Shown here one piece after another: positions 1-64,000 of a stretch of DNA of 64,000 nucleotides. The stretch is from Enhydrobacter aerosaccus. GTDB lineage: Bacteria > Pseudomonadota > Alphaproteobacteria > Reyranellales > Reyranellaceae. The stretch is from positions 1 to 64,000 of the forward strand of contig CAIWTJ010000272.1 in assembly GCA_903915535.1 (NCBI GenBank), read 5' to 3'. Each line of letters begins with the position of its first letter. Position 1 is the stretch's first letter. The position numbers and the translations under genes were made by a program. A model generated the notes under the pieces. The model searched no databases. It was not told where the DNA came from and worked only from the letters and a program-made list of their open reading frames with translations.

Positions 1-297
1 GCCTACAACATCGTCGGCACCGCCGCGGACCTGGAGGAGGTCTCCGAGGGCGAAGTGATGAAATACTCCGCCGGGGGCTTCCGCGACTTCACCCGTATCG
101 CAGCCTCCGACCCGGTGATGTGGCGCGACGTCTTCCTGCTCAACAAGGACGCGGTGCTGGAGATCGTGGGCCGATTCACCGAGGATCTGCAGGCCCTGTC
201 GCGCGCCATCCGCTGGGGCGAGGGCGACAAGCTGTTCGACCTGTTCACGCGCACCCGCGACATCCGCCGCGCGCTGATCCATCTCAACCAGGCGTAG
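1..297 (+). CDS. Prephenate/arogenate dehydrogenase, C-terminal part (truncated by window edge)
   Basis: Frame 1 open from base 1: AYNIVGTAADLEEVSEGEVMKYSAGGFRDFTRIAASDPVMWRDVFLLNKDAVLEIV..., typical prephenate dehydrogenase C-terminus. Confidence 0.8.
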   Translation, partial: AYNIVGTAADLEEVSEGEVMKYSAGGFRDFTRIAASDPVMWRDVFLLNKDAVLEIVGRFTEDLQALSRAIRWGEGDKLFDLFTRTRDIRRALIHLNQA

Positions 298-338
298 ACA
301 CTCCCCGTCACCCCGAGCGTAGCCGAGGGGCCTTTCAT

Positions 339-929
339 ATGGCCGCCGTAGAGAAAAATAGGTCCCTCCACTCCGCCGCGCTGCGCACGGCTCCGGTCGG
401 GACGACGGACCGCCCCATGTGGGTCTTCGCCTACGGCTCGCTGATGTGGAATCCGGGCTTCAAGCCCTCGGAGACACAGCCCGCGCAGCTGCACGGCTTC
501 CACCGCGCCTTCTGCATCTACTCCGAGCATTATCGCGGCAGCCCGCAGAAGCCCGGGCTGATCCTGGGCCTGCTCGCGGGCGGTTCGTGCCGCGGCCTCG
601 CGCATCGCCTGCCGGCCGCCTCCTACGACAAGGTCCGGCGCTATCTCTGGCAGCGCGAGATCGAGAACGACGGCGTCTATGTCGAGCAGATCCGCACGCT
701 TCGTCTCGCCGACGGGCGCGCCGTGCCGTCGCTGGTCTATCTCGCGGACCGGGCGCATCGCCAGTTCGCCGGCAAGCTGCCGCTCGCACGGTCGATCGCC
801 CTGGTGCGCCAGGGCAAGGGCGCGACCGGAAGCAACATCGATTATGTCAGGAACACGCTCATGCACATGCACGAGCTAGGACTACGGGACAGGACGCTCG
901 AAGAGCTGGCGCGGCGCGCCAGCCTCTAA
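339..929 (+). CDS. Gamma-glutamylcyclotransferase (ChaC-like)
   Basis: MWVFAYGSLMWNPGF motif and ChaC-like length; start at 339 or 417. Confidence 0.8.
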   Translation: MAAVEKNRSLHSAALRTAPVGTTDRPMWVFAYGSLMWNPGFKPSETQPAQLHGFHRAFCIYSEHYRGSPQKPGLILGLLAGGSCRGLAHRLPAASYDKVRRYLWQREIENDGVYVEQIRTLRLADGRAVPSLVYLADRAHRQFAGKLPLARSIALVRQGKGATGSNIDYVRNTLMHMHELGLRDRTLEELARRASL

Positions 930-1601
930 TCAATGCGCGTCGTTGAAGATCGCCTTCATGATGAAGCGCCATTCCTCGCGCGCCTGTTCGACGGTGAGGC
1001 CGAGCCGCTCGCGCAGCACGATCCAGTTCTCCGGCGTCAGCGCGACGGAGAGCGCGTTCAGCGTGTGCTCGCGCTTCTCGCCGGGCAGCGCCGAGAGTTC
1101 CGGGCCGAAGGTGTCGGCGATCTGCTCGCGGTTGCCGGAATAGAGGCTCACGAGCCTGGCCGCGGCATCGGCCGAGCGGCGCTGCAGGGTCTGGATGAAC
1201 GTCCACATCGGCCGCACCGTCTCGTAGCGTTCGGCGCGATGATCGACGACGACGCCGATGCGCTGGTCGAGCGGCCACTGGCGATTGATCTCGGGATGCC
1301 CGCCGGTGACCGTCGTCAGCACGCGCCCGAGGACCGCGACGTAGAGTTCGGCGGTATCGGCGAAATGCTGGAACACGGTGCGCGCCGAGACGCCGGCGAG
1401 CTTGGCGATATCGCGGACGATCGGCGCCACTTCGCCGTCCAGGGCGAGCGTCTGGGTGGAGGTAACAATGGCCTCGCGCGTCCGCGCGACGCGGTCGCCG
1501 CGCGCGGCATGCTGCGGGACTGCTTGCAGTTCAGATGTCGACAGTGCGTCCATTTTCTCTACCCCTGCGAGCGGTCCCTCTTGACGCGGAGCCTTGCTCA
1601 T
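930..1601 (-). CDS. TetR family transcriptional regulator
   Basis: N-terminal HTH: TREAIVTSTQTLALDGEVAPIVRDIAKLAGVSARTVFQHFADTAELYVAV. Confidence 0.8.
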   Translation of the reverse strand: MSKAPRQEGPLAGVEKMDALSTSELQAVPQHAARGDRVARTREAIVTSTQTLALDGEVAPIVRDIAKLAGVSARTVFQHFADTAELYVAVLGRVLTTVTGGHPEINRQWPLDQRIGVVVDHRAERYETVRPMWTFIQTLQRRSADAAARLVSLYSGNREQIADTFGPELSALPGEKREHTLNALSVALTPENWIVLRERLGLTVEQAREEWRFIMKAIFNDAH

Positions 1602-1753
1602 TGCGTACGAGCGGTGACACGATTTCGTTATACTGCAGTGCGTAATCTAACTGAGAAACGTGCACGCGCTGAAGCACTATAAGTGCATTTCCGCGTAAGC
1701 AATTCGTAAGCAAGCGGTTCGTAAGTAAGCTTTGTGTAAGGTACGATAATCGC

Positions 1754-2908
1754 ATGACAAAGAAGACCGTTTCCGCCGCTTCGCTCGCCGCCCAGGCCAT
1801 GGGCTGGATCGATCCCGTCACCCGGGCCGTGGTGCCGCCGATCCACATGGCGAGCACCTACCTGCGTGACGAGGACAATGGTTACAGTTCCGGACGTATC
1901 TATGCGCGCGCCGACAATCCTACCTTCGACCAGGCCGAGGCGACGCTGACGGCCCTCGAAGGCGGCGCGAAATCGCTGATCTTCTCTTCGGGCATGAGTG
2001 CGGCCACCGCGTGCTTCCTGGCCCTCGCGCCGGGCGACCATGTCGTGGTGCCAAAGGTCATGTACTGGTCGCTGCGCAACTGGCTCGCGACGTTCGCGAC
2101 CAGCTGGGGCCTCAAGGTCGAGTTCGTCGACGCCGACAGGACCGACGCGATTGCCGCGGCAGTGAAGAAAGGCGTGACCAAGCTGGTATGGCTCGAGACG
2201 CCGGCCAACCCGACCTGGGCCCTGAGCGACATCGCCGCCGCCGCCGAGATCGCGCACAAGGCGGGCGCGCTTCTGGGAGTGGATTCCACCGTAGCGACTC
2301 CGGTGCTGACGCGGCCGATCGAACACGGCGCCGACATCGTGATGCATTCGGCCACCAAGTATCTCAACGGCCATTCCGACATCATCGCGGGCGCGCTGGT
2401 TGGCGCCCGCGACGACGATCACTGGATGAAGCTGCGCGCCATCCGCGCGCAGCTCGGCACGATCCTGGGCCAGACCGAAGCCTGGCTGCTGATGCGCGGC
2501 ATGCGCACGCTCTACCCGCGCGTCGCCTGGGCCTGCCGCTCGGCGCAGTCGCTGGCCGAGAAGTTCGCGGCGCATCCGATGATCGAGGAGGTGCTCTATC
2601 CCGGCCTGCCATCGTTCGCGGGCCATGCCGTGGCCAGGAAGCAGATGACCAACGGCTTCGGCGGCATGCTGTCGGTGCGCATCAAGGGAGGCGAGCGTGC
2701 CGCCGTCGCCACCGCCGCGCGGGTCGAGCTATGGAAGCGCGCCACGTCGCTGGGCGGCGTCGAGAGCCTGATCGAGCACCGCGCCAGCATCGAAGGCCCG
2801 GGCACGCCGTGCCCACCGGATCTGCTGCGCCTGTCCGTCGGCGTCGAGGAGAGCGCCGACCTGTTCGAGGATCTCGATCAGGCGCTGAAGCGCGCCCACA
2901 ACGCATAA
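1754..2908 (+). CDS. metC: Cystathionine beta-lyase (Cys/Met metabolism PLP-dependent enzyme)
   Basis: 384 aa; HSATKYLNGHSDIIAGALVG PLP-lysine motif, C-terminal SLGGVESLIEHRAS. Confidence 0.85.
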   Translation: MTKKTVSAASLAAQAMGWIDPVTRAVVPPIHMASTYLRDEDNGYSSGRIYARADNPTFDQAEATLTALEGGAKSLIFSSGMSAATACFLALAPGDHVVVPKVMYWSLRNWLATFATSWGLKVEFVDADRTDAIAAAVKKGVTKLVWLETPANPTWALSDIAAAAEIAHKAGALLGVDSTVATPVLTRPIEHGADIVMHSATKYLNGHSDIIAGALVGARDDDHWMKLRAIRAQLGTILGQTEAWLLMRGMRTLYPRVAWACRSAQSLAEKFAAHPMIEEVLYPGLPSFAGHAVARKQMTNGFGGMLSVRIKGGERAAVATAARVELWKRATSLGGVESLIEHRASIEGPGTPCPPDLLRLSVGVEESADLFEDLDQALKRAHNA

Positions 2909-3049
2909 GGCGCTTCGCGCAGCGAAGCGATCGGCGGCGTGTAGCGCTGCAGGGAGCGCAGCGACCGAAGCGCGGGCGCCGCGCCGTGCAGAATAGATAA
3001 AGATCCTTCGCGGAGTTTATCCTGACGGCGGCCTGCGCCGCCGAAGGGC

Positions 3050-4018
3050 TCAGGATGACAGGGTGAACCCCTCACGCAGGGGATCGTCGGCGTCGAAGCG
3101 GAACGTCGCTTCGCCCGTGACGTAGGCAATACCGCCGACCTCGACGATCACCGACTTGCGTGGCCCCACGAGCGGGCCGTTGCGCAGCGGCGTGCCGGTG
3201 AAGATCGAACCGGTGCAGCTCTCGAATCGGCTCTCCTGGCCGAGCTTCGCCTGCCGGCGCATGACCTGCAGCGCCATGCGCGCCGACACGCCGCTGCCGG
3301 TCGGGCTGCGATCGATCTGGCGGCCGGCGAAAATGCAGACGTTGCGGCTGGGCGACACGGCACCGTCGGTGAGGATCGTGCCGTAGAGAAAGGCGAGATC
3401 GGGCTCGGACGGATGCTCGATCGGGATGGCCTTGGCCGCGGCAAGCGCGATCTCCTCGCCGGCGTCGACGATGGCGCGCATCGGCGACGTCTTGAGATCA
3501 AGGCCGATCGAATCGGCGGACAGGAAGGCGTAGAACGCGCCGCCATAGGCGATGTCGACCGTCACCGGCCCCCAGGTCGCGGTCGGCGCCACGCGGTCGA
3601 GCGCATAGACGAAGGACGGCACGCTCTCGAAGCGCACCCAGCCTTGCCTGTCGACATTCGCAACCACCAGCCCGCACGGGCATTGCAGGCGGACGGTCGG
3701 GCCTTTCACCCGCCCGCTCTCGACCGCCCAGCGCGCGAGCGCGATGGTGGCGTGGCCGCACATGGTCGAGTAGCCCTCGTTGTGCATGAACAGCACGGCG
3801 AGCTCGGCCTCGGGATGATCGGGCTCGACCAGCAGCGCGCCGTACATGCCGTCGTGACCGCGCGGCTCCAGCATCAGGCCGCGCCGCAAATGATCGTGCT
3901 TCTCCAGACACTCGCGCCGCTTGCCGAGCAAGGTCGGCGCCGTGAGCTTCGGCCAGCCGTCGACGATGATGCGCGTCGGCTCGCCGCCGGTGTGCATCTC
4001 CACCGTGGAGAGAATCAT
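3050..4018 (-). CDS. Proline racemase family, probably trans-3-hydroxy-L-proline dehydratase
   Basis: MCGHATIAL first catalytic Cys; second site RSPTGSGVSARMA carries Thr rather than Cys; ATGA overlap with upstream gene. Confidence 0.8.
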   Translation of the reverse strand: MILSTVEMHTGGEPTRIIVDGWPKLTAPTLLGKRRECLEKHDHLRRGLMLEPRGHDGMYGALLVEPDHPEAELAVLFMHNEGYSTMCGHATIALARWAVESGRVKGPTVRLQCPCGLVVANVDRQGWVRFESVPSFVYALDRVAPTATWGPVTVDIAYGGAFYAFLSADSIGLDLKTSPMRAIVDAGEEIALAAAKAIPIEHPSEPDLAFLYGTILTDGAVSPSRNVCIFAGRQIDRSPTGSGVSARMALQVMRRQAKLGQESRFESCTGSIFTGTPLRNGPLVGPRKSVIVEVGGIAYVTGEATFRFDADDPLREGFTLSS

Positions 4019-5190
4019 CCGAACGCCTTGCCCAGGCCCGCGCCGATGCGCTCGTTCATCATCTCGATCGAGCCGTCGGTATAGGCCGCGATCTTGGCGC
4101 CCGCGAGATGGCGCGACAGCGGATACTCCGCGCGCAAGCCGTTGGCGCCCATCGCCTGGATGCAGTCGGCGATGCGCTGCACCGCCATGTCGGTGGCGAA
4201 TTTCTTGGCGTAGGCCGCGGGCATCACCGCGTCGCCGCCGGTATCGATGAGGCGCGCCGCGCGATAGGTGAGCAGCCGCGCCGCTTCGAGATCGGTCGCG
4301 GCATCGGCCAGTTTCCAGCGCACGCCCTGATGCTCGATCACCGGCTGGCCGAAGCTCTTGCGCTGCTGCGTGTAGCGCACCGCGGTCTCCAGGCTGGCCT
4401 GCAGCATGCCGCAGCACATGGCGGCCACATAGGCCCGCGCGCCGTTGATGCCAGCAAGTGCCGCCTTGAAGCCTTCGCCGGCGGGCTTCAGCAGAGCCTC
4501 GTCGGGCGCGATGTAGTCGACGAGACGAAAACCGCCGACGCCGATCGCGTGACCGCCATGCAGTTCGAACGGCTTCTCGCGCTGGAAGCCCGGACGCTCG
4601 GCCTCGATCGCGAAGCAGGCGATGCCGCGGTAGCCCTGCGCCTTGTCGGTCTGGGCATAGGCAATGGAAAGCCCCGCCACCGCGGCGTTGGTGATCCACG
4701 CCTTGGCGCCGTTCAGCTTCCAGCCGCCGTCGACCTTCACCGCCGTCATCTCGAGACCGCCGAAATCGCTGCCGACATTGGGCTCGCTGAGGCCCGCGCA
4801 GCCGATCACCTCGCCCGTCAGCATGCGCGGCAGCAGGCGCGCCACATGGGCAGGCGCGCCGTCGCGGGCAAAGCGGGCGCAGGCGTTGTGATGGTTGATC
4901 ATCGCGAAAGCGAAGGCGAAGTCGGCCTTGGCGATCTCCTCGAAGGCGCGCAGCTTGCAGGAAAAGGACAGGCCCTGCCCGCCGTGCTTCTTCGCCAGTT
5001 CGATCGTGTTGAGGCCGGCGGCGCAGCCCGCCCGGAGAGTCTCCAGCGGATAATGCCGCTCCCATTCCCAGCGCGCGGCTTGGGGCGCCACGTGCTCCGC
5101 GGCAAAGGCCTTCGCCCGGGCGACGACGGAAAGTTCCTCGGCGGTCAGGAATTCATCCAGCATTCGCCTGAGATACACGATTGGACCCAT
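4015..5190 (-). CDS. Acyl-CoA dehydrogenase
   Basis: 391 aa; GCAGLSEPNVGSDFGGLEMTAVK, RKSFGQPVIEHQGVRWKLADAATDLEAAR, TDGSIEMMNERIG. Confidence 0.85.
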   Translation of the reverse strand: MGPIVYLRRMLDEFLTAEELSVVARAKAFAAEHVAPQAARWEWERHYPLETLRAGCAAGLNTIELAKKHGGQGLSFSCKLRAFEEIAKADFAFAFAMINHHNACARFARDGAPAHVARLLPRMLTGEVIGCAGLSEPNVGSDFGGLEMTAVKVDGGWKLNGAKAWITNAAVAGLSIAYAQTDKAQGYRGIACFAIEAERPGFQREKPFELHGGHAIGVGGFRLVDYIAPDEALLKPAGEGFKAALAGINGARAYVAAMCCGMLQASLETAVRYTQQRKSFGQPVIEHQGVRWKLADAATDLEAARLLTYRAARLIDTGGDAVMPAAYAKKFATDMAVQRIADCIQAMGANGLRAEYPLSRHLAGAKIAAYTDGSIEMMNERIGAGLGKAFG

Positions 5191-5210
5191 GGCGCAACCG
5201 CGGGCTAGAA
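5181..5210 (+). promoter_or_regulatory. Candidate sigma70-type promoter of the original tRNA-Gly (TTGGAC-N18-TAGAAT)
   Basis: TTGGAC 5181-5186 and TAGAAT 5205-5210, 10 nt upstream of the tRNA 5' end at 5221. Confidence 0.5.
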
Positions 5211-5220
5211 TATCCCCGAT

Positions 5221-5257
5221 GCGGGTGTAGCTCAGGGGTAGAGCGTCGGCTTCCCAA
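5221..5257 (+). repeat. attL core: 5' 37 nt of tRNA-Gly(CCC)
   Basis: gcgggtgtagctcaggggtagagcgtcggcttcccaa, identical to 55512-55548, then diverges. Confidence 0.9.
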
Positions 5258-5319
5258 TCGCCCGCACGCGCCGCCGGTGCCCGGTTTTGCTGGGTTTTCG
5301 CAAGGCCACATTGGCCGTT

Positions 5320-6588
5320 TCAGGCCGTTTTTCGCCGCCCAGTCCCCACCGGAGTCCCCACCGGAACCGAACGGCGTTCGCGCACGGTCGACCGGCGGGC
5401 CGTCGCCTTCTTGACGGCGCTGGCGATCTCCGTAGCCGCCAGCTGGATATAGAGATCCGTGGTCGCCGGATCCTGATGGCGGGCGGCACCCTTGGCGGCC
5501 GACTGCTGGACCTTCGCCACCTCCGTAATCATGCGCGCCCGCACGTCGTGGAAGCGGTGCGGGTTGGCGACGCCGGCGGCCTTGCCTGAGTGCTTCCACG
5601 ACCGGCGGATCGACTTCAGCGGCCGCCAGACGCCGGCGGGCACCTTGCGGCCGACCATGAACGCATGACGGTGGACCGGGCCAGGCCAAGTGATCAGGTG
5701 GTCGACTCCGCGGGCGATCGCCTGCCGCTCGAGCCGGCGCAGCAGCTGCCAGCCGGCGTCGCCGCCGAACGCGAGTTCGTCGTTCCCGCTCTTTGTCTCG
5801 CCGGCGGCAAAGCGCAGGCCGCGGGCGTCGCGATCGACATGGCGCCGGCGCACGGTGAGCGCTTCGGTGAGGCGCAGGCCGAACAGGCGCGCGAGCTCGG
5901 CCGTCTCGACGGTCCAGGGCGGCGCGACGGCCAGGCGCGCGTTCAGCTCCCGATCGGGGATCGGCCGCGGCAGGCGGCGCGGCAGGCGATGCAAGACGAT
6001 CTCGGGCACGCGCTCCACGGCCGGCCGGCCCGTTTCCGGATCCCGCACCTTCTCGGCGATCGTGAACAGCCGGCGCAGAATCTTGAGATACTTGTTCGTG
6101 GTCGCCTTCGATCGGGGCTTGCCGGTCGATCGCCAGTGCTTGGGGTCGGCCGGATCCTCGACGTCGCCCATTTTCACGCCGGGCCCGGCCGCCCAAGTCT
6201 TGAGGATCTGCGCGTCGCTATAGGCGCGATAGGCGGCGGTTTCGGTGTCGCCGATCTCCGACATGGGCGTGCCTGCCCCGAAGTACGTCACGAGCTCGGC
6301 GGCATAGGTCCGCAGGTTGCCGCCGTGCGACCAGTGACGGCCGACCGATCTCTGCAGCAGAACGGCCGTCGCCTGTGTGATCGTGAAGGCACCCGCGCGC
6401 GCGCTGGATCGGCCGCGCCGGCGCTTCGCGGCCTCCCTCGCGCTGTTCTCGATTTCTCGGGCTTCGGTTTTCGATCGTGCAGGCTTGTTCGTAGCCGGAT
6501 CCAGGCACTGGCGATGATGGCGCACGCCGGCCAGCTGAAACTCATAGAACCAGGCGCCGCCCCTGTCCTTTCGTCGATACACGGTCAT
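5320..6588 (-). CDS. Prophage tyrosine recombinase (integrase)
   Basis: 422 aa; LFGLRLTEALTVRRRHV, HDVRARMITEVAK, TTDLYIQ catalytic-domain motifs; adjacent to attL. Confidence 0.9.
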   Translation of the reverse strand: MTVYRRKDRGGAWFYEFQLAGVRHHRQCLDPATNKPARSKTEAREIENSAREAAKRRRGRSSARAGAFTITQATAVLLQRSVGRHWSHGGNLRTYAAELVTYFGAGTPMSEIGDTETAAYRAYSDAQILKTWAAGPGVKMGDVEDPADPKHWRSTGKPRSKATTNKYLKILRRLFTIAEKVRDPETGRPAVERVPEIVLHRLPRRLPRPIPDRELNARLAVAPPWTVETAELARLFGLRLTEALTVRRRHVDRDARGLRFAAGETKSGNDELAFGGDAGWQLLRRLERQAIARGVDHLITWPGPVHRHAFMVGRKVPAGVWRPLKSIRRSWKHSGKAAGVANPHRFHDVRARMITEVAKVQQSAAKGAARHQDPATTDLYIQLAATEIASAVKKATARRSTVRERRSVPVGTPVGTGRRKTA

Positions 6589-6664
6589 GGCGGCGACCCT
6601 ATCCGCCGGCGCCGTCGATCGACAAGGTCGCAGGGTCCGGAAAGGTCGGCGGCGATTCCGCTCT

Positions 6665-7018
6665 TTAGACGGGAATGCCCCATGCGCGCAGCTGCGCCAG
6701 CGCTTCGTCGTGGGCCGGATTGGGCGCCCGCCGGCGGCCGGGTTTCGCCTGGCCGGGCTGATCCCGATCGTCGTCGGCCGCGGCGCCGATCGCGCGACGG
6801 CGTTTGTAGGCTCGCAGCGAGCCCAGATCGACGCGCACCCCGCCGCGGATCTCGCCCAAGCCGACGCGATGGCCCGACAGCTTCTTTCGCCGCAGCAGCT
6901 TGCGGATCATCGACTGATCGCAGCCCAGTATCCGCGCGGCTTCCTCGACGGTCACGGCGTCGTCGTCGCGCCGCTGGGCGGCGACTTCGGCAGGCGTGAG
7001 GGCGAGGCGCAGGGTCAT
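6665..7018 (-). CDS. Helix-turn-helix DNA-binding protein (excisionase-like)
   Basis: VTVEEAARILGCDQSMIRKLLRRKKLSGHRVGLGEIRGGVRVDL; ATGA overlap with next gene. Confidence 0.55.
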   Translation of the reverse strand: MTLRLALTPAEVAAQRRDDDAVTVEEAARILGCDQSMIRKLLRRKKLSGHRVGLGEIRGGVRVDLGSLRAYKRRRAIGAAADDDRDQPGQAKPGRRRAPNPAHDEALAQLRAWGIPV

Positions 7019-7314
7019 GCCGGCGTGCGCCTCTTGAGGGTGAGAATGGCGCGCGAGATCGCCGCGGCCCTGTCCTTCTTCGTCGCCGGATGCTTCGCCC
7101 GCAATTTCCACAAGGACTCGAGCACCGACAACATGGTGCCGGCGCAATGAAGCGGCTCCTCGGTGAGCATGTGATAGGGGCGACCCGCTGCCAGGGCTTC
7201 CGCGATCATGTGAAGATGCCGCGATGCCGGGCAGGTGTTCGTCGGAAATCGCCGGATCCGATTTACTCGTCGGCGCAGGTTCCGCAGATAGCGGGCTTCC
7301 TCTGCCGGCGTCAT
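7015..7314 (-). CDS. Hypothetical phage protein
   Basis: 99 aa ORF in a tightly overlapping leftward operon. Confidence 0.6.
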   Translation of the reverse strand: MTPAEEARYLRNLRRRVNRIRRFPTNTCPASRHLHMIAEALAAGRPYHMLTEEPLHCAGTMLSVLESLWKLRAKHPATKKDRAAAISRAILTLKRRTPA

Positions 7315-7541
7315 GAGCCAGGCCTCGGCGGCAAGGGCGGTATCGGTGCCTTCCCCTCGAGCACGCGAAGTCGCTCGAGCGCGTCGGCCGCGGCCGTCGC
7401 AATGTCGGCGAACAATCGGCCGAGACTGTCGTCGGAAAACACCCGGTCGGCGTCGCCGCGAATGACGGCGATTCGGACGCTCGGCAAGACTTCCGCGATC
7501 GCGCGCAGTGTCGGGATGCTGAAAGCGTCCTGATCGCTCAT
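7311..7541 (-). CDS. Hypothetical phage protein
   Basis: MSDQDAFSIPTLRAIAEVLPS...; 4-nt overlaps with both neighbours. Confidence 0.55.
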   Translation of the reverse strand: MSDQDAFSIPTLRAIAEVLPSVRIAVIRGDADRVFSDDSLGRLFADIATAAADALERLRVLEGKAPIPPLPPRPGS

Positions 7542-8305
7542 AGCAGCACCTGCTGCACCGGCTCGGCCGCCGGCGGCGCCGGCGAACGGCGTTCGGTGTC
7601 GCCGCGGATCCGGCGCAGGATCTCGCGCGGGCTCACGAGCTCGACGTCGGGCCGGGCCTTGATCTCGGCGACCTTGCCGACGGGCACGTCGTAATGCGGC
7701 CAGCGGCCGCGGTGGAACCATCGGCGATTGATGCCGAGCTCGGCCGCCATGCCGTGCAGCCCGTCGATCGAATAGGGGATGCAGATCAGGTGCCGTTTCT
7801 CGTCGACCAGGAAGCGCGGCGCCGTCGCGCCCCCGGCCGCCTCGAGCGGCTGGCCGTCGACCAGGCTCGCCGCCCAGCGCAGGATCCGGTCGGCCGCGAC
7901 GTCTCGAGCGCCGTCCCAGTGGCCCGGATAGTCGGGCCCGGCGCCGCGCTCGGCCGCGTGGAAACTCACTTGGCCGCTCGGCAGGTCGACGTACAGCACG
8001 AACCGGTGATGCGGCTGCTCGCGATCCTCGCCCCAGCCCCAGCGCGAGATCTCGAGCTCGACCGAGTGCTCGAGCAGTAGCTGGGCGATGTTGCCCATGG
8101 CCCAGCCCTTCACGTCGTAAGCGCCGCCGCGGTGCCGCCGGGCCCGATAGCGCTTGGCGCGCGTGCTCGTCTTGCAGGCGCGCAGCAGGTTGGCGGCGAT
8201 CGCGCCGGCGGGGCCGATCGCCTCGAGGCGCTGATACAGCGCCCGCGTCGCGTCGCCGTCGGATCCGCGGTAGACTGTAAGGAGCTCGAGCAGGGTCGGG
8301 CTCAT
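7538..8305 (-). CDS. Hypothetical protein with DUF4031-like C-terminal segment
   Basis: SIDGLHGMAAELGINRRWFHRGRWPHYDVPVGKVAEIKA. Confidence 0.55.
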   Translation of the reverse strand: MSPTLLELLTVYRGSDGDATRALYQRLEAIGPAGAIAANLLRACKTSTRAKRYRARRHRGGAYDVKGWAMGNIAQLLLEHSVELEISRWGWGEDREQPHHRFVLYVDLPSGQVSFHAAERGAGPDYPGHWDGARDVAADRILRWAASLVDGQPLEAAGGATAPRFLVDEKRHLICIPYSIDGLHGMAAELGINRRWFHRGRWPHYDVPVGKVAEIKARPDVELVSPREILRRIRGDTERRSPAPPAAEPVQQVLL

Positions 8306-8568
8306 TGCAGTGCCCCGCCCTGGCGCACGGCCGCGGCGATCGCCTCGTCGATCTTCGGCCCATAGGGAACCGTTATCTGTCGATCGAGACGGGGCCGACG
8401 GATGCCGCAGGTAAAGACGGCCTCGCTGCTGTAGAGCGTACACTCCAAGTCTTTGTGAATTATCGTCATCGGACCCGGGATGCCGTTCTCGGCCATCGCG
8501 GCGACGACTTCGGCTTCGGCGCTGCAGATCCGTTTCATCGCAGATTGAACGAGCGTGCGTTTGATCAT
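8302..8568 (-). CDS. Hypothetical phage protein
   Basis: MIKRTLVQSAMKRICSAEAEVVAAM...; overlapping operon. Confidence 0.55.
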   Translation of the reverse strand: MIKRTLVQSAMKRICSAEAEVVAAMAENGIPGPMTIIHKDLECTLYSSEAVFTCGIRRPRLDRQITVPYGPKIDEAIAAAVRQGGALQ

Positions 8569-9419
8569 GAGCCGCGCCCTGGCACGTACAGTGCGCGCGG
8601 CTTGCCCTGGCCGAGTCTCACGCGCAGATATTTGTCGGTTTCGCAGAGAATGTTCGGCACGTCGCTGAAATCCATCCCGACGCCCGTTTCCCGTTCGACG
8701 ATCTTGTAAATCGCGCGCATTTCCATGAGTGCCGGCGTCTGGCCGAGCGGATGGTCGACGGTGCGGCCGTGGATCCTGTTCAGGCCGCGTAGCGTGCCAG
8801 GCCCTGCCGCCGCCCATGAGCCGACGTCGGGCGCGGCCTCGAGGATCGGCGTAAAGCGCATGTCGACGACGGCCTGATAGGCCATGAACATGCCCCAACC
8901 GTTCGAGGCGGTAATCCATTCATGGACGCGGCGCAGCGAGACGTTCCACGTCGGAAAGTGCTCGCGCCGGCGCCAGAGGGCGCCGATCACCGTCTCGGCG
9001 ATATAGCTTTGCTTGTCGGCGCCCTTGGTCGCCGGTGCCGAGATCATGTAGGCGCCGGTGTAGACCTTGTCGCCGCGTGCCTTCCGGGTGTTCAGGATGG
9101 CCGTCATGGACGCCGGCGCGAACGTCTCGTCGAGCGGCCAGGCCTGCTCGGCGATCAGCTCGGCCAGGGTGTCGGGCCAATTGATCTGTCGGGCGATGCA
9201 GAGCATGAGCCAGAGATACGGATGGCCGGCGAAGCGCTCTCGTATGTTCTCGCGGATCCAGAGGGTGCCGCGATCGTCCTCCCGCCGCACGTTGCAGAAT
9301 CGATAAGTGCCGATCACCTCGTCGGCGGTCCAGGGGTGCGGCTCGCCGGCGTCTTTGCGCCGGCGCACCTCCTCGCGTTCCTTGATCCACTGCCAGAGCG
9401 GCGAATAGTCGGGTGTCAT
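8565..9419 (-). CDS. Putative DNA base hypermodification protein (HMUDK_hel / alpha-glutamyl-putrescinyl-thymine pyrophosphorylase family)
   Basis: LWQWIKEREEVRRRKDAGEPHPWTADEVIGTYRFCNVRREDDRGTLWIRENIRERF matches the recalled family signature. Confidence 0.7.
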   Translation of the reverse strand: MTPDYSPLWQWIKEREEVRRRKDAGEPHPWTADEVIGTYRFCNVRREDDRGTLWIRENIRERFAGHPYLWLMLCIARQINWPDTLAELIAEQAWPLDETFAPASMTAILNTRKARGDKVYTGAYMISAPATKGADKQSYIAETVIGALWRRREHFPTWNVSLRRVHEWITASNGWGMFMAYQAVVDMRFTPILEAAPDVGSWAAAGPGTLRGLNRIHGRTVDHPLGQTPALMEMRAIYKIVERETGVGMDFSDVPNILCETDKYLRVRLGQGKPRALYVPGRGS

Positions 9420-9766
9420 GACCGCGCCCCGCGCTGCGGCCTGCACGCGCTGCAGAGGTTCAGGCCGATCCATGAACAGCCGCCAGGGCACGCGCAATCG
9501 TCGGTGCAGCCGCAGTCGTGGCAATAGCGTTTAGCGGCCTCGAGCGCGCCGGGCGCCGTGAGATGCAAGTGCTCGACGGTTCCTTTCCTCGTCTTGTACG
9601 GGCTTGGCTGCTGTACCGAGTCGACCAGGCCGCCCCGGCGCAGGCGATCGGCGACGCCTGGGTTGATCTCCTGGCGGGGTTTGGGGCCGGCCAGGAGCGA
9701 TCGTAGCGCCGCTCGAGTTGCTGCGGTGAGCGGGTGCGGCCTCACGGCGAACACGTTCGTTGTCAT
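9416..9766 (-). CDS. Hypothetical protein with cysteine-rich C-terminus
   Basis: CHDCGCTDDCACPGGCSWIGLNLCSAC. Confidence 0.5.
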   Translation of the reverse strand: MTTNVFAVRPHPLTAATRAALRSLLAGPKPRQEINPGVADRLRRGGLVDSVQQPSPYKTRKGTVEHLHLTAPGALEAAKRYCHDCGCTDDCACPGGCSWIGLNLCSACRPQRGARS

Positions 9767-9963
9767 ATCAGCCCTTTCTCCTTCGCCAGCCATTGCGGCA
9801 TGGTCACGGTGACGTTCTCGCCCTCGCCGGCGTCGACCGGCGCGAGCTCTATCTGCGATCGCGGCAGCCACTCGCGCTTGAGACCGTCGAACAGCCAGAT
9901 CGCTTTCTCGCGGGTGCCGACGATCGTCCCGAAGATCTCGACGGGTTCACGATCGCCGCTCAT
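9763..9963 (-). CDS. Hypothetical phage protein
   Basis: 66 aa ORF, 4-nt overlaps. Confidence 0.5.
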   Translation of the reverse strand: MSGDREPVEIFGTIVGTREKAIWLFDGLKREWLPRSQIELAPVDAGEGENVTVTMPQWLAKEKGLI

Positions 9964-10928
9964 GTCGGCATCGCCCGGTGCTCGAGGCCGTCGAGCATGG
10001 CGCCGGCGGCCTTCTTGCCGAAGCGCTCGAGCAGAGTGACCTGCGGCCGGCGCGTGTTCGGTATGGCGAGAAAGGCGCTGTCGCCGAACGGCGTCGTCGT
10101 CTGCACGAGTTCGCCCCAATGGATTTCAAATTCCCGGTGCCACGCGCGCGCCGCGCCGGGTCCCCATTCGCCCCATTGCTTGAAAAAGAATGGCGTACCG
10201 GGATGCTCGACGTTCTCGTTCGACCATTGGCACTGCAGCGCCAGCGATCGAATCCAGTCCGGATGCGAGGGCCTGGCCTTCGGTCCCGACTCGCCGCCGG
10301 CGATCACCCAGTCGATCTTTCCGCAGGGCATCGTCGCGCTCGGCTCGGGCGAGTCGTGATAGCGGGTGCCCGTCAGGGCGTCGATAAAGTGGTGCCCGGT
10401 GCAAATCGCCGTGAGATCCACCGGCCCGAGCAGCGGCTCACAGGACAGGAAACGCACTCTTGCGGGGACGTCGATCAGCTGCGGCACGCGCAGATCGGCC
10501 ATAGCCTGCGACTCGACCGACGTCCCGAGCCAGACGTTCACCGGCATGTCGAGCTCGGCCCAGTGCTTGCCGGCCAGGTGCGGCCGCTTGGTGAGCAGCA
10601 GCCAGTCGATCGCCGGCGTCGCCCGGATCAGCTCGACGAAGTCTCGGCGCCAGGCGGCGTCGACTTCGGCGTCGAACGGGTCGCAGAGGCTCGGGAATAC
10701 CTTCGCCCGAACGCCGTTCGCTTCGGCCTTGCGGTTCCAGGCGATCGGCTGGCGCCAGTAGCTCGAGCTCGTGCGGTGCCGCGGTGCGCCAGTGGCAAAC
10801 TCGGCCCAGCCGTAGCGGTGCGCCATGTCGGCGGCATAGCAATTGTCGCAGCCGGGCGAGATCTTGGTGCAGCCGATCCACGGATTAAACGTGTGATCGG
10901 TCCATTCGATCTTTGAGCGCTCAGCCAT
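9960..10928 (-). CDS. DUF5131 / phage Gp37-Gp68 family (radical-SAM-related)
   Basis: SKIEWTDHTFNPWIGCTKISPGCDNCYAADMAHRYG ... WVIAGGESGPKARP. Confidence 0.85.
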   Translation of the reverse strand: MAERSKIEWTDHTFNPWIGCTKISPGCDNCYAADMAHRYGWAEFATGAPRHRTSSSYWRQPIAWNRKAEANGVRAKVFPSLCDPFDAEVDAAWRRDFVELIRATPAIDWLLLTKRPHLAGKHWAELDMPVNVWLGTSVESQAMADLRVPQLIDVPARVRFLSCEPLLGPVDLTAICTGHHFIDALTGTRYHDSPEPSATMPCGKIDWVIAGGESGPKARPSHPDWIRSLALQCQWSNENVEHPGTPFFFKQWGEWGPGAARAWHREFEIHWGELVQTTTPFGDSAFLAIPNTRRPQVTLLERFGKKAAGAMLDGLEHRAMPT

Positions 10929-11202
10929 GACCGGGCTCCCCATGGATCTCGCCGGCCTGTTGCTTTACCGACTCCCAATTGTCGGCCACGGCCTTGATGA
11001 GATCCCGTCGGCAGCTGTCGATAATCTCCTGCGCGTGCGCGGGCGTGGTGGCGCAGAACGCGATCGTCACGGCCAGGCTGTCGATCTGCGCGCAGAGAAT
11101 CGTTCCCGTCTTGCCGCCGGCGCAGGCCAATTGAATCGCCTGAAAGTAGCGCTCCCGATCGGGATCGTTCGGGCTGCTCGGAAGGTGGATCGTGAGGGCC
11201 AT
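10921..11202 (-). CDS. Hypothetical phage protein
   Basis: 93 aa ORF in operon. Confidence 0.5.
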   Translation of the reverse strand: MALTIHLPSSPNDPDRERYFQAIQLACAGGKTGTILCAQIDSLAVTIAFCATTPAHAQEIIDSCRRDLIKAVADNWESVKQQAGEIHGEPGHG

Positions 11203-11205
11203 GGC

Positions 11206-11748
11206 TCAGCTCCCCGCCCAGCCGGCCGGCAGCTCGAAAAATCCCTGCGCGCCCTTTACAGCCGGTGCGGGATTGATCACCTGCACGCCGCTCAGCAGCC
11301 AGGCCCAGCGGCCCTCCGAATAGTCGCCCCAGTCGTCGTATTGAACGTCGAGGCTGTAGTGCTCGGGCTTGCTCGTGAGCCGGCGCACTGTTCGGGCGGT
11401 GGTGGCGTTCTTGGGCGGCCCGAGCTGAAACGCGGCCTCGAGCACGGCGGTACACACGACGGCGCCGATCGGCATCATGGACATGCCGAAGCGGCCGAGC
11501 AGCTCCTCGGGCGTCCGGTTGAACGTCGCGGCCACCGTGTCGGCGAGATCGAATCCGCCCTGCTTGTGCTGGCCGTACAGGATCTCTTGCGCGAATTGCG
11601 CCGCGCCCTTGTCTATCTTCTTGGCCGCGTGGATCGCTATTCGCTGGCCGATGTAATCGGACGGCGGCGCCCAGCTGCGCGTCTCGTAGGGCTTGGCGCT
11701 GCAGGCAATGAGCGAGGCCCACGGCTGCCAGAGTGATATCGCTTTCAC
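11206..11748 (-). CDS. ASCH-domain protein
   Basis: MKAISLWQPWASLIACSAKPYETRSWAPPSDYIGQRIAIHAAKK. Confidence 0.75.
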   Translation of the reverse strand: MKAISLWQPWASLIACSAKPYETRSWAPPSDYIGQRIAIHAAKKIDKGAAQFAQEILYGQHKQGGFDLADTVAATFNRTPEELLGRFGMSMMPIGAVVCTAVLEAAFQLGPPKNATTARTVRRLTSKPEHYSLDVQYDDWGDYSEGRWAWLLSGVQVINPAPAVKGAQGFFELPAGWAGS

Positions 11749-12053
11749 GTCGTTTCCCCCTTTGGTGAATGAAAGATGATCCAGGCGGCATTCGCCCGGG
11801 TGCGTTCGGCGCCCTTGCCGCCGGTGCTTTCGCTCGGCAGCAGGTCGGCGACGCGCTCGCCTTTGGCGTCGAGGATCCGGATCACCGACGGCCCGACGCC
11901 CTCGAACAGCCGGCCGAGCTCCTGAATCGTCCAGGGCCCGGGCGCGACGGTGTCGATCGCCGGCGGCGCTTGCACCGGTGCCGGCGCGGCTGGCCGCGGC
12001 GGCTTGTAGGGCTCCTCGGGCGCCTCGAGGCCCGGGATCTGGGCGCCGCTCAT
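11745..12053 (-). CDS. Hypothetical phage protein
   Basis: Proline-rich N-terminus, overlapping operon. Confidence 0.5.
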   Translation of the reverse strand: MSGAQIPGLEAPEEPYKPPRPAAPAPVQAPPAIDTVAPGPWTIQELGRLFEGVGPSVIRILDAKGERVADLLPSESTGGKGAERTRANAAWIIFHSPKGETT

Positions 12054-12442
12054 ACGTCGAACCTCGCCCGGAACGCCGCCGTGATCGCCTCGCGGAAACC
12101 GGGCTGCGGCTCGTCGACGGCGATCGCGGTCTCTTTCACCGTGTAGCTCTTGGCCTGCTCGACAACCTTGTAAGGCCACCAACGCCGCGCCTCGACCCAT
12201 GCGGCCTTGAGCATGCGCGGCGTGATCTGCCAGTCGGCCTTGTCGTCGTGCTGATAGCCGGCCAGCCGCAGCGCCTCCTCGAGATCGGCCGAGAAAGCGG
12301 CGTCGACGGCGCGCCGGCGCTGGGCGTATTCCCAGAGCAGATCCTGCGCCGCCGGATCCTTGCAGCTGAGCGGGACCTTGCCGCGTGGCGTCGTCGGATA
12401 CTTGTCCGACTGAAACTCGCCGTCGATCAGGTGCTCGGCCAT
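12050..12442 (-). CDS. Hypothetical phage protein
   Basis: MAEHLIDGEFQSDKYPTTPRGKVPLSCKDPAAQDLLWEYAQRRR. Confidence 0.55.
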   Translation of the reverse strand: MAEHLIDGEFQSDKYPTTPRGKVPLSCKDPAAQDLLWEYAQRRRAVDAAFSADLEEALRLAGYQHDDKADWQITPRMLKAAWVEARRWWPYKVVEQAKSYTVKETAIAVDEPQPGFREAITAAFRARFDV

Positions 12443-13422
12443 TACTCGGCCGCCGGCCCGGCTTCGGCCGGCGCGGCCGTCTCGGCTTTGCTTTCCGCTC
12501 GCATTTTGTCGAGCGCGGCCTTCCATTTGGCATCGCGCTCTGCCTTCTCCTCGTCGCTCAGCACCTCGAGGTGCCAGCGCACGACCTGGCGGCCGATTCC
12601 CGGGTCGAAAGAGTTCTTGTCGATCACGAGAACGGCCTCGCCGAGCTCGGCCTGAAACATCGCGATCAGTCGCGCGCCCTCGGGATACGTCTCGGGATCC
12701 TCGGCGATCGCGTTCTCGTCGATCTTGTCGGACCAGCCGTATTCCTCGTGCACGTCGGCCAGATAGATGCCCGAGCACTTCGCCAGCATCGCCGGCGGGC
12801 TGCGGTGATACATGCCGCTCAGCACGCCCTGCAGCCAGCGCGTCTTGTCCTCGAGGTGTTCGGCGCTATAGGCACCCCATGGCTCTGGGTTCGGCTTTGT
12901 GTAGTCGTAGCCGGTGAGATCGCCGGCAAAGAACACCGGCTTGCCGAGCTGCTCGGCCCACGCGATCTCGCGCGCAGTGCTTTCGCCGACGTAGGGCTTG
13001 CCATCGACCTTGCCGTCGATCACGAGAATCGCGTCGCTGCGCTGGATCTTGGCGAAGTGCACGGCGTCGACCGTCGACTTGCCGATCGGGTTGCCTTCGA
13101 TCAGGGGATTACCGGCCGCGCCGTTGCCGATCGAAAAGACGATGAACCCGAGCGCTGTCAGCTTGGCGTTCCATTCGACAAACTCGCGCCGGAAGCGGCC
13201 GCTGCCGCAGAGCGTGATCTGCAGCACCGCCGGCAGCCCGTCGGCCGTCGGCTCGGCCGGGGCGTGCATCTTCTCGAGCCATGCCCTCACCTCGTCAACC
13301 GACTGCAGGCCCTTGAACGTCTCTTGATCGACGTCGGGCCGCCGGTAGATCGGCGCGTGCATCATCAATTGAAAGGCCGAGCGCCGCGGCGCGGGCTTGG
13401 TCGTGTCTGTCGTGTCGGTCAT
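12442..13422 (-). CDS. Nucleoside 2-deoxyribosyltransferase-like / DUF4406-like protein
   Basis: ITLCGSGRFRREFVEWNAKLTALGFIVF ... AKIQRSDAILVIDGKVDGKPYVGESTAREIAWAEQLGKPVFF. Confidence 0.65.
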   Translation of the reverse strand: MTDTTDTTKPAPRRSAFQLMMHAPIYRRPDVDQETFKGLQSVDEVRAWLEKMHAPAEPTADGLPAVLQITLCGSGRFRREFVEWNAKLTALGFIVFSIGNGAAGNPLIEGNPIGKSTVDAVHFAKIQRSDAILVIDGKVDGKPYVGESTAREIAWAEQLGKPVFFAGDLTGYDYTKPNPEPWGAYSAEHLEDKTRWLQGVLSGMYHRSPPAMLAKCSGIYLADVHEEYGWSDKIDENAIAEDPETYPEGARLIAMFQAELGEAVLVIDKNSFDPGIGRQVVRWHLEVLSDEEKAERDAKWKAALDKMRAESKAETAAPAEAGPAAE

Positions 13423-13441
13423 GTTCTCTCTCCTCTATTGA

Positions 13442-13678
13442 TCAACTGGGTTTTTCGCCGGCGGCCTCGGCGGCCTTCCGCCATTTCGCGACGAGGCCAG
13501 CGATCGTCGCGACGAGTTCCTCTTTGTGCTGGACGCTTGACGCGCACGCGGCCTCCTCGGGCGCATCCTTCGGCCATGCGACGATCGCGAAATGGTGAGG
13601 CTCGTCGAGCGTATCGCGCAGCACGCCGGCGACGCCGACGCCGAGATCGCTCAGCAGCAGGGCGACCCGAGTCGTCAT
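13442..13678 (-). CDS. Hypothetical phage protein
   Basis: 78 aa ORF, 4-nt overlap with the GNAT gene. Confidence 0.45.
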   Translation of the reverse strand: MTTRVALLLSDLGVGVAGVLRDTLDEPHHFAIVAWPKDAPEEAACASSVQHKEELVATIAGLVAKWRKAAEAAGEKPS

Positions 13679-14118
13679 GCGCCGATCCTTTTGGCGCGCA
13701 CGATATGGTCGACGGCCCAGCCGTGCTTTTCCATGAGGGCAATCATCGGCTCGTTGTCGGTGACGTGGCCGAGCTGCAGGGTGTCGATCCCCTCGGCGAG
13801 CGCGTAGCCGGTGAACATCGCTAGCAGCGCGTCGGCCAGACCCTGGCGCCGCAACCCGGGCTCGATCCAGAGAATGTCGAGCCAGAGGCTTTCCGCCGTC
13901 GTCTCGTAAAACGTCGCGAACCCGGCAGGCACGCCGATCTCGGTCACGATGTAGGCAATGCGGGAATCGTCCTCGGGCAGCGGCCGCGGCGGGATGATCT
14001 TCTCGTGGATCATGCGCAGGCACGAGCGGCGAACCCATGTCCGCACCTCGAGCGGCTGTTGCCCGAGCTCGCCGCAGTGCGGGCTGAACGGCCTGGCCGA
14101 TCTCGTGGCGGCGCTCAT
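13675..14118 (-). CDS. GNAT family N-acetyltransferase
   Basis: LDILWIEPGLRRQGLADALLAMF ... LGHVTDNEPMIALMEKHGWAVDH. Confidence 0.7.
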   Translation of the reverse strand: MSAATRSARPFSPHCGELGQQPLEVRTWVRRSCLRMIHEKIIPPRPLPEDDSRIAYIVTEIGVPAGFATFYETTAESLWLDILWIEPGLRRQGLADALLAMFTGYALAEGIDTLQLGHVTDNEPMIALMEKHGWAVDHIVRAKRIGA

Positions 14119-14312
14119 TCGGTGATCGCCTCGAGCTCGAGGCCGACGGCGACCATGGCGCCCTCGTCGCCGCTGCCGATCGCCTTGCAGGCGCGCTCGA
14201 TCGCCGACTCGATGGTCGACAGGATGAAGGCGTCGGGCGAGCTCGCGGCATAGATCGTGTGAATGCGCGTCACGCTGCGAATCAGCCGCGCGAGTTTCTC
14301 GGCCGACTTCAT
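14115..14312 (-). CDS. Hypothetical phage protein
   Basis: 65 aa ORF in operon. Confidence 0.4.
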   Translation of the reverse strand: MKSAEKLARLIRSVTRIHTIYAASSPDAFILSTIESAIERACKAIGSGDEGAMVAVGLELEAITE

Positions 14313-14620
14313 GCGAGCACCTGCTGGGCCACGAGGCCGGCGATGGCGATCGCCAGGACGAGCAGCAGCCAGGTCCGCACCTCGAGCCGCTTCTCTGTCT
14401 CGAGGCTGCGGTCGAGCAGCTGGGCGGTGTGGCGATAGAGCTCGGCCATGTCGAGGTCGCGCTGATCGACAATAGGGATTCCGGGGCCGCCACTTTGAGA
14501 GTAGGCTGGCACCATCTTGGGCGCCTCGAGCATGTCGGCTTTCCAGCGCAGCAGCTTGGCGGCGGCGCTGATCGGGTGCGGCGGGTTCTCTACCGGCGGC
14601 ATAGGTGAGGGCTTCGGCAT
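14309..14620 (-). CDS. Small protein with C-terminal transmembrane helix
   Basis: WLLLVLAIAIAGLVAQQVLA C-terminus. Confidence 0.45.
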   Translation of the reverse strand: MPKPSPMPPVENPPHPISAAAKLLRWKADMLEAPKMVPAYSQSGGPGIPIVDQRDLDMAELYRHTAQLLDRSLETEKRLEVRTWLLLVLAIAIAGLVAQQVLA

Positions 14621-15246
14621 CACTTCGGCCCATAGGAGCGCGCGAGGGCGGTCGGGTCGCCCAGCAGCTTGCAATCGGTGATCGTCTGCTCGCCCAGTAC
14701 GGCCGCCACGATGCCGCGCACGCGGGCGATGGCGTCGCCTATCCGGGCGCGGGCGCTCTCGGCGGTGTCGGGCGGCGCGTGGCCGGTGAGCTCGGCGAAC
14801 AGCGACTCGAGCTGCTCGGCGAGGTCATGGCCGCCCTCGCCCTCTGCGAGCGCCAGGTGCCCGATACGGTGCAGCCGTTCCTGCGCCTCGTGTTTCTGGC
14901 TGCACACGAGCGAATAAGCGTCGAGGTTGACAGTCTCCTTGCTCGCCGGCCGGCCGCGCTCGACGAGCAGCAGCCGGTGAGCGAATAGCGCGGCCAGGAA
15001 CCGCCGAACGAACGCCGTTCGGCCGGCCTCGAGGCCCGCGTCGCCGGCGATCAGCTTGCCCGGGCAGGCATCCTGTATCGCCTCGAGCAGCGCCGGCGGC
15101 ACCGGTACGGTCGCGCCGTTCGCCAGCACGAGTTCGTCGATCCAGATCTCGGGCACGATCGCCCGCGTTTCGGGAGGCAAGGCAATTGTCGGCGGTGCCC
15201 AGCTGAACCAGCTTATGATCTCCCGCAGGGTGAACGTCCTTCTCAT
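14620..15246 (-). CDS. Hypothetical phage protein
   Basis: About 208 aa from MRRTFTLREIISWF. Confidence 0.5.
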   Translation of the reverse strand: MRRTFTLREIISWFSWAPPTIALPPETRAIVPEIWIDELVLANGATVPVPPALLEAIQDACPGKLIAGDAGLEAGRTAFVRRFLAALFAHRLLLVERGRPASKETVNLDAYSLVCSQKHEAQERLHRIGHLALAEGEGGHDLAEQLESLFAELTGHAPPDTAESARARIGDAIARVRGIVAAVLGEQTITDCKLLGDPTALARSYGPK

Positions 15247-15470
15247 TGATGGGCCTCTTTGCAAAGTTTGAGAATTTCCTCGTGAGCGGCGATTTCCCGG
15301 TCGATCACGTCGAGAAGCGTTCCGGCGACTTTGCCGGGCAACTGGCCGCGCACGGCCCGCAGGGTCTTTGTCGCGGTGTCGAGCGACGACTCGAGATAGC
15401 CGGCGCGGTAATCGACATTGCGCAGCTTCTCGGCCGTGACGCCGGGCCTGGCGAAGTCGGCCGCGCTCAT
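15243..15470 (-). CDS. Hypothetical phage protein
   Basis: MSAADFARPGVTAEKLRNVDYRAGYLESSL... Confidence 0.45.
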   Translation of the reverse strand: MSAADFARPGVTAEKLRNVDYRAGYLESSLDTATKTLRAVRGQLPGKVAGTLLDVIDREIAAHEEILKLCKEAHQ

Positions 15471-17098
15471 TGGTGCTTCTTCTTCGCCGCCTTCTTCTTG
15501 GCGGCCTTCGGTTTGTTCCGGAGCTTGATCTTGCGCGCCGCGGCCGACACCGTTTTCTGCGCCGCCTTCACCGCCTCGGCCGCCTTGGCCTTCGGCGGCG
15601 CCGGTCGCGCGATCTCCGGAACGGTAACGCCGAGCGTCTCGGCCATGGCGATCATGAAGGGCGGCCGCTGCTGCCAGTCGTGACTCTCCCAGCAGGGCGG
15701 GCTTGCGAGCGCGAGCGCGGCAAGAGTCGTCGTCACTTGCGCGATCGACATTTTTGCAATGATCGGCCACGCCGCTGCCCGGTTCTTGTCGGTGGCATTC
15801 CAATCTGGGACGCAGGCTTTCAGATCGGCCGGCAGCAGCTTCTTGTGTTCGTCCTTGGAAAGGCGCCGGCCGTTGTAGTCGACGACAACGGCGTGCAGCA
15901 GCTGCAGGCGCAGCGCGAGATCCTTGCCGGTGACTTTCTTGGCGAGGGCCGCATTGAATACGGTGCGCGCCTTCTTGTGATCGGCCTTTTCGCCTGCCGG
16001 CGACTTCATTCTCGACGGCGAGCTCCTGGCCTGGCGCTGCCGGTTCTGGGCTTCGATCGCGGCCCCGGTGCAGACGCCGAGGGCTTTGCGGATCTCGCCG
16101 TTGGCGGCGATCCAGATAATCGCGGTCGAGTTCGCCTTAGGGACAAAGAATTTCGCCGGCGTGTCGCCCTGGCGATGCCCGGTGCCGGGGTGTCCGTCGC
16201 CCATGTAGGTGTAAGACTGATCCGACCAGTACCAATCCTTTTTCGCGGCCTCGAGCGTGACGATCTTCGCGTCGGGCCATTCCTTTTTCACCTCAGCGAG
16301 TTTCTTCTCGGCCGCGGGCCGCTGCAGTTTTGCGAATTGGGCGACGTCGGCGAAATAGCGGCGCTTCTTGCCATCCTCGACGTACTCGCCCTTATAGAGG
16401 GCGACGTCGAAAGTGGCGGCCGTCTCGGGCACGCAGATCTCGAGCGCCTTCTCTCGGATGCGGGCGGCGCCCTGGTCGATCGCATAATTCGGAATGGCTT
16501 TCTGAACCGACTCCGGAAACGTCGCCAGAGTGCGCGCCTCCTCGACGTTGATCTCACCGGCGGCAAACTTCTCCTTGAAGTCCGACGACAGTCCCTTGGC
16601 GATCGTGATCCTCTGCTGCACAACGCGCTCGTCCTTGCCGACCTTCAAGCCGATCGCCGCCGCGGTCCATTTCTTGGGATCCGTGAGCTGCAGCTTGAGG
16701 AAGCCCTCTGCCTCCTCGAGGGCCGGGACATTCTCGCGCTGCAGGTTCTCGACGAGTTGCGCCACGCTAGCGTCGGCGTCGGCCAATATCTTGAGAACGC
16801 AATTCGCGGCAGCGGCCTTGTTCTTTTTCAGAGCGCGCCAACGCCGCTCGCCGGCGATGATCTCGAATTCGTCCTTGATCTTCGGATGCTTGCGGATCAG
16901 CAGAGGCTCGAGGAGCCCTACCTCCTTGATCGACTGCGCGAGCTCGTCGATCGCCTCGAACGTCTTGCGCGGATTGGTCGGCGACGGGTGAAGCTTGGCC
17001 AGGGGGACGACAATCGGCACGTCGACGGCGCCGGCGGGTGTCTCGAATAGGGCGAGCTGGCTGACAGGCAGGCGAGCGGAAGCAGTCTGCGAATCCAT
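15467..17098 (-). CDS. ParB/Spo0J-like nuclease-fold domain protein
   Basis: PLAKLHPSPTNPRKTFEAIDELAQSIKEVGLLEPLLIRKH...EIIAGERRWRALKK...QLVENLQRENVPALEEAEGF; Lys-rich C-terminus. Confidence 0.88.
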   Translation of the reverse strand: MDSQTASARLPVSQLALFETPAGAVDVPIVVPLAKLHPSPTNPRKTFEAIDELAQSIKEVGLLEPLLIRKHPKIKDEFEIIAGERRWRALKKNKAAAANCVLKILADADASVAQLVENLQRENVPALEEAEGFLKLQLTDPKKWTAAAIGLKVGKDERVVQQRITIAKGLSSDFKEKFAAGEINVEEARTLATFPESVQKAIPNYAIDQGAARIREKALEICVPETAATFDVALYKGEYVEDGKKRRYFADVAQFAKLQRPAAEKKLAEVKKEWPDAKIVTLEAAKKDWYWSDQSYTYMGDGHPGTGHRQGDTPAKFFVPKANSTAIIWIAANGEIRKALGVCTGAAIEAQNRQRQARSSPSRMKSPAGEKADHKKARTVFNAALAKKVTGKDLALRLQLLHAVVVDYNGRRLSKDEHKKLLPADLKACVPDWNATDKNRAAAWPIIAKMSIAQVTTTLAALALASPPCWESHDWQQRPPFMIAMAETLGVTVPEIARPAPPKAKAAEAVKAAQKTVSAAARKIKLRNKPKAAKKKAAKKKHQ

Positions 17099-17101
17099 GG
17101 T

Positions 17102-17425
17102 TCAATCCTTCGGTGCTGAAAAGTGGGAGTGCAGAAAGCCGCGCGGGCGATCCTCGTCCGTCGCGTCATTCGGTCGATCGACGATCGGCTCTGCTGCCGG
17201 CGTCGCGGGGCGAACGCTGCCGTAAAGTGGCAAGCCCTTGATCAGTGTCTTTATCTCGGTGAGCCCCCAGCCAAGGCCGGAGAGCTCCCATGCGTTCACC
17301 CTGTTGGTGCCGCCGCATTCGTTGCCGTGCCGGTCGAGATACCAGACGACGGCCTTGCCCTCGTTCGTGCGCCAGCGCAGGTCGACGTCGACCCCATGGT
17401 GCGTGAGGCGAGGGCGCTTGCTCAC
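17102..17425 (-). CDS. Hypothetical phage protein (GTG start)
   Basis: GTGA overlap with upstream stop; VSKRPRLTHHGVDVDLRWRTNEGKAVVWYLDRHGNECGG. Confidence 0.45.
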   Translation of the reverse strand: MSKRPRLTHHGVDVDLRWRTNEGKAVVWYLDRHGNECGGTNRVNAWELSGLGWGLTEIKTLIKGLPLYGSVRPATPAAEPIVDRPNDATDEDRPRGFLHSHFSAPKD

Positions 17426-17664
17426 GCCGCGAGTTCCTTGAGCGCCGCGCGGCCGGTGTCGGTCACGCGCCACGTTGTCGATAGATCGGTATCGGTCGGC
17501 GTGCGCCAGATCTCGGCCAGGCTAAGGGCAACCAGGCCCTGCCAAAAGATTTCGTCGGCGCTGCCCGGATAGGTCACGAAATGGTTCCGGTACGACGCGC
17601 CGCCGCGGTCGGTGCCGAGCGCATGCCGCATCAACTCGACTTGTCGGGCGGTCGGGGTGCTCAC
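17422..17664 (-). CDS. Hypothetical phage protein
   Basis: 80 aa ORF MSTPTARQVELMRHALGTDRGG... Confidence 0.5.
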   Translation of the reverse strand: MSTPTARQVELMRHALGTDRGGASYRNHFVTYPGSADEIFWQGLVALSLAEIWRTPTDTDLSTTWRVTDTGRAALKELAA

Positions 17665-17748
17665 TTGAAATGCGCCGCGACGAAAGCGAATACGACGAGG
17701 CCACCAAGGACGACGCCGCCCGCTTGCAGGATGAAGTCGAGCACGGCG

Positions 17749-18036
17749 CTAGTTCCGGACGCCGAGCCGGGCCGCGCAGCGCGCGCCGGCGACGCCGAGA
17801 TCGCCGGCCAGGGTGCAGGCCTCGAGGCCGTGCGTGACCCGGCCCGTCTCGAGCGCCTCGGCGATCCGCTGGCCGACGAGTGCATGTGCGCGGCCGAGCT
17901 CGCGCAGCGCCTCGCGTTCCTGCATCGTGAGTGGCGCCGTCGAGATCAACGGCACCGCATTGATCGCCGAACGGCGTTCGGCTTGGTGTGTCGCCGTCGG
18001 CGAAGCGAAGGCGGGATAGCGCGTTAACGTGTCCAT
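17749..18036 (-). CDS. Hypothetical phage protein
   Basis: 95 aa ORF in the leftward operon. Confidence 0.45.
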   Translation of the reverse strand: MDTLTRYPAFASPTATHQAERRSAINAVPLISTAPLTMQEREALRELGRAHALVGQRIAEALETGRVTHGLEACTLAGDLGVAGARCAARLGVRN

Positions 18037-18056
18037 GGATTCTCCCCCGGTAAAAA

Positions 18057-18446
18057 TCAGGCCGCCATGTCGGCGACGGCGGCGATGCGCTTGGCGGCGT
18101 GGAAGTGGCGAAGGATCTCGGGCTCGGTGAAGCCGCCGCCGAGAAGATCCTCGCGCGTCACGTTTCCGTCGGCCGAGACGCGGCGCACGATCAGGTCGGC
18201 CATGCGCGCGCGCACGCGACGCTCAGGCTCAGGGCCGGGAAGCCGCATCATCGGCGCCAGGCCGGACGGCAGCTCGAGACGCTTCAAGGTGCCGTCGAGT
18301 GCGAGGCCATTGAGAAAGCGCTCGAGCCGAGCAGGTTCATTTGCGAGGCCGGCAATACGACGGAGGACTGCAGCCTTGAAGGCGCCTTCCGCAGGGTTGC
18401 TGCTGGTCGAGGGATGGGGCGAACGCCGTTCGGTTTGATCGGTCAT
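18057..18446 (-). CDS. Hypothetical phage protein, first gene of the leftward early operon
   Basis: 129 aa ORF just downstream (leftward) of the operator pair at 18461-18506. Confidence 0.5.
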   Translation of the reverse strand: MTDQTERRSPHPSTSSNPAEGAFKAAVLRRIAGLANEPARLERFLNGLALDGTLKRLELPSGLAPMMRLPGPEPERRVRARMADLIVRRVSADGNVTREDLLGGGFTEPEILRHFHAAKRIAAVADMAA

Positions 18447-18460
18447 GCGGCCGGCAGGGT

Positions 18461-18476
18461 GTCGAAAATTTTCGAC
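18461..18476. promoter_or_regulatory. Candidate repressor operator (leftward region)
   Basis: Perfect palindrome GTCGAAAATTTTCGAC. Confidence 0.75.
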
Positions 18477-18490
18477 GGTGTCAACGGATC

Positions 18491-18506
18491 GTCGAAAACT
18501 TTCGAC
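18491..18506. promoter_or_regulatory. Candidate repressor operator (leftward region)
   Basis: GTCGAAAACTTTCGAC, 30 bp (about 3 helical turns) from the previous site. Confidence 0.75.
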
Positions 18507-18580
18507 TACAGGACCACGGCGCTCACCTTGACCGTGCAGCGCGTCGCCCGGAAACTTCTCGCCGAAAGCGCAGGTGTTTC

Positions 18581-19402
18581 TTGTTTTTCCGGCTATTTGC
18601 GACGCTGGCGGCCGCGATCACGATCGCCGGCAATGCCTCGGCTCAGGTCGTTCGATCCCTCTCGCGGGACGCCATGACCGACAAGAGCAATCCCCAGCTG
18701 ATCGTCTCCGCGGCCAATGGGCAGGCCGATCTCGTCGTCGGCTGCGAGGCGTCATATGCCGTGCGCGCCGTCGATCTCTACCGAGTGTTCCTGCCCTCTG
18801 CCAAGATCCTGGCGCGCTTCGATGCGGCGCCTCCCGTCACCGGCTGGGGCACGTTCGATCTGTCGGCGACGGGCGCCGGCGCACCACCGATGCGTTCGAT
18901 GGTTATCCGGATGCAGGATCACGAAGGCTTTGCGAAGTCTCTCGGCAGCAGCTCGAAACTGCTCGTGCGCGTCGACGGCTCGCCGCCGATCGACTTCGCT
19001 TTCGATTGGAGCGCCGACACGCTGGGCGCCTTTGCCGTGACGGCCGAGCTCGCCGGCGCCGATCGGCCGACGGCCATCCTCGGCTATCACTATCTGACGC
19101 AAGCCATTGCGCAGGTCGCCGCCGGCCGCGATCCGAATCAGATCGCCGCGCTGTTCTCGGCGATGAAACTCGACTGGCGCGACCAGGGAAAGCCGAAGGA
19201 TGCGGCCGTGCTGATCGGCGGCATCATGAATGCGCTATCACGGACAAAGAACCCGCGCACGGTCGAGGATGCGGGCGGCGTTCTGTTCGGTGCTGCCTGG
19301 CCGAAGCTGCGGCCGCTGGCGTCGAGCGGCGACAAGGCCTATCGCGAGATCAATCAGCCGATGCCGGCGCAGCTCACCTGGCTCGCTGATCGCTGCAAGT
19401 GA
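18581..19402 (+). CDS. Secreted protein of unknown function
   Basis: Signal peptide MFFRLFATLAAAITIAGNASAQ; lies between the operator pair and the repressor gene. Confidence 0.55.
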   Translation: MFFRLFATLAAAITIAGNASAQVVRSLSRDAMTDKSNPQLIVSAANGQADLVVGCEASYAVRAVDLYRVFLPSAKILARFDAAPPVTGWGTFDLSATGAGAPPMRSMVIRMQDHEGFAKSLGSSSKLLVRVDGSPPIDFAFDWSADTLGAFAVTAELAGADRPTAILGYHYLTQAIAQVAAGRDPNQIAALFSAMKLDWRDQGKPKDAAVLIGGIMNALSRTKNPRTVEDAGGVLFGAAWPKLRPLASSGDKAYREINQPMPAQLTWLADRCK

Positions 19403-20026
19403 TCAACGCGATTTCTTGTGCACCCATTCGATGGGCCCGACCCAGTCGAGCAGCTGATCGACGAGCGGCTCGAAAGCGGGGTTCACGCTCGACAGCGTGA
19501 AGCGGTTACGCTTGGTGCCGCGCTCGAGCAATTTCACGAAGCGCTTTCCGTCGCGCACCTGAGCGACGACGATCTCGCCGCGGAACCGCGACGGATCCTC
19601 CTCGAGCCGCCGATGAAAGAGCCGATCGCCGTCGTGATATAGCGGCGTCATTGATCGGCCGCGCACCTCTGTTGCCTCGTACAATTCCATGCCGGGCGGC
19701 GCCGCCGTCCAGTCGATCGGCGGCTCGTCCTCGGCGAGGATGATGATCTCGGCGCCGGCGCCGACGTAGGAGCGGATCGGGACCATGCGCAGACCGATTT
19801 CGCCGCGGATCTCGGCGGCGGTGACGGGCCGCTTGAGTTTCAGCGACGCGCCGACGGCCAGGGCTTCGTAGGTGTCATCGCCGAGCGAATGCGTGCGCGA
19901 TGCCATGAACGGCCAGAGCGCGCCGGGGCTGAGGCCCGAGGTGCGGCACCAATCCTTGGGCTCGAGCTCCTCTTGCGCCATGAAGTCGGCGAGCGCGCGC
20001 CGTCGTTGTTCTGGATCGTACGCCAT
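19403..20026 (-). CDS. CI-like repressor, S24/LexA-type peptidase domain
   Basis: ATEVRGRSMTPLYHDGDRLFHRR (Ser), GKRFVKLLERG (Lys); N-terminal HTH. Confidence 0.8.
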   Translation of the reverse strand: MAYDPEQRRRALADFMAQEELEPKDWCRTSGLSPGALWPFMASRTHSLGDDTYEALAVGASLKLKRPVTAAEIRGEIGLRMVPIRSYVGAGAEIIILAEDEPPIDWTAAPPGMELYEATEVRGRSMTPLYHDGDRLFHRRLEEDPSRFRGEIVVAQVRDGKRFVKLLERGTKRNRFTLSSVNPAFEPLVDQLLDWVGPIEWVHKKSR

Positions 20027-20046
20027 GGCTAAAGCAGTGCCATTTC

Positions 20047-20062
20047 GTCGAAAATTTTGCGC
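20047..20062. promoter_or_regulatory. Degenerate repressor operator between cI-like and cro-like genes
   Basis: GTCGAAAATTTTGCGC; left half matches the perfect sites. Confidence 0.55.
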
Positions 20063-20094
20063 GCATAACACTTTCGACGATGGCCCGTTGACCA

Positions 20095-20110
20095 GTCGAA
20101 AATTTTCGAC
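20095..20110. promoter_or_regulatory. Candidate repressor operator between cI-like and cro-like genes
   Basis: Perfect palindrome GTCGAAAATTTTCGAC, identical to 18461-18476. Confidence 0.75.
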
Positions 20111-20123
20111 GATGCTTAGCGTC

Positions 20124-20411
20124 ATGACCGACCCCGTCGAAAAAGCCGATTTGCCCGAGATTCCAACGCAAACGGCCGTGCTGGACCGCATCCGCGCCTA
20201 CGCCAAGGCGATGGGCTGGACCGGTGGAAAACTGGCATCCGAGGCCGGATTGAGCCGCGGCACGCTCGGCGATCTGTTCGACCCGGCCTGGCGGCCCACG
20301 TCGACGACAGTGTTCGCGTGCGAGGCGGTGATCCCGGCGGATTGGCGGCCCGACTCGTCGGCGCCGATCGACGGCCAAGCCGCCACGACAGAGGCGTTGG
20401 CAGCGGCATGA
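20124..20411 (+). CDS. Cro-like HTH protein
   Basis: RAYAKAMGWTGGKLASEAGLSRGTLGDLF; divergent from repressor. Confidence 0.6.
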   Translation: MTDPVEKADLPEIPTQTAVLDRIRAYAKAMGWTGGKLASEAGLSRGTLGDLFDPAWRPTSTTVFACEAVIPADWRPDSSAPIDGQAATTEALAAA

Positions 20412-20779
20412 TTAAACGCCGCGCTGCCCTTGCAGATAGAGGGCCCGCTGCGCGTTCATCGCGCGCGGGTGCCTCGACCGGTCCGTCGCAGGCGGATGCA
20501 ACAGCTGAGCTCGGCCGCGCCCAAGGCGTACAGGCCGGTTCGCTCGCTGCCGCGACGGGCCGGTCGAGGCGGGATATCGCTCGTTCTCTCATGACCGGCA
20601 AAGTGGAGGGCGCGCCCGAAGCTTTCGCCCGGAACACGCGCGATTCTTTCCGGGCCGAGCTGCACGGTGCCACGCACCTCGGCCTCGCTCTCACGCCCTA
20701 CCAACGCCAGAGGGCGATCGAGGATTACGACGCGCAACTTGCCCAGCTCGAGAACCTTGGCGGCGAGGTGGTCGCGTGA
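20408..20779 (+). CDS. Hypothetical phage protein
   Basis: ATGA overlap with previous gene. Confidence 0.5.
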   Translation: MIKRRAALADRGPAARSSRAGASTGPSQADATAELGRAQGVQAGSLAAATGRSRRDIARSLMTGKVEGAPEAFARNTRDSFRAELHGATHLGLALTPYQRQRAIEDYDAQLAQLENLGGEVVA

Positions 20780-21249
20780 GCCGTCCCGCCTTCAAGCCCG
20801 TCGCGCGGCGCGAGATCACGTCCCCGAAATTCGCCGTCGGTGAGCTGTTCGCACAGAACGACGGCGTCAAGCACGTCATGGTCAAGCTGGGCGTCGGCAA
20901 AACGACGGCCTATGCCTTCACCGACGAACAGGCGCCCGACGAGATCTCGTTCGCGCGTGTCGCCGCTCTCACCGGTCCGAAGGCTCCGGCCTGCGCCTCC
21001 TATCTGGCACTGCTCGCCGGCGGCGTGTTCCTGCCGATCGCTCCCGAGGATGCCGACATGAGCACGCTCTGCGCCGACGATCTGCGCGCGCATGGCGAGG
21101 CCGTCGCGTGCGTCGTCGACGGGCTGCGCGACGGCAAGCTGACAAACGGCGAGGGTCGCAAGGCGCTCGAGAAGATCCTGGCGGCGTTGCGGGCTCTGAC
21201 GGGCCTGTACGCCGTGGTGAGCGAGGAGGCCAAGAAACCGACGAGCTGA
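20776..21249 (+). CDS. Hypothetical phage protein (possibly CII-like regulator)
   Basis: NDGVKHVMVKLGVGKTTAYAFTDEQAPDEISFARVAALTGPKAP; position after cro-like genes. Confidence 0.4.
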   Translation: MSRPAFKPVARREITSPKFAVGELFAQNDGVKHVMVKLGVGKTTAYAFTDEQAPDEISFARVAALTGPKAPACASYLALLAGGVFLPIAPEDADMSTLCADDLRAHGEAVACVVDGLRDGKLTNGEGRKALEKILAALRALTGLYAVVSEEAKKPTS

Positions 21250-21297
21250 TCCCACAAGTCGCCGAACAAACTCTCTAACGGAGCGGGGGCTCTAAAA

Positions 21298-21669
21298 ATG
21301 AAAATCGAGATACCGGCCGCGATCGCGGCCGAGCGGCAGCGACAGATCGCGGCCGAAGGATGGACGCCCGAACACGACGACGCGCACGACAACGGTGAGC
21401 TGCTCGCCGCCGCGCGCATGTATTTCCAGATATCGACCGGCGGCACGCTCGTTTTCCGACAGATGACGGTTCGCCGCAAGACGGTGCCGCTCGGCTGGCC
21501 GTGGGATCCCTCATGGTGGAAGCCCAAGACGCCGGCGCGCAATCTCGAGCGTGCCGGCGCGCTTTGCATGGCCGAGATCGACCGTCTCGCGCGACGTCAA
21601 CGCCCGACGTCGGCCGTCGAGGAGACGCTCGGCCAGATCGTCGCTGCCTATAACGGATTGTCAGCGTGA
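21298..21669 (+). CDS. Conserved phage hypothetical protein
   Basis: AAERQRQIAAEGWTPEHDDAHDNGELLAAARMYF...WPWDPSWWKPKTPARNLERAGALCMAEIDRL. Confidence 0.6.
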   Translation: MKIEIPAAIAAERQRQIAAEGWTPEHDDAHDNGELLAAARMYFQISTGGTLVFRQMTVRRKTVPLGWPWDPSWWKPKTPARNLERAGALCMAEIDRLARRQRPTSAVEETLGQIVAAYNGLSA

Positions 21670-22262
21670 GCGCCTCGGCCGAGCGCACCTGGCCGCGGCT
21701 GGCCGCCAGCCGTGACGGCCTGAAATGGGGCCCGCGTCACGCGGCCGAGATCATCGTGCCGATTCCCGAACCGCTGCCGCGCTACGAGCCGCCGATCGTG
21801 TCGACTCTGCGCAGCTTCGCCAGCCGCGGCGCCTCGCGTGCTTTGCTGAACCGGATCGCCGGCGGCGCGGCGCATTACAATCACCTCAATAAATTCTGGG
21901 ATATCGACGGCGCGACCGGCGTCGCGGCGATCGCCATGCTTCCCGCCGGCGCGCGCGATCGCGACGCCCGGCACCGCGAGCTCGACGCCATCGGCGCACC
22001 TTTCCAGATCTTCGGGTTCGAGCTGTCGGCTGACGAGCGCCGCATCGCCCTGCTGCAGATCATCGCCGATTATGCCCTCGCGGGGCAGCGCGTACCGACG
22101 CCCGGTGTCCTGGCCCGCCAGCTGGGCGCGAGCCAGGGCACGGTCGAGGGCGATATCGACTGGCTGCATGCGCAACGCCGTGTCGCCTGCCAGATCGGCG
22201 GCAAGTCGGGCCAGCGTGCGGTCGCCTTCGCGGCGCCAGTGTCTGAGGAGGCGCGCGCGTGA
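21666..22262 (+). CDS. Hypothetical phage protein with wHTH-like C-terminus
   Basis: ATGA overlap; QRVPTPGVLARQLGASQGTVEGDIDWLHAQRRVACQI. Confidence 0.5.
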   Translation: MSASAERTWPRLAASRDGLKWGPRHAAEIIVPIPEPLPRYEPPIVSTLRSFASRGASRALLNRIAGGAAHYNHLNKFWDIDGATGVAAIAMLPAGARDRDARHRELDAIGAPFQIFGFELSADERRIALLQIIADYALAGQRVPTPGVLARQLGASQGTVEGDIDWLHAQRRVACQIGGKSGQRAVAFAAPVSEEARA

Positions 22263-23308
22263 GCGACAAGCCGCCCTCCTTCAGCGAGCGCGCCGAGTAC
22301 CTGCGCGACAATCTGCAGATTTCCGAGGTGATCGGCCGCGTCGTGACGCTCAAGAAAAGCGGCGCCGATCATTTCGGCCTCTGTCCGTTCCACAATGAGT
22401 CGACGGGCTCGTTTTCGGTGAACGACAAAAAGCGGTTTTTCTACTGCTTCGGCTGCGGCGCTGGCGGCGACGTCGTGAAATTCATCATGCAGCGCCAGGA
22501 TCTCGAGTTCCGCGAGGCCGTCGAGCTGCTCGAGTCCAAGAACGGCCTCAAGCTGCTCAAGGCGTCGACGCAGCCCGCCGCGCCCAAGGTGCCGCAGGCG
22601 CAGGATCCGGGGAAGCTCGAGGGCGTCGTGCGGATCTGGGGGCAATGCCGCTGGCATCCGATCATCGCGCACTATTTCACCGGCCGTCATATCGTGCCGC
22701 CCTCGAGCTACGGCGTTGCGGACCCGAGCATCAATCAGGGTTGGCCGGCCGACGTGCTGTTTCACCGCGGGCTCTGGCACAAGGATGAAAAGCGCGAGTA
22801 TCCGGCCATGGTCGCGGCCTTCCGCCAGCGGCCGGGCGGCCCGGTCCAGGCGATCCACCGGACGTTTCTCAAGGTGTCCGGTACGACCGTCACAAAGGCC
22901 GGCACCGCGAGCGACAAGATGATGCTCGGCCCCGTCGCCGGGTCGGTGATCTGGCTCGGGCCGATCGCCGGCGAGATGACGGGCGGCGAGGGCATCGAAA
23001 CGACCCTCTCGGCCGGGCAGATCTTCAAGCGGCCGGGAATCGCCTTCGGAGCGCGCGCCGGCATGGCGACATTCGAGCTGCCGTTCGAGGTCGACGGTTT
23101 CTGGTACGCGGCCGATCGGAACAAGAGCCATCCGGATCCGAAAAAGTCGAGGGTCGGCGAGCGGGCCGCATGGGCCGGTCACAAGCTGAACGCCATCGCG
23201 GGCCGCAAGTGCGCGGTTAAGATCCCGACCTTGCCAGGCGAAGGCCTCGGCGACTTCAACGATGCGCTCGTGCTCCTCGCCGAACGGCGTTCGGAGGTGG
23301 CGGCGTGA
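22259..23308 (+). CDS. DNA primase (CHC2 zinc finger plus Toprim-like)
   Basis: LCPFHNESTGSFSVNDKKRFFYCFGCGAGGDVVKFIMQRQDLEFREAVELL; GEGIETTLSA Toprim-like motif. Confidence 0.88.
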   Translation: MSDKPPSFSERAEYLRDNLQISEVIGRVVTLKKSGADHFGLCPFHNESTGSFSVNDKKRFFYCFGCGAGGDVVKFIMQRQDLEFREAVELLESKNGLKLLKASTQPAAPKVPQAQDPGKLEGVVRIWGQCRWHPIIAHYFTGRHIVPPSSYGVADPSINQGWPADVLFHRGLWHKDEKREYPAMVAAFRQRPGGPVQAIHRTFLKVSGTTVTKAGTASDKMMLGPVAGSVIWLGPIAGEMTGGEGIETTLSAGQIFKRPGIAFGARAGMATFELPFEVDGFWYAADRNKSHPDPKKSRVGERAAWAGHKLNAIAGRKCAVKIPTLPGEGLGDFNDALVLLAERRSEVAA

Positions 23309-23892
23309 CCCGGGTCCCGATGATCGCGGCCGGGCGAGGCCTCGGCGCGGCGCGCGGATTCGAGCGCGAGCGCGACGACTACTATCCGACGCCGGCGCGG
23401 CCGATCTGTGCGCTCCTCGACGTCGAGGAATTCCCGGGCGGTGTTTGGGAGCCGGCGTGCGGCAACGGCGCCATGTCGCGCGTGCTGATCCAGTACGGGC
23501 GGCTCAGCACGGTTTCAACGGATCTGATCTATCGCGGCTATGGCCGGGGCGGCGTCGATTTCCTCAAGGCGCGATCGCTGCGCCGGCCGAACGTGGCGAC
23601 GAATCCTCCTTTCAAGCATTGGCAGGAATTCGCGGCGCACGCGCTCGAGCTCGGCGCCCGCAAGGTGGCGTTGCTCGGCCGGTTGATGCTGCTGGGCGGC
23701 TGGGAACGGTCGCAGTTTTTCCTTCGCACTCGCCTCACGCGAGTTTGGGGTGTCGGCCGGATCGACATGCTGCCGCCCGGCGCGGTCGACGCCGGCTTCG
23801 GCGGCACGATCGAATTCGCGTGGTTCGTCTGGGATCGCTCGAGCAGCGCGCGCCGCTACCAGGGGCCGATCATCAACTGGGTGAAGCCATGA
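23305..23892 (+). CDS. Phage DNA methyltransferase-like protein
   Basis: VWEPACGNGAMSRVL (motif I) and NVATNPPFKHW (NPPF, motif IV). Confidence 0.7.
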   Translation: MTRVPMIAAGRGLGAARGFERERDDYYPTPARPICALLDVEEFPGGVWEPACGNGAMSRVLIQYGRLSTVSTDLIYRGYGRGGVDFLKARSLRRPNVATNPPFKHWQEFAAHALELGARKVALLGRLMLLGGWERSQFFLRTRLTRVWGVGRIDMLPPGAVDAGFGGTIEFAWFVWDRSSSARRYQGPIINWVKP

Positions 23893-24380
23893 GCCGGCCA
23901 GAACCGATGACGGTCACCCATTTGCGCCAGCAGATTCGCGCCGGCTGCACGCTTCCCGTCCTGCACCGGATCGCGGGCAGTGCTGCCGAATTCTCTCGCC
24001 TCGACGGTGAGTACGGCATCCTGCCGCGAAAGAACCTGCGTACCCGGCCGGACGATGCCCCACCGCCGCCGCCGCCGGTGCGCGATCGTCGCAGCGAGGA
24101 TTTCCTGCCGCGCGGCCAGGCCGATTTGCTGGCCCTGATCGAAAAGCAGGCGCGCGCCGGCGAGGTGTTCCCCGGATCCGTAGTGATCGCCAAGAACCTC
24201 GACTGCAGCTGGCTCGTCGTCGAGCGCGACCTGCGGCTGCTCGAGCGCCGGCAGCTGATCGCCATCGGCTACTACCGCAGCGCCGGATCGGCGGTGCGGC
24301 GTATCGAGATCCGCGGCAAGGGCCTGCAGACGGCGTTGCCGCCCTTCAATCCAATGCGCGCGGCCGAGGTGAGGGCATGA
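23889..24380 (+). CDS. Hypothetical phage protein, wHTH-like
   Basis: FPGSVVIAKNLDCSWLVVERDLRLLERRQLIAIGYYR. Confidence 0.5.
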   Translation: MSRPEPMTVTHLRQQIRAGCTLPVLHRIAGSAAEFSRLDGEYGILPRKNLRTRPDDAPPPPPPVRDRRSEDFLPRGQADLLALIEKQARAGEVFPGSVVIAKNLDCSWLVVERDLRLLERRQLIAIGYYRSAGSAVRRIEIRGKGLQTALPPFNPMRAAEVRA

Positions 24381-24385
24381 ACGCT

Positions 24386-24952
24386 CTAGTCGGGTTTGCG
24401 TTCGCCGAGCCAGCGCGGCCACAGTCCCACCCGCTCCTGGCGCGCCTTCGCCTCTGCATCGGCATACGCCTTGCTGAGCTCGGGCTTCCCGGCGATCGCG
24501 TCGTCGAGCCAAAAGCCATAGGCCATGCCGTGCTCGAGGAGCGCGCGGGCGACGTCTATTTCCTCGCCGCCGATCTTGGGCGCCATTGCCGTCACGCGGG
24601 CGACGATACGGCAGTAACGATCCCATTTCGTGGGCTCGTAGTAGATCTTGCGGTTCGCCCTCGTGAGCATGTCCTCGAGATCGGCGCGCCCGCGCATGCC
24701 GTCGACGGTCTCAATCCCCGTCGCGCCGATCGCCGGCTTGTTCCTGAGCTCGGCGGCCTGCACGCCCCAGATCCGGATATGCGGCTTGAGGCCAATCACC
24801 GCGACGGTGTCGCCGTCGAGCGCGTAGGCCTCGCCCCATCCCGCGTCGGGAAGCGGCTTGCCCTCGCGCGCTCGAGCCGGAGTGCCCGGCTTCTCGGCCA
24901 GGGCTGGAAAGGCGACGGCGGCGAGCGCTGCCGCGAGGATCATTGTTTTCAT
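24386..24952 (-). CDS. Secreted thermonuclease (SNase)-like protein
   Basis: Signal peptide MKTMILAAALAAVAFPALA; LDGDTVAV..LKPHIRIWGVQAAELRN ... ALLEHGMAYGFW. Confidence 0.8.
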   Translation of the reverse strand: MKTMILAAALAAVAFPALAEKPGTPARAREGKPLPDAGWGEAYALDGDTVAVIGLKPHIRIWGVQAAELRNKPAIGATGIETVDGMRGRADLEDMLTRANRKIYYEPTKWDRYCRIVARVTAMAPKIGGEEIDVARALLEHGMAYGFWLDDAIAGKPELSKAYADAEAKARQERVGLWPRWLGERKPD

Positions 24953-25014
24953 GCCGCGACCCTGCTCCCCGATTGGGGCGGGCGAACGGCGTTCGGGTAA
25001 AGGTTTGTAAAGTC

Positions 25015-26901
25015 GTGTCCGACCAAGACGATCTCTCCCAAGACGCGCCGCCGCCCGAGCCGGATAAGCCCGAGCGCGCGCCCGGGCCGCCGGCCGACTG
25101 GACCGGCATAACGTGGTTCGACTTCCGCAAGGCCGAGTGGTGGTTCAAGGACGAGCGCGACGGCTGGCGCCGAGATCCGCCGCCGATCCAGATCATGGGC
25201 CACGCCGGCGGCGAGTATGAGTTCGTGACCGAGGCCGGCGAGGTGAGAAAGTGGACGTCGTCGCAGCTGCACGGCCGCGGCGGCATGGCCGATTTGTTCG
25301 GCGGCGACGTGCGCTGGGCGACGCGGCATTTTCCCGGCGAGGACAAGGACAAGAAACCGACGGGTCGGCCGAATGTCACGGCCTGCATGGAACGGCTTAT
25401 CTGGGTCTGCCGGAAAAAGGGCTATATCGACGGCACGCGCCGTCACCTCGGCGCCGGCACCTGGCCCGGGCCCGATGGCACGCCGGCGGTCAACGCGGGC
25501 GACGTCGTATTTTACGACGGCGAGATCTACCCGCCGGGCAGCCTGATCGGTGACGCGCTCTATACGATCGGCGGCACGCGCGCCCGACCGGCGCATGAGA
25601 TCATTTCAAAACGCCGCGGCGAGCTCGCGCGATTCGACTGGGCGCCGGCGAGCACCGACGACGGGCTTTGGGTCACGACGGCGCTCAATAGCTGGCACTG
25701 GAAATCGGACGAGGCGCGCGAGTTGTTCGCCGGCGGCCTGTTCGTGAACACGCTCGGCGACGCGCCGGCGTGGAAAAATCATATGTTCGTCCAGGCGCCG
25801 CCCGAGTCGGGCAAGTCGCACCTGCTGCGCTTCACCGCCGCGCTGCTCGGCGGATCGGCTTCGCCGCCGCTGAAAACCTATTCAAAGGCCTATATCGAGG
25901 CGCGCAACTCGGGCAAGGCGCTGGCGATCATTCTCGACGAGGCGGAATCGGAGAGCGAGGCCGAGCGGATCAAGCACCTATTCGAGCTGCTGCGCATGCT
26001 GAACGACGACGGCGCCAAGGGCGGTCGCGGATCCACGTCGGGCAAGACGCGAGAATTCGACGTGCACGGCCCGGTGATCATGGCGGCGACGTTGCGCGAG
26101 CGCTGGCGGCCGCAGGATCGGCGCCGCGTGATGCTGCTGCATCTTCTCCCATTCAAGGAGCGCGACGAGGCGCAGCACTCGAAAGCCGACGTCGCCCTGC
26201 TGATCAAGCAAGCGGGCGAACGATCGGCCGCACTGCGCGCGCGGGCGCTCGAGCGCTGGCCTCTCTTTCTCAAAAACCTCGCGATCGCGCACAAGGCCGT
26301 CGTCGATCTCGGCGGCACGTCGGGCGACGGCGACCAGCTCGGCGGCCTGATCGCCGGATGGTGGACCCTGATTTACGACGACGAGCCCGGCGAGGATCGG
26401 ATTGCCGACGTGAAGCGGTTCGCCGATTTCATCCGGACCGTCGTCGAGCTCGAGGACGGCGACGACGAGCCGACGAGCTGCTTCCGCTATCTGCTCGGCG
26501 CGCCGCTCGCGCGAAACTGGAACAGTGGAAAGCTTCTCACGGTCGGGCAGACGATCGCGCGAGCCCGCGAGAAAGATCACGTCGACGGCAGCTCGGCACG
26601 CGAGGCGTTGCACCCCATGGGACTGCGCCTCATTCCCGAGCGCGGCGGCGATTGGTCGACGGCCTGGCTGGCGATCGCCAACAAGCACAATGGCCTCGAG
26701 GACGTGTTCGCCAAAAAGCCCGAATGGGGCGAGGAGAAGTGGAACCAGGCCATGGTCGGCCTCGTGGGCTCGCAGTCCCGCCACCCCTTCGACAAACAGA
26801 ACCCGCCGATCCGCTTCGCCGGACCGCCGTCGCGCGCGCTGTTCCTGCCGCCGGGCTACCTGCCTGCGATCAGCGACGAATACGATCGGCTCAGCGTATG
26901 A
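25015..26901 (+). CDS. P-loop replicative helicase/primase-like protein (GTG start)
   Basis: Walker A MFVQAPPESGKSHLLRF, Walker B-like ALAIILDEAESES. Confidence 0.7.
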   Translation: MSDQDDLSQDAPPPEPDKPERAPGPPADWTGITWFDFRKAEWWFKDERDGWRRDPPPIQIMGHAGGEYEFVTEAGEVRKWTSSQLHGRGGMADLFGGDVRWATRHFPGEDKDKKPTGRPNVTACMERLIWVCRKKGYIDGTRRHLGAGTWPGPDGTPAVNAGDVVFYDGEIYPPGSLIGDALYTIGGTRARPAHEIISKRRGELARFDWAPASTDDGLWVTTALNSWHWKSDEARELFAGGLFVNTLGDAPAWKNHMFVQAPPESGKSHLLRFTAALLGGSASPPLKTYSKAYIEARNSGKALAIILDEAESESEAERIKHLFELLRMLNDDGAKGGRGSTSGKTREFDVHGPVIMAATLRERWRPQDRRRVMLLHLLPFKERDEAQHSKADVALLIKQAGERSAALRARALERWPLFLKNLAIAHKAVVDLGGTSGDGDQLGGLIAGWWTLIYDDEPGEDRIADVKRFADFIRTVVELEDGDDEPTSCFRYLLGAPLARNWNSGKLLTVGQTIARAREKDHVDGSSAREALHPMGLRLIPERGGDWSTAWLAIANKHNGLEDVFAKKPEWGEEKWNQAMVGLVGSQSRHPFDKQNPPIRFAGPPSRALFLPPGYLPAISDEYDRLSV

Positions 26902-26920
26902 GGCGTTACAGGAACCGATT

Positions 26921-27149
26921 TTGTAGCGGGCATGTAACGCCCTTTGTAACGCCCCCTGATCCGCCGCCCGACGGGCTCCGAGGGCAATCCGTTACACCGT
27001 TACAAAGAAAGGGCGGATTGCGCGTGCGCGCGTGCGTGTGTGCATGCAACCCCTCTCTCTTTCTTTGTAGCAATGTAACAAAAGATAATAAGAGATAGGA
27101 AAACCGGCATGAAAAGGCCGTTACAAACCCCGCTACAAGAGCGCTACAC
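26921..27149. other. Candidate replication origin: mirror-symmetric TGTARC hexamer array
   Basis: Ten hexamers in five pairs with start+end sums all equal to 54070; one arm AT-rich. Confidence 0.6.
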
Positions 27150-27759
27150 GGCGTTACAGCCTTCTCCGGGCGGCATTCGAGGCCCGAACGAGCGCGTCAT
27201 GCTGGTGAGCTCGCGCTCTGCCGTGTGGGAGCCACTGCCGGCGCCAATGGTACCCGTCGATCCGGTCGCCGAGATCATGGACCCGATCTGGGATCATCGT
27301 GCCGGCTCGCGCTGGACGCCCGATCTCGTGCACTGCCGGTTTGTCGACACGCTGAACACCCTGCAGCGCCTGCCAGGACGCGCCAAATTCAACTTTCGCA
27401 CGTTGCTCGGCCAGATCGCCGACTGCGAGCCCGATCCCGATTACGTGCCCCTCACGCCGCCGACGCCGGCGCAGATCACCCTGGCGGACTGGACCTGGCG
27501 CGAGGTGATCGGCCTGAACGACGAGGCCCGGTGGATTGTTGTCGGGATGGCCGCCGAGCTTGGCGTGCGGGCGATCGCGCGCAAGATGCTGAAGCAGGGG
27601 ATTGCCGACGTCACGAAAAGCACGGTGGCACGGCGCTATATCGACGAGCGCCGCCGGCTCGCCGCGCACTGGCAAACTCGCCGGGCCGAACCCTGCGCCA
27701 TGATCGACGCCTCGACGTTCAATCGGTGGCGCTCGCTGTTCGAGAACGCAAGAAAATGA
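27109..27759 (+). CDS. Hypothetical phage protein
   Basis: 216 aa; HTH-like C-terminal region; start lies inside the iteron array. Confidence 0.55.
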   Translation: MKRPLQTPLQERYTALQPSPGGIRGPNERVMLVSSRSAVWEPLPAPMVPVDPVAEIMDPIWDHRAGSRWTPDLVHCRFVDTLNTLQRLPGRAKFNFRTLLGQIADCEPDPDYVPLTPPTPAQITLADWTWREVIGLNDEARWIVVGMAAELGVRAIARKMLKQGIADVTKSTVARRYIDERRRLAAHWQTRRAEPCAMIDASTFNRWRSLFENARK

Positions 27760-27849
27760 CCGGGACAGATGGGACAGTATTTGACTAGAAATCTGTCACC
27801 ATCGGCGTAGCACGCGCTCACCGGTCACCCCAGCCCCTCAGAGCCCCGA

Positions 27850-28473
27850 ATGACAGGCCCGTTCAAGATCAGGGTCGTTTCGGATATCGACCGCATCGTC
27901 GCGAACCTCGATGACGCGGCAAAGCGGCAGGTGCCTTTCGCGATCGCCCGCGCCCTCACCATGACGGCCCGCGATGCTCAGGGCGACGTACGCGCCGAGC
28001 TGCCGAGCCACTTCACACTGCGCAACAATTGGACGAGCTCTGGCATCCGGATCACGCCGGCCACCAAGAGCTCACCCGAGGCCATCGTCGGCTCGCTCGA
28101 GCCGTACATGCAGCGCCAGGAGACAGGCGGCACGAGGACGGCGCGCGATCACTCCCGCGTCGCGGTGCCGGTGAAGGCCAAGCGCAACAAGCGTGACCGC
28201 ATCCCCAAGGGCCAACGGCCTGCGGCGATGAAGGGCAAGCCCCGTGTGCTGCTGATCAACGGCAGCAACATCATTCAAACCAAGGGCGGGCAAGGCATCC
28301 TGCAGCGCGTGGGTCGTGAGCGCTATCCGTTGCAGGTGGTCTACTGGATGAAGCGAGGCGTTAAGATCAAGCCACGCTTCGGCTTCAAGGCCACGACGTT
28401 CGCCACCATCGCCCAGCGCTTCGGTCCCAACCTCACGGCCGCCCTCAGTCAGGCCATGGGTCACATGGGCTAG
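27850..28473 (+). CDS. Putative phage minor structural protein
   Basis: Basic 207 aa protein directly upstream of the packaging genes. Confidence 0.45.
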   Translation: MTGPFKIRVVSDIDRIVANLDDAAKRQVPFAIARALTMTARDAQGDVRAELPSHFTLRNNWTSSGIRITPATKSSPEAIVGSLEPYMQRQETGGTRTARDHSRVAVPVKAKRNKRDRIPKGQRPAAMKGKPRVLLINGSNIIQTKGGQGILQRVGRERYPLQVVYWMKRGVKIKPRFGFKATTFATIAQRFGPNLTAALSQAMGHMG

Positions 28474-28624
28474 AGCTCGAGCGTCGTCGACGCCTCGAGA
28501 TCGCAACGGGTCCCTCTGTGCCACCCCCACCCACACGGGTAACGCGCACCGCTTACGTTCGGCAGTCGCAGCGGTTTTTCGCAGCCTAAACAGGGCTAAA
28601 GACCAAGCCTTAACAGGGTCTAAA

Positions 28625-29248
28625 ATGGCGACAATTAGCAAGGGCGAGTTCGCCAGACGGCGCAACGTCTCGCCCGCGCGCGTGTCGCAATGGATCGCCT
28701 CGGGCCAGATCCCGAAAGAGGCGATCAAGGGCGAGGGGCGTTACGCCCAGATCGACGAGGAGCTCGCGCTCGCGCACCTGAACGGCGCGCTCAGCATCGA
28801 TCAGCGTCACGCGAACGGCCTGGCGACGAACCTCGACATGCCGGCGTCCGTCGCGACGGTGCCGGCCGAGCCTGGCGCGCCCGTCCAGCCGGCGCCGGTC
28901 GTGGCCGATACGGTCGAGCGCCGGATCGCCCAGCAGCGCCTCGAGCAGCTCGAGCGCGGCAACCGCGAGGCGGTGCGGAACGAGGCGATCGCGAACGGCG
29001 AGCTCTGCGACGCCCAAGAGGCGCGCCGCGAAGTGAGCCGCGAGCTGCAGCGCATGATGAACCGGGTCGAGGGATCCTTTACCGAGCTCGCTGGCGCGAT
29101 CGCCGCCGAGTTCAAGGTTCCCCAGCGCGACGTCCTGCACCAGCTGCGGCTGAAATGGCGCGAGATCCGATCGGCCGCCGCGCTCGAGGCGCGGGAGCGG
29201 GCCGAACCTCTGCCCGAAACTGTCGGGCATGACCTTGGCGACCCATGA
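28625..29248 (+). CDS. Terminase small subunit (Nu1-like)
   Basis: KGEFARRRNVSPARVSQWIASGQIPKEAIKGEGRYAQID; overlaps the terminase large subunit gene. Confidence 0.7.
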   Translation: MATISKGEFARRRNVSPARVSQWIASGQIPKEAIKGEGRYAQIDEELALAHLNGALSIDQRHANGLATNLDMPASVATVPAEPGAPVQPAPVVADTVERRIAQQRLEQLERGNREAVRNEAIANGELCDAQEARREVSRELQRMMNRVEGSFTELAGAIAAEFKVPQRDVLHQLRLKWREIRSAAALEARERAEPLPETVGHDLGDP

Positions 29249-31206
29249 CCGTAATCCAGATTGCGAACGCCGTTCGGGTTGTCGGCCTGGCGGCGTCGCG
29301 GGCGTATGAGCCGCCGCCGCCGGTCAACTATCTGAAATGGGCCGAGCAGAACATCGTTTTCACCAAGCGCGAGTCGTCGCTGCCTGGCCCGTACAACCGC
29401 CGAAACTTCCCGTACCTCGACGAGATCCTGAAAGCACTCTCGCCGGATGATCCGTGCCGCATCGTCACCGAAATGTGCTCGGCACAGATCGGCAAGACGG
29501 TGGTCGGCAATATCTTTCTCGGCGGATCCATGGCGATGGATCCGAGCGACTTCCTCGTCGTGCATCCGACGGAGGAGAACGCGCGGCGATGGTCGCGGCT
29601 GAAACTCAAGCCGATGCTGCGCGGCACGACTTGCCTGAACGAGATATTTCCCGAGCGCACGCGCGACGGATCCGACTCGGTGTTCATGAAGGAGCACCGC
29701 GACGGGCTCGGCGCGATCCTGATCTCGGGCGCCAACTCGCCGGCGTCGCTGTCGCAGGTGACCATGCCGCGCCAGTCGCAGGACGACCTGGCGAAATGGG
29801 AGGTGAACAGCGCCGGCGATCCGGAGATGCAGGCCGATAGCCGGTCCGCATCGGTCGATACGGCGAAGATCTTCAAGGCCGGCACGCCGCTTGTGCTGCC
29901 GGGCTGCCGGATCACGAAAAACTATCGCGACGGCAGCCAGGAGCGTTTCTATCTGCCGTGCCCGCAGTGCGAGCACATGCAGACGCTCGAATGGGAGAAC
30001 ATGCTCGCGACCCTCGACACCGAGGAGCCTGAGCGCGCGCACTTCACCTGCGTCTCGTGCGGCTTTCCGATCGAGGAGCACCATCGCGCGGCGATGCTGC
30101 AGAAAGGCGAATGGCGGGCCGACAATCCGAAGGCCAAGCGTTATCACCGGTCGTTCTACATCTGGGGAGCGTATTCGCTTCTCAAGTCATGGGCGCAGAT
30201 CGCCCGCGACTGGATCAAGGCGCGCGGCGACTCAGCTGCCGAGCGCGTGTTCCTGAACGACACCGTCGGCCGCGCGCAGGAAACGACCGGCGAGGCGCCG
30301 AGCTGGGAGAAGCTGCGCGATCGCGCGGGCAAGTCGACCTACAAGCGCGGCGTCGTGCCGACGGGTGGCCTTGTGCTCACCGCCGGGATCGACTGCCAGC
30401 AGGATCGCGCCGAGGTGCAGGTCGTGGCTTGGGGGCCGGAGTTCCGTCGCTGGGTTGTCGATTACTTCGTCGTCCCCGGCCATATCAGCGAGAAGCGCTG
30501 CCGCGACCGGCTCGACGCGCTGCTCGAGCAGACATGGCCGAACCAGGCGGGCAATCACGTCCCGCTCGACCGATCGGCGATCGACGGCAACGCCTGGACC
30601 GAGGACGTCTGGGACTGGGCGCGAAAGCACCCGATCTCGAAACTGATCATGGTCCGCGGTCGCGGCGACGAAAGCGCCCCGCGCCTGGCGCGCGTGAAGC
30701 GCGAACGCAACGAAAGAACCGGCAAGCTGCTGAAGTACGCTCGCCGGTTTTTCAATTTCGGCGCGTCGGTGATGAAGCTCGCGCTTTATCGCGACCTGGC
30801 GAAGGAGGATCCGCTCGACCGCGGGTTTGTCGGCCTGCCCGAAGGGCTCGACGACGAATACTTTCGCCAGCTCACGGCCGAGCGCCGCGAGCCGGTAAAG
30901 CGCCAGGGCTTCACCGTGTACAGGTGGGTCAAGGATGCCGCGCAGCCGAACGAAGGCCTCGACACGATGCTGCAGGCCGAGGCCGCGGCGACAAACTACG
31001 GCGTACGCAGCCTGCCCGACCAGATCTGGGCAAAGCTCGAGGTCGAACGAGAGCAGGCGCCGAAGCCGGCGCAAGGCGATCTCGAGGACCTGATCGCCCG
31101 CGGCGTGCCGCAGTCGACCGCGCGACCCGCCGAGGAGCGCGCGCCGATCGTCGTAACGCCGGAAGCGAACGGCGTTCGGCCGCGCACGATGAAAATCGAC
31201 CTTTAG
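29245..31206 (+). CDS. Terminase large subunit, lambda gpA family
   Basis: RIVTEMCSAQIGKTVVGNIFLGGSMAMDPSDFLVVHPTEENARRWSRLKL. Confidence 0.92.
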   Translation: MTVIQIANAVRVVGLAASRAYEPPPPVNYLKWAEQNIVFTKRESSLPGPYNRRNFPYLDEILKALSPDDPCRIVTEMCSAQIGKTVVGNIFLGGSMAMDPSDFLVVHPTEENARRWSRLKLKPMLRGTTCLNEIFPERTRDGSDSVFMKEHRDGLGAILISGANSPASLSQVTMPRQSQDDLAKWEVNSAGDPEMQADSRSASVDTAKIFKAGTPLVLPGCRITKNYRDGSQERFYLPCPQCEHMQTLEWENMLATLDTEEPERAHFTCVSCGFPIEEHHRAAMLQKGEWRADNPKAKRYHRSFYIWGAYSLLKSWAQIARDWIKARGDSAAERVFLNDTVGRAQETTGEAPSWEKLRDRAGKSTYKRGVVPTGGLVLTAGIDCQQDRAEVQVVAWGPEFRRWVVDYFVVPGHISEKRCRDRLDALLEQTWPNQAGNHVPLDRSAIDGNAWTEDVWDWARKHPISKLIMVRGRGDESAPRLARVKRERNERTGKLLKYARRFFNFGASVMKLALYRDLAKEDPLDRGFVGLPEGLDDEYFRQLTAERREPVKRQGFTVYRWVKDAAQPNEGLDTMLQAEAAATNYGVRSLPDQIWAKLEVEREQAPKPAQGDLEDLIARGVPQSTARPAEERAPIVVTPEANGVRPRTMKIDL

Positions 31207-31216
31207 GAGCCAGGCC

Positions 31217-31435
31217 ATGGCGACGCCCGATCAGCTGCAGGCCTGGCTCACCGAGGCCGAGGGCGCCTATCACGCGCTGCAGATCGGCCAACGCGTGGTC
31301 ACGATCACGTCGGCCGGCGGAAAGTCGCTGACCTACTCGGCGGCAAAGCTGCCGGATCTCGCGGCGTACATCGAATCGCTCAAGCGGCAACTCGGGCTAT
31401 CTAACAACCGGCCCTTCCGGCCGATCTTGGGGTAA
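31217..31435 (+). CDS. Head-tail joining protein, gpW-like
   Basis: 72 aa; position between gpA and portal; LQAWLTEAEGAYHALQIGQRVVTI. Confidence 0.75.
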   Translation: MATPDQLQAWLTEAEGAYHALQIGQRVVTITSAGGKSLTYSAAKLPDLAAYIESLKRQLGLSNNRPFRPILG

Positions 31436-31438
31436 GGC

Positions 31439-33049
31439 ATGAGCGCACTCTCCCCTATCCTCGACCGGAACGGCCGGCCCTATGCCCGGCCGGCGCCGGC
31501 GGCGGAACGCTTCGGCGCGCTCGGCCGCACCTTCCGCGGCGCCGATCCGATCAGCCAGGAGCTGGGCGGCTGGCGCCCCGGGCTCACGTCGCCTGCCGGC
31601 GAAATGTGGGGCGAGCGCGATCCGCTCGTCGCGCGCGTTCAGGATATCGCCCGCAACAACGGCTATGCGAGCGGCATCAAGCAGACGCTTGTCGACTCGG
31701 TGATCGGCGCGAATTGGCGTCTGCGCGCGCGCCCGAATTGGCGCGTGCTCGGGATCGACTTCAAGACGTCGCTCGAATGGGCGAGCATGGTCGAGGCCAA
31801 GTGGCGCTCGCATGCCGAGGATCCCGGTTGCTGGATCGACGCCGCCCGCCGGCAGCGTCATGGCGGCCTGCTGCGCTCGCGTTTCATTTCGTGGTTCCTG
31901 TCGGGCGAGCACTGCGCGATCGCCAAGTGGCTGCCCGATCGCGTCGGGCCCGGCCGCGCGCGCTACGCTACCGCGCTGCAGCTGATCGACTCCGATCGAC
32001 TGAGCAGCCCGAACGGTGCACCCGAGTCGCCGACCCTGCGCCAGGGCGTCGAGCTCGGCACTCACGGCGAGCCGCTGGCCTATTGGTTCCGCGACGCGCA
32101 CCCGGCCGACTGGGCGAACGCGATGCAGGCGGCGACGTGGACTCGAGTCCCTCGCGAGACGGCATGGGGCCGCCCGCTCGTCCTGCACGGCTACGAAGTC
32201 GAGCGCGACGGCCAGGTGCGCGGCAAGCCGCCCATGGCGGCGATCGTCGAGACACTGCGCCTCGAGGATGTGTACGGCCGGACCGAGGCCGTGCAGCAGA
32301 TCCTGAATTCGATGTATGCCGCCACGCTCGAGACCGAGTTCGGCAGCATGGATCCGGAGACCTTCGAGTCGATCTTCGGCAAGGACAAGGATACCGGCTC
32401 GCTGAACATGCCGAGCGTCGAAATGACGTTGCGCGGCGTCAAGGTGCCGGATCTGCCGCCCGGCAAGCGTCTCAAGTTCAATTCGCTCAATCGCTCGGGC
32501 TCCAATTTCGCCGAGTTCGAGAAGGCCATGCTGCGCCGCGTGTCGGCCGGCGCCGGCCTCAGCTACGAGCAGGTGAGCAAGGACTACTCGGACAGCAACT
32601 ACTCGTCGTCTCGCGCGGCTTTCGCCGAGGCGTGGAAGTTCATGACGGGCAAGAGCTCGTTCATGGCTGCGACCGCGGCCGATCACGACTACGCGCTCTG
32701 GCTCGAGGAGGCGATCAACATCGGCGATGTCGAGCTGCCGCCGGGATCCGTCGATTTCTACGAACGCAAGGCCGATTGGTCGGCGTGCCGCTGGATCGGC
32801 CCGGGCAAGGGCTACGTCGACGAGGTCAAGGAGGTCCAGGCCTCGCAGATGAAGATCAACGTCGGCCTGTCGACGCTCGAGGAGGAGACGGCATCGCAGG
32901 GTGCCGACTGGCTCGAGAACCTCGAGCAGCTTGCCTATGAGCAGGCCGAAAAAGAGCGCCTCGGGATCAAGGACGATCCAAAGGCCGTCTACCAGGTCAA
33001 CTCGGGCGGTGGCGATCAGCCGCCGGCCAAGAAGAAAAACGAGGAGTGA
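31439..33049 (+). CDS. Portal protein, lambda gpB family
   Basis: GYASGIKQTLVDSVIGANWRLRARPNW ... GAGLSYEQVSKDYSDSNYSSSRAAFAEAWKF. Confidence 0.92.
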   Translation: MSALSPILDRNGRPYARPAPAAERFGALGRTFRGADPISQELGGWRPGLTSPAGEMWGERDPLVARVQDIARNNGYASGIKQTLVDSVIGANWRLRARPNWRVLGIDFKTSLEWASMVEAKWRSHAEDPGCWIDAARRQRHGGLLRSRFISWFLSGEHCAIAKWLPDRVGPGRARYATALQLIDSDRLSSPNGAPESPTLRQGVELGTHGEPLAYWFRDAHPADWANAMQAATWTRVPRETAWGRPLVLHGYEVERDGQVRGKPPMAAIVETLRLEDVYGRTEAVQQILNSMYAATLETEFGSMDPETFESIFGKDKDTGSLNMPSVEMTLRGVKVPDLPPGKRLKFNSLNRSGSNFAEFEKAMLRRVSAGAGLSYEQVSKDYSDSNYSSSRAAFAEAWKFMTGKSSFMAATAADHDYALWLEEAINIGDVELPPGSVDFYERKADWSACRWIGPGKGYVDEVKEVQASQMKINVGLSTLEEETASQGADWLENLEQLAYEQAEKERLGIKDDPKAVYQVNSGGGDQPPAKKKNEE

Positions 33050-33053
33050 GCGA

Positions 33054-33959
33054 ATGCGGTTTGCAAACATTGCCGGCCGCGCGTTCGATCGCCCGTTGCT
33101 CCTTCACCCGGGGCACGGCCAGACGTTGCTGGCCGCGCTCGCGGGCCTGATTGCGCGCTCGAACCTCGAGTCGCGTCTCGACGGCGAGCGGCCGCAGGCG
33201 ATGGCGTACGACGACGACGATCGCGAGCGGCCCATGCCGACGTCGTCGCTGCCGTTCGGCCTCGTCCAGTGGGAGCGCGGCAAGTGCTACGCCGAGATCG
33301 ACGGCGTCGCCGTGCTCGAGGTCGACGGAACGCTCGTGAACAAGAACGGCTATCTCGGGCCGAGCTGCGGCATGACCGGTTACGACGGCATCCGGACCCA
33401 GCTCATGGCCGCGATGGTAGATCCCACGGTGAAGGGGATCGCCCTCTACACCGAGTCGCCGGGCGGCGAGGTGTCGGGTTGTTTCGACCTGGCGAATTTC
33501 ATTCGCGAGGCGGCCAAGCAAAAGCCGATCTGGGGCATCGTCGACGGCCTGGCGGCCTCTGCGGCCTATGCGCTCGTGTCGGGCTGCACGCGGATCACCT
33601 CGAGCTCTGTCGGGCTCGTCGGGTCGATCGGCGTCATCGTCGCGCATGCCGATTTCTCCAAGATGCTCGAGAAAGACGGCATCGACGTGCAGCTGATCTT
33701 TGCCGGGGCACACAAGGCCGACGGCAATCCGTTCAATCCGCTCCCGAAGGAGGTGCGGGCCACTATCCAGGCCGAGATCGATTCGTTGTGGACGCAGTTC
33801 GCGGCCCTCGTGTCGGTCGGCCGCAAGATCTCACCGGCGGCCGTGAAGGCGCTCGAGGCGCAATGCTTCCTGGCCGGTGAGGCGCATGGCCACAAGCTCT
33901 GCGACGACGTCATGCCGCCCGACGAGGCGCTGGCCGAGTTCATCGAGTCCGTTTCCTGA
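33054..33959 (+). CDS. Phage head maturation protease (S49/ClpP-like, lambda gpC)
   Basis: IALYTESPGGEVSGCFDLANFIREAAKQKPIWGIVDGLAASAAYALVSGCTRI. Confidence 0.88.
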   Translation: MRFANIAGRAFDRPLLLHPGHGQTLLAALAGLIARSNLESRLDGERPQAMAYDDDDRERPMPTSSLPFGLVQWERGKCYAEIDGVAVLEVDGTLVNKNGYLGPSCGMTGYDGIRTQLMAAMVDPTVKGIALYTESPGGEVSGCFDLANFIREAAKQKPIWGIVDGLAASAAYALVSGCTRITSSSVGLVGSIGVIVAHADFSKMLEKDGIDVQLIFAGAHKADGNPFNPLPKEVRATIQAEIDSLWTQFAALVSVGRKISPAAVKALEAQCFLAGEAHGHKLCDDVMPPDEALAEFIESVS

Positions 33960-33988
33960 AACCGAGATCCACGACGAGGAGAGAATCT

Positions 33989-34519
33989 ATGTCCAAGGGT
34001 AACCGCACGCTGGCCTTTCTCGGGTTCGGCGGAAAGACCAAGGCCGAAACCGAGACTGAGGACGAGAAGGCCGCGCGTCTCGCCGCCGAAAAGAAGGCGA
34101 AGCAGAAAGAGGACGGCGACGATGCCGACGAGGACGACGAGGAGGACGACGACGAGAAGGACGACGCCGACGCCAAGGCGGCCAAGGCCTCGCGGAACGC
34201 CCTGCGCGCTGCCGGTCATCGACGCGGCGCCGCGGCCGAGCGCCTGCGCATCGGCGCCATCCTGAACGGCGTCGACCCGGCGAAGGCCGAGCTCGCGCTT
34301 CACTTCGCGCTGAATACCGACATGAGCCCCGACGCGGCGAAGGCCTCGCTCGCCAAGGCACCCGCCGGTGCCAGCCGAACGCCGTTCGCCGATGCCATGG
34401 CCCGCCAGCCTGGCGCCGACGTGCCGGCCGGTGCCGAACGTGCTCCCGCCGGCAAGGGCGTGTCGCTGTCCGGTCGCATGGCGGCCGATCTCACCAAGCG
34501 CGGCCTGCTCGGCAAGTAG
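33989..34519 (+). CDS. Acidic head scaffold-like protein
   Basis: Acidic coiled segment EDGDDADEDDEEDDDEKDDADAK between protease and decoration genes. Confidence 0.6.
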   Translation: MSKGNRTLAFLGFGGKTKAETETEDEKAARLAAEKKAKQKEDGDDADEDDEEDDDEKDDADAKAAKASRNALRAAGHRRGAAAERLRIGAILNGVDPAKAELALHFALNTDMSPDAAKASLAKAPAGASRTPFADAMARQPGADVPAGAERAPAGKGVSLSGRMAADLTKRGLLGK

Positions 34520-34573
34520 CCGCGGCCGCGTCCCCGCGTTCCGTCCTTTCACGAATCCAACCGGAGATAGCCC

Positions 34574-34969
34574 ATGTCCACGCTTACCGAGCGCACCTAT
34601 GTTCCCGACGTCATCAAGTCGGAGGTTGATCCCGTCCTGTCGCGCAAGCTCGTCACGATCCTGAGCGGTGCCGGCATCCTGAAAAAGGGAACGGTGCTCG
34701 GCACCGTGACCGCAACCGGCAAGATGATTCCGTACGACCCGACGGCATCGGACGGCAGCCAGCTCACGACCGTCGGCAAGCTCGCGATCCTGGGCGCCGA
34801 CGTCGACGCCACCTCGGCCGACGTGCTGAATACCCTCGTGTGGTACGCGCTCTGCTCGTTCACCACCGCAAAACTGATCTGGGGCGCCGGCGTTACGACC
34901 GGTACGCACAAGACGAACGCGTACGCGGGCCTCGCGCTCTGCTTCGCGATCCAGCGCCCGCCGGGCTGA
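34574..34969 (+). CDS. Head decoration protein, lambda gpD-like
   Basis: Position and length; ILSGAGILKKGTVLGTVT. Confidence 0.8.
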   Translation: MSTLTERTYVPDVIKSEVDPVLSRKLVTILSGAGILKKGTVLGTVTATGKMIPYDPTASDGSQLTTVGKLAILGADVDATSADVLNTLVWYALCSFTTAKLIWGAGVTTGTHKTNAYAGLALCFAIQRPPG

Positions 34970-35064
34970 TCCCGGCGCGCCAGGCCTGACTACGCACCTG
35001 CTGCGGTGCGCCACGCGCCACTCACGGCGCACCTTTCCCGTTTTCTGAACATCCGGAGACTTTC

Positions 35065-36132
35065 ATGGAGAACCTCGTTCTCGACGTTTTCAACTCGGAC
35101 GCCTTTTCGGTTACCGAGCTCAGCAAGTCGATCGACCTTGTGCCGATCAAGTGGGGCCGCCTCGGCGAGCTCAACATCTTCCCCGAGAAGGGGATTCCGA
35201 CGACGACCGTCATGGTCGAGTACCGCAACAACAAGCTGTCGATCCTGCCCACCAAGCCGCGCGGCGCGCCGGGCAGTGTCGGCGACGTCGGCCGCCGCTA
35301 TGCCAAGACGTTCGCGATCCCGCATATCCCGCACGACGATACCGTGCAGGCCGACGAGATCCAGAATGTGCGTGCCTTCGGCGGTGTGCCGCGCCTCGAG
35401 TCCGTCATGGACGTCGTGAACCGCAAGCTGCTCACCATGCGCAACAAGCACGATATCACCCTCGAGCACATGCGCGCCGGCATGATGCAGGGCAAGCTGA
35501 TCGACTTCGACGGCACGGTTCTGCTGAACCTCTTCACCGAGTTCAGCGTCACCGAGCCGACGATCGCCTTCAACTTCGACGGTCCGCCGACCGACCAGGC
35601 GATGGTCACTGCCTGCGACAAGGTCAAAGCGTGGATGGAGGACAACCTGCTCGGCGACGTGTCGACCGGGATCCGCGTCATGTGCTCCCCGACGTTCTGG
35701 CGGTACTTCATCGCGAACCCGACGGTGCTCAAGTCGTACCAGCTCTACCAGGCGATGGTCGCGAACAGCCCGAACCCGCTGCGCGACGACGTGCGCCGCG
35801 GCTTCCTGTGGCAGGACATGATCTGGGAGCAGTATCGCGCCAAGGGCTCCTATGAGAACGCCGACGGCACGTACACGAGCGCGCCGTTCCTCACCGACGG
35901 CGAGTGCCGGTTCATCCCCGAAGGCACGATGAACACGTTCTCGACCTATTTCGGGCCGCCGACGTTCATGGAAGCCGTCAACGAGCCCGGCCTGCGGTAC
36001 TTCGCGAAGGCCGTTCCCGAGCGCGCGAATCGCTGGGTCGACCTGTTCAGCCAGAGCAACCCGCTGCCCCTCTGCGAGAAGCCGGCCGTCTTGATCCGTG
36101 GCTACGCCACCGGTGGCGCCACGAACATCTAG
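35065..36132 (+). CDS. Major capsid protein, lambda gpE family
   Basis: VMVEYRNNKLSILPTKPRGAPGSVG ... FRFIPEGTMNTF-like C-terminal region; gene order. Confidence 0.9.
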   Translation: MENLVLDVFNSDAFSVTELSKSIDLVPIKWGRLGELNIFPEKGIPTTTVMVEYRNNKLSILPTKPRGAPGSVGDVGRRYAKTFAIPHIPHDDTVQADEIQNVRAFGGVPRLESVMDVVNRKLLTMRNKHDITLEHMRAGMMQGKLIDFDGTVLLNLFTEFSVTEPTIAFNFDGPPTDQAMVTACDKVKAWMEDNLLGDVSTGIRVMCSPTFWRYFIANPTVLKSYQLYQAMVANSPNPLRDDVRRGFLWQDMIWEQYRAKGSYENADGTYTSAPFLTDGECRFIPEGTMNTFSTYFGPPTFMEAVNEPGLRYFAKAVPERANRWVDLFSQSNPLPLCEKPAVLIRGYATGGATNI

Positions 36133-36150
36133 CCCGCCAGACAATGAAAG

Positions 36151-36185
36151 TGCAGCCCGGCCGAACGGCGTTCGGCCGGGCTGCA
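36151..36185. terminator. Perfect 35-bp hairpin after the capsid gene
   Basis: TGCAGCCCGGCCGAACGGCGTTCGGCCGGGCTGCA, 17-bp arms and central G; no clear T-tract. Confidence 0.65.
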
Positions 36186-36231
36186 TCGTTGATTGCCTGC
36201 GTAACCGTTGTTTCAACCCGGAGAAAGTGAC

Positions 36232-36585
36232 ATGGCACGTTTGAAGTTCTCTCGCGATTACTCCCACAAGCTCGACGACGCCGGCCGTACCCAGACGTGG
36301 CCCGCCGGATGGGAGGGCACCGTCGACAACGAGGACGTGATCAAGGCCGCGACGTCGGCAACCAAAGACGGCGAAAGGGAAATCCCGCCCGCGGCCGAGC
36401 TCGTCGGCAAGGCGCCCAAGCCCGCCGCCGAGGTCGAGATCCCGGCCGACTACGAGGATTACAACGCGGCCGATGCCGTCAATCTGGCGCACCAGCTCGG
36501 CGCCGGCGCCGACGTCAAAACGAAGGCCGACGCCCTCAAGTTCATCGCGGCCGAGGCGGCCAAGCTTAACCCGCCGCTCGTCTAA
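36232..36585 (+). CDS. Phage head protein (hypothetical)
   Basis: 117 aa from MARLKFSRDYSHKLDDAG; between capsid and tail modules. Confidence 0.55.
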   Translation: MARLKFSRDYSHKLDDAGRTQTWPAGWEGTVDNEDVIKAATSATKDGEREIPPAAELVGKAPKPAAEVEIPADYEDYNAADAVNLAHQLGAGADVKTKADALKFIAAEAAKLNPPLV

Positions 36586-36947
36586 TGGCCTGGCGCGACC
36601 TGGCCGACGATCTCGACGCGGCCACGGTCACGACGTTCGATTACGGCAACGTCTCGCTGCAAAAGATGGCAGCAGGCGTTGTCTCGGGCGATCCGATCCC
36701 GTTGCCGGCCGAGTTCGACGGCGCGTTTGTCACCCTCGACATGGGCGACGGCACGCAAGCCTCGACCGTCGGGACTGCACTCGTGATCCATTACGGGCAC
36801 CTGCCCGACGGGATCATGCTCGAGGTCAAGGATCGCTTCATTCTCGCCGATGGCCCCGCCGCCGGCGTCTATGTGATCGACGATCTGCAGCCCAATGAGG
36901 ACCGCACCGGCGCGACGGTGCGCCTGAAACGGCAGCTCAAGACGTAG
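36585..36947 (+). CDS. Head-tail joining protein (FII-like)
   Basis: Position and size; VDGPAAGVYVIDDLQPNEDRTGATVRLKRQLKT-like end. Confidence 0.55.
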   Translation: MAWRDLADDLDAATVTTFDYGNVSLQKMAAGVVSGDPIPLPAEFDGAFVTLDMGDGTQASTVGTALVIHYGHLPDGIMLEVKDRFILADGPAAGVYVIDDLQPNEDRTGATVRLKRQLKT

Positions 36948-36965
36948 CAGCTCGAGGATCTCCGC

Positions 36966-37589
36966 ATGACGTTCAACGTGCTGCGGATCGAAGCCATCCG
37001 GCAGGCCGCGCTCGCGAGCCTGCGCGCGGCTGTCGCCGCGGCGAACGCCGACGACGCGCCGGCGTCTCCGCTCAAGGATCTCTACATTCCCGCTCACCGA
37101 TTCGAGAAACTGGATCCGAAGCAGGCGCCGTTCCTGCATGCCGTCGGCAAGAGCGACGGCGGCGCGGGCGATTCGGACGGCGATCCGGTGATTCTCAGCA
37201 CCGGTACGCTGCATCTCAACGTGCTGTGTGCCTGCGGCCGCGACGATGCCGCGGATCTCGACGCCCAAGGCGCGAGCCTCGTCGAGGCGATTTGCCTGCA
37301 GCTGCTCGAGGACGGCACCTTTCTGCAGCTGTTCACGAAAGTAGAGGCGTTGCGGGTCACGAACGAGGACGGCATCGCTCGCGGCGACAACGGCAGCGGC
37401 GAATACGACGTCGTGCTCTGGCAGATCGAAATCGAATTCAAGGACGGCCCGGTTCAATTCGAGCCGCGCCTTCCGGCCGATGCGACGGATCTGTCGCTCG
37501 TGAACGTGACGGCGCAGCTCGGCGATGCCGAGGAGTCGATCCCGGCGCAGAGCCTGCTCGTTAAAGAAACCTTTTCGACAAACACTTAG
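36966..37589 (+). CDS. Phage tail completion/minor tail protein
   Basis: 207 aa between head-tail and tail sheath genes. Confidence 0.55.
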   Translation: MTFNVLRIEAIRQAALASLRAAVAAANADDAPASPLKDLYIPAHRFEKLDPKQAPFLHAVGKSDGGAGDSDGDPVILSTGTLHLNVLCACGRDDAADLDAQGASLVEAICLQLLEDGTFLQLFTKVEALRVTNEDGIARGDNGSGEYDVVLWQIEIEFKDGPVQFEPRLPADATDLSLVNVTAQLGDAEESIPAQSLLVKETFSTNT

Positions 37590-37601
37590 GAGACGGCACC
37601 G

Positions 37602-37871
37602 ATGGATAGGAAATGGTTTACTCCCAAGAAAGGCCACACTCCGCTCTGCCCGATCACGCGCGCCGTCGTTCCTGCGCACGGCAAATGGGTTCCGGCGAGC
37701 GAGGAGTTCTATATCCGCCGCGTGCTCGACGGCGACGGTGAGCTCACCGACGACATGCCCCAAGCGGCCAAGGCCGAGGAGTTGCGTCTCGCGGCCGAGG
37801 CGCAGGCCCGGGCCGACGAGGCGAAGCACGCCGCCGAGGATCGCGCGTCCGAATCGCCGCACGCCGAGTAG
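37602..37871 (+). CDS. DUF2635-like phage protein
   Basis: Directly upstream of sheath gene as in Mu-like phages; KWFTPKKGHTPLCPITRAVVPAHGKWVPASEEFYIRRVLDGD. Confidence 0.6.
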   Translation: MDRKWFTPKKGHTPLCPITRAVVPAHGKWVPASEEFYIRRVLDGDGELTDDMPQAAKAEELRLAAEAQARADEAKHAAEDRASESPHAE

Positions 37872-37915
37872 CACCGACACTCCCGCGGCGCCGTTTTCAT
37901 CAACCAGGCAGCCGC

Positions 37916-37951
37916 ACCGGCCGGTCCCCGACTCCCTGGGGGCCGGCCGGT
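37916..37951. terminator. Hairpin between head and tail modules
   Basis: ACCGGCCGGTCCCC-N8-GGGGGCCGGCCGGT followed by a pyrimidine tract. Confidence 0.6.
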
Positions 37952-37985
37952 TCTCCCCTTTCGATCGTGACCCGCGAGGCCTTCA

Positions 37986-39485
37986 ATGACCGTCCAGTTC
38001 TCCAAGATCCCGGCGCAGCTGCGCATTCCCGGCGTGTTCATCGAAACCGATCCGTCCAAGGCCTCGCGCACCGACGATCCGGGCCGGATCCTGCTCGTGG
38101 GGCAGATGCTGGCTGCCGGCGCCGCGGTTGCAGGCGTTCCGGTGCCCGTCGTGTCGGTCGCCGATGCAAAGGCGCAGTTCGGCGTCGGCTCCATGCTGGC
38201 TGCGATGATGGACGAGGTTCGCCTGGCCGATCCGTTCGGCCTGATCTGGGCGCTGCCGCTCGCCGACGCCGGCGGCGGCGTGCAGGCGACGGGCACAATC
38301 TCTGTCACTGGCGCGCCGACGGCGCCTGGCGTGCTCTCGCTCTATATCGCGGGCGTGCTCGTTCCAGTCGCTTTCGCCGGCACCGAGACGCTCACCACGG
38401 CCGCGGCTGCGATCGTCGCCGCGATCAACGCGAACCTCGACCTGCCCGTCACCGCGACGAACAACGTCGGCGTCGTGACCCTGCTCGCCAATCACAAGGG
38501 CACGCTCGGCAACGATATCGACGTGCGTTACAACTGGCTTGGCAATGCCGGCGGCGAGGCGCTGCCGACGGGCTATGTCGGCGCGATCGTCGCCATGGGC
38601 GGCGTTGTCGCTGGCACGACGGATCCCAACATTACGACCGGCATGGCCGCGCTCGGCGATCAGTCGTTCGATTTCATCGTCATGCCGTACACCGACGCCA
38701 CGAACATGAACGCGGCGAAGGATGCGATGAACGACACGACCGGCCGCTGGGCCTTCAACCGCATGGTCTGGGGCCATGTGTTCACTGCCAAGCGCGGCAC
38801 CGTGTCGGCTCTGACCACTTTCGGCCTCACGCGCAACGATCCGCACACGACGGTTCTCGGCTTCAACCTGTCGCCCTTGCCAGTTTGGCGCTGGGTCGCG
38901 GGCCAGATCGCCGCCGCGGCCGTCGTGCTGCGTAACGACCCCGCGCGCCCGGTCCAGGGCATCGAAGTGCCGGGCTTGCTGGCGGCGCCGCTGGGCTCGA
39001 GCGGCCGGTTCAGCCAGTCCGAGCGGCAAACGCTGCTGTTCTCCGGTATCAGCACCTTCACCTCGGCCGCCGACGGCACGGTGCGGATCGAACGGCTGAT
39101 TTCGACCTATCAGCTGAACGCGACGGGCCAGATCGACGAGGCCTGGCTGTCGGTCGAAAAGACGTTCACGCTCATGGCGGTGCATCGCCGCCTGCGCGCC
39201 GCCGTGACCGCCAATTTCCCGCGCGCCAAGCTGGCGAACGACGGCACGCGGGCCGCGGCGGTAAACGGCGTCGTAACGCCGCAGATCGCGCGCGCATTCG
39301 TGATTGCCGCCATGCGCGACATGGAAGATGCCGGCCTGCTCGACAACGTCGACGCGATCGTCGACCAGGTCATTTGCGAGCGCGACGGCACCAATCCGGA
39401 CCGGCTGAACGTGCTGTTCCCGCCGCCGATCATCGGACAGCTGCGCATCTTCGCGGTGCTGAGCCAGTTCCACGTTCTCAACTAG
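37986..39485 (+). CDS. Contractile tail sheath protein (Mu gpL-like)
   Basis: 499 aa; PGVFIETDPSKASRTDDPGRILLVGQ ... C-terminal NVLFPPPIIGQLRIFAVLSQF. Confidence 0.88.
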   Translation: MTVQFSKIPAQLRIPGVFIETDPSKASRTDDPGRILLVGQMLAAGAAVAGVPVPVVSVADAKAQFGVGSMLAAMMDEVRLADPFGLIWALPLADAGGGVQATGTISVTGAPTAPGVLSLYIAGVLVPVAFAGTETLTTAAAAIVAAINANLDLPVTATNNVGVVTLLANHKGTLGNDIDVRYNWLGNAGGEALPTGYVGAIVAMGGVVAGTTDPNITTGMAALGDQSFDFIVMPYTDATNMNAAKDAMNDTTGRWAFNRMVWGHVFTAKRGTVSALTTFGLTRNDPHTTVLGFNLSPLPVWRWVAGQIAAAAVVLRNDPARPVQGIEVPGLLAAPLGSSGRFSQSERQTLLFSGISTFTSAADGTVRIERLISTYQLNATGQIDEAWLSVEKTFTLMAVHRRLRAAVTANFPRAKLANDGTRAAAVNGVVTPQIARAFVIAAMRDMEDAGLLDNVDAIVDQVICERDGTNPDRLNVLFPPPIIGQLRIFAVLSQFHVLN

Positions 39486-39552
39486 GCATATCCCGGGCTC
39501 GAGCGCGCGCTCGGGCCCGTCTGCCTGATCAAACGAAACCGAGGAGATCCAC

Positions 39553-39933
39553 ATGGCGAGCAGCAAGCCGATCGGCGGCGTCGGACAGATCCGATTCAAC
39601 GGCAACATTCTTAAGTTCCGCGGCTCGCTGACGTGGAATTTCCAGACGGGCGTCAAGAAGGGCGTCGCCGGCCGCGACGGTTCGGTGCACGGCTTCACGG
39701 TCGATCCCGTCGTGCCGATGATCGAAGGCGAGTTCACCTATGACGGCGCGGTCACGACCGCCCAGCTCGAGGCGATCACGAACGGGACGATCACGGCCCT
39801 GCTCGGCGACGGCCGCCAGCTGATCCTGCGCGGCGCTTATGTCGCCGGCGATATCGCGCCCGATGGCGACGACGCCAAGGTGAAACTCAAGTTCGAGGGC
39901 ACCGACGGCGAGGAGATCGGCGCGCCAGGCTAG
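39553..39933 (+). CDS. Tail tube protein (Mu gpM-like)
   Basis: GGVGQIRFNGNILKFRGSLTWNFQTGVKKGVAGRDGSVHGF. Confidence 0.85.
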   Translation: MASSKPIGGVGQIRFNGNILKFRGSLTWNFQTGVKKGVAGRDGSVHGFTVDPVVPMIEGEFTYDGAVTTAQLEAITNGTITALLGDGRQLILRGAYVAGDIAPDGDDAKVKLKFEGTDGEEIGAPG

Positions 39934-39980
39934 GCCTCGGATCGCCGCTCGATCACTGAAACGCACATTCCGGGGATTCC

Positions 39981-40430
39981 ATGGACGAGAAAGAGAAGAT
40001 CGCGGCGGGCCTCGCCTGGCTGCGCGCGACTGCTGCCGGCGGTGCCGTGTCCGCACCGCCGCCGGACGTGCTCGCTGCCCTCGTGGCGCTCGCCGAAGGA
40101 GGCGAACGGCGTTCGGTCGGCGACGAGCAGCGCGACGAAAGCAAGCCGATGCCCGAGACGATCACGGTCAAGCTGCGCAACCCGATCAAGAAAGTGGCGA
40201 GCGACGGCGTCATGCGGAACGAGCTCACGTTCCGGACGCCGAGCTGGCTCGAGATCAAGAAACTGCGCAACGTGTCCAAGAGCCAGGGCGAGCTGCAGGC
40301 CTACGACCAGGCGATGCTGACGCTCACCGCCGACGATCTTACCCAGCCCGAGCTCGACTCGCTAAAGGGCCTCGACGCGCAGCGCTGCGGTGAGGCGCTC
40401 GCGCCTTTTTTGGTGTTGGAGGACCGCTAG
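39981..40430 (+). CDS. Tail assembly chaperone, unshifted product
   Basis: Between tail tube and tape measure genes; TITVKLRNPIKKVASDGVMRNELTFRTPSWLEIKKL. Confidence 0.75.
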   Translation: MDEKEKIAAGLAWLRATAAGGAVSAPPPDVLAALVALAEGGERRSVGDEQRDESKPMPETITVKLRNPIKKVASDGVMRNELTFRTPSWLEIKKLRNVSKSQGELQAYDQAMLTLTADDLTQPELDSLKGLDAQRCGEALAPFLVLEDR

Positions 40431-40603
40431 ACGAGGAGAAATTCGAGGAAAACGCGTTCAATCTGGCGCGTTTTTGGGGTGTTTCCCCGCTCGAAATCTT
40501 CTCTCTGCCGGTCGCCGCCGTCGCCAAATGGTCGCGCCAGGCCGGCCGAATCCACCGCGAAGAAGAGGCTGCGCACGCCGCGGCGATGAAAAACCGCCGT
40601 TAG
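39981..40603 (+). CDS. Tail assembly chaperone, predicted -1 frameshift product (GpE-like extension)
   Basis: TTTTTTG at 40406-40412; -1 frame open to 40603: GVGGPLDEEKFEENAFNLARFWGVSPLEIFSLPVAAVAKWSRQAGRIHREEEAAHAAAMKNRR. Confidence 0.75.
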
Positions 40604-40610
40604 GTGTCCC

Positions 40611-42317
40611 ATGGCTGCTGCATTTTCGGTTTTCACGAAGATCAGCGGCGAGGATGGCCTCTCCGAGCTGTTCCGCAAGGTTGCGGGCTCAGCCAAGGCG
40701 GCGAAAGCGCCGATCGACTCGTTCAACAAGGCCGTCAGCCAGCCCGATACGACCGCGCTCGGCCGCCTCGGCCTCAAGGTCGACGGCGTCGCCGGCAAGT
40801 TTCGGACGGGCCTCGGGTCGATCACGTCCTGGCTGCCGGCACTGGGTGCGCTCGGGTCGATCGGCACGCTGGGCGGCCTGATCGCCATGACGCACCACGC
40901 GGCCGAGGGCTACGAAGGCCTCACGCTCGCCGCGAAAAAGCTCGGTGCCTCTACCGCCGACGTGGCGCTCTGGCGCTTCGGGGCCAAGCTGGCGAACGTT
41001 GAGACGCAGGCCCTCGAGAAGGGCCTCGTCATGCTCAATCGCCGCATGTACGACGCGGCGACCGGCAAGAACAAGGACGTCGCCGCGCTCTTTGCGGCGA
41101 TGAAGATCCCGCTGCGCAATGCCAAGGGCGCGGTCAACGGGGTTTCCGAGTCGCTCGGCGATATCGCCGAGGCCTTCAAGAACACCGGCAACGCCTCGAC
41201 GCGCGAGGCGATGGCGATCGCGCTGTTCGGCAAGTCGGGCGCCGATCTGCTGCCGTTTCTCATGAAGGGCAAGGAAGGCCTCGCCGAGCTGCGCGAGGAG
41301 ATGAAGAAGTATTCCGGCCTGAACGACCAGGGCCGGCACGATCTCGAGGAGCTGGCCGAAAGCTACAAGAAGCTCGACAAGGCCGGCAGTGGCCTGTCGA
41401 CCAGGCTCTCGGCCGTCGTGGCGCCCGCCATGACTCGCGTCGTCCAGGGAACGACCGACTGGATCGTCGCGAACCGGGAGGTGCTCGCCCAGTCGCTCGA
41501 CCGCAAGCTGCACCGCATCGGGCAGGCCTTCGATCTCGTGTCGTCGGCCGCGAAGAAGATCGCGGGCCTGCCGTTCATCGCCGAGTTCCTGAAAGGAACC
41601 GACGCGGGGACCGCCTTCGATGTTGCGCTTGGCGTGCTCGGCCTGACCATGGTCGGGCCGCTGTTCGCCGCGCTGCAGATGATCATCGGCGCCGTGTGGA
41701 GCATGAACGCGGCGCTTCTCGCAAACCCCTTTGTGCTCGTGGGAGTGGCTGTCGCAGCGGCGGCATATGCTATCTATGCCAATTGGGGCGCGATCAAGGG
41801 CTGGTTCAACGACCAGATGGACGCGATCTCGGCCGCCTTCGATCGCGGTTTCGGGTCGGGCCTGCTCGAGATCTTCGCCCGCTTCAACCCGCAAACACTG
41901 ATCATGACGGCGATCAATGGCCTCGTGAAATGGCTGTTCGGGATCGACCTGTTCGACGCCGGCGCCAAGCTCATGCAGCGGCTGCTCGACGGGATCAAGT
42001 CGCTGCTGCCCGATCTGACTCCGATTTTCGACAAGGTCGACAGGGTTATGAAATGGGCAGGCGGCGCTTCGTCGTCTGTTGCGGCCGCGGCGGCCTACGA
42101 GGCCGGCGCCGGCAACATCTATGATCCCACGTCCATCTATGCACCTTCGGCTGCGCCGTCGCCGGGCGATGTGGCGACCGCCAAGGCCGAGAAATCGACC
42201 GTCGAGGTGAAGGTCGACTTCACGAACATGCCGCAAGGCGCGAAAGCCGACGTCAAGAGCTCGGGCGCCGCGCAAACCGAGACGACCGTCGGACGCAGCA
42301 TGGGAGGAGCGTTCTAA
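40611..42317 (+). CDS. Tail tape measure protein
   Basis: 568 aa with hydrophobic segments, downstream of chaperone. Confidence 0.85.
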   Translation: MAAAFSVFTKISGEDGLSELFRKVAGSAKAAKAPIDSFNKAVSQPDTTALGRLGLKVDGVAGKFRTGLGSITSWLPALGALGSIGTLGGLIAMTHHAAEGYEGLTLAAKKLGASTADVALWRFGAKLANVETQALEKGLVMLNRRMYDAATGKNKDVAALFAAMKIPLRNAKGAVNGVSESLGDIAEAFKNTGNASTREAMAIALFGKSGADLLPFLMKGKEGLAELREEMKKYSGLNDQGRHDLEELAESYKKLDKAGSGLSTRLSAVVAPAMTRVVQGTTDWIVANREVLAQSLDRKLHRIGQAFDLVSSAAKKIAGLPFIAEFLKGTDAGTAFDVALGVLGLTMVGPLFAALQMIIGAVWSMNAALLANPFVLVGVAVAAAAYAIYANWGAIKGWFNDQMDAISAAFDRGFGSGLLEIFARFNPQTLIMTAINGLVKWLFGIDLFDAGAKLMQRLLDGIKSLLPDLTPIFDKVDRVMKWAGGASSSVAAAAAYEAGAGNIYDPTSIYAPSAAPSPGDVATAKAEKSTVEVKVDFTNMPQGAKADVKSSGAAQTETTVGRSMGGAF

Positions 42318-43561
42318 TGGCCGGCCGCTTTAACCCGCTCACGGCGCTCGAGGGAAGTTTCCTCGGCTTCCCGTTCAAGATCTCGCACGAGCACGCCGAG
42401 GGCGGCCGACGCGGCCCGCTGCATCAATATCCCGACCGGGACGTTCCTTATTTCGAGGATCTCGGCCGGGAAGCGAAGCGGTTCGAGCTCGCGATCTATT
42501 TCGTCGGACCGATCGCCGATCTCACCGGCGATCTGTTCGAGGCGCTGCTCTGGAAAGGCAATGTGGGATCGCTGATCCTGCCGCGCCTGCGCCGCGAGCG
42601 CATGAAGGCGCAGAAATGGACGTTCGACCGCGAGTCCGGCAAGGGCAACTGGGTCGCGTGCCAGGTGACCTTTGTTGAGGTCGGGCGCAATTCCTTCCCG
42701 ACGGCGACCGATTCCTGGCCGCACAAGCTGCTCGACGCCGCCCTGGCGGCCCGAACGGCGTTCGCCGACGCGCTCGGCAACGCCCTGTCGCTCGTCGACC
42801 TGCCGCCCGAGGCGACGGCGGTGCTCGCTGGCAGCGCGGGGGCGCTCGTCGTCGCGCTCAACGCGTCGGCGCTCGTCGCCAGTGGCCAGGCGCCCTCGAG
42901 CGCGCTGGCCGCGGCCTCGCTACTCACGGCCGGCTATCGCTCGGACTGGGGCGGCCCGTCGATCGACACACTGGCCTTTGCCGCCGCGACGTTCGGCCTG
43001 CTCACGGCATGGGCCGACGCCCTGGCCGGGGACGCGCCGACGAGCGACTCGCGCGCGCGGGCGATCGACGGCCTGTTCGGCGTCTATGACACGGCCGCGG
43101 CGCCGTATTGGTACGCGCCCGGCGTCCTGACACCCCTCGAGCAGGTCGAGATCTCGAACCAGGCGGCATTGTCGGCCGGGATCCGGCGGGCTGCGCTCGT
43201 CGAGGCCGCGCGCCTGGCGGCGTCGATCGAGTTCAAGAGCTACGACGACGCGGCGGCATTGCGCGGCCGGTTCGCCGACGCGTTCGACGACGAGGTCGAC
43301 CAGGCCGCGCGCGAGCCGGCCGTGCGCGGCAGCCTCGTGGATCTCGGCGCCACGACACTTACGGCGATTTCGACCGCTGGCGCCGACAAGGCGAAGCTCG
43401 TTACCTACAGGGTGGCGGGGCCGAGGCCGGCTCTGGCACTGGCGCAGTTCTGGTACGGCGACGACGACGACGTCGCCGGCCGCGCCGCCGAGCTTGTGTC
43501 CCGGACCGGCGCCATTCATCCGGCGTTCATGCCGGCCAATGGTGAACGTCTCTCGAAATAG
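42317..43561 (+). CDS. Mu gpN-like DNA circularization/tail protein
   Basis: LEGSFLGFPFKISHEHAEGGRRGPLHQYPDRDVPYFEDLGREAKRFELAIYFVG. Confidence 0.85.
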   Translation: MAGRFNPLTALEGSFLGFPFKISHEHAEGGRRGPLHQYPDRDVPYFEDLGREAKRFELAIYFVGPIADLTGDLFEALLWKGNVGSLILPRLRRERMKAQKWTFDRESGKGNWVACQVTFVEVGRNSFPTATDSWPHKLLDAALAARTAFADALGNALSLVDLPPEATAVLAGSAGALVVALNASALVASGQAPSSALAAASLLTAGYRSDWGGPSIDTLAFAAATFGLLTAWADALAGDAPTSDSRARAIDGLFGVYDTAAAPYWYAPGVLTPLEQVEISNQAALSAGIRRAALVEAARLAASIEFKSYDDAAALRGRFADAFDDEVDQAAREPAVRGSLVDLGATTLTAISTAGADKAKLVTYRVAGPRPALALAQFWYGDDDDVAGRAAELVSRTGAIHPAFMPANGERLSK

Positions 43562-43569
43562 AGGTCGAA

Positions 43570-44676
43570 ATGGCGTTGCCCGATTCGACCTTGACGCTCG
43601 TCGTCGGCGGAAAGCGCTTCGGCGGCTGGCTCGAAACCCGCGTGAGTGCTGGCGTAAAGCGTGCGGCGCGTGATTTCGATATCTCGTGTACGCAACGCTG
43701 GCCTGGCCAGGATGCCCGTTTCGATATTCCCGAGGGCGCGACGTGCGAGATCTGGATCGGCCGCGACAAGGTGATCACCGGCTACGTCGACGTGATCGAA
43801 ACCGATCGCGATGCGACGACGGCCTCGTGCAAGATCGCCGGTCGCAGCAAGACCTGCGATCTCGTCGACTGCTCGCCCGATCACGAGATCGTTGAGTTCG
43901 CCGGCCAGGATATCGCGTCTATCGCCCGCAAGTTGGCGGCACCGTTCGGGATCGCCGTCGTCGCCAAGGTCTCGGCCCCGGCATTGCCGGTCGCCGCGGC
44001 GCACCATGGCGAGACGATCTGGAAACTCGTCGAGCGCCTGGCGCGGCAGCAGCAGCTGCTCGTGACAGACGACGCCGAGGGCCGGCTCGTTCTGACCCGG
44101 CTCGGGACGGAATCGGCCGACGATTCCATCGTGCATCCGTCCGACGGCCTGAAAAAGATCGGCACCAAGCGGGACTCGAGCAAGCGTTTCTCGGAATACC
44201 GGGTCAAGGCGCAGGCAGGCGCGCGATGGTCGGGCGTCGGTTCCGATACCGACGAGCACGCCGGCGAAGCCCTGGCGCATGTCGAGGGCTCGTATTTCGA
44301 CAGGGGTGTGACGCGCTATCGGCCGAAAACGATCCTGGCCGAAGGCGCGGCCAAAAAGGAAGGCGCCGACAAGCGCGCCGAATGGGAAGCCCGGCACAAT
44401 CTTGGCGAGGCGCTGCGCGTCGCGGCAACCCGCACCGGCTGGCGGCAGTCGTCCGGCAAGCTCTGGGTGCCGAACCTGCTCGTGCCAGTGGTCGTGCCCA
44501 GCGCCAACATAGACGCCCGGCTCGCGATCGCCGAGGTGCACTACCGCAAGGGCGCCGAGGGCGAGATCTGCGAGCTCGAGCTCGTGCCGCCCGAGGCCCT
44601 AACGCCCGAGCCGCCCGAAGCGCCCGCCGGCGCCGGCGGCGGCACGCGATGGAACGACGTCCTGAAAGGCGAGTAG
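43570..44676 (+). CDS. Baseplate hub protein (Mu gpP-like)
   Basis: KRFGGWLETRVSAGVKRAARDFDISCTQRW; order N-P-45. Confidence 0.85.
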   Translation: MALPDSTLTLVVGGKRFGGWLETRVSAGVKRAARDFDISCTQRWPGQDARFDIPEGATCEIWIGRDKVITGYVDVIETDRDATTASCKIAGRSKTCDLVDCSPDHEIVEFAGQDIASIARKLAAPFGIAVVAKVSAPALPVAAAHHGETIWKLVERLARQQQLLVTDDAEGRLVLTRLGTESADDSIVHPSDGLKKIGTKRDSSKRFSEYRVKAQAGARWSGVGSDTDEHAGEALAHVEGSYFDRGVTRYRPKTILAEGAAKKEGADKRAEWEARHNLGEALRVAATRTGWRQSSGKLWVPNLLVPVVVPSANIDARLAIAEVHYRKGAEGEICELELVPPEALTPEPPEAPAGAGGGTRWNDVLKGE

Positions 44677-44679
44677 CCC

Positions 44680-45183
44680 ATGGATCCCGACGAGCTGCTG
44701 CGGCTGCGCCTGCAGCTGCTGTTTTCGCGCGGTGTCGTGCGCCAGGCGGACGTCAAGAACGGCCTCGCGAACGTGCAGGCCGAATTCATGAAAAACGAGC
44801 TGCGCCGTGTCGACCTTCCGCAGAGCTACGGCTTCGGATCCGCACCGCTCGCCGGCAGCGAAGTGTTCGCGATCTTCCCCTCGGGCGACCGCAGTTTCGG
44901 TGTCGGCCTCGGATACGACGACCGCGCGCTCAGGCCGAAGGATCTAAAGCCGGGCGAGGTGATCCTGTACGGCCTCGAGGCGCTCACGCGGCCGAACGGG
45001 CATTCGATCCGGTTCACCAGCGACCCGAAGCCGGGCACGGTCAAGATCAACGCGAGCCGTATCGAGCTGCGCGTCGGACAGTATTACGTCCTACTCGACT
45101 CCGACCCGGCGATTGCCATGCAAAAGGGAATCTGGCCCGAGGGCGTGGCCCTGCCTCTCAATCCGCATGGGGACGCGCTATGA
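44680..45183 (+). CDS. Baseplate spike/assembly protein (Mu gp45-like)
   Basis: 167 aa; order between gpP and gp46. Confidence 0.75.
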   Translation: MDPDELLRLRLQLLFSRGVVRQADVKNGLANVQAEFMKNELRRVDLPQSYGFGSAPLAGSEVFAIFPSGDRSFGVGLGYDDRALRPKDLKPGEVILYGLEALTRPNGHSIRFTSDPKPGTVKINASRIELRVGQYYVLLDSDPAIAMQKGIWPEGVALPLNPHGDAL

Positions 45184-45647
45184 GGATCGAGTTCGATCCC
45201 GCCACCGGGTTTTTCGACCTGGCACTGACCGCGCGCGGCGGCGTCGATGCCGGCTATGGCAACGGCGGTGCGCTCGAGGCTGCTGTTTGGGTGTCTCTTT
45301 TCACCGATCTGCTGGCCGATGCCGGCGACATGACGCCGGATCTCGGCGCCGATCGGCGGGGATGGTGGAGCGACGCCCCGCTTCCGGCCGATCACCGCAT
45401 GGGGAGCCTGATCTGGCTGCACATGCGCGAAAAGAAGTCCGAGAAGGTGCGCGCGTCGATCGAGAACGAGGCGACCGCGGCGCTGCAATGGCTGATCGAC
45501 GACGGCCTGGCGACCGCGGTCGACGTCACGGCGGCATGGATCGACGCGCCGCGCGACGCGCTGCGGCTCGTGGTCGTGCTCACCGAACCGAACGGCGTTC
45601 GGCGCGATTGGAAAACAGATCTCGTCTGGGGCGGGATCGCAGGGTGA
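45180..45647 (+). CDS. Mu gp46-like phage protein
   Basis: ALEAAVWVSLFTDLLADAGD...DRRGWWSDAPLPADHRMGSLIWLHMREK. Confidence 0.8.
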   Translation: MRIEFDPATGFFDLALTARGGVDAGYGNGGALEAAVWVSLFTDLLADAGDMTPDLGADRRGWWSDAPLPADHRMGSLIWLHMREKKSEKVRASIENEATAALQWLIDDGLATAVDVTAAWIDAPRDALRLVVVLTEPNGVRRDWKTDLVWGGIAG

Positions 45648-45658
45648 GGAATTGAGCC

Positions 45659-46807
45659 ATGCCGTACGCCCGCCCTGGCCTGGCCGATCTGGCGGCTCGC
45701 ATCGGTGCGAATTATCGCGCCCGCTTTCCCGGCGCCGACACGAACCTGCGGCAGTCGCCCGATCGGGCGCTCGTCGCGGTGATCGCGGGCAGCACCGACG
45801 AGGATCTCGCCTATCTCGACTGGCAAGTGCGGCAACTCTTTCCGTTCTCGGCCGACACCGAATATCTCGAGCGCTGGGCGGCCTTCAAGAACATCTACCG
45901 CAAGGGCGCGGAACAGGGCGCCGGGACCGTGTTGCTGTCCGGAACGACGGGCCTCGTGGCGCCGGCGGGCACCCAGATGCAGACGCAGGACGGTGGCGTG
46001 ACGGTCACGCTGTCGGCCGATGCCGTGGCGGGTGTCGACGGAACCGTTGTGGTCGCGGCCGCGGCAGTGGCCGGCGGTGCCTTCTCTAACATCGGGCCTG
46101 GCGTCACACTGACGTTCATCGGCACGCCGGCGGGATATGCCGACACCGGCAGCGTGCAGGATTCGTTCGCCGGCGGCGCCGATGCCGAGACCGACGCCGA
46201 GTTGCGCCTCCGCACGGCGCAGGCCTATGCGCAGCCGAGTTTCGGCGGCAACCTGAACGACTGGCAGCGGGCGACCCTAGCGGTCCAGGGCGTGACACGC
46301 GTATTCACCGCTCCGGCGTCGCCGACGCCTGGCGCCGTCACGATCTATCCGCTGTTCGACAACGTGCGCACGAACGGAATCCCGGTCGGGACGGACGCCT
46401 ATTTTCGCCCGGGCACCGGTCCATCGTCGGGGATCGCGGGCAACGGCGATCAGCGCCTCGTTCTCGACGCGGTTCTGGCGACGCGTCCGGTGTGCGCGCA
46501 CGTCTGGGTGAAGGCGCTGTCGACTCAGTCGATCGATCTCACGATTTCCGACATGGTCGACGACTCGCCCACGGTGCGGGCAGCTATCTTCACCGAGTTC
46601 TCGAGGATGCTGTTTGCCAAGGCCTCGGTTCAGGCCGTGCCGAACGTTGACGCGGTGGCCTCCGGCTACACGATCTATCTCGAGTGGATCGCCGCGGCGG
46701 TGGCACTGGGCGCCGGCGTCAAGAAATTCAACCTGACTCTGCCCGCCGCGAACGTCGTCGTTCCGCCCGGCACACTCGCGATCCCGGGGGATATCACCTA
46801 TGGCTAA
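45659..46807 (+). CDS. Baseplate J-like protein (Mu gp47)
   Basis: LEEWAAFKNIYRKGAEQGAGTVLLSGTTGLVAPAGTQMQTQDG-type region. Confidence 0.88.
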   Translation: MPYARPGLADLAARIGANYRARFPGADTNLRQSPDRALVAVIAGSTDEDLAYLDWQVRQLFPFSADTEYLERWAAFKNIYRKGAEQGAGTVLLSGTTGLVAPAGTQMQTQDGGVTVTLSADAVAGVDGTVVVAAAAVAGGAFSNIGPGVTLTFIGTPAGYADTGSVQDSFAGGADAETDAELRLRTAQAYAQPSFGGNLNDWQRATLAVQGVTRVFTAPASPTPGAVTIYPLFDNVRTNGIPVGTDAYFRPGTGPSSGIAGNGDQRLVLDAVLATRPVCAHVWVKALSTQSIDLTISDMVDDSPTVRAAIFTEFSRMLFAKASVQAVPNVDAVASGYTIYLEWIAAAVALGAGVKKFNLTLPAANVVVPPGTLAIPGDITYG

Positions 46808-47402
46808 GGCGCCGCGGCCCGAGCTCGCCGACTGGCTGGCGGCGACGATGGATCTGCTGCCGCAGGGCATCGCCTGGCCGCGCGATCCGTCGTCTAACCT
46901 CGGCGGCCTGCTGGGCGTCGTCGCCGGCGAGCGCAAGGTACGCCACGATCGCGCGCTGACTCTGCTCGAGCGCGAGGGCGTCCCGACGACGGCCGTCGAG
47001 CTGCTGCCCGACTGGGAGCAGGCACTCGGCCTGCCGGATCCGTGCCGGCCGCTGCCTGGGTCGCTCGCGGAGCGCTGGGCGGCCGTGGCCGACGTTTTTT
47101 TCGAGTCTCATCCGCCGACGCCCGACAACATGGTGATCTGGGCTCTATCGGCGGGCTGGAATATCACGATCCGCGAGCAGTGCGATTTCGTGGCGGGTGT
47201 GAGCCAGGCCGGCGACGTCGTCGGCGAATCCGATCATGTCTGGGTCGTGACCATCCTCGACCAGGTGATTTCGTATTTTCTCGCCGAGCAGAGCGCCTCT
47301 GAGGATCTGCTGTTTTCGTTTCCCGATATCGAGACGCTCGAGTGCGTGCTGCGCCGCGCTGCGCCGGGTCACACGCAAATTCACTTCATCGTTCCCGTCT
47401 GA
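46800..47402 (+). CDS. Mu gp48-like (DUF2313) tail protein
   Basis: LLPQGIAWPRDPSSNLGGLLGVVAGE; 200 aa, correct order. Confidence 0.82.
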   Translation: MAKAPRPELADWLAATMDLLPQGIAWPRDPSSNLGGLLGVVAGERKVRHDRALTLLEREGVPTTAVELLPDWEQALGLPDPCRPLPGSLAERWAAVADVFFESHPPTPDNMVIWALSAGWNITIREQCDFVAGVSQAGDVVGESDHVWVVTILDQVISYFLAEQSASEDLLFSFPDIETLECVLRRAAPGHTQIHFIVPV

Positions 47403-47409
47403 GGTCCCT

Positions 47410-48201
47410 ATGTATCGCATCGACTCCGCGAACAATGTCCCGGTGTTGCCGGCGCCGGTCGCTGCCGAGGGCGACGCTGGCTATTTCAACAATGCGCCGG
47501 GCGCGGGTCCCGGTACGAAGGTGACCGGCGACTTTCTGAATATGGTTCAGGAGGAGATCGCCAACGTCGTCGAGGGCGCAGGCCTAGAGCTCGACCGCAC
47601 CAATCGCGCCCAGCTTCTCGCCGCGCTCCGGCGTTTGAACACCATGCCGACCGGTTTCCGTGGCGCCACAACGCTGACAACGGCGCCGGACGGGTGGATC
47701 CTGGCAAGCGGCCGCACGGTCGGCCCGACCGGGTCGATTGCGACCGAGCGGGCGAACGACGATACGCTGCCGTTGTTTTCTGCCTATTGGGCGGGCCGTC
47801 CGGATCTTCATCTCTACAATGCTGCCGGCGCGCCGATCGCGCGCGGGGCGTCGGCCGCCGCCGACTGGGCCCTGGCGTGCGTGATTGCGGTTCCTGACAT
47901 GAACGGCCGCGTCGGTGTCGGTCGCGACAACATGAAGGGCGCCGCGGCAAACCGCGTTACTGCCGCCGGCTGCGGTGTCGACGGCACTGTGCTCGGCGGC
48001 GCCGGCGGCGAGCAGACGCACCAGCTGACGGTCCCGGAATTGCCTGCGCATCATCATACCGGCGCCATGACGAACGTCACCGGTGGCTCGTCGGTATCTT
48101 CATCGGGCGCATCCCCGGTCAACACCGGCGACACCGGCGGCGACCAGCCGCATCAAAACATGCCGCCGTTCATTGTCGAAAACATGATCATCAAGCTCTA
48201 G
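47410..48201 (+). CDS. Tail collar/fiber-like protein
   Basis: GGAGGEQTHQLTVPELPAHHHTGAMT ... MPPFIVENMIIKL. Confidence 0.75.
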   Translation: MYRIDSANNVPVLPAPVAAEGDAGYFNNAPGAGPGTKVTGDFLNMVQEEIANVVEGAGLELDRTNRAQLLAALRRLNTMPTGFRGATTLTTAPDGWILASGRTVGPTGSIATERANDDTLPLFSAYWAGRPDLHLYNAAGAPIARGASAAADWALACVIAVPDMNGRVGVGRDNMKGAAANRVTAAGCGVDGTVLGGAGGEQTHQLTVPELPAHHHTGAMTNVTGGSSVSSSGASPVNTGDTGGDQPHQNMPPFIVENMIIKL

Positions 48202-48276
48202 GCGATCGCGCCGTGGCGAACGATCGCCGGCGTTGTGCCGCTAATCGACATTCTTGATCAAGCTCCAGGAGATCTT

Positions 48277-51069
48277 ATGATCCGCTTTGCCCGAACGGCG
48301 TTCGCCGCCGCTTTTGCTTGTCTGCTCCTCGCAGCGGCCGTTCCGGTCGCCGCGCAGGACGGCATCGGCGCACCCCGGGGCCTGACCGCGACCGCGATCT
48401 GCAATGCGCTCGGCCGCTGCCCGGCGACATTGCCGGTCGACGGCACCCAGATCACCGGCCTGCAGCTCGACACGATCACGACCCTGAAGGCATGGACTGG
48501 CCGGCCGGCGGTCGTGATCGTCTCTGGTTTCGGCACGTCCAACGATGGGGGCGGCGGTACGTTCATCTGGGCGGCCGGCGATTCGACGGCCTCGGATGGC
48601 TGCACCGTGTTTCAGCCGACGTCGGGCGGCGCTTCCGGCCGTTACAAGCGGCTCTATTCCGGCGCCGTCGACGCGCGTTGGTGCGGCGCAAAGGGTGACG
48701 GCTCGACGAACGACGGTGCGGCCCTTGCCTTGGCCGTGGCCGCGCCTCCCGTTGGGGGCGTCGTCTACCTACCTCCGACGGCCAGCTGCTACAGGATCAC
48801 GGCGCCGCTCGTCGTCTCGCGTGCGCTCACCTTGCACGGCCGCAATTCGGAGATCTGCCAGGCCACCGCGAACACTGCGGGCCTGTCGGTAACGGCCAGC
48901 AACGTCAAGATCGACGGCCTCAAGCTCACCGGCCCGTCGCCGTCGACGTTCCAGACCGGCTCTATCGCGCTTGCCGTGAGCGGCACCTTCAATGCCGGCC
49001 TCGCTCCGGTCTACATCTCCAAAGTCACCGTCACGAACACGTCGATCGACCGCTGGAACGGCTACGGGATCGTCGCGAGCTACGTCGATCAATTCGAGGC
49101 CAGCAACAATCGCGTCACGAATGTCGTCTATGGCGGCATCGTCGTGCTCTCAGGCACGAACGGGCGCATTGCGTCAAACACCGTCGATACGATCAACTGC
49201 AGCGGCACGCCGGGCGGAAACTGCTACGGCATCACCCTGACGCGCCGTACTGACGATTCCGGCGAGCTCGTTTCGCAGCCCCGGACGTCCGACTATGCCG
49301 TCACCGGAAATACCGTTCGCAACGTCCCGACGTGGGAAGCGCTCGATACCCATGCCGGGCAGCGGATCGCGTTCACCGGCAACACGATATCGGGCACCAA
49401 GTCCGGCATCATGGTCGGGACGGCCAACAACGCCTCGTCGGTAGAGACCTACGCCCCGCTGCTGATCACGGTCGCCGGCAACACGATGGATTCCGGCGTG
49501 ACCGACGGGTCCGCGAGTTATGGCATCGTCCTGCAAGGCGCTGATGGCGTCGAATATGCGACGGGGTCTATCTCTGGAAACACCATCAAGGGCTATGGCT
49601 CACAATCGGCCAGCGCGTCTGGCGCAATCTATGTCAGGAATACGGCCGGGGCGTCGATCACCGGTAACTTTGTGGTCAATGCTGCGCCACAGGGGATCGT
49701 GTTCTATCACGACAACGTCGGCTTTTCGGCGACGGGCAATTCGATCGTCGATCCATGGACGAACATCGTCGGTGTCGGCCAGGCGATCGGAATCGACGTC
49801 AACGCCGAAAACAATACCGGCTTTATCGGCGGCAACGCCTTCTCGACCAACGGGTTCTCGGCGACGTATCTGCTGAGTTCGGCCGGCGGTGCGGCAATCC
49901 GGATCGAGGACGTGTCCGGCACTGCGATCCAGCTGGGGCCGAACCGGTCCACGGCGACGATCTACGTCTACGATCAAGGCGCGCGCGCAAGCACGGCGCT
50001 GCTCAAAACCTCGGTGACGGCGATCACCTCGGGCTTGTGGAACGGGACGAAAGTCGCGCAAGCCTACGGCGGCACGAATGCGGATCTGTCGGCGACCGGC
50101 GGCGCATCACAGGTCCTGCGGCAGTCGAGCTCGGGCGCCGCGATCACCGTTAGCCAGCTCGCGGCGAGCGATCTCAGCAACGGCACAAGCGGCTCGGGTG
50201 CGGTATGCCTCGCGACCAGCTGCGCGCTCGTGACGCCGGCACTGGGCACGCCCTCGGCCCTGAACCTGGCCAACGCCACGAATCTGCCTGCGACGTCGCT
50301 CTCGGGAACGACGCTGGCCTCGAGCGTCGTCTCCTCGTCGCTGACGTCGGCCGCCGGCGGCGCCTTCGGATCCAACGCCTTCAATTCGACGGCGTATCTG
50401 CCTCTCGGTGGCGGCACGCTCAGCGGCACGTTGACTGCTGCCGATGGCAGCACATGGTCATCGACCGGCATCAACCATCCCAGCGCGTCGCTGCTGCAAT
50501 GGAACAGCGATACGGTCCTGCAGAGAGACGCCGCGGCGGGTGTCCTGGCTCTGCCGATGGTTGGCGCCGCGCTACAGCAGTTCTTTATCTACAAGAGCGG
50601 CAGCAACGCCGGCACGTACCAGCGGCTGCAGATCGGGAACAATGGCATCTTCACTAACTGGAGCAGCTCTGGTTACGTGTTCGCGTTCGGCAGCGGAACG
50701 ACGCAATGGCAGGTCAGCACCGCTGGCACGCTCACGATGTCGGGCAACTTCAGCGACAACACGGGCTATCTCGATCTCGGCGTCGGTGCCGCCCGATCCC
50801 TCACCGGCTCGAATGCGTCGACCGCGGTCAACGTCGCGCAGACGTGGAACACGAGCGGCAATCCGACCTTGATCAAGGCCAACGTCACGCGAACGGCAGT
50901 CGGATCGAACACGACCGCGAGCCTGATCGATCTGCAGGTCGGCGGCGGGTCGATCTTCCGCGTCGATACGACAGGCGTCGTCTACTCGAACACGACGGCG
51001 GGCGTGACGTGCTCGGGCGCACCGTCGGGCAGCTTCGCGTCGACGAACGGCATCGTCACCCATTGCTGA
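48277..51069 (+). CDS. Right-handed beta-helix (pectate-lyase fold) protein, tailspike-like, with Sec signal peptide
   Basis: MIRFARTAFAAAFACLLLAAAVPVAAQDG then VDARWCGAKGDGSTNDGAAL and parallel beta-helix repeats; RBS aggagatcttATG. Confidence 0.8.
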   Translation: MIRFARTAFAAAFACLLLAAAVPVAAQDGIGAPRGLTATAICNALGRCPATLPVDGTQITGLQLDTITTLKAWTGRPAVVIVSGFGTSNDGGGGTFIWAAGDSTASDGCTVFQPTSGGASGRYKRLYSGAVDARWCGAKGDGSTNDGAALALAVAAPPVGGVVYLPPTASCYRITAPLVVSRALTLHGRNSEICQATANTAGLSVTASNVKIDGLKLTGPSPSTFQTGSIALAVSGTFNAGLAPVYISKVTVTNTSIDRWNGYGIVASYVDQFEASNNRVTNVVYGGIVVLSGTNGRIASNTVDTINCSGTPGGNCYGITLTRRTDDSGELVSQPRTSDYAVTGNTVRNVPTWEALDTHAGQRIAFTGNTISGTKSGIMVGTANNASSVETYAPLLITVAGNTMDSGVTDGSASYGIVLQGADGVEYATGSISGNTIKGYGSQSASASGAIYVRNTAGASITGNFVVNAAPQGIVFYHDNVGFSATGNSIVDPWTNIVGVGQAIGIDVNAENNTGFIGGNAFSTNGFSATYLLSSAGGAAIRIEDVSGTAIQLGPNRSTATIYVYDQGARASTALLKTSVTAITSGLWNGTKVAQAYGGTNADLSATGGASQVLRQSSSGAAITVSQLAASDLSNGTSGSGAVCLATSCALVTPALGTPSALNLANATNLPATSLSGTTLASSVVSSSLTSAAGGAFGSNAFNSTAYLPLGGGTLSGTLTAADGSTWSSTGINHPSASLLQWNSDTVLQRDAAAGVLALPMVGAALQQFFIYKSGSNAGTYQRLQIGNNGIFTNWSSSGYVFAFGSGTTQWQVSTAGTLTMSGNFSDNTGYLDLGVGAARSLTGSNASTAVNVAQTWNTSGNPTLIKANVTRTAVGSNTTASLIDLQVGGGSIFRVDTTGVVYSNTTAGVTCSGAPSGSFASTNGIVTHC

Positions 51070-51077
51070 GGTTTTTC

Positions 51078-51311
51078 ATGCGCACTCTATTGGCAATGGC
51101 AATTATCCTGGCGCTGCCGCGTCTCGTGTTCGCGCAGGAGGTAGCACCGAAGCCGGTGAGCCTCGAATACTACCAGCAGCGTGTCGGCACCTGCGACCTG
51201 CAGGGTGCTCAACTCGCTGCTGAGAACGCCAGTCTCCGGCAGCAGCTCGACCAGCTCAGGAACGCGCCGGCGCCTGCGCCGGTGGCCGCACCCGGAAAGA
51301 ACGGTCCTTAA
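51078..51311 (+). CDS. Small secreted protein
   Basis: Signal peptide MRTLLAMAIILALPRLVFAQ. Confidence 0.5.
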   Translation: MRTLLAMAIILALPRLVFAQEVAPKPVSLEYYQQRVGTCDLQGAQLAAENASLRQQLDQLRNAPAPAPVAAPGKNGP

Positions 51312-51377
51312 TCCGGGCGAAACGGTGCGCGCGATCGCCGATCTCTACTGAGTCAGCAACACCCTCGAGGAGGCATC

Positions 51378-51932
51378 ATGTTCTCGTTCCGAAATCGTGC
51401 GTACGCGTTGGCTTCTGCCGGCGTGCTCGCCGTCGTTCTGGCTGCCGTCGCCGTGCCGGCCTCGGCGCAGCCGCGCATGACCGGTTACGTCGGACCGGAG
51501 ATGGTTTCCGACGTCAAGGCGGCGATCGCCGGCGGCGCCCGGTCGATCGACTTCGGCACCTCCGCCGCGCCGCCGGCGGGCTGGGACGTTCACTCCGGCG
51601 GCCTCGAGACGGCCGGCTGGGCGATCGCCGACGCTCTGCGCGCCGCCGGCGTCAAGGCGCGGTGCGTCGGGTTTTGTGGCTCGGCCATGAGCCAGGCGGT
51701 GATCGCTTCGGGCAATTGCGCGGTGACAGCGAACGGCTTTCTCATGCCGCACCTCGCGTTCGTACCGGGCGGCACGAGCGCACAGAACAGCCTGGCACGG
51801 ACGCTGAGCTCGAGGGCATGGCTCGAGCACGGTATGCCGGCCGATCTCGTCGACAAGCTCGAGCGCTCGCCCGACGACACGATCCGGCTTCGCCCCGAGG
51901 ACATGAAGCGGGTCGGCTGCACGTTCGAGTAA
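51378..51932 (+). CDS. Secreted ClpP/crotonase-fold-like protein
   Basis: Signal peptide then HSGGLETAGWAIADALRAAGVKARCVGFCGSAMSQAVIASGNCAVTANGFLMPHLAFV. Confidence 0.6.
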   Translation: MFSFRNRAYALASAGVLAVVLAAVAVPASAQPRMTGYVGPEMVSDVKAAIAGGARSIDFGTSAAPPAGWDVHSGGLETAGWAIADALRAAGVKARCVGFCGSAMSQAVIASGNCAVTANGFLMPHLAFVPGGTSAQNSLARTLSSRAWLEHGMPADLVDKLERSPDDTIRLRPEDMKRVGCTFE

Positions 51933-51959
51933 CGCGCGACACCCTCTGAGACGATCGAC

Positions 51960-51988
51960 GGCCCGGGCATCCCCCGGGCCTTTCTTTT
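51960..51988 (+). terminator. Rho-independent terminator
   Basis: GGCCCGGG-CATCC-CCCGGGCC-TTTCTTTT. Confidence 0.8.
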
Positions 51989-52050
51989 GCCGAGTCAGAA
52001 ATGCCGAACGCCGTTCGGTAATTCTTCAGCCGTTCGGGAGGATTTCTGGC

Positions 52051-52311
52051 ATGGCAGACGAAGTCACGCTCTCGCGCGGCGCCCTCGAGGAGATGCTCGC
52101 GAAGGCCGCCGAGCTCGGCGCCCGACGCGCGCTCGAAAGCGTGGGGCTCAGCGATGCGGAGGCGATCGACGACGTGCGCGGCCTGCGCGGTTTGATGCAG
52201 GCCTATCGCACCATGAAAAACTCGGCACTGCGCGAGTTCGGCAAGGGCATCGCGTACGCGATTCTGGCGTTCGTCGCGTGGGTGCTGCTCGGTAAGTACA
52301 TCCCCAAGTAA
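52051..52311 (+). CDS. Small membrane protein of the lysis region
   Basis: 86 aa with C-terminal TM GIAYAILAFVAWVLLGKYIPK. Confidence 0.55.
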   Translation: MADEVTLSRGALEEMLAKAAELGARRALESVGLSDAEAIDDVRGLRGLMQAYRTMKNSALREFGKGIAYAILAFVAWVLLGKYIPK

Positions 52312-52342
52312 TCGCGCGCTCGTCGCGCCGAGGATCCTCCCC

Positions 52343-53119
52343 ATGTGGAATTTTAGTCTGATCAAGCCGGCCGACTTTCGTGTGCCGGCACGCAAGGTGA
52401 CGCGCGTTTTCCTGCACTGCACCGACAGCGACAACGCCGATCTCGTCGGCGTCGGCCTGGCGGCCGAGGTCAACCGCTGGCACCTGGCGAACGGCTGGGC
52501 GGGCATCGGTTACAATTTCATCGTCGACAAGATCGGCCAGATCTCGACCGCCCGGCCGCTCGAGATCCAGCCCGCGGCCCAGCTTGGGCCCGACGGGCTC
52601 GGTAACGTGGCGACGATCGCGATCTCGACGCACCTCTCGAAAGAGTGGACGGCCGCCGAGCTCGAGGCGACCCGCGAGCTCGTGCGCGCGATCGTCGAGG
52701 CTTACGCCGCAATCGGCGTCGAGATCACGATCTGGGGCCATACCGAAATCGATCCGCGGCCGTGCCCTGTCTACCCCTGGCGCCAGCTCATGGGCCTCGA
52801 CGCCTCGCGCCGCTTCGGCAGCGCCCCGTTCGTGGATCCGGGCGAGCTCGCGAACGAACCGCCGATCGTGGCGACGCGCGCCTGGCCGAAACTCACGATC
52901 GCGGATCCCGCCCAGCCGCCAATCGGCGCGCGGCCGCTGTTCGAGGGTTGCCACGGCGACGACGTCACCAAGCTGCAGGCCACGCTCACCGGCGCCGGCT
53001 TCGATACGCAGGGTATCGACGGCTGGTTCGGCCGCAACACGTTCAACGCCGTTGGCGCCTGGCAGAGGGCGCACAGCGTCACGCCGGCGAACGGGATCGT
53101 GGCCCCCGGCGAGATCTAG
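52343..53119 (+). CDS. Endolysin: N-acetylmuramoyl-L-alanine amidase with peptidoglycan-binding domain
   Basis: VFLHCTDSDNADL...GIGYNFIVDKIGQISTARPLE...HTEIDPRPCPVYPW; PG-binding repeat VTKLQATLTGAGFDTQGIDGWFGRNTFNAVGAWQ. Confidence 0.88.
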   Translation: MWNFSLIKPADFRVPARKVTRVFLHCTDSDNADLVGVGLAAEVNRWHLANGWAGIGYNFIVDKIGQISTARPLEIQPAAQLGPDGLGNVATIAISTHLSKEWTAAELEATRELVRAIVEAYAAIGVEITIWGHTEIDPRPCPVYPWRQLMGLDASRRFGSAPFVDPGELANEPPIVATRAWPKLTIADPAQPPIGARPLFEGCHGDDVTKLQATLTGAGFDTQGIDGWFGRNTFNAVGAWQRAHSVTPANGIVAPGEI

Positions 53120-53172
53120 TTCGACTCGAGTCGACGAAGTTTTTCAAAGCGTACCAACCGAAAGAGGATTTC

Positions 53173-53931
53173 ATGCTCGGCTTTTCAGCGCAGGCGAATG
53201 CGTTCATTCGCCATCTCTACTCGTTCCTCGGCGGCGGCCTCGCCTTCGCGGCGCCGTTCATGGCCCTCGACAGCGACACTCAGGCGAAGATCATCGCCGC
53301 CGTTCACCAGATCGGTGACGGCTTCATGAGCATCTTGACCGGCATCGGCGTGCTCGCGCCGATCGTCATGGGCTTGATCGCCCGCTTCACGGCCAAGCCC
53401 GAGCAGCAGAAAGCGGCCGTCGAGGCGGCAGGGAACGTCGTCGTTCCCGTCTCTGGCGATGCGAAGTCGGTCCTGCAGAGCTCGGCGTGGGGACCGCTGC
53501 TGTTCTTGATGGCCGTCGGTGCGGTGGCTTCGCCCTGGCTGCTGTTGCTGTTCGTTGGCGCGGGCCTGCTCGCGCTGTTCGGCCGCCGCATGGTGCTGCT
53601 CGCCGGCATGGTGCGGATCCGTTACGCCACGATCGCCCGCTCGAGCGCGGGAATGCTGGCGCTACTGCTCGTGGCTGCCCCCATGCTGGGCGGCTGCGCG
53701 ACGAACGCGGCCGGCCAGAAAGTCGTCGATCCGAGCGTGCTGGCGACTGTGCAGGCGGCCGCCAAGGCGATTTGCGGCGTCGTGCCGACGGCCGCGATCG
53801 TTGCAAATCTCTACACGAACAACGCCGACGTAAAGACGGCGGAATCGGCGGCAACGCTGGCGTGCGCTCTGGCAGTTCCCGGTAGCGTCGCGCCGTCGCC
53901 GCCGGCCGCTGCCCCAGCGACGGGCGGCTAG
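53173..53931 (+). CDS. Membrane protein with internal lipobox (holin-like / lipoprotein fusion)
   Basis: Several hydrophobic segments, then MLALLLVAAPMLGGCATNAAG. Confidence 0.55.
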   Translation: MLGFSAQANAFIRHLYSFLGGGLAFAAPFMALDSDTQAKIIAAVHQIGDGFMSILTGIGVLAPIVMGLIARFTAKPEQQKAAVEAAGNVVVPVSGDAKSVLQSSAWGPLLFLMAVGAVASPWLLLLFVGAGLLALFGRRMVLLAGMVRIRYATIARSSAGMLALLLVAAPMLGGCATNAAGQKVVDPSVLATVQAAAKAICGVVPTAAIVANLYTNNADVKTAESAATLACALAVPGSVAPSPPAAAPATGG

Positions 53932-54158
53932 TGGCCTGGATCACCGGCCTGCTCGGCGTGTTGAAGGCGCTCTTTGGCTTCGGCCAGGCCGTCGCCGTCA
54001 ACGCGGGGAACGCCCAGCAGCAAAAAGCCGGGCAGGCCGAGCAGAAATCCGTCGACCAGGGCGAGGCCCTGGCGGCGAGCAAGCGCATGGACGTCGCCGG
54101 CGCCAGCCCCAGCGGCCGCGACGTCACGCAAAAGGAGCTCGATGATGGCACGCTCTAG
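53931..54158 (+). CDS. Possible Rz-like inner membrane spanin (GTG start)
   Basis: N-terminal hydrophobic region, overlaps a lipoprotein gene. Confidence 0.4.
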   Translation: MAWITGLLGVLKALFGFGQAVAVNAGNAQQQKAGQAEQKSVDQGEALAASKRMDVAGASPSGRDVTQKELDDGTL

Positions 54159-54429
54159 CCTGGCTCTGCTCGCGGCTGTCGCATTGCTCGCGACGGGCTG
54201 CGCCACGCCACCGGATCCTGCGCCGGCGCCCGTCGTCGTTGCGCCGATCCCCAAGACGTACACCTGCGCGCAGTCGCGCAAGGCGGCAAACGAGTTCATG
54301 GCGCTGCCGGCCGACAGCCAGCTCGCGATCCTGATCAGCGACTACAGCCTCGAGCGCAAAGAGCTGCGCGCGGTGCACGGCCTGCCGGATCCGGTGAAGT
54401 GCCCGCCGGCGTCGCCGGCGACGTCCTAG
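54145..54429 (+). CDS. Small lipoprotein (Rz1-like)
   Basis: MARSSLALLAAVALLATGCATPPDPAPAP lipobox. Confidence 0.6.
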   Translation: MARSSLALLAAVALLATGCATPPDPAPAPVVVAPIPKTYTCAQSRKAANEFMALPADSQLAILISDYSLERKELRAVHGLPDPVKCPPASPATS

Positions 54430-54615
54430 TTATCTCGAGAGAAGGAACAGGATCGCGATCACGAACGCCGCGCCGATCCACGAGCTCACCGCCCGGCCGA
54501 GCTTGCGGTCGCGGCCGCTCTGGGTGAGGGGAACGCCGATCGCTCGAGAGAGTCGACCCTTGGCGGCCGAGGCACCGATCGCACGGCGCCAGGAGAAGGA
54601 GAGCCCGTAAGCCAT
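54430..54615 (-). CDS. Small membrane protein, conserved in phages
   Basis: MAYGLSFSWRRAIGASAAKGRLSRAIGVPLTQSGRDRKLGR. Confidence 0.55.
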   Translation of the reverse strand: MAYGLSFSWRRAIGASAAKGRLSRAIGVPLTQSGRDRKLGRAVSSWIGAAFVIAILFLLSR

Positions 54616-54665
54616 GGGCCGAGTTGTACCATAGAGGGGGCAGAGGCGGCGACGTCTCTGTTTGC

Positions 54666-54702
54666 AGCCCGCACCGGCCGATCGGCCGGTGCGGGCTCTT
54701 TT
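54666..54702. terminator. Rho-independent terminator
   Basis: Perfect 32-bp palindrome AGCCCGCACCGGCCGATCGGCCGGTGCGGGCT then CTTTTT. Confidence 0.8.
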
Positions 54703-54753
54703 TGCGTTTTGGGCTACCGGAACGGGGCGGTCGCCGGCATCGTTGAGTCGACC

Positions 54754-54975
54754 ATGGCGACCAAGATCTCGACCGAACGGGCGCGGGCTTTCTGCCGGGC
54801 CCTCAAAACCGATACGGACGGCCGGCCGATGCGGTGGCGCGCCATCCGGTCGATCGCCGAGCTCGCCGGCCTCGAGGATCCGGCCGAGGCGATCGTCGCG
54901 GCGGTCGAGAAGGGCTGGCTCGAGGTCGAGGGCGGCCACAGTGTCTGTCTCACCGACGCCGGTCGCCGGATCTAG
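54754..54975 (+). CDS. Small wHTH-like protein
   Basis: RWRAIRSIAELAGLEDPAEAIVAAVEKGWLEVEGGHSVCLTDAGRRI. Confidence 0.5.
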   Translation: MATKISTERARAFCRALKTDTDGRPMRWRAIRSIAELAGLEDPAEAIVAAVEKGWLEVEGGHSVCLTDAGRRI

Positions 54976-55205
54976 CCCTTGGTGTAGCCTGGCGGCGGTC
55001 CCTCGTCGGCGTCGTGCAGCCTGGCGCGGCGGCCGCATCTCGAGCACCGGAACGGGCAAGGATCAAAGGGCCGGTCCTGCTGGCCGGGCGGTATGATCAT
55101 CGGGACGTAGCGCCGGCAGGGATGACACACGACAAGCTGCCTGCCCATGCCAAAGACCAGGGCGCGGAGCGTGCCGCGCGGGTGGGCCCATTTTTTCATG
55201 CCCAT
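54972..55205 (-). CDS. Small zinc-ribbon-like phage protein
   Basis: CHPCRRYVPM ... CPFRCSRCGRRARL. Confidence 0.5.
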   Translation of the reverse strand: MGMKKWAHPRGTLRALVFGMGRQLVVCHPCRRYVPMIIPPGQQDRPFDPCPFRCSRCGRRARLHDADEGPPPGYTKG

Positions 55206-55511
55206 GTGGAAGCCCTTCGCGCTTCCCTGTCGTGATCAGCAATCCCACGGCCGGACTCCTAGCGACCGGGCCGTTGCCCGGTCAAGGTCGGCGGAAATTC
55301 GATCGCTTTGCCCGCGGATTTCAGGCCCTGCTCGCGCCCGCCCCTTGGCGCTCACCGAGGGCCTCTTTTCGCCGGTGACCCTCTGCCGGGCTCCTAATGG
55401 CCTTGGCGGGGCCATGCTGCTAGGATCGGCCGAGGCCGGTTCCCGACCTCCGGAAAGTCCCCACCAGGGCTCCCCACCAGAAAGCCGGGAACGTCGGAAA
55501 AGCCTTGTAAA

Positions 55512-55586
<75 letters not shown>

Positions 55587-55732
55587 AACACCACAAATTG
55601 AGCGTTGCTCATTGTGGCACATAGGCGAGCATGCTGACCGTTAAGTGGTTGACCCACTTGGCGTTCTTCGACTTCCAGACCCAACGTAGGTGCACATGAC
55701 AAATCCTCGCTACGCGGGGGCTGGATGCACCT

Positions 55733-56872
55733 ATGGCAAACCTAACCGACATCACGATCCGCTCTCTTGCTCCGCCGCTCAAAGGCCAGCGTGATTACTT
55801 CGACGATGCTTTGGCAGGCTTCGGAGTTCGCGTCAGCCAAGGCGGTACGCGATCGTTCTTTCTCTTCACTGGAAAGAAGAAGAACCGCGAGCGCAAGAGT
55901 ATCGGCCGTTGGGGAATTATCACTCTCGCCCAAGCGCGTGCTGAAGCGAAGCGTATCCTCGCAGAGCGCACTTTGGGTAATCACCAGTCCAAGACGACGA
56001 CGTTCAATGCCGCGCTCAAACTGTTCGAGGAGCAAAAGTATCCCACACTACGGCCCCGCACACGGCGGGACTACAAGGGCACGTTGGCCCGCCACTTCAC
56101 GAAGAAGCTGGGCGACTACCGACTTTCCGACATCGACTTCGACACGGTTACTCGCATCACCGACAAACTGGTGAAAACGCCGACCGAACAACGGCACGCT
56201 CTTATCGTCTGTGGCACATTCTTCAAGTGGTGTGTCCGCCGTCGTCTTCTCAAGCACAGTCCCCTCGATGGGGCAGATATGCCGAAGCTGCCAACGCGCA
56301 AGCGAGTGCTGACTGACGAGGAGTTGGTGAAAGTCTACCGTGCGGCCGAGAAGCAATCCCATCCATACGGCACGATTGTTCGGCTACTTATCCTCACCGG
56401 CCAACGCAAAGGCGAAATTACCGCTCTTCGGCAGCGCTGGTACAAACACAACGAACAGTCGCTCACACTTCCCGCGGAGATCACCAAGAACAACCGCGAG
56501 CACTTCGTACCTCTCGGTCCAATGGCGCGGGCTATTATCGACAAACTGCCCGAGAAAGCCGAGCTGTGGTTCCCGTCCAAGCGGCAGAACGGCAAATACT
56601 TCTCCGGGTTCTCGAAGTGCTTTGCCAGGATGATCGAAGACTTGGAGGACGTTGCACCGTTCACGCTTCACGACTTGCGCCGGACGTTCTCAACCAACCT
56701 TGCCAAACTCGGCGTGCTTCCGCACATCAAGGAAGCGCTGCTCAATCACATCTCAGCAAAGAGCGAGGTCGAGGCGATCTACGATCACTTCACCTACATG
56801 CCTGAGAAGCGTGACGCGATTGAACGATGGGAAGCACACTTATCCAAGCTATTAGCTACCATCCGCTCATAA
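55733..56872 (+). CDS. Tyrosine integrase, P4-like family (second element)
   Basis: MANLTDITIRSLAPPLKGQRDYFDDALAGFGVRVSQGGTRSFFLF; LTGQRKGEITALR; HDLRRTFSTNLAKLG. Confidence 0.92.
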   Translation: MANLTDITIRSLAPPLKGQRDYFDDALAGFGVRVSQGGTRSFFLFTGKKKNRERKSIGRWGIITLAQARAEAKRILAERTLGNHQSKTTTFNAALKLFEEQKYPTLRPRTRRDYKGTLARHFTKKLGDYRLSDIDFDTVTRITDKLVKTPTEQRHALIVCGTFFKWCVRRRLLKHSPLDGADMPKLPTRKRVLTDEELVKVYRAAEKQSHPYGTIVRLLILTGQRKGEITALRQRWYKHNEQSLTLPAEITKNNREHFVPLGPMARAIIDKLPEKAELWFPSKRQNGKYFSGFSKCFARMIEDLEDVAPFTLHDLRRTFSTNLAKLGVLPHIKEALLNHISAKSEVEAIYDHFTYMPEKRDAIERWEAHLSKLLATIRS

Positions 56873-56882
56873 GCGGGATTTT

Positions 56883-57263
56883 CTATTGCTTGGTATAGAC
56901 TGCCGGTCTTTCCTGACTGTTGGCGTTTGCTTTACCTTTTCCCTCCAGCTTATTTCCGTTCAAAACCAAATCTACGTTGCCGCCTTCGATGGTAGTCATC
57001 GTAAAATGGTTACCGACAAACGTAGCAACAACTGTGTACTTGCCCACTGCATCGCCGAAAGTACCGGCGTATTTAGTTTTGACGCACGTAATGTGTCCTC
57101 GGACGCTGCCATTTGGCTCTACACCGGTTATGTCGAAAATGTTTTGACCGCAAAATGCACTGTCGGCTACCCACCGGCCTTTCAACTGTTCAGAAGGCGA
57201 TTGCGCGAAAGCAAATACAGGCGTGCCGAGAGCCGCTACCAAACTAAATGCCAAAATCCTCAT
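56883..57263 (-). CDS. Small secreted protein
   Basis: Signal peptide MRILAFSLVAALGTPVFAFAQ. Confidence 0.55.
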   Translation of the reverse strand: MRILAFSLVAALGTPVFAFAQSPSEQLKGRWVADSAFCGQNIFDITGVEPNGSVRGHITCVKTKYAGTFGDAVGKYTVVATFVGNHFTMTTIEGGNVDLVLNGNKLEGKGKANANSQERPAVYTKQ

Positions 57264-57394
57264 CGTTCTCCCCCCGTTGATGGTCGACCTTACCACTACA
57301 ATTGACAGTTGCGCGCTGGAGCGCGAACATATCCACACTACGGCTCTGGGCCTCAACCCGGCGCTATCGCGGTAGCTCCTAATTCGGAGTTATC

Positions 57395-57598
57395 GTGATG
57401 GACAAGTTGATATCGAGGAAGCAACTGAAGGAGTTAGTTCTCTACAGCCCGCAGCATATCCAACGACTAGAGAACGCAGGACAGTTTCCCAAGCGCGTGC
57501 GTCTTGGAAACGGCCCGCGGTCCCGAGTCGGATGGCTGCACCAGGAAGTGCAGGACTGGCTTCAGAAGCGTATCGATCAGAGACACACGGCTCCTTAG
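57395..57598 (+). CDS. AlpA/MerR-like HTH regulator (excisionase-like)
   Basis: LISRKQLKELVLYSPQHIQRLENAGQFPKRVRLG...VGWLHQEVQDWLQKR. Confidence 0.8.
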   Translation: MMDKLISRKQLKELVLYSPQHIQRLENAGQFPKRVRLGNGPRSRVGWLHQEVQDWLQKRIDQRHTAP

Positions 57599-57759
57599 GT
57601 GGAGGAGAGCGGCCCGTCCAACGGCCGCTCTTTCCGTTTCTAGGGGTGCGCTGCCTGGTCCCACGCTCATACCCGTTGCGGGTACACCCTCACGCTTCAC
57701 CATTGCGCTAACATAGCGTTTCACTGAGCCACACTTCGCCACCACGGTTCGTCCCGCTA

Positions 57760-57898
57760 GCGCGTGACCCAATCTCTTTTTCTTGCCTTCTTCCTTCCTC
57801 GCCTAGCTCCTCAGTCTAAAGGACAAGAATAAACCACCTACACGCGCGCGAGTTACCACTACACGACGCATTGCGGGGAAAGCGATTGGGTCACGCGC
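57760..57898. repeat. 17-bp perfect inverted repeat with 105-bp spacer
   Basis: TAGCGCGTGACCCAATC (57760-57776) and GATTGGGTCACGCGCTA (57882-57898). Confidence 0.85.
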
Positions 57899-58055
57899 TA
57901 TCGCTGCGGACTCACCGTGGGGCGCACGGTGCCGCGCAAGCGCGGTACAATTGACGATAGACAGTTCTTTCGTGTCTTAACGCTGGCATCCGACACCAGA
58001 AGCTACCTGCACCGACACGGGTTCCAACTTCGCGGGCTGGTGCCAGCCTCAACAC

Positions 58056-59072
58056 ATGAACAACAGAGCCATATTTGGCGCGGGCAATAAGCTCGATCTA
58101 CTTTTGCATTTCATCCAACATGACTTCCCTTCGGGCGTCACAATTATCGACCCCGACGGAAGTCTGGCGCGCGCCGTGCTCGATATCATTCCGCGAGCGG
58201 ACACAGAGCGAGCGTTCTATTTTGATCCGGCCAATTATCCGGCATCATTCAATGTATTCGAAAACGCTAAGGACAAATCGAAGCTCGTACAGGACTTGTG
58301 CGCTTTCTTCGACGCGCTTTTCCCTGCAGGGGCCGAAACTCTTACCCGGCTCAACAGCAACTTTTGTTTAGCGAACGTCCTAACGGTAATAGCTGACGAT
58401 CCCCGCTCGACCTTTATGAGCGTCCTCGAGTTCCTATCGGATAAGCAATTTCGGGAGGGGTGTCTTCGAAACTGCTCAAACAAAATCGCGCTCCGCAACT
58501 GGGACGCGATCGAAGGATGGGATATAGGGCAGCGAAAGAATGCCTTTGCTCAGATCGAAACCAAACTCGGCACGCTTCTACTTTCCCCAGTACTGCACGA
58601 CACGCTCCAACTGAAGTGCACCCACTTCTTCGAGCACAACGAGATCCTTATTGCCGACCTCTCCCGCGCGAAGATCGGCGACCGGGCATCGAAGTTGTTG
58701 GGGACGTTGCTCATCTCCCGCGCTAAGACGCCGGTGTACATCAACGACTTTCACTTCTTCGCCTCTGACTATCTGGCATCCCTCTTCTCTCAGGGCGGTT
58801 ATACCGTCGCTGTACAGTTCCTCTCCGCGCTTCCCCAGAACGTGGCTCAGGAGCTTTTGGGCTTTGACGAGAAGTTTATCTTTAGGACAACTCCCGAGGA
58901 TGCTGACCGGCTTAAATATTCGGTAGGCATCATGGAGCGGCGCGTCATCGTGGATTTAGGACCGAGTGAGTTTTTGCCCGGCCTGGCACTTAACCCGCCT
59001 ACTACCACGGGACGCTCTCAGGCAGTTCTCAACCGATCAATTGCCTGTCACACTCGCCAGCGGCGGAAGTAA
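58056..59072 (+). CDS. VirD4/HerA-like ATPase homologue with degenerate P-loop
   Basis: FGAGNKLDLLLHFIQHDFPSGVTIIDPDGSLA; ILIADLSRAKIGDRASKLLGTLLISRAKTPVYINDFHFFASD. Confidence 0.6.
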   Translation: MNNRAIFGAGNKLDLLLHFIQHDFPSGVTIIDPDGSLARAVLDIIPRADTERAFYFDPANYPASFNVFENAKDKSKLVQDLCAFFDALFPAGAETLTRLNSNFCLANVLTVIADDPRSTFMSVLEFLSDKQFREGCLRNCSNKIALRNWDAIEGWDIGQRKNAFAQIETKLGTLLLSPVLHDTLQLKCTHFFEHNEILIADLSRAKIGDRASKLLGTLLISRAKTPVYINDFHFFASDYLASLFSQGGYTVAVQFLSALPQNVAQELLGFDEKFIFRTTPEDADRLKYSVGIMERRVIVDLGPSEFLPGLALNPPTTTGRSQAVLNRSIACHTRQRRK

Positions 59073-59088
59073 CTCGGCGGAGACAGCA

Positions 59089-61008
59089 ATGAGTTGGTTC
59101 AAGAAAGAACCTCATCCAAGCTCTCAGGCATATTATGAAGCTGTGCTCGCCAGGACACCGCCATTTCCTACTCCCGAGCAATTCACCGACGAATTTCTGA
59201 GAGAGTTTGACGAACTCTGTGTCAAAGAGAACGTCCTGCCTCCAACTCAAAGATCGTCTCTATATCGTGATTTTGTCCGCGAGTTATACGTCCAAGATAT
59301 CTACTCCCCGATAGATAGCTATTACCTGGGCCGGAAGGCAGAACGACTTGAAGACATCCCGCGATTGCTGACTGAATTTAAACGTCCACTTTTCGCCGTA
59401 TTGCTTCAATTCCGTCGAGTAATGCGTTCCAATTCGAGCAACTTCCAAGTGCCTGCCTACGACTTCGTAGATATCACCGTGGTCGACAAAGTTCTCGGCG
59501 CTTTTAGTTGGCGCGACATTTTTTCGAAGTCATTTGTTCACATTGGCCTCTTTGAGCAATTGACCAAAAATTGCCACGACCTTTCACAAAAGCAGATTAG
59601 CGCTCGCGACGTTGAGAAAGGCAAGCGCGTCTATCCTTTGGATTTCAAAGGTGCCGTTCGAGATGCTGTTCACGCGTACTTCAAAGGAACGCCGTTGCTC
59701 AAACTATTTGAAGCCACTGTGTCTCTCGGTATCAGTGAAGATATTAGATTTCAGCATCAGTGGGTCATTGCACCTACTGGCTCCGGTAAAACGCAGCTAC
59801 TTCAGTCTCAAATAGCGGACGATTTGTCGGGCAAGTGCACGACCATTGTGATGGACAGTCAGGGGCTTGAAGAAGGGCGCCTTCTGTCGAACATCGAACG
59901 GCTCAAACACTTCGCGCCAGGCGGCGCACTCGACGGGAAACTTGTCGTCTTACAGCCCAACCCCGACTCACCCCTATCGCTAAATCTCTTCGACATGGGG
60001 CAGAACGACCCTTCACTTTCCGCTCGCGAGCGGCAGATGATGTACGCCTCGGCGCTCAAGATGATTTCGTTTTGTTTGGGCGGAACGACCGAACAGCAAC
60101 AGGACATGATTGAGTACCTTGTGCAGCTCGGACTAGAGATTGAAGGCGCAACAATAGACACCGTTCGCCGGATGTTGCAGCTCCCGAAGGCCGACTTTCA
60201 GAAGGAGTACGGCCCGGCGTTAGAGAGGGCTGACGAAGTGGTGCGGGACTACTTCCTACACAGCTTCCACGCACAAAGTATGAGCGTCACGCGCGAAGCT
60301 GTTATGCGCCGTATTATGGGAATGCTGAAGAACCCGACCTTCCGCAAAATGTACCAGGCGAAGACCAACTCTTTCGACATGAAGAAGGAGATCGATGCCG
60401 GGAAGGTCATTCTCATCAATACTGACGTTGCGTTACTAGGCGAAGCGGCCTGCGAGTTGTTTGGCCGCTACTTCATTTCTCTGTTGCTACTAGCTACTCA
60501 GCAGCGCCGCAGCGATATGCCGGTGCACGTCTACATCGATGAGTGCCAGGACTACATCGCCAACGACGAGAACGTTGCCACCCTGCTCGACAAAGCTAGG
60601 AAGCAGCGCGTTGCGTTCTCCTTCGCTCACCAGCGACTTGCGAACATAAAATCTCCAAACGTCCTCGATGCTCTTTCAAATTGCGCCATAAAGTTTGCGG
60701 GTGGCAACGTCACGGATGCTCCGGTACTGGCAAAATACATGCGAACGACGCCCGAGTTTATCGCCGACCAAAAACCGCTCTCCTTTGCAGCTTTCATCCG
60801 CGGTCAAACGCAGACTGCCGTTTCTTTGCAAGTACAGTACGGCGTGATGGAAGGCATGGAGCGAACGACATCCGCAGAGCATCGAGCAATTTGGGACGAC
60901 ATGGACGCGCGATACTACTCGCGTCCGACAGAACGGTTGGCCGAAGCTTCCGTCGAAGAGGAACAATCACCCCCGGCGAAGACTGGCGAGTGGGATGACG
61001 TGGTATAG
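59089..61008 (+). CDS. VirD4/TraD-like type IV secretion-family ATPase
   Basis: Walker A IAPTGSGKTQLLQS; MPVHVYIDECQDYIANDENVATLLDKARKQRVAFSFAHQ. Confidence 0.85.
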   Translation: MSWFKKEPHPSSQAYYEAVLARTPPFPTPEQFTDEFLREFDELCVKENVLPPTQRSSLYRDFVRELYVQDIYSPIDSYYLGRKAERLEDIPRLLTEFKRPLFAVLLQFRRVMRSNSSNFQVPAYDFVDITVVDKVLGAFSWRDIFSKSFVHIGLFEQLTKNCHDLSQKQISARDVEKGKRVYPLDFKGAVRDAVHAYFKGTPLLKLFEATVSLGISEDIRFQHQWVIAPTGSGKTQLLQSQIADDLSGKCTTIVMDSQGLEEGRLLSNIERLKHFAPGGALDGKLVVLQPNPDSPLSLNLFDMGQNDPSLSARERQMMYASALKMISFCLGGTTEQQQDMIEYLVQLGLEIEGATIDTVRRMLQLPKADFQKEYGPALERADEVVRDYFLHSFHAQSMSVTREAVMRRIMGMLKNPTFRKMYQAKTNSFDMKKEIDAGKVILINTDVALLGEAACELFGRYFISLLLLATQQRRSDMPVHVYIDECQDYIANDENVATLLDKARKQRVAFSFAHQRLANIKSPNVLDALSNCAIKFAGGNVTDAPVLAKYMRTTPEFIADQKPLSFAAFIRGQTQTAVSLQVQYGVMEGMERTTSAEHRAIWDDMDARYYSRPTERLAEASVEEEQSPPAKTGEWDDVV

Positions 61009-61069
61009 TGGGAACATAGTGCTCCACCACGCACGGTTACTTCCGAGCATTGGTTTTTTACAATGAGGT

Positions 61070-62035
61070 ATGCGTACTGAAGCTCCCAACGTCATTCTGC
61101 AGCAGAGAGATATTGATATCTTTCTCGCGCTTCAGGAGTTTCCGTATCTCAATCAGCATTACATCGGAGAGCTACTAGGCTTTCCACGCACTACCTCCGT
61201 ACAGAACGGCATCACGATCGTTCGCTATGAGGTGCTACGCCGTCGCCTACGGGCCTTGCGGTTAGCGGGCTACCTTCGCATCCATCCTGACAGCAAGCCA
61301 CGCAAGGGTGCCAAGGACCGCCCCCGCGCCTACATGCTCACCATCGAAGGCAAGAACGCGCTGAAGGTCCGGGGCCTCTACAAGCCCACCTACCGCCTCA
61401 GCAGCAGCTTCAATCACGACTTTGGATCGTGCCTCATCGTCGCGTCTATGAAGTTAGGCGTGAACAAGAACCCCAGTCTTCGCCTTATCGCCGCTGACGA
61501 AATCATCAATCACGCTTCCTGCCCGCAGAGCACACGAGACGCGCAGGAGCCTTTCTCTCTCCCTATAGCCGGGCACAGAGACGGCAATCCGAGAGTAAAA
61601 AAGCACGACTGGTCGCCGTGGGGCATTGGCTTCTCATATGCTGAGGGGAAGGAGCGCAAAATCTTCTTTCCCGGCCATGAGTTCGACTGCGACAGCGAGG
61701 GCTTGAGATCGGACAATAGGGACCGCTCATCCATCGAGCATCACTTGCGGAATATCCTGGAGCTGTTGGACGGCGGCTATAAGGCCCACTTCGGCGTGCC
61801 GAGCATGTACCCGCTCATTGTAGCCACCAGTCCGGAACGTATGCAGAAGATGATCGCGCTACTGCTGGTGCTCACGAAGGGTCAGGGATCGGAGAAGATC
61901 CTCTTCGACTACATGGACGACTACACAAATGATGGAACGTTCCCGCCCGCGACTGACTTCATGCTTACCAGATCGAAGCAGAGAGCGGGCCATGCGCCAT
62001 TCGATATTTTGAAAGCGTTAGGCGCAAATGTATGA
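61070..62035 (+). CDS. Replication-relaxation-like winged-helix protein
   Basis: LQQRDIDIFLALQEFPYLNQHYIGELLGFPRT ... LRRRLRALRLAGYLRI ... SSFNHDFGSCLIVASM. Confidence 0.65.
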   Translation: MRTEAPNVILQQRDIDIFLALQEFPYLNQHYIGELLGFPRTTSVQNGITIVRYEVLRRRLRALRLAGYLRIHPDSKPRKGAKDRPRAYMLTIEGKNALKVRGLYKPTYRLSSSFNHDFGSCLIVASMKLGVNKNPSLRLIAADEIINHASCPQSTRDAQEPFSLPIAGHRDGNPRVKKHDWSPWGIGFSYAEGKERKIFFPGHEFDCDSEGLRSDNRDRSSIEHHLRNILELLDGGYKAHFGVPSMYPLIVATSPERMQKMIALLLVLTKGQGSEKILFDYMDDYTNDGTFPPATDFMLTRSKQRAGHAPFDILKALGANV

Positions 62036-62106
62036 GGCTTCACTACCCATTACTTGACGGTAACAGACGTGCACGTAAAGTAGCGTCGCTAAATGGGGAG
62101 AGATAA

Positions 62107-62412
62107 ATGAGCGACGCGCTGAACGAACTTGCAGAGAGCCTTTTGAAACAGAAGGGTGTCTACAGTAAGGGCCTCGATGCAGAAGTATTGGCCCAAATGA
62201 AGAGCGATCTGGCCGACCGGATCGAAGATCGTGTGAATGCGGCAATCCTTGCGTATATGCCCGACGACAAGAAGCCGATGTTTGCTCTCATGCTAGATAC
62301 CGGCGCTCTGGAGGTAGACATCAAACGCTTCCTTCGTGAAAACGTTAAAGGCTTGCAGCCAGTTGTTGGCGCTGCCGTTGCCGACTTTCAGAAGGACTAC
62401 TTAGGTAAATAA
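62107..62412 (+). CDS. Hypothetical protein
   Basis: 101 aa ORF. Confidence 0.5.
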   Translation: MSDALNELAESLLKQKGVYSKGLDAEVLAQMKSDLADRIEDRVNAAILAYMPDDKKPMFALMLDTGALEVDIKRFLRENVKGLQPVVGAAVADFQKDYLGK

Positions 62413-62413
62413 A

Positions 62414-62435
62414 AAGCGCCCTAAGCTGGGCGCTT
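62414..62435. terminator. Bidirectional hairpin between convergent genes
   Basis: AAGCGCCC-TAAGCT-GGGCGCTT. Confidence 0.65.
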
Positions 62436-62442
62436 CGCGATG

Positions 62443-62655
62443 CTATTGCTGTTCAGCGATGAAGGCTTCCGAGCGCTTCAGCACTAGGACGGCGTTCATG
62501 AGATCGCCGTGCCCGAGTTGGTCGGTGTCCTTCCACTCATCACCATCTTTGTAGGACTTTGACAGAACGACATTGAAGTAGCTGTCGTTCTTCCAGATGG
62601 TCGCACTGACGTAGCCGACGCGGAACTTTGCGGCAGGTTGATTGTCCTTTGGCAT
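62443..62655 (-). CDS. Conserved hypothetical protein of mobile elements
   Basis: KFRVGYVSATIWKNDSYFNVVLSKSYKDGDEWKDTDQLGHGDLMNAVLVLKRSEAFI. Confidence 0.65.
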   Translation of the reverse strand: MPKDNQPAAKFRVGYVSATIWKNDSYFNVVLSKSYKDGDEWKDTDQLGHGDLMNAVLVLKRSEAFIAEQQ

Positions 62656-62817
62656 AAGACACTCCTCTCCCGCTGCTGTTGAAGTGCGGGGCACGACACT
62701 CTGCCGACGTGCTTTCGCACCCCACAAAGCATGCCTTGCGCGGCACTCCAACGAACCTCTGCCAAAATAATAGCATGGTAAAATTGGGGACAGTCGCTCT
62801 TCACAGGAGGCTGTCTC

Positions 62818-63492
62818 ATGTCAAATTTCATCGACTTCGCCGCGCTCAAGGCGGCAGTCTCAATCGACGCTGTTGCCGATTGGCTTCAGCTCGACCTCAA
62901 CAAGAAGCCCAACGGCCAGATGCGCGGTTGCTGCCCCATGCACAACGGCACAAATGACCGCGAGTTCGTCATCACGCCGAGCAAGGGACTGTTCTTTTGC
63001 TTCGGCCCGTGCGGTGGTGGAGACGCCATAAACCTGACCGCTCACGTCCTGAAGATCGGGACGAAGGAGGCGGCGCAGCGGATAGCAGAACGCTTCAAAA
63101 TCGGGGAAAGTGCGCGTCCAACCGCGCCAGTTCCCTCGTCTCCGCAAACCGATAGCGCCCCGCCTCAATCGACGGACGCTCTAAAGCCCCTCGACTATCT
63201 GACAACCGATCATCCTGCTATCGAAGCCCTCGGGCTGACCGTCGCAGTCTGCAAAGCACTCGGTATCGGCTTCGCGCCGAAAGGCATGATGCGAGGCCGT
63301 ATCGTGTTTCCACTTCGACTGCCGAACGGAACGCTCATCGGCTACCAGGGATTGGCGACGAAGGAGGACATGACACCCCTCCTGCTATTCCCGAAGAACC
63401 TCGACCAGATGGTCGCCGCTCCCGCTAAGGAAGAGGAAGCGCCGAAACAACAGCCGGATGAGCTTCGCAAACTATTTCGTGTCGTCGCTTAG
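62818..63492 (+). CDS. CHC2 zinc-finger DNA primase-like protein
   Basis: MRGCCPMHNGTNDREFVITPSKGLFFCFGPCGGGDAINLTAHV. Confidence 0.82.
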   Translation: MSNFIDFAALKAAVSIDAVADWLQLDLNKKPNGQMRGCCPMHNGTNDREFVITPSKGLFFCFGPCGGGDAINLTAHVLKIGTKEAAQRIAERFKIGESARPTAPVPSSPQTDSAPPQSTDALKPLDYLTTDHPAIEALGLTVAVCKALGIGFAPKGMMRGRIVFPLRLPNGTLIGYQGLATKEDMTPLLLFPKNLDQMVAAPAKEEEAPKQQPDELRKLFRVVA

Positions 63493-63677
63493 GCGGCACA
63501 GTTCCCCAGAACGAGTGCTCATCGCTTGTTCGGCCCTCTCCTTCACCGGAGGGGGCTTCTTTCTTGAGAGAATGCTCGCTTCGTTTCCGAGCGCGCTGTC
63601 CACTTGTCGACACCCAGCGCTGGGTTATCTGTTGGCCCTCGTTCTACTCGCCACGCTATTGGCGCAGTATTGGGATG

Positions 63678-63998
63678 TTACTCATCCGCCTCGGGAGAAG
63701 CGGGAGCGCTATCGGATGCCTGACTGAGGCTTTGCGCTTCAGGATTAGGGGTCGCGTAGTTGATTTCAGTCGGTGGCTTCTCGATAGGCACAGGTACTGG
63801 AGAAGCACGAGCCACCGGAGGAGCAGGATACTTCTCCATCTGCCTCGCGATGTATCGCAGGCCACGCTCCTCAGCAGGTATCGGCGCGAAAATACTGGCG
63901 ACTCGGCCAAGGTAAACGCTCTTCGTCTTCACCTTCTTGCCGACGCGGTAGCTCGTCTGTTCATAGACGTACTGCCTGCCGTTGATGGTTTTGACCAC
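63678..63998 (-). CDS. Hypothetical mobile-element protein (may extend past window)
   Basis: MVKTINGRQYVYEQTSYRVGKKVKTKSVYLGRV. Confidence 0.5.
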   Translation of the reverse strand: MVKTINGRQYVYEQTSYRVGKKVKTKSVYLGRVASIFAPIPAEERGLRYIARQMEKYPAPPVARASPVPVPIEKPPTEINYATPNPEAQSLSQASDSAPASPEADE

Positions 63999-64000
63999 GC

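Follow-up and report, generated by a model that had tools for sequence, protein, structure and literature searches.

The 17 copies of the palindrome CGAACG-S-CGTTCG that are spread through a prophage of Enhydrobacter aerosaccus probably form a parS/O_B-like loading array, from which an orphan ParB-CTPase clamp would coat the phage genome. Judged from sequence, the sites are very probably recognised by the prophage's own ParB-like protein, encoded at 15467-17098. Comparison of related loci shows that the site tracks the ParB clade and changes with it, and it can hold its position while surrounding genes diverge.

The window analysed here is the whole stretch of 64,000 nucleotides from assembly GCA_903915535.1 (contig CAIWTJ010000272.1, forward-strand positions 1-64,000). 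It contains a 50.3-kb, att-bounded prophage (5221..55511), framed as follows.

5221..5257, plus strand: left att repeat, 37 bp, prophage end
5320..6588, minus strand: tyrosine integrase gene
55512..55548, plus strand: right att repeat, 37 bp, prophage end, equal to the 5' part of tRNA-Gly

Given these repeats, all of the palindrome copies lie within the prophage.

The palindrome array

The 17 exact copies listed in the first-pass annotation were all recovered, with no extra ones, and no one-mismatch versions of the 13-mer were found. Its statement that the flanks are free of the site extends to the whole host assembly (5.81 Mb, 306 contigs), which holds 0 copies outside the prophage rather than the same density. 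Dinucleotide shuffles gave a mean of 0.03 copies and a maximum of 2, against the actual 17, and synonymous-codon shuffling of the prophage CDSs (2000 runs) gave a mean of 0.17 and a maximum of 2 rather than an expectation near 17, against 13 copies in called CDSs. Among spacer-1 palindromes of the prophage, the runner-up reaches 2 copies. The sites are listed here without strand.

5368..5380: site 1, CGAACGGCGTTCG, inside the integrase gene, whose 3' end is 48 nt away
7583..7595: site 2, 45 nt from the 3' end of gene 7538-8305
10708..10720: site 3, in the DUF5131 gene; position shared with the L134 homologue (48% amino acid identity)
15009..15021: site 4, gene 14620-15156; position shared with L136, L138 and L300 homologues (32-38% amino acid identity)
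17968..17980: site 5, gene 17749-18036; position shared with L132/L133 and L136
18420..18432: site 6, just within the start of ORF 18057-18446, leading gene of the leftward ParB operon
23281..23293: site 7, in a primase-like gene, 27 nt short of its end; position shared with G049, L133, L136 and L138 (39-44% amino acid identity)
24983..24995: site 8, intergenic, ahead of 25015
29264..29276: site 9, at the start of the terminase large-subunit gene
31166..31178: site 10, 40 nt before the terminase gene end; aligned position shared with L107 and L108
34376..34388: site 11, within gene 33989-34519
36162..36174: site 12, intergenic, centre of a perfect inverted repeat following the major head gene
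40103..40115: site 13, within gene 39981-40430
42752..42764: site 14, within gene 42317-43561; position shared with the G049 homologue
45589..45601: site 15, within gene 45180-45647; position shared with the G049 homologue
48292..48304: site 16, at the start of gene 48277-51069
52005..52017: site 17, intergenic, ahead of 52051

The earlier count of 14 genic and 3 intergenic copies holds if ORF 18057-18446 is accepted; the gene caller's shorter start leaves the copy at 18420 outside. All three reading phases are occupied (4, 4 and 5 of the 13 copies in called CDSs), which bears out the earlier claim that a DNA site is conserved and rules out peptide conservation as the cause. The G or C flanks noted before are present at 33 of 34 outer positions, and the central base (G or C) is unrelated to gene strand, the site itself being palindromic. 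Spacing averages about 2.9 kb and is more even than chance: the circular coefficient of variation is 0.38, with 0 of 20000 random placements as even (P about 1e-4), and the largest gap between sites is 4861 bp (P = 5e-5). This evenness persists on a circular phage map. Twelve of the 17 sites are intergenic or at most 70 nt from a gene end, against a background of 29% (P = 4e-4). Whether positions are conserved across homologous genes, a check suggested with the first description of the array, has a positive answer for 7 sites, which occupy exactly homologous positions in the relatives named above, 6 of them in proteins that are 32-51% identical.

Two further candidates were set aside. A host-factor or uptake sequence is ruled out by the 0 copies elsewhere in the host, and an SOS/LexA-like box has a different spacing and likewise has no copies there.

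The ParB-like protein and its relatives

The proposed reader of the sites is encoded in a leftward operon.

15467..17098, minus strand: ParB-like protein, 543 aa; ParB_N CTPase fold at residues 31-120, ParB HTH at 123-209, long C-terminal part
17102..17425, minus strand: small protein adjoining ParB; its homologue adjoins ParB in a sister phage (G017) as well
18057..18446, minus strand: first ORF of the operon

The protein fits the ParB/Noc/KorB CTPase family by its CTPase domain and the HTH that follows it. The N-terminal domain matches PF02195 (E 5e-19; 68.5 bits, cut-off 26.3) and TIGR00180 (98.7 bits, cut-off 58.45), and the HTH matches PF17762 at 22.1 bits, slightly under the cut-off of 22.6, with its helices at a pLDDT of about 95 in the AF2 model. 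Foldseek of this model aligned about 200 Noc residues (TM 0.72-0.76 of target). Matches in the PDB were Spo0J, Noc and KorB, the KorB sequence match being weak, and by fold and HTH the nearest structures are Noc, ParB and KorB. The putative CTP-pocket-type motifs GERRWRA and ENLQREN are also present.

ParABS membership requires a ParA partner and a ParA-binding motif. The motif is absent from 33 of 33 close phage ParBs and from the window ParB, and the genes examined included no recognisable ParA. Partition, moreover, needs few, local sites and not an even genome-wide array, which is what the sites here form. These observations weigh against the idea that the array is a multi-site centromere stabilising an extrachromosomal form of the phage, as does the integration of the element between 37-bp att repeats with an integrase of its own. 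The precedent is the phage-plasmid N15, which likewise has a phage-borne ParB-type protein, SopB, and several sites in one phage genome (IR1-4), but exists as a plasmid prophage, has SopA and uses its four inverted-repeat centromere sites for partition (PMC7205306). We consider a partition role here quite improbable.

Recognition by the ParB-like protein is strongly supported by the distribution of the site. In 192 distinct ParB-bearing viral loci from IMG/VR, most of them found via ParB and thus biased towards it, the 13-mer occurs in 23 of 33 loci whose ParB is close and in 4 of the 159 whose ParB is distant (Fisher P = 4e-18). Searching IMG/VR with one protein found none of the close relatives; a three-protein alignment found them. 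Copies of the 13-mer number 66, where 89 composition-matched control palindromes average 0.11. An unbiased palindrome search near these ParBs returns the identical 13-mer, and as a positive control the same search finds the textbook parS, GTTTCANNTGAAAC, close to chromosomal ParBs; the genome_contigs scan, which gave mostly chromosomal ParBs, served only for this control.

On the ParB tree, a supported clade of 31 proteins (SH-aLRT 99) comprises 23 with CGAACG, 4 with CGCACG, 1 with another form and 3 without a site found, and 33 of the 34 ParBs in its sister group are without a site. The site label changes 5 times versus 19 when shuffled, and 0 of 500 shuffles were as low. Some branches carry variant forms, CGCACG-N-CGTGCG among others, and odd-centred symmetry is kept in CGCACGNCGTGCG (5 and 8 copies), in GCGAACNNNGTTCGC (6 copies) and in CGAATGNCATTCG and CGAACCNGGTTCG (4 copies each). 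No single HTH residue change was found that accounts for the variant sites. What emerges is a short perfect palindrome that co-varies with ParB, as parS-, NBS- and O_B-type sites require.

A site-first check covered a handful of contigs chosen by the site alone. Two of them, G076 (4 sites) and G077 (21 sites), bear such a ParB; in G079 the ParB match is weak and there are only 2 sites, and the short contigs G078, G080 and G081 have no ParB within the fragment. The best-covered phages have 13-21 sites per 48-96 kb (0 for a reversed control pattern), and the arrays of G086 and G077 are also evenly spaced. ParB is the only near-constant gene among the 31 site-bearing loci, which were themselves chosen by ParB. 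Two small integrative islands of sister genomes are dense in sites and are without a full-length ParB. The cultured phages in INPHARED have distant ParBs only, and no clear site was found in the Azospirillum phage-plasmid NZ_CP029360. Another dispersed palindrome, in three copies, occurs in the cultured phages VarioGold and Aval; this observation is suggestive only.

Proposed repressor operators and other possible readers of the site

A different palindrome lies around the repressor gene.

18461..18476, no strand: proposed repressor operator 1, GTCGAAANNTTTCGAC, immediately upstream of the leftward (ParB) operon
18491..18506, no strand: proposed repressor operator 2, a GTCGAAANNTTTCGAC copy
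19403..19981, minus strand: CI-like repressor with S24 peptidase domain
20095..20110, no strand: proposed repressor operator 3, a GTCGAAANNTTTCGAC copy, between the repressor and the rightward early genes

This three-copy palindrome varies among sister phages whose repressors are 46-47% identical (GTCGAAANNTTTCGAC here, TCGCATNNNNATGCGA in G017, CGTTAANNTTAACG in L135), whereas the 13-mer is unchanged. Such separate, changing operators led us to reject the 13-mers as stoperators, at which the immunity repressor would stop transcription across the prophage during lysogeny. Their number and spread do resemble phage L5, which has more than twenty 13-mers genome-wide, and 12 of the 17 sites here lie between genes or near gene ends. 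However, L5 sites are repressor-bound and asymmetric, following the direction of transcription (PMC9283540), while the 13-mer is symmetric and apparently distinct from the proposed operators. A repressor homologue, moreover, is found in only 6 of the 31 site-bearing loci by a crude clustering in which some loci are too short. A stoperator role is very improbable.

Another phage or host protein, such as a small terminase, primase, methyltransferase or host factor, could in principle read the sites. Of 15 phage contigs with a terminase at least 68% identical, 10 have the 13-mer, versus 2 of 15 with a less similar one. Against this, a primase-like gene is found in 14 and a methyltransferase-like gene in 10 of the 31 site-bearing loci, the site follows the ParB tree, and a host factor would find nothing to bind in the chromosome of a host that carries no sites outside the prophage. 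We regard another reader as hardly credible.

A further proposal refines ParB recognition and does not replace it, namely that the ParB-like protein reads the sites and thereby steers packaging, or enzymes that modify bases, towards the phage DNA. A published idea, quoted in PMC6536676, has phage ParB-like proteins guide a modification apparatus to specific sites. The leftward gene cluster of ParB includes a gene (8565-9419, E 3e-45) for a member of the 5-hmdU-DNA-kinase family and one for a DUF5131 protein, of which 9 of the 31 site-bearing loci have a homologue. No homologue of the kinase-like gene, however, turned up in the sister loci that were checked, and none of the modification-type genes is common to most of the 31 loci. 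We consider this refinement unlikely. Among the roles offered in the first-pass annotation, comparative evidence favours sites for the phage ParB-like protein; the stoperator or repressor role falls with the separate, changing operators and the symmetric, mostly genic sites, and organising DNA or guiding its modification are things that a loaded ParB-like protein could do.

Known systems and a possible function

On the 60-kb plasmid RK2 the O_B core, a palindrome of 13 bp centred on S, occurs about a dozen times. Its reader KorB is a ParB-family CTPase clamp that loads at several short palindromes distributed over a single mobile element and acts at a distance by sliding (PMC11790492). The site sequence differs from ours, and the sites of KorB are linked to promoters and function together with KorA, whereas 14 of the 17 sites here are in coding genes at even spacing. 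ParB-parS and Noc-NBS share with the prophage system a CTPase N-domain, a palindrome-reading HTH and a site specificity that co-diverges with the protein; unlike them, the element is an integrated temperate phage with one site about every 2.9 kb along its whole length, and its protein has no ParA-binding motif and a long extra C-terminal part.

By analogy with this family, a ParB dimer would bind each site through its HTH, then close on DNA with CTP and slide off as a clamp; we consider such CTP-dependent spreading fairly likely. The 543-aa protein would be expected to bind CGAACGSCGTTCG, with tight binding to CGAACGGCGTTCG and not to CGCACGCCGTGCG. With a site roughly every 2.9 kb, clamps could extend over the entire phage chromosome. 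The proposed operators directly upstream of the ParB operon suggest that the CI-like repressor keeps it off in lysogeny and that its expression starts together with that of the early lytic genes. A coat may then build up on phage DNA during infection or replication, with possible roles in protecting, organising, marking or regulating that DNA. Whole-genome coating in the lytic phase may be the selected function, a suggestion we make with some reserve.

The even array suggests selection for covering the entire phage genome. We are aware of nothing of this kind in any other ParB, KorB or Noc system, and we found no published description of such an evenly spaced phage-wide array. More speculatively, these phages might constitute an undescribed, large temperate-phage clade with a built-in ParB-clamp coat, loaded at evenly spaced palindromes every few kb, that marks or protects lytic phage DNA, and the small integrative islands of these hosts might display dense sites to pass as phage DNA. 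Orphan phage and prophage proteins with a ParB-CTPase fold are treated in parts of PMC12704722 as common, mostly without a ParA-binding motif and of largely unknown role, and those parts deal with folds and the binding of nucleotides and describe no genome-wide cognate site array for them; a whole clade would now have a defined DNA target. Variant targets that track the protein make binding, CTP switching and spreading directly testable, and the CGAACG/CGCACG pair would serve as a natural specificity switch.

A phage-wide array of one palindrome

An exact recount over the whole window found CGAACGSCGTTCG 17 times, confirming both the number of copies and the coordinates claimed in the first-pass annotation, and a search of the same window found no copies with one mismatch. 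Shuffled DNA is expected to hold 0.03 copies of this 13-mer, and synonymous-codon shuffling that kept all proteins, a codon-aware null which the annotation had proposed, gave a mean of 0.17 copies in CDSs (maximum 2 in 2,000 runs) against 13 observed. The runner-up among palindromes of the same form occurs just twice in the prophage. Sites in coding DNA occupy all three phases, as had been noted, and the outer flanking base is G or C at 33 of 34 site flanks.

The array lies in a temperate prophage of the contractile-tail type, with tail sheath, baseplate, portal, terminase, and integrase genes.

Prophage ends and adjoining DNA
5221: 37-bp repeat
55512: partner repeat, within tRNA-Gly
55733-63998: second integrase immediately 3' of tRNA-Gly, then a gene akin to those of sister-genome islands bearing another ParB type; probably a separate mobile element adjoining the prophage

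Since the prophage runs between these repeats, every site is inside it, and the 5.81-Mb host assembly holds these 17 copies and none elsewhere, in agreement with the claim that the sites are confined to the prophage.

Gaps between sites are far more regular than random (circular-phage CV 0.38; 0 of 20,000 simulations as even), the widest being 4.9 kb (P = 5e-5), and the gap over the joined phage ends falls within the range of the others. Even spacing is also seen in the comparison records G086 (P = 0.0006, using the 16 of 18 positions that were listed) and G077 (P = 0.005); by the same test, evenness was not significant in the many-site phages G083 and G074. Twelve of the 17 sites are intergenic or at gene ends (background, 29%; P = 4e-4), presumably the places where protein constraint is weakest. 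Site 12 is the center of a perfect 35-nt inverted repeat (36151-36185) 3' of the major head gene, which is terminator-like with no clear T run; its 61-nt surroundings have an RNA fold of -39.7 kcal/mol (z -6.0).

The site in related phages and islands

The 13-mer was counted in relatives, as the first-pass annotation had suggested. Among 74 other genomes of the family it is rare, at about the level of the reversed control pattern, but a handful of them contain clusters, which proved to be prophages or integrative islands. A palindrome search without a preset motif ranked the same 13-mer top in most of these clusters.

Site counts in whole records (reversed control pattern, 0 copies in all four)
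G086: 18 sites in 47.8 kb
G087: 17 sites in 53.6 kb
G085: 13 sites in 52.1 kb
G077: 21 sites in 95.7 kb

The idea that positions might be kept across homologous genes holds for seven sites (10708, 15009, 17968, 23281, 31166, 42752, and 45589), which recur at zero displacement in other phages; the homologous proteins are about 70% identical at the terminase site, 31166, and merely 32-51% at the other six. Sites 5368 and 29264 are not kept in position in homologous genes of other phages, and the array therefore turns over.

Two smaller elements also carry the site. A ~6.5-kb island near tuf/ribosomal genes (G011:C1:1106792-1113320; L023/L024) has five, together with an integrase 52% identical to that of the window prophage, a reading frame for a Dam-like methyltransferase, and a 320-codon ORF with a ParB_N domain, and is possibly a satellite, defence island, or prophage remnant. 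The other (G066:C5:274200-280800; L079) has four sites in 4.8 kb; it encodes an integrase and an HK97-type capsid protein and has an HNH-like ORF. No ParB-like gene turned up in the 60 kb examined, and the element is possibly a capsid-encoding satellite or remnant.

A phage ParB as the probable reader

The G017 and G074 prophages encode ParB-like proteins 41% and 39% identical to the window ParB over the matched part. From an alignment of these three proteins (A1), relatives were sought in IMG/VR, giving 192 distinct ParB loci. Of the loci with close ParBs, 23 of 33 carry CGAACGNCGTTCG; of those with distant ParBs, 4 of 159 do (Fisher P = 4e-18). The palindrome has 66 copies in all, against an average of 0.11 across 89 others matched in base composition; as a positive control, the same search finds the known parS, GTTTCANNTGAAAC, near chromosomal ParBs. 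In a tree built on the N-domain and HTH, one ParB clade (SH-aLRT 99) comprises 23 CGAACG, 4 CGCACG, 1 other, and 3 siteless members, and its sister group 33 siteless and 1 other; site labels require 5 changes, versus 19 after shuffling. Together, these sequence comparisons support the earlier suggestion of a ParB site.

Variant sites near related ParBs, which retain symmetry
CGCACGNCGTGCG: L146 and L158
GCGAACNNNGTTCGC: L149
CGAATGNCATTCG: L376
CGAACCNGGTTCG: L345

The recognition-helix region of CGAACG-type ParBs is mostly R-x-V-x-x-R, with an aromatic residue or His after the first Arg; in L302 and L428, distant by overall score and with four site copies each, it ends in FVQQR. Comparing these regions revealed no simple one-residue code explaining the variants.

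Most comparison loci were picked via ParB, a bias counter-checked by a scan by site alone, which yielded contigs new to the comparison. G076 and G077 hold ParBs of the window kind (E 4e-46 and 2e-43), the match in G079 is weak, and the fragments examined of the short contigs G078, G080, and G081 contain no ParB. Crude clustering of 31 site-bearing loci found ParB in 25, a primase-like gene in 14, an integrase in 11, and no near-constant gene other than ParB.

GTGCAGANNTCTGCAC and TGCACANNTGTGCA, dispersed in two cultured phages with distant ParBs (three copies each) and also present in IMG/VR contigs L310, L327, L401, and L448, are perhaps a second ParB-site class, in growable isolates. CAGATTTNAAATCTG, eight copies at 13374-20088 of L347 near a 296-aa ParB-like gene, is a candidate for a further ParB-site pair.

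Dispersed palindromes in cultured phages
VarioGold (L577): 5756, 15561, 29452
Aval (L578): 7663, 13370, 20626

Repressor, expression, and possible function

Leftward cluster and repressor
8565-9419, minus strand: 5-hmdU DNA kinase helical-domain family protein (PF18723, E 3e-45), in the leftward cluster with parB; its sequence hints at thymine hypermodification
15467-17098, minus strand: ParB-like protein, 543 aa
18057-18446: leading gene of the leftward operon that includes parB
19403-19981: CI-like repressor, S24 domain

The repressor is flanked by GTCGAAANNTTTCGAC at 18461, 18491, and 20095, and matching three-copy layouts surround the repressors of G017 (TCGCATNNNNATGCGA) and L135 (CGTTAANNTTAACG), these repressors being 46-47% identical. 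The separate palindromes differ among the three phages, all of which keep the 13-mer; by sequence, this speaks strongly against the repressor as reader of the 13-mer, and makes the stoperator role once offered for it very unlikely. Two of the putative operators, 18461 and 18491, immediately precede the 18057-18446 start, and we therefore infer that the parB operon would be silent in lysogeny and expressed alongside early lytic genes.

The window ParB has a ParB_N domain and an HTH_ParB match slightly below the Pfam cut-off; its nearest NCBIfam matches are Noc and the ParB domain, and its sequence matches in the PDB are Spo0J, ParB, Noc, and, weakly, KorB. The AF2 model (pLDDT ~90 across the N-terminal half) matches Noc best (TM 0.72-0.76 of target), then ParB and KorB. 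The G017 and G074 ParBs (L033 and L035) have an extra N-terminal Cro/CI-type HTH-like segment, which the window ParB is without. The ParA-binding motif described in PMC12704722 is absent from every close phage ParB checked.

A published suggestion, quoted in PMC6536676, is that phage ParB-like proteins guide a modification apparatus to specific sites; that the protein directs DNA modification here is a less likely alternative, to which the kinase-like and DUF5131 genes that share a cluster with parB lend some plausibility. As for clamp loading, KorB is a CTP clamp that slides from O_B (PMC11790492), and by analogy clamps loaded every 2.9 kb could coat the entire phage genome; such coverage, and its purpose, are our inference.

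We found no prior description of such a site array in the open-access literature. The components, ParB and parS, are of a known kind; what is new is the orphan state, the even phage-wide array, and the probable lytic setting.
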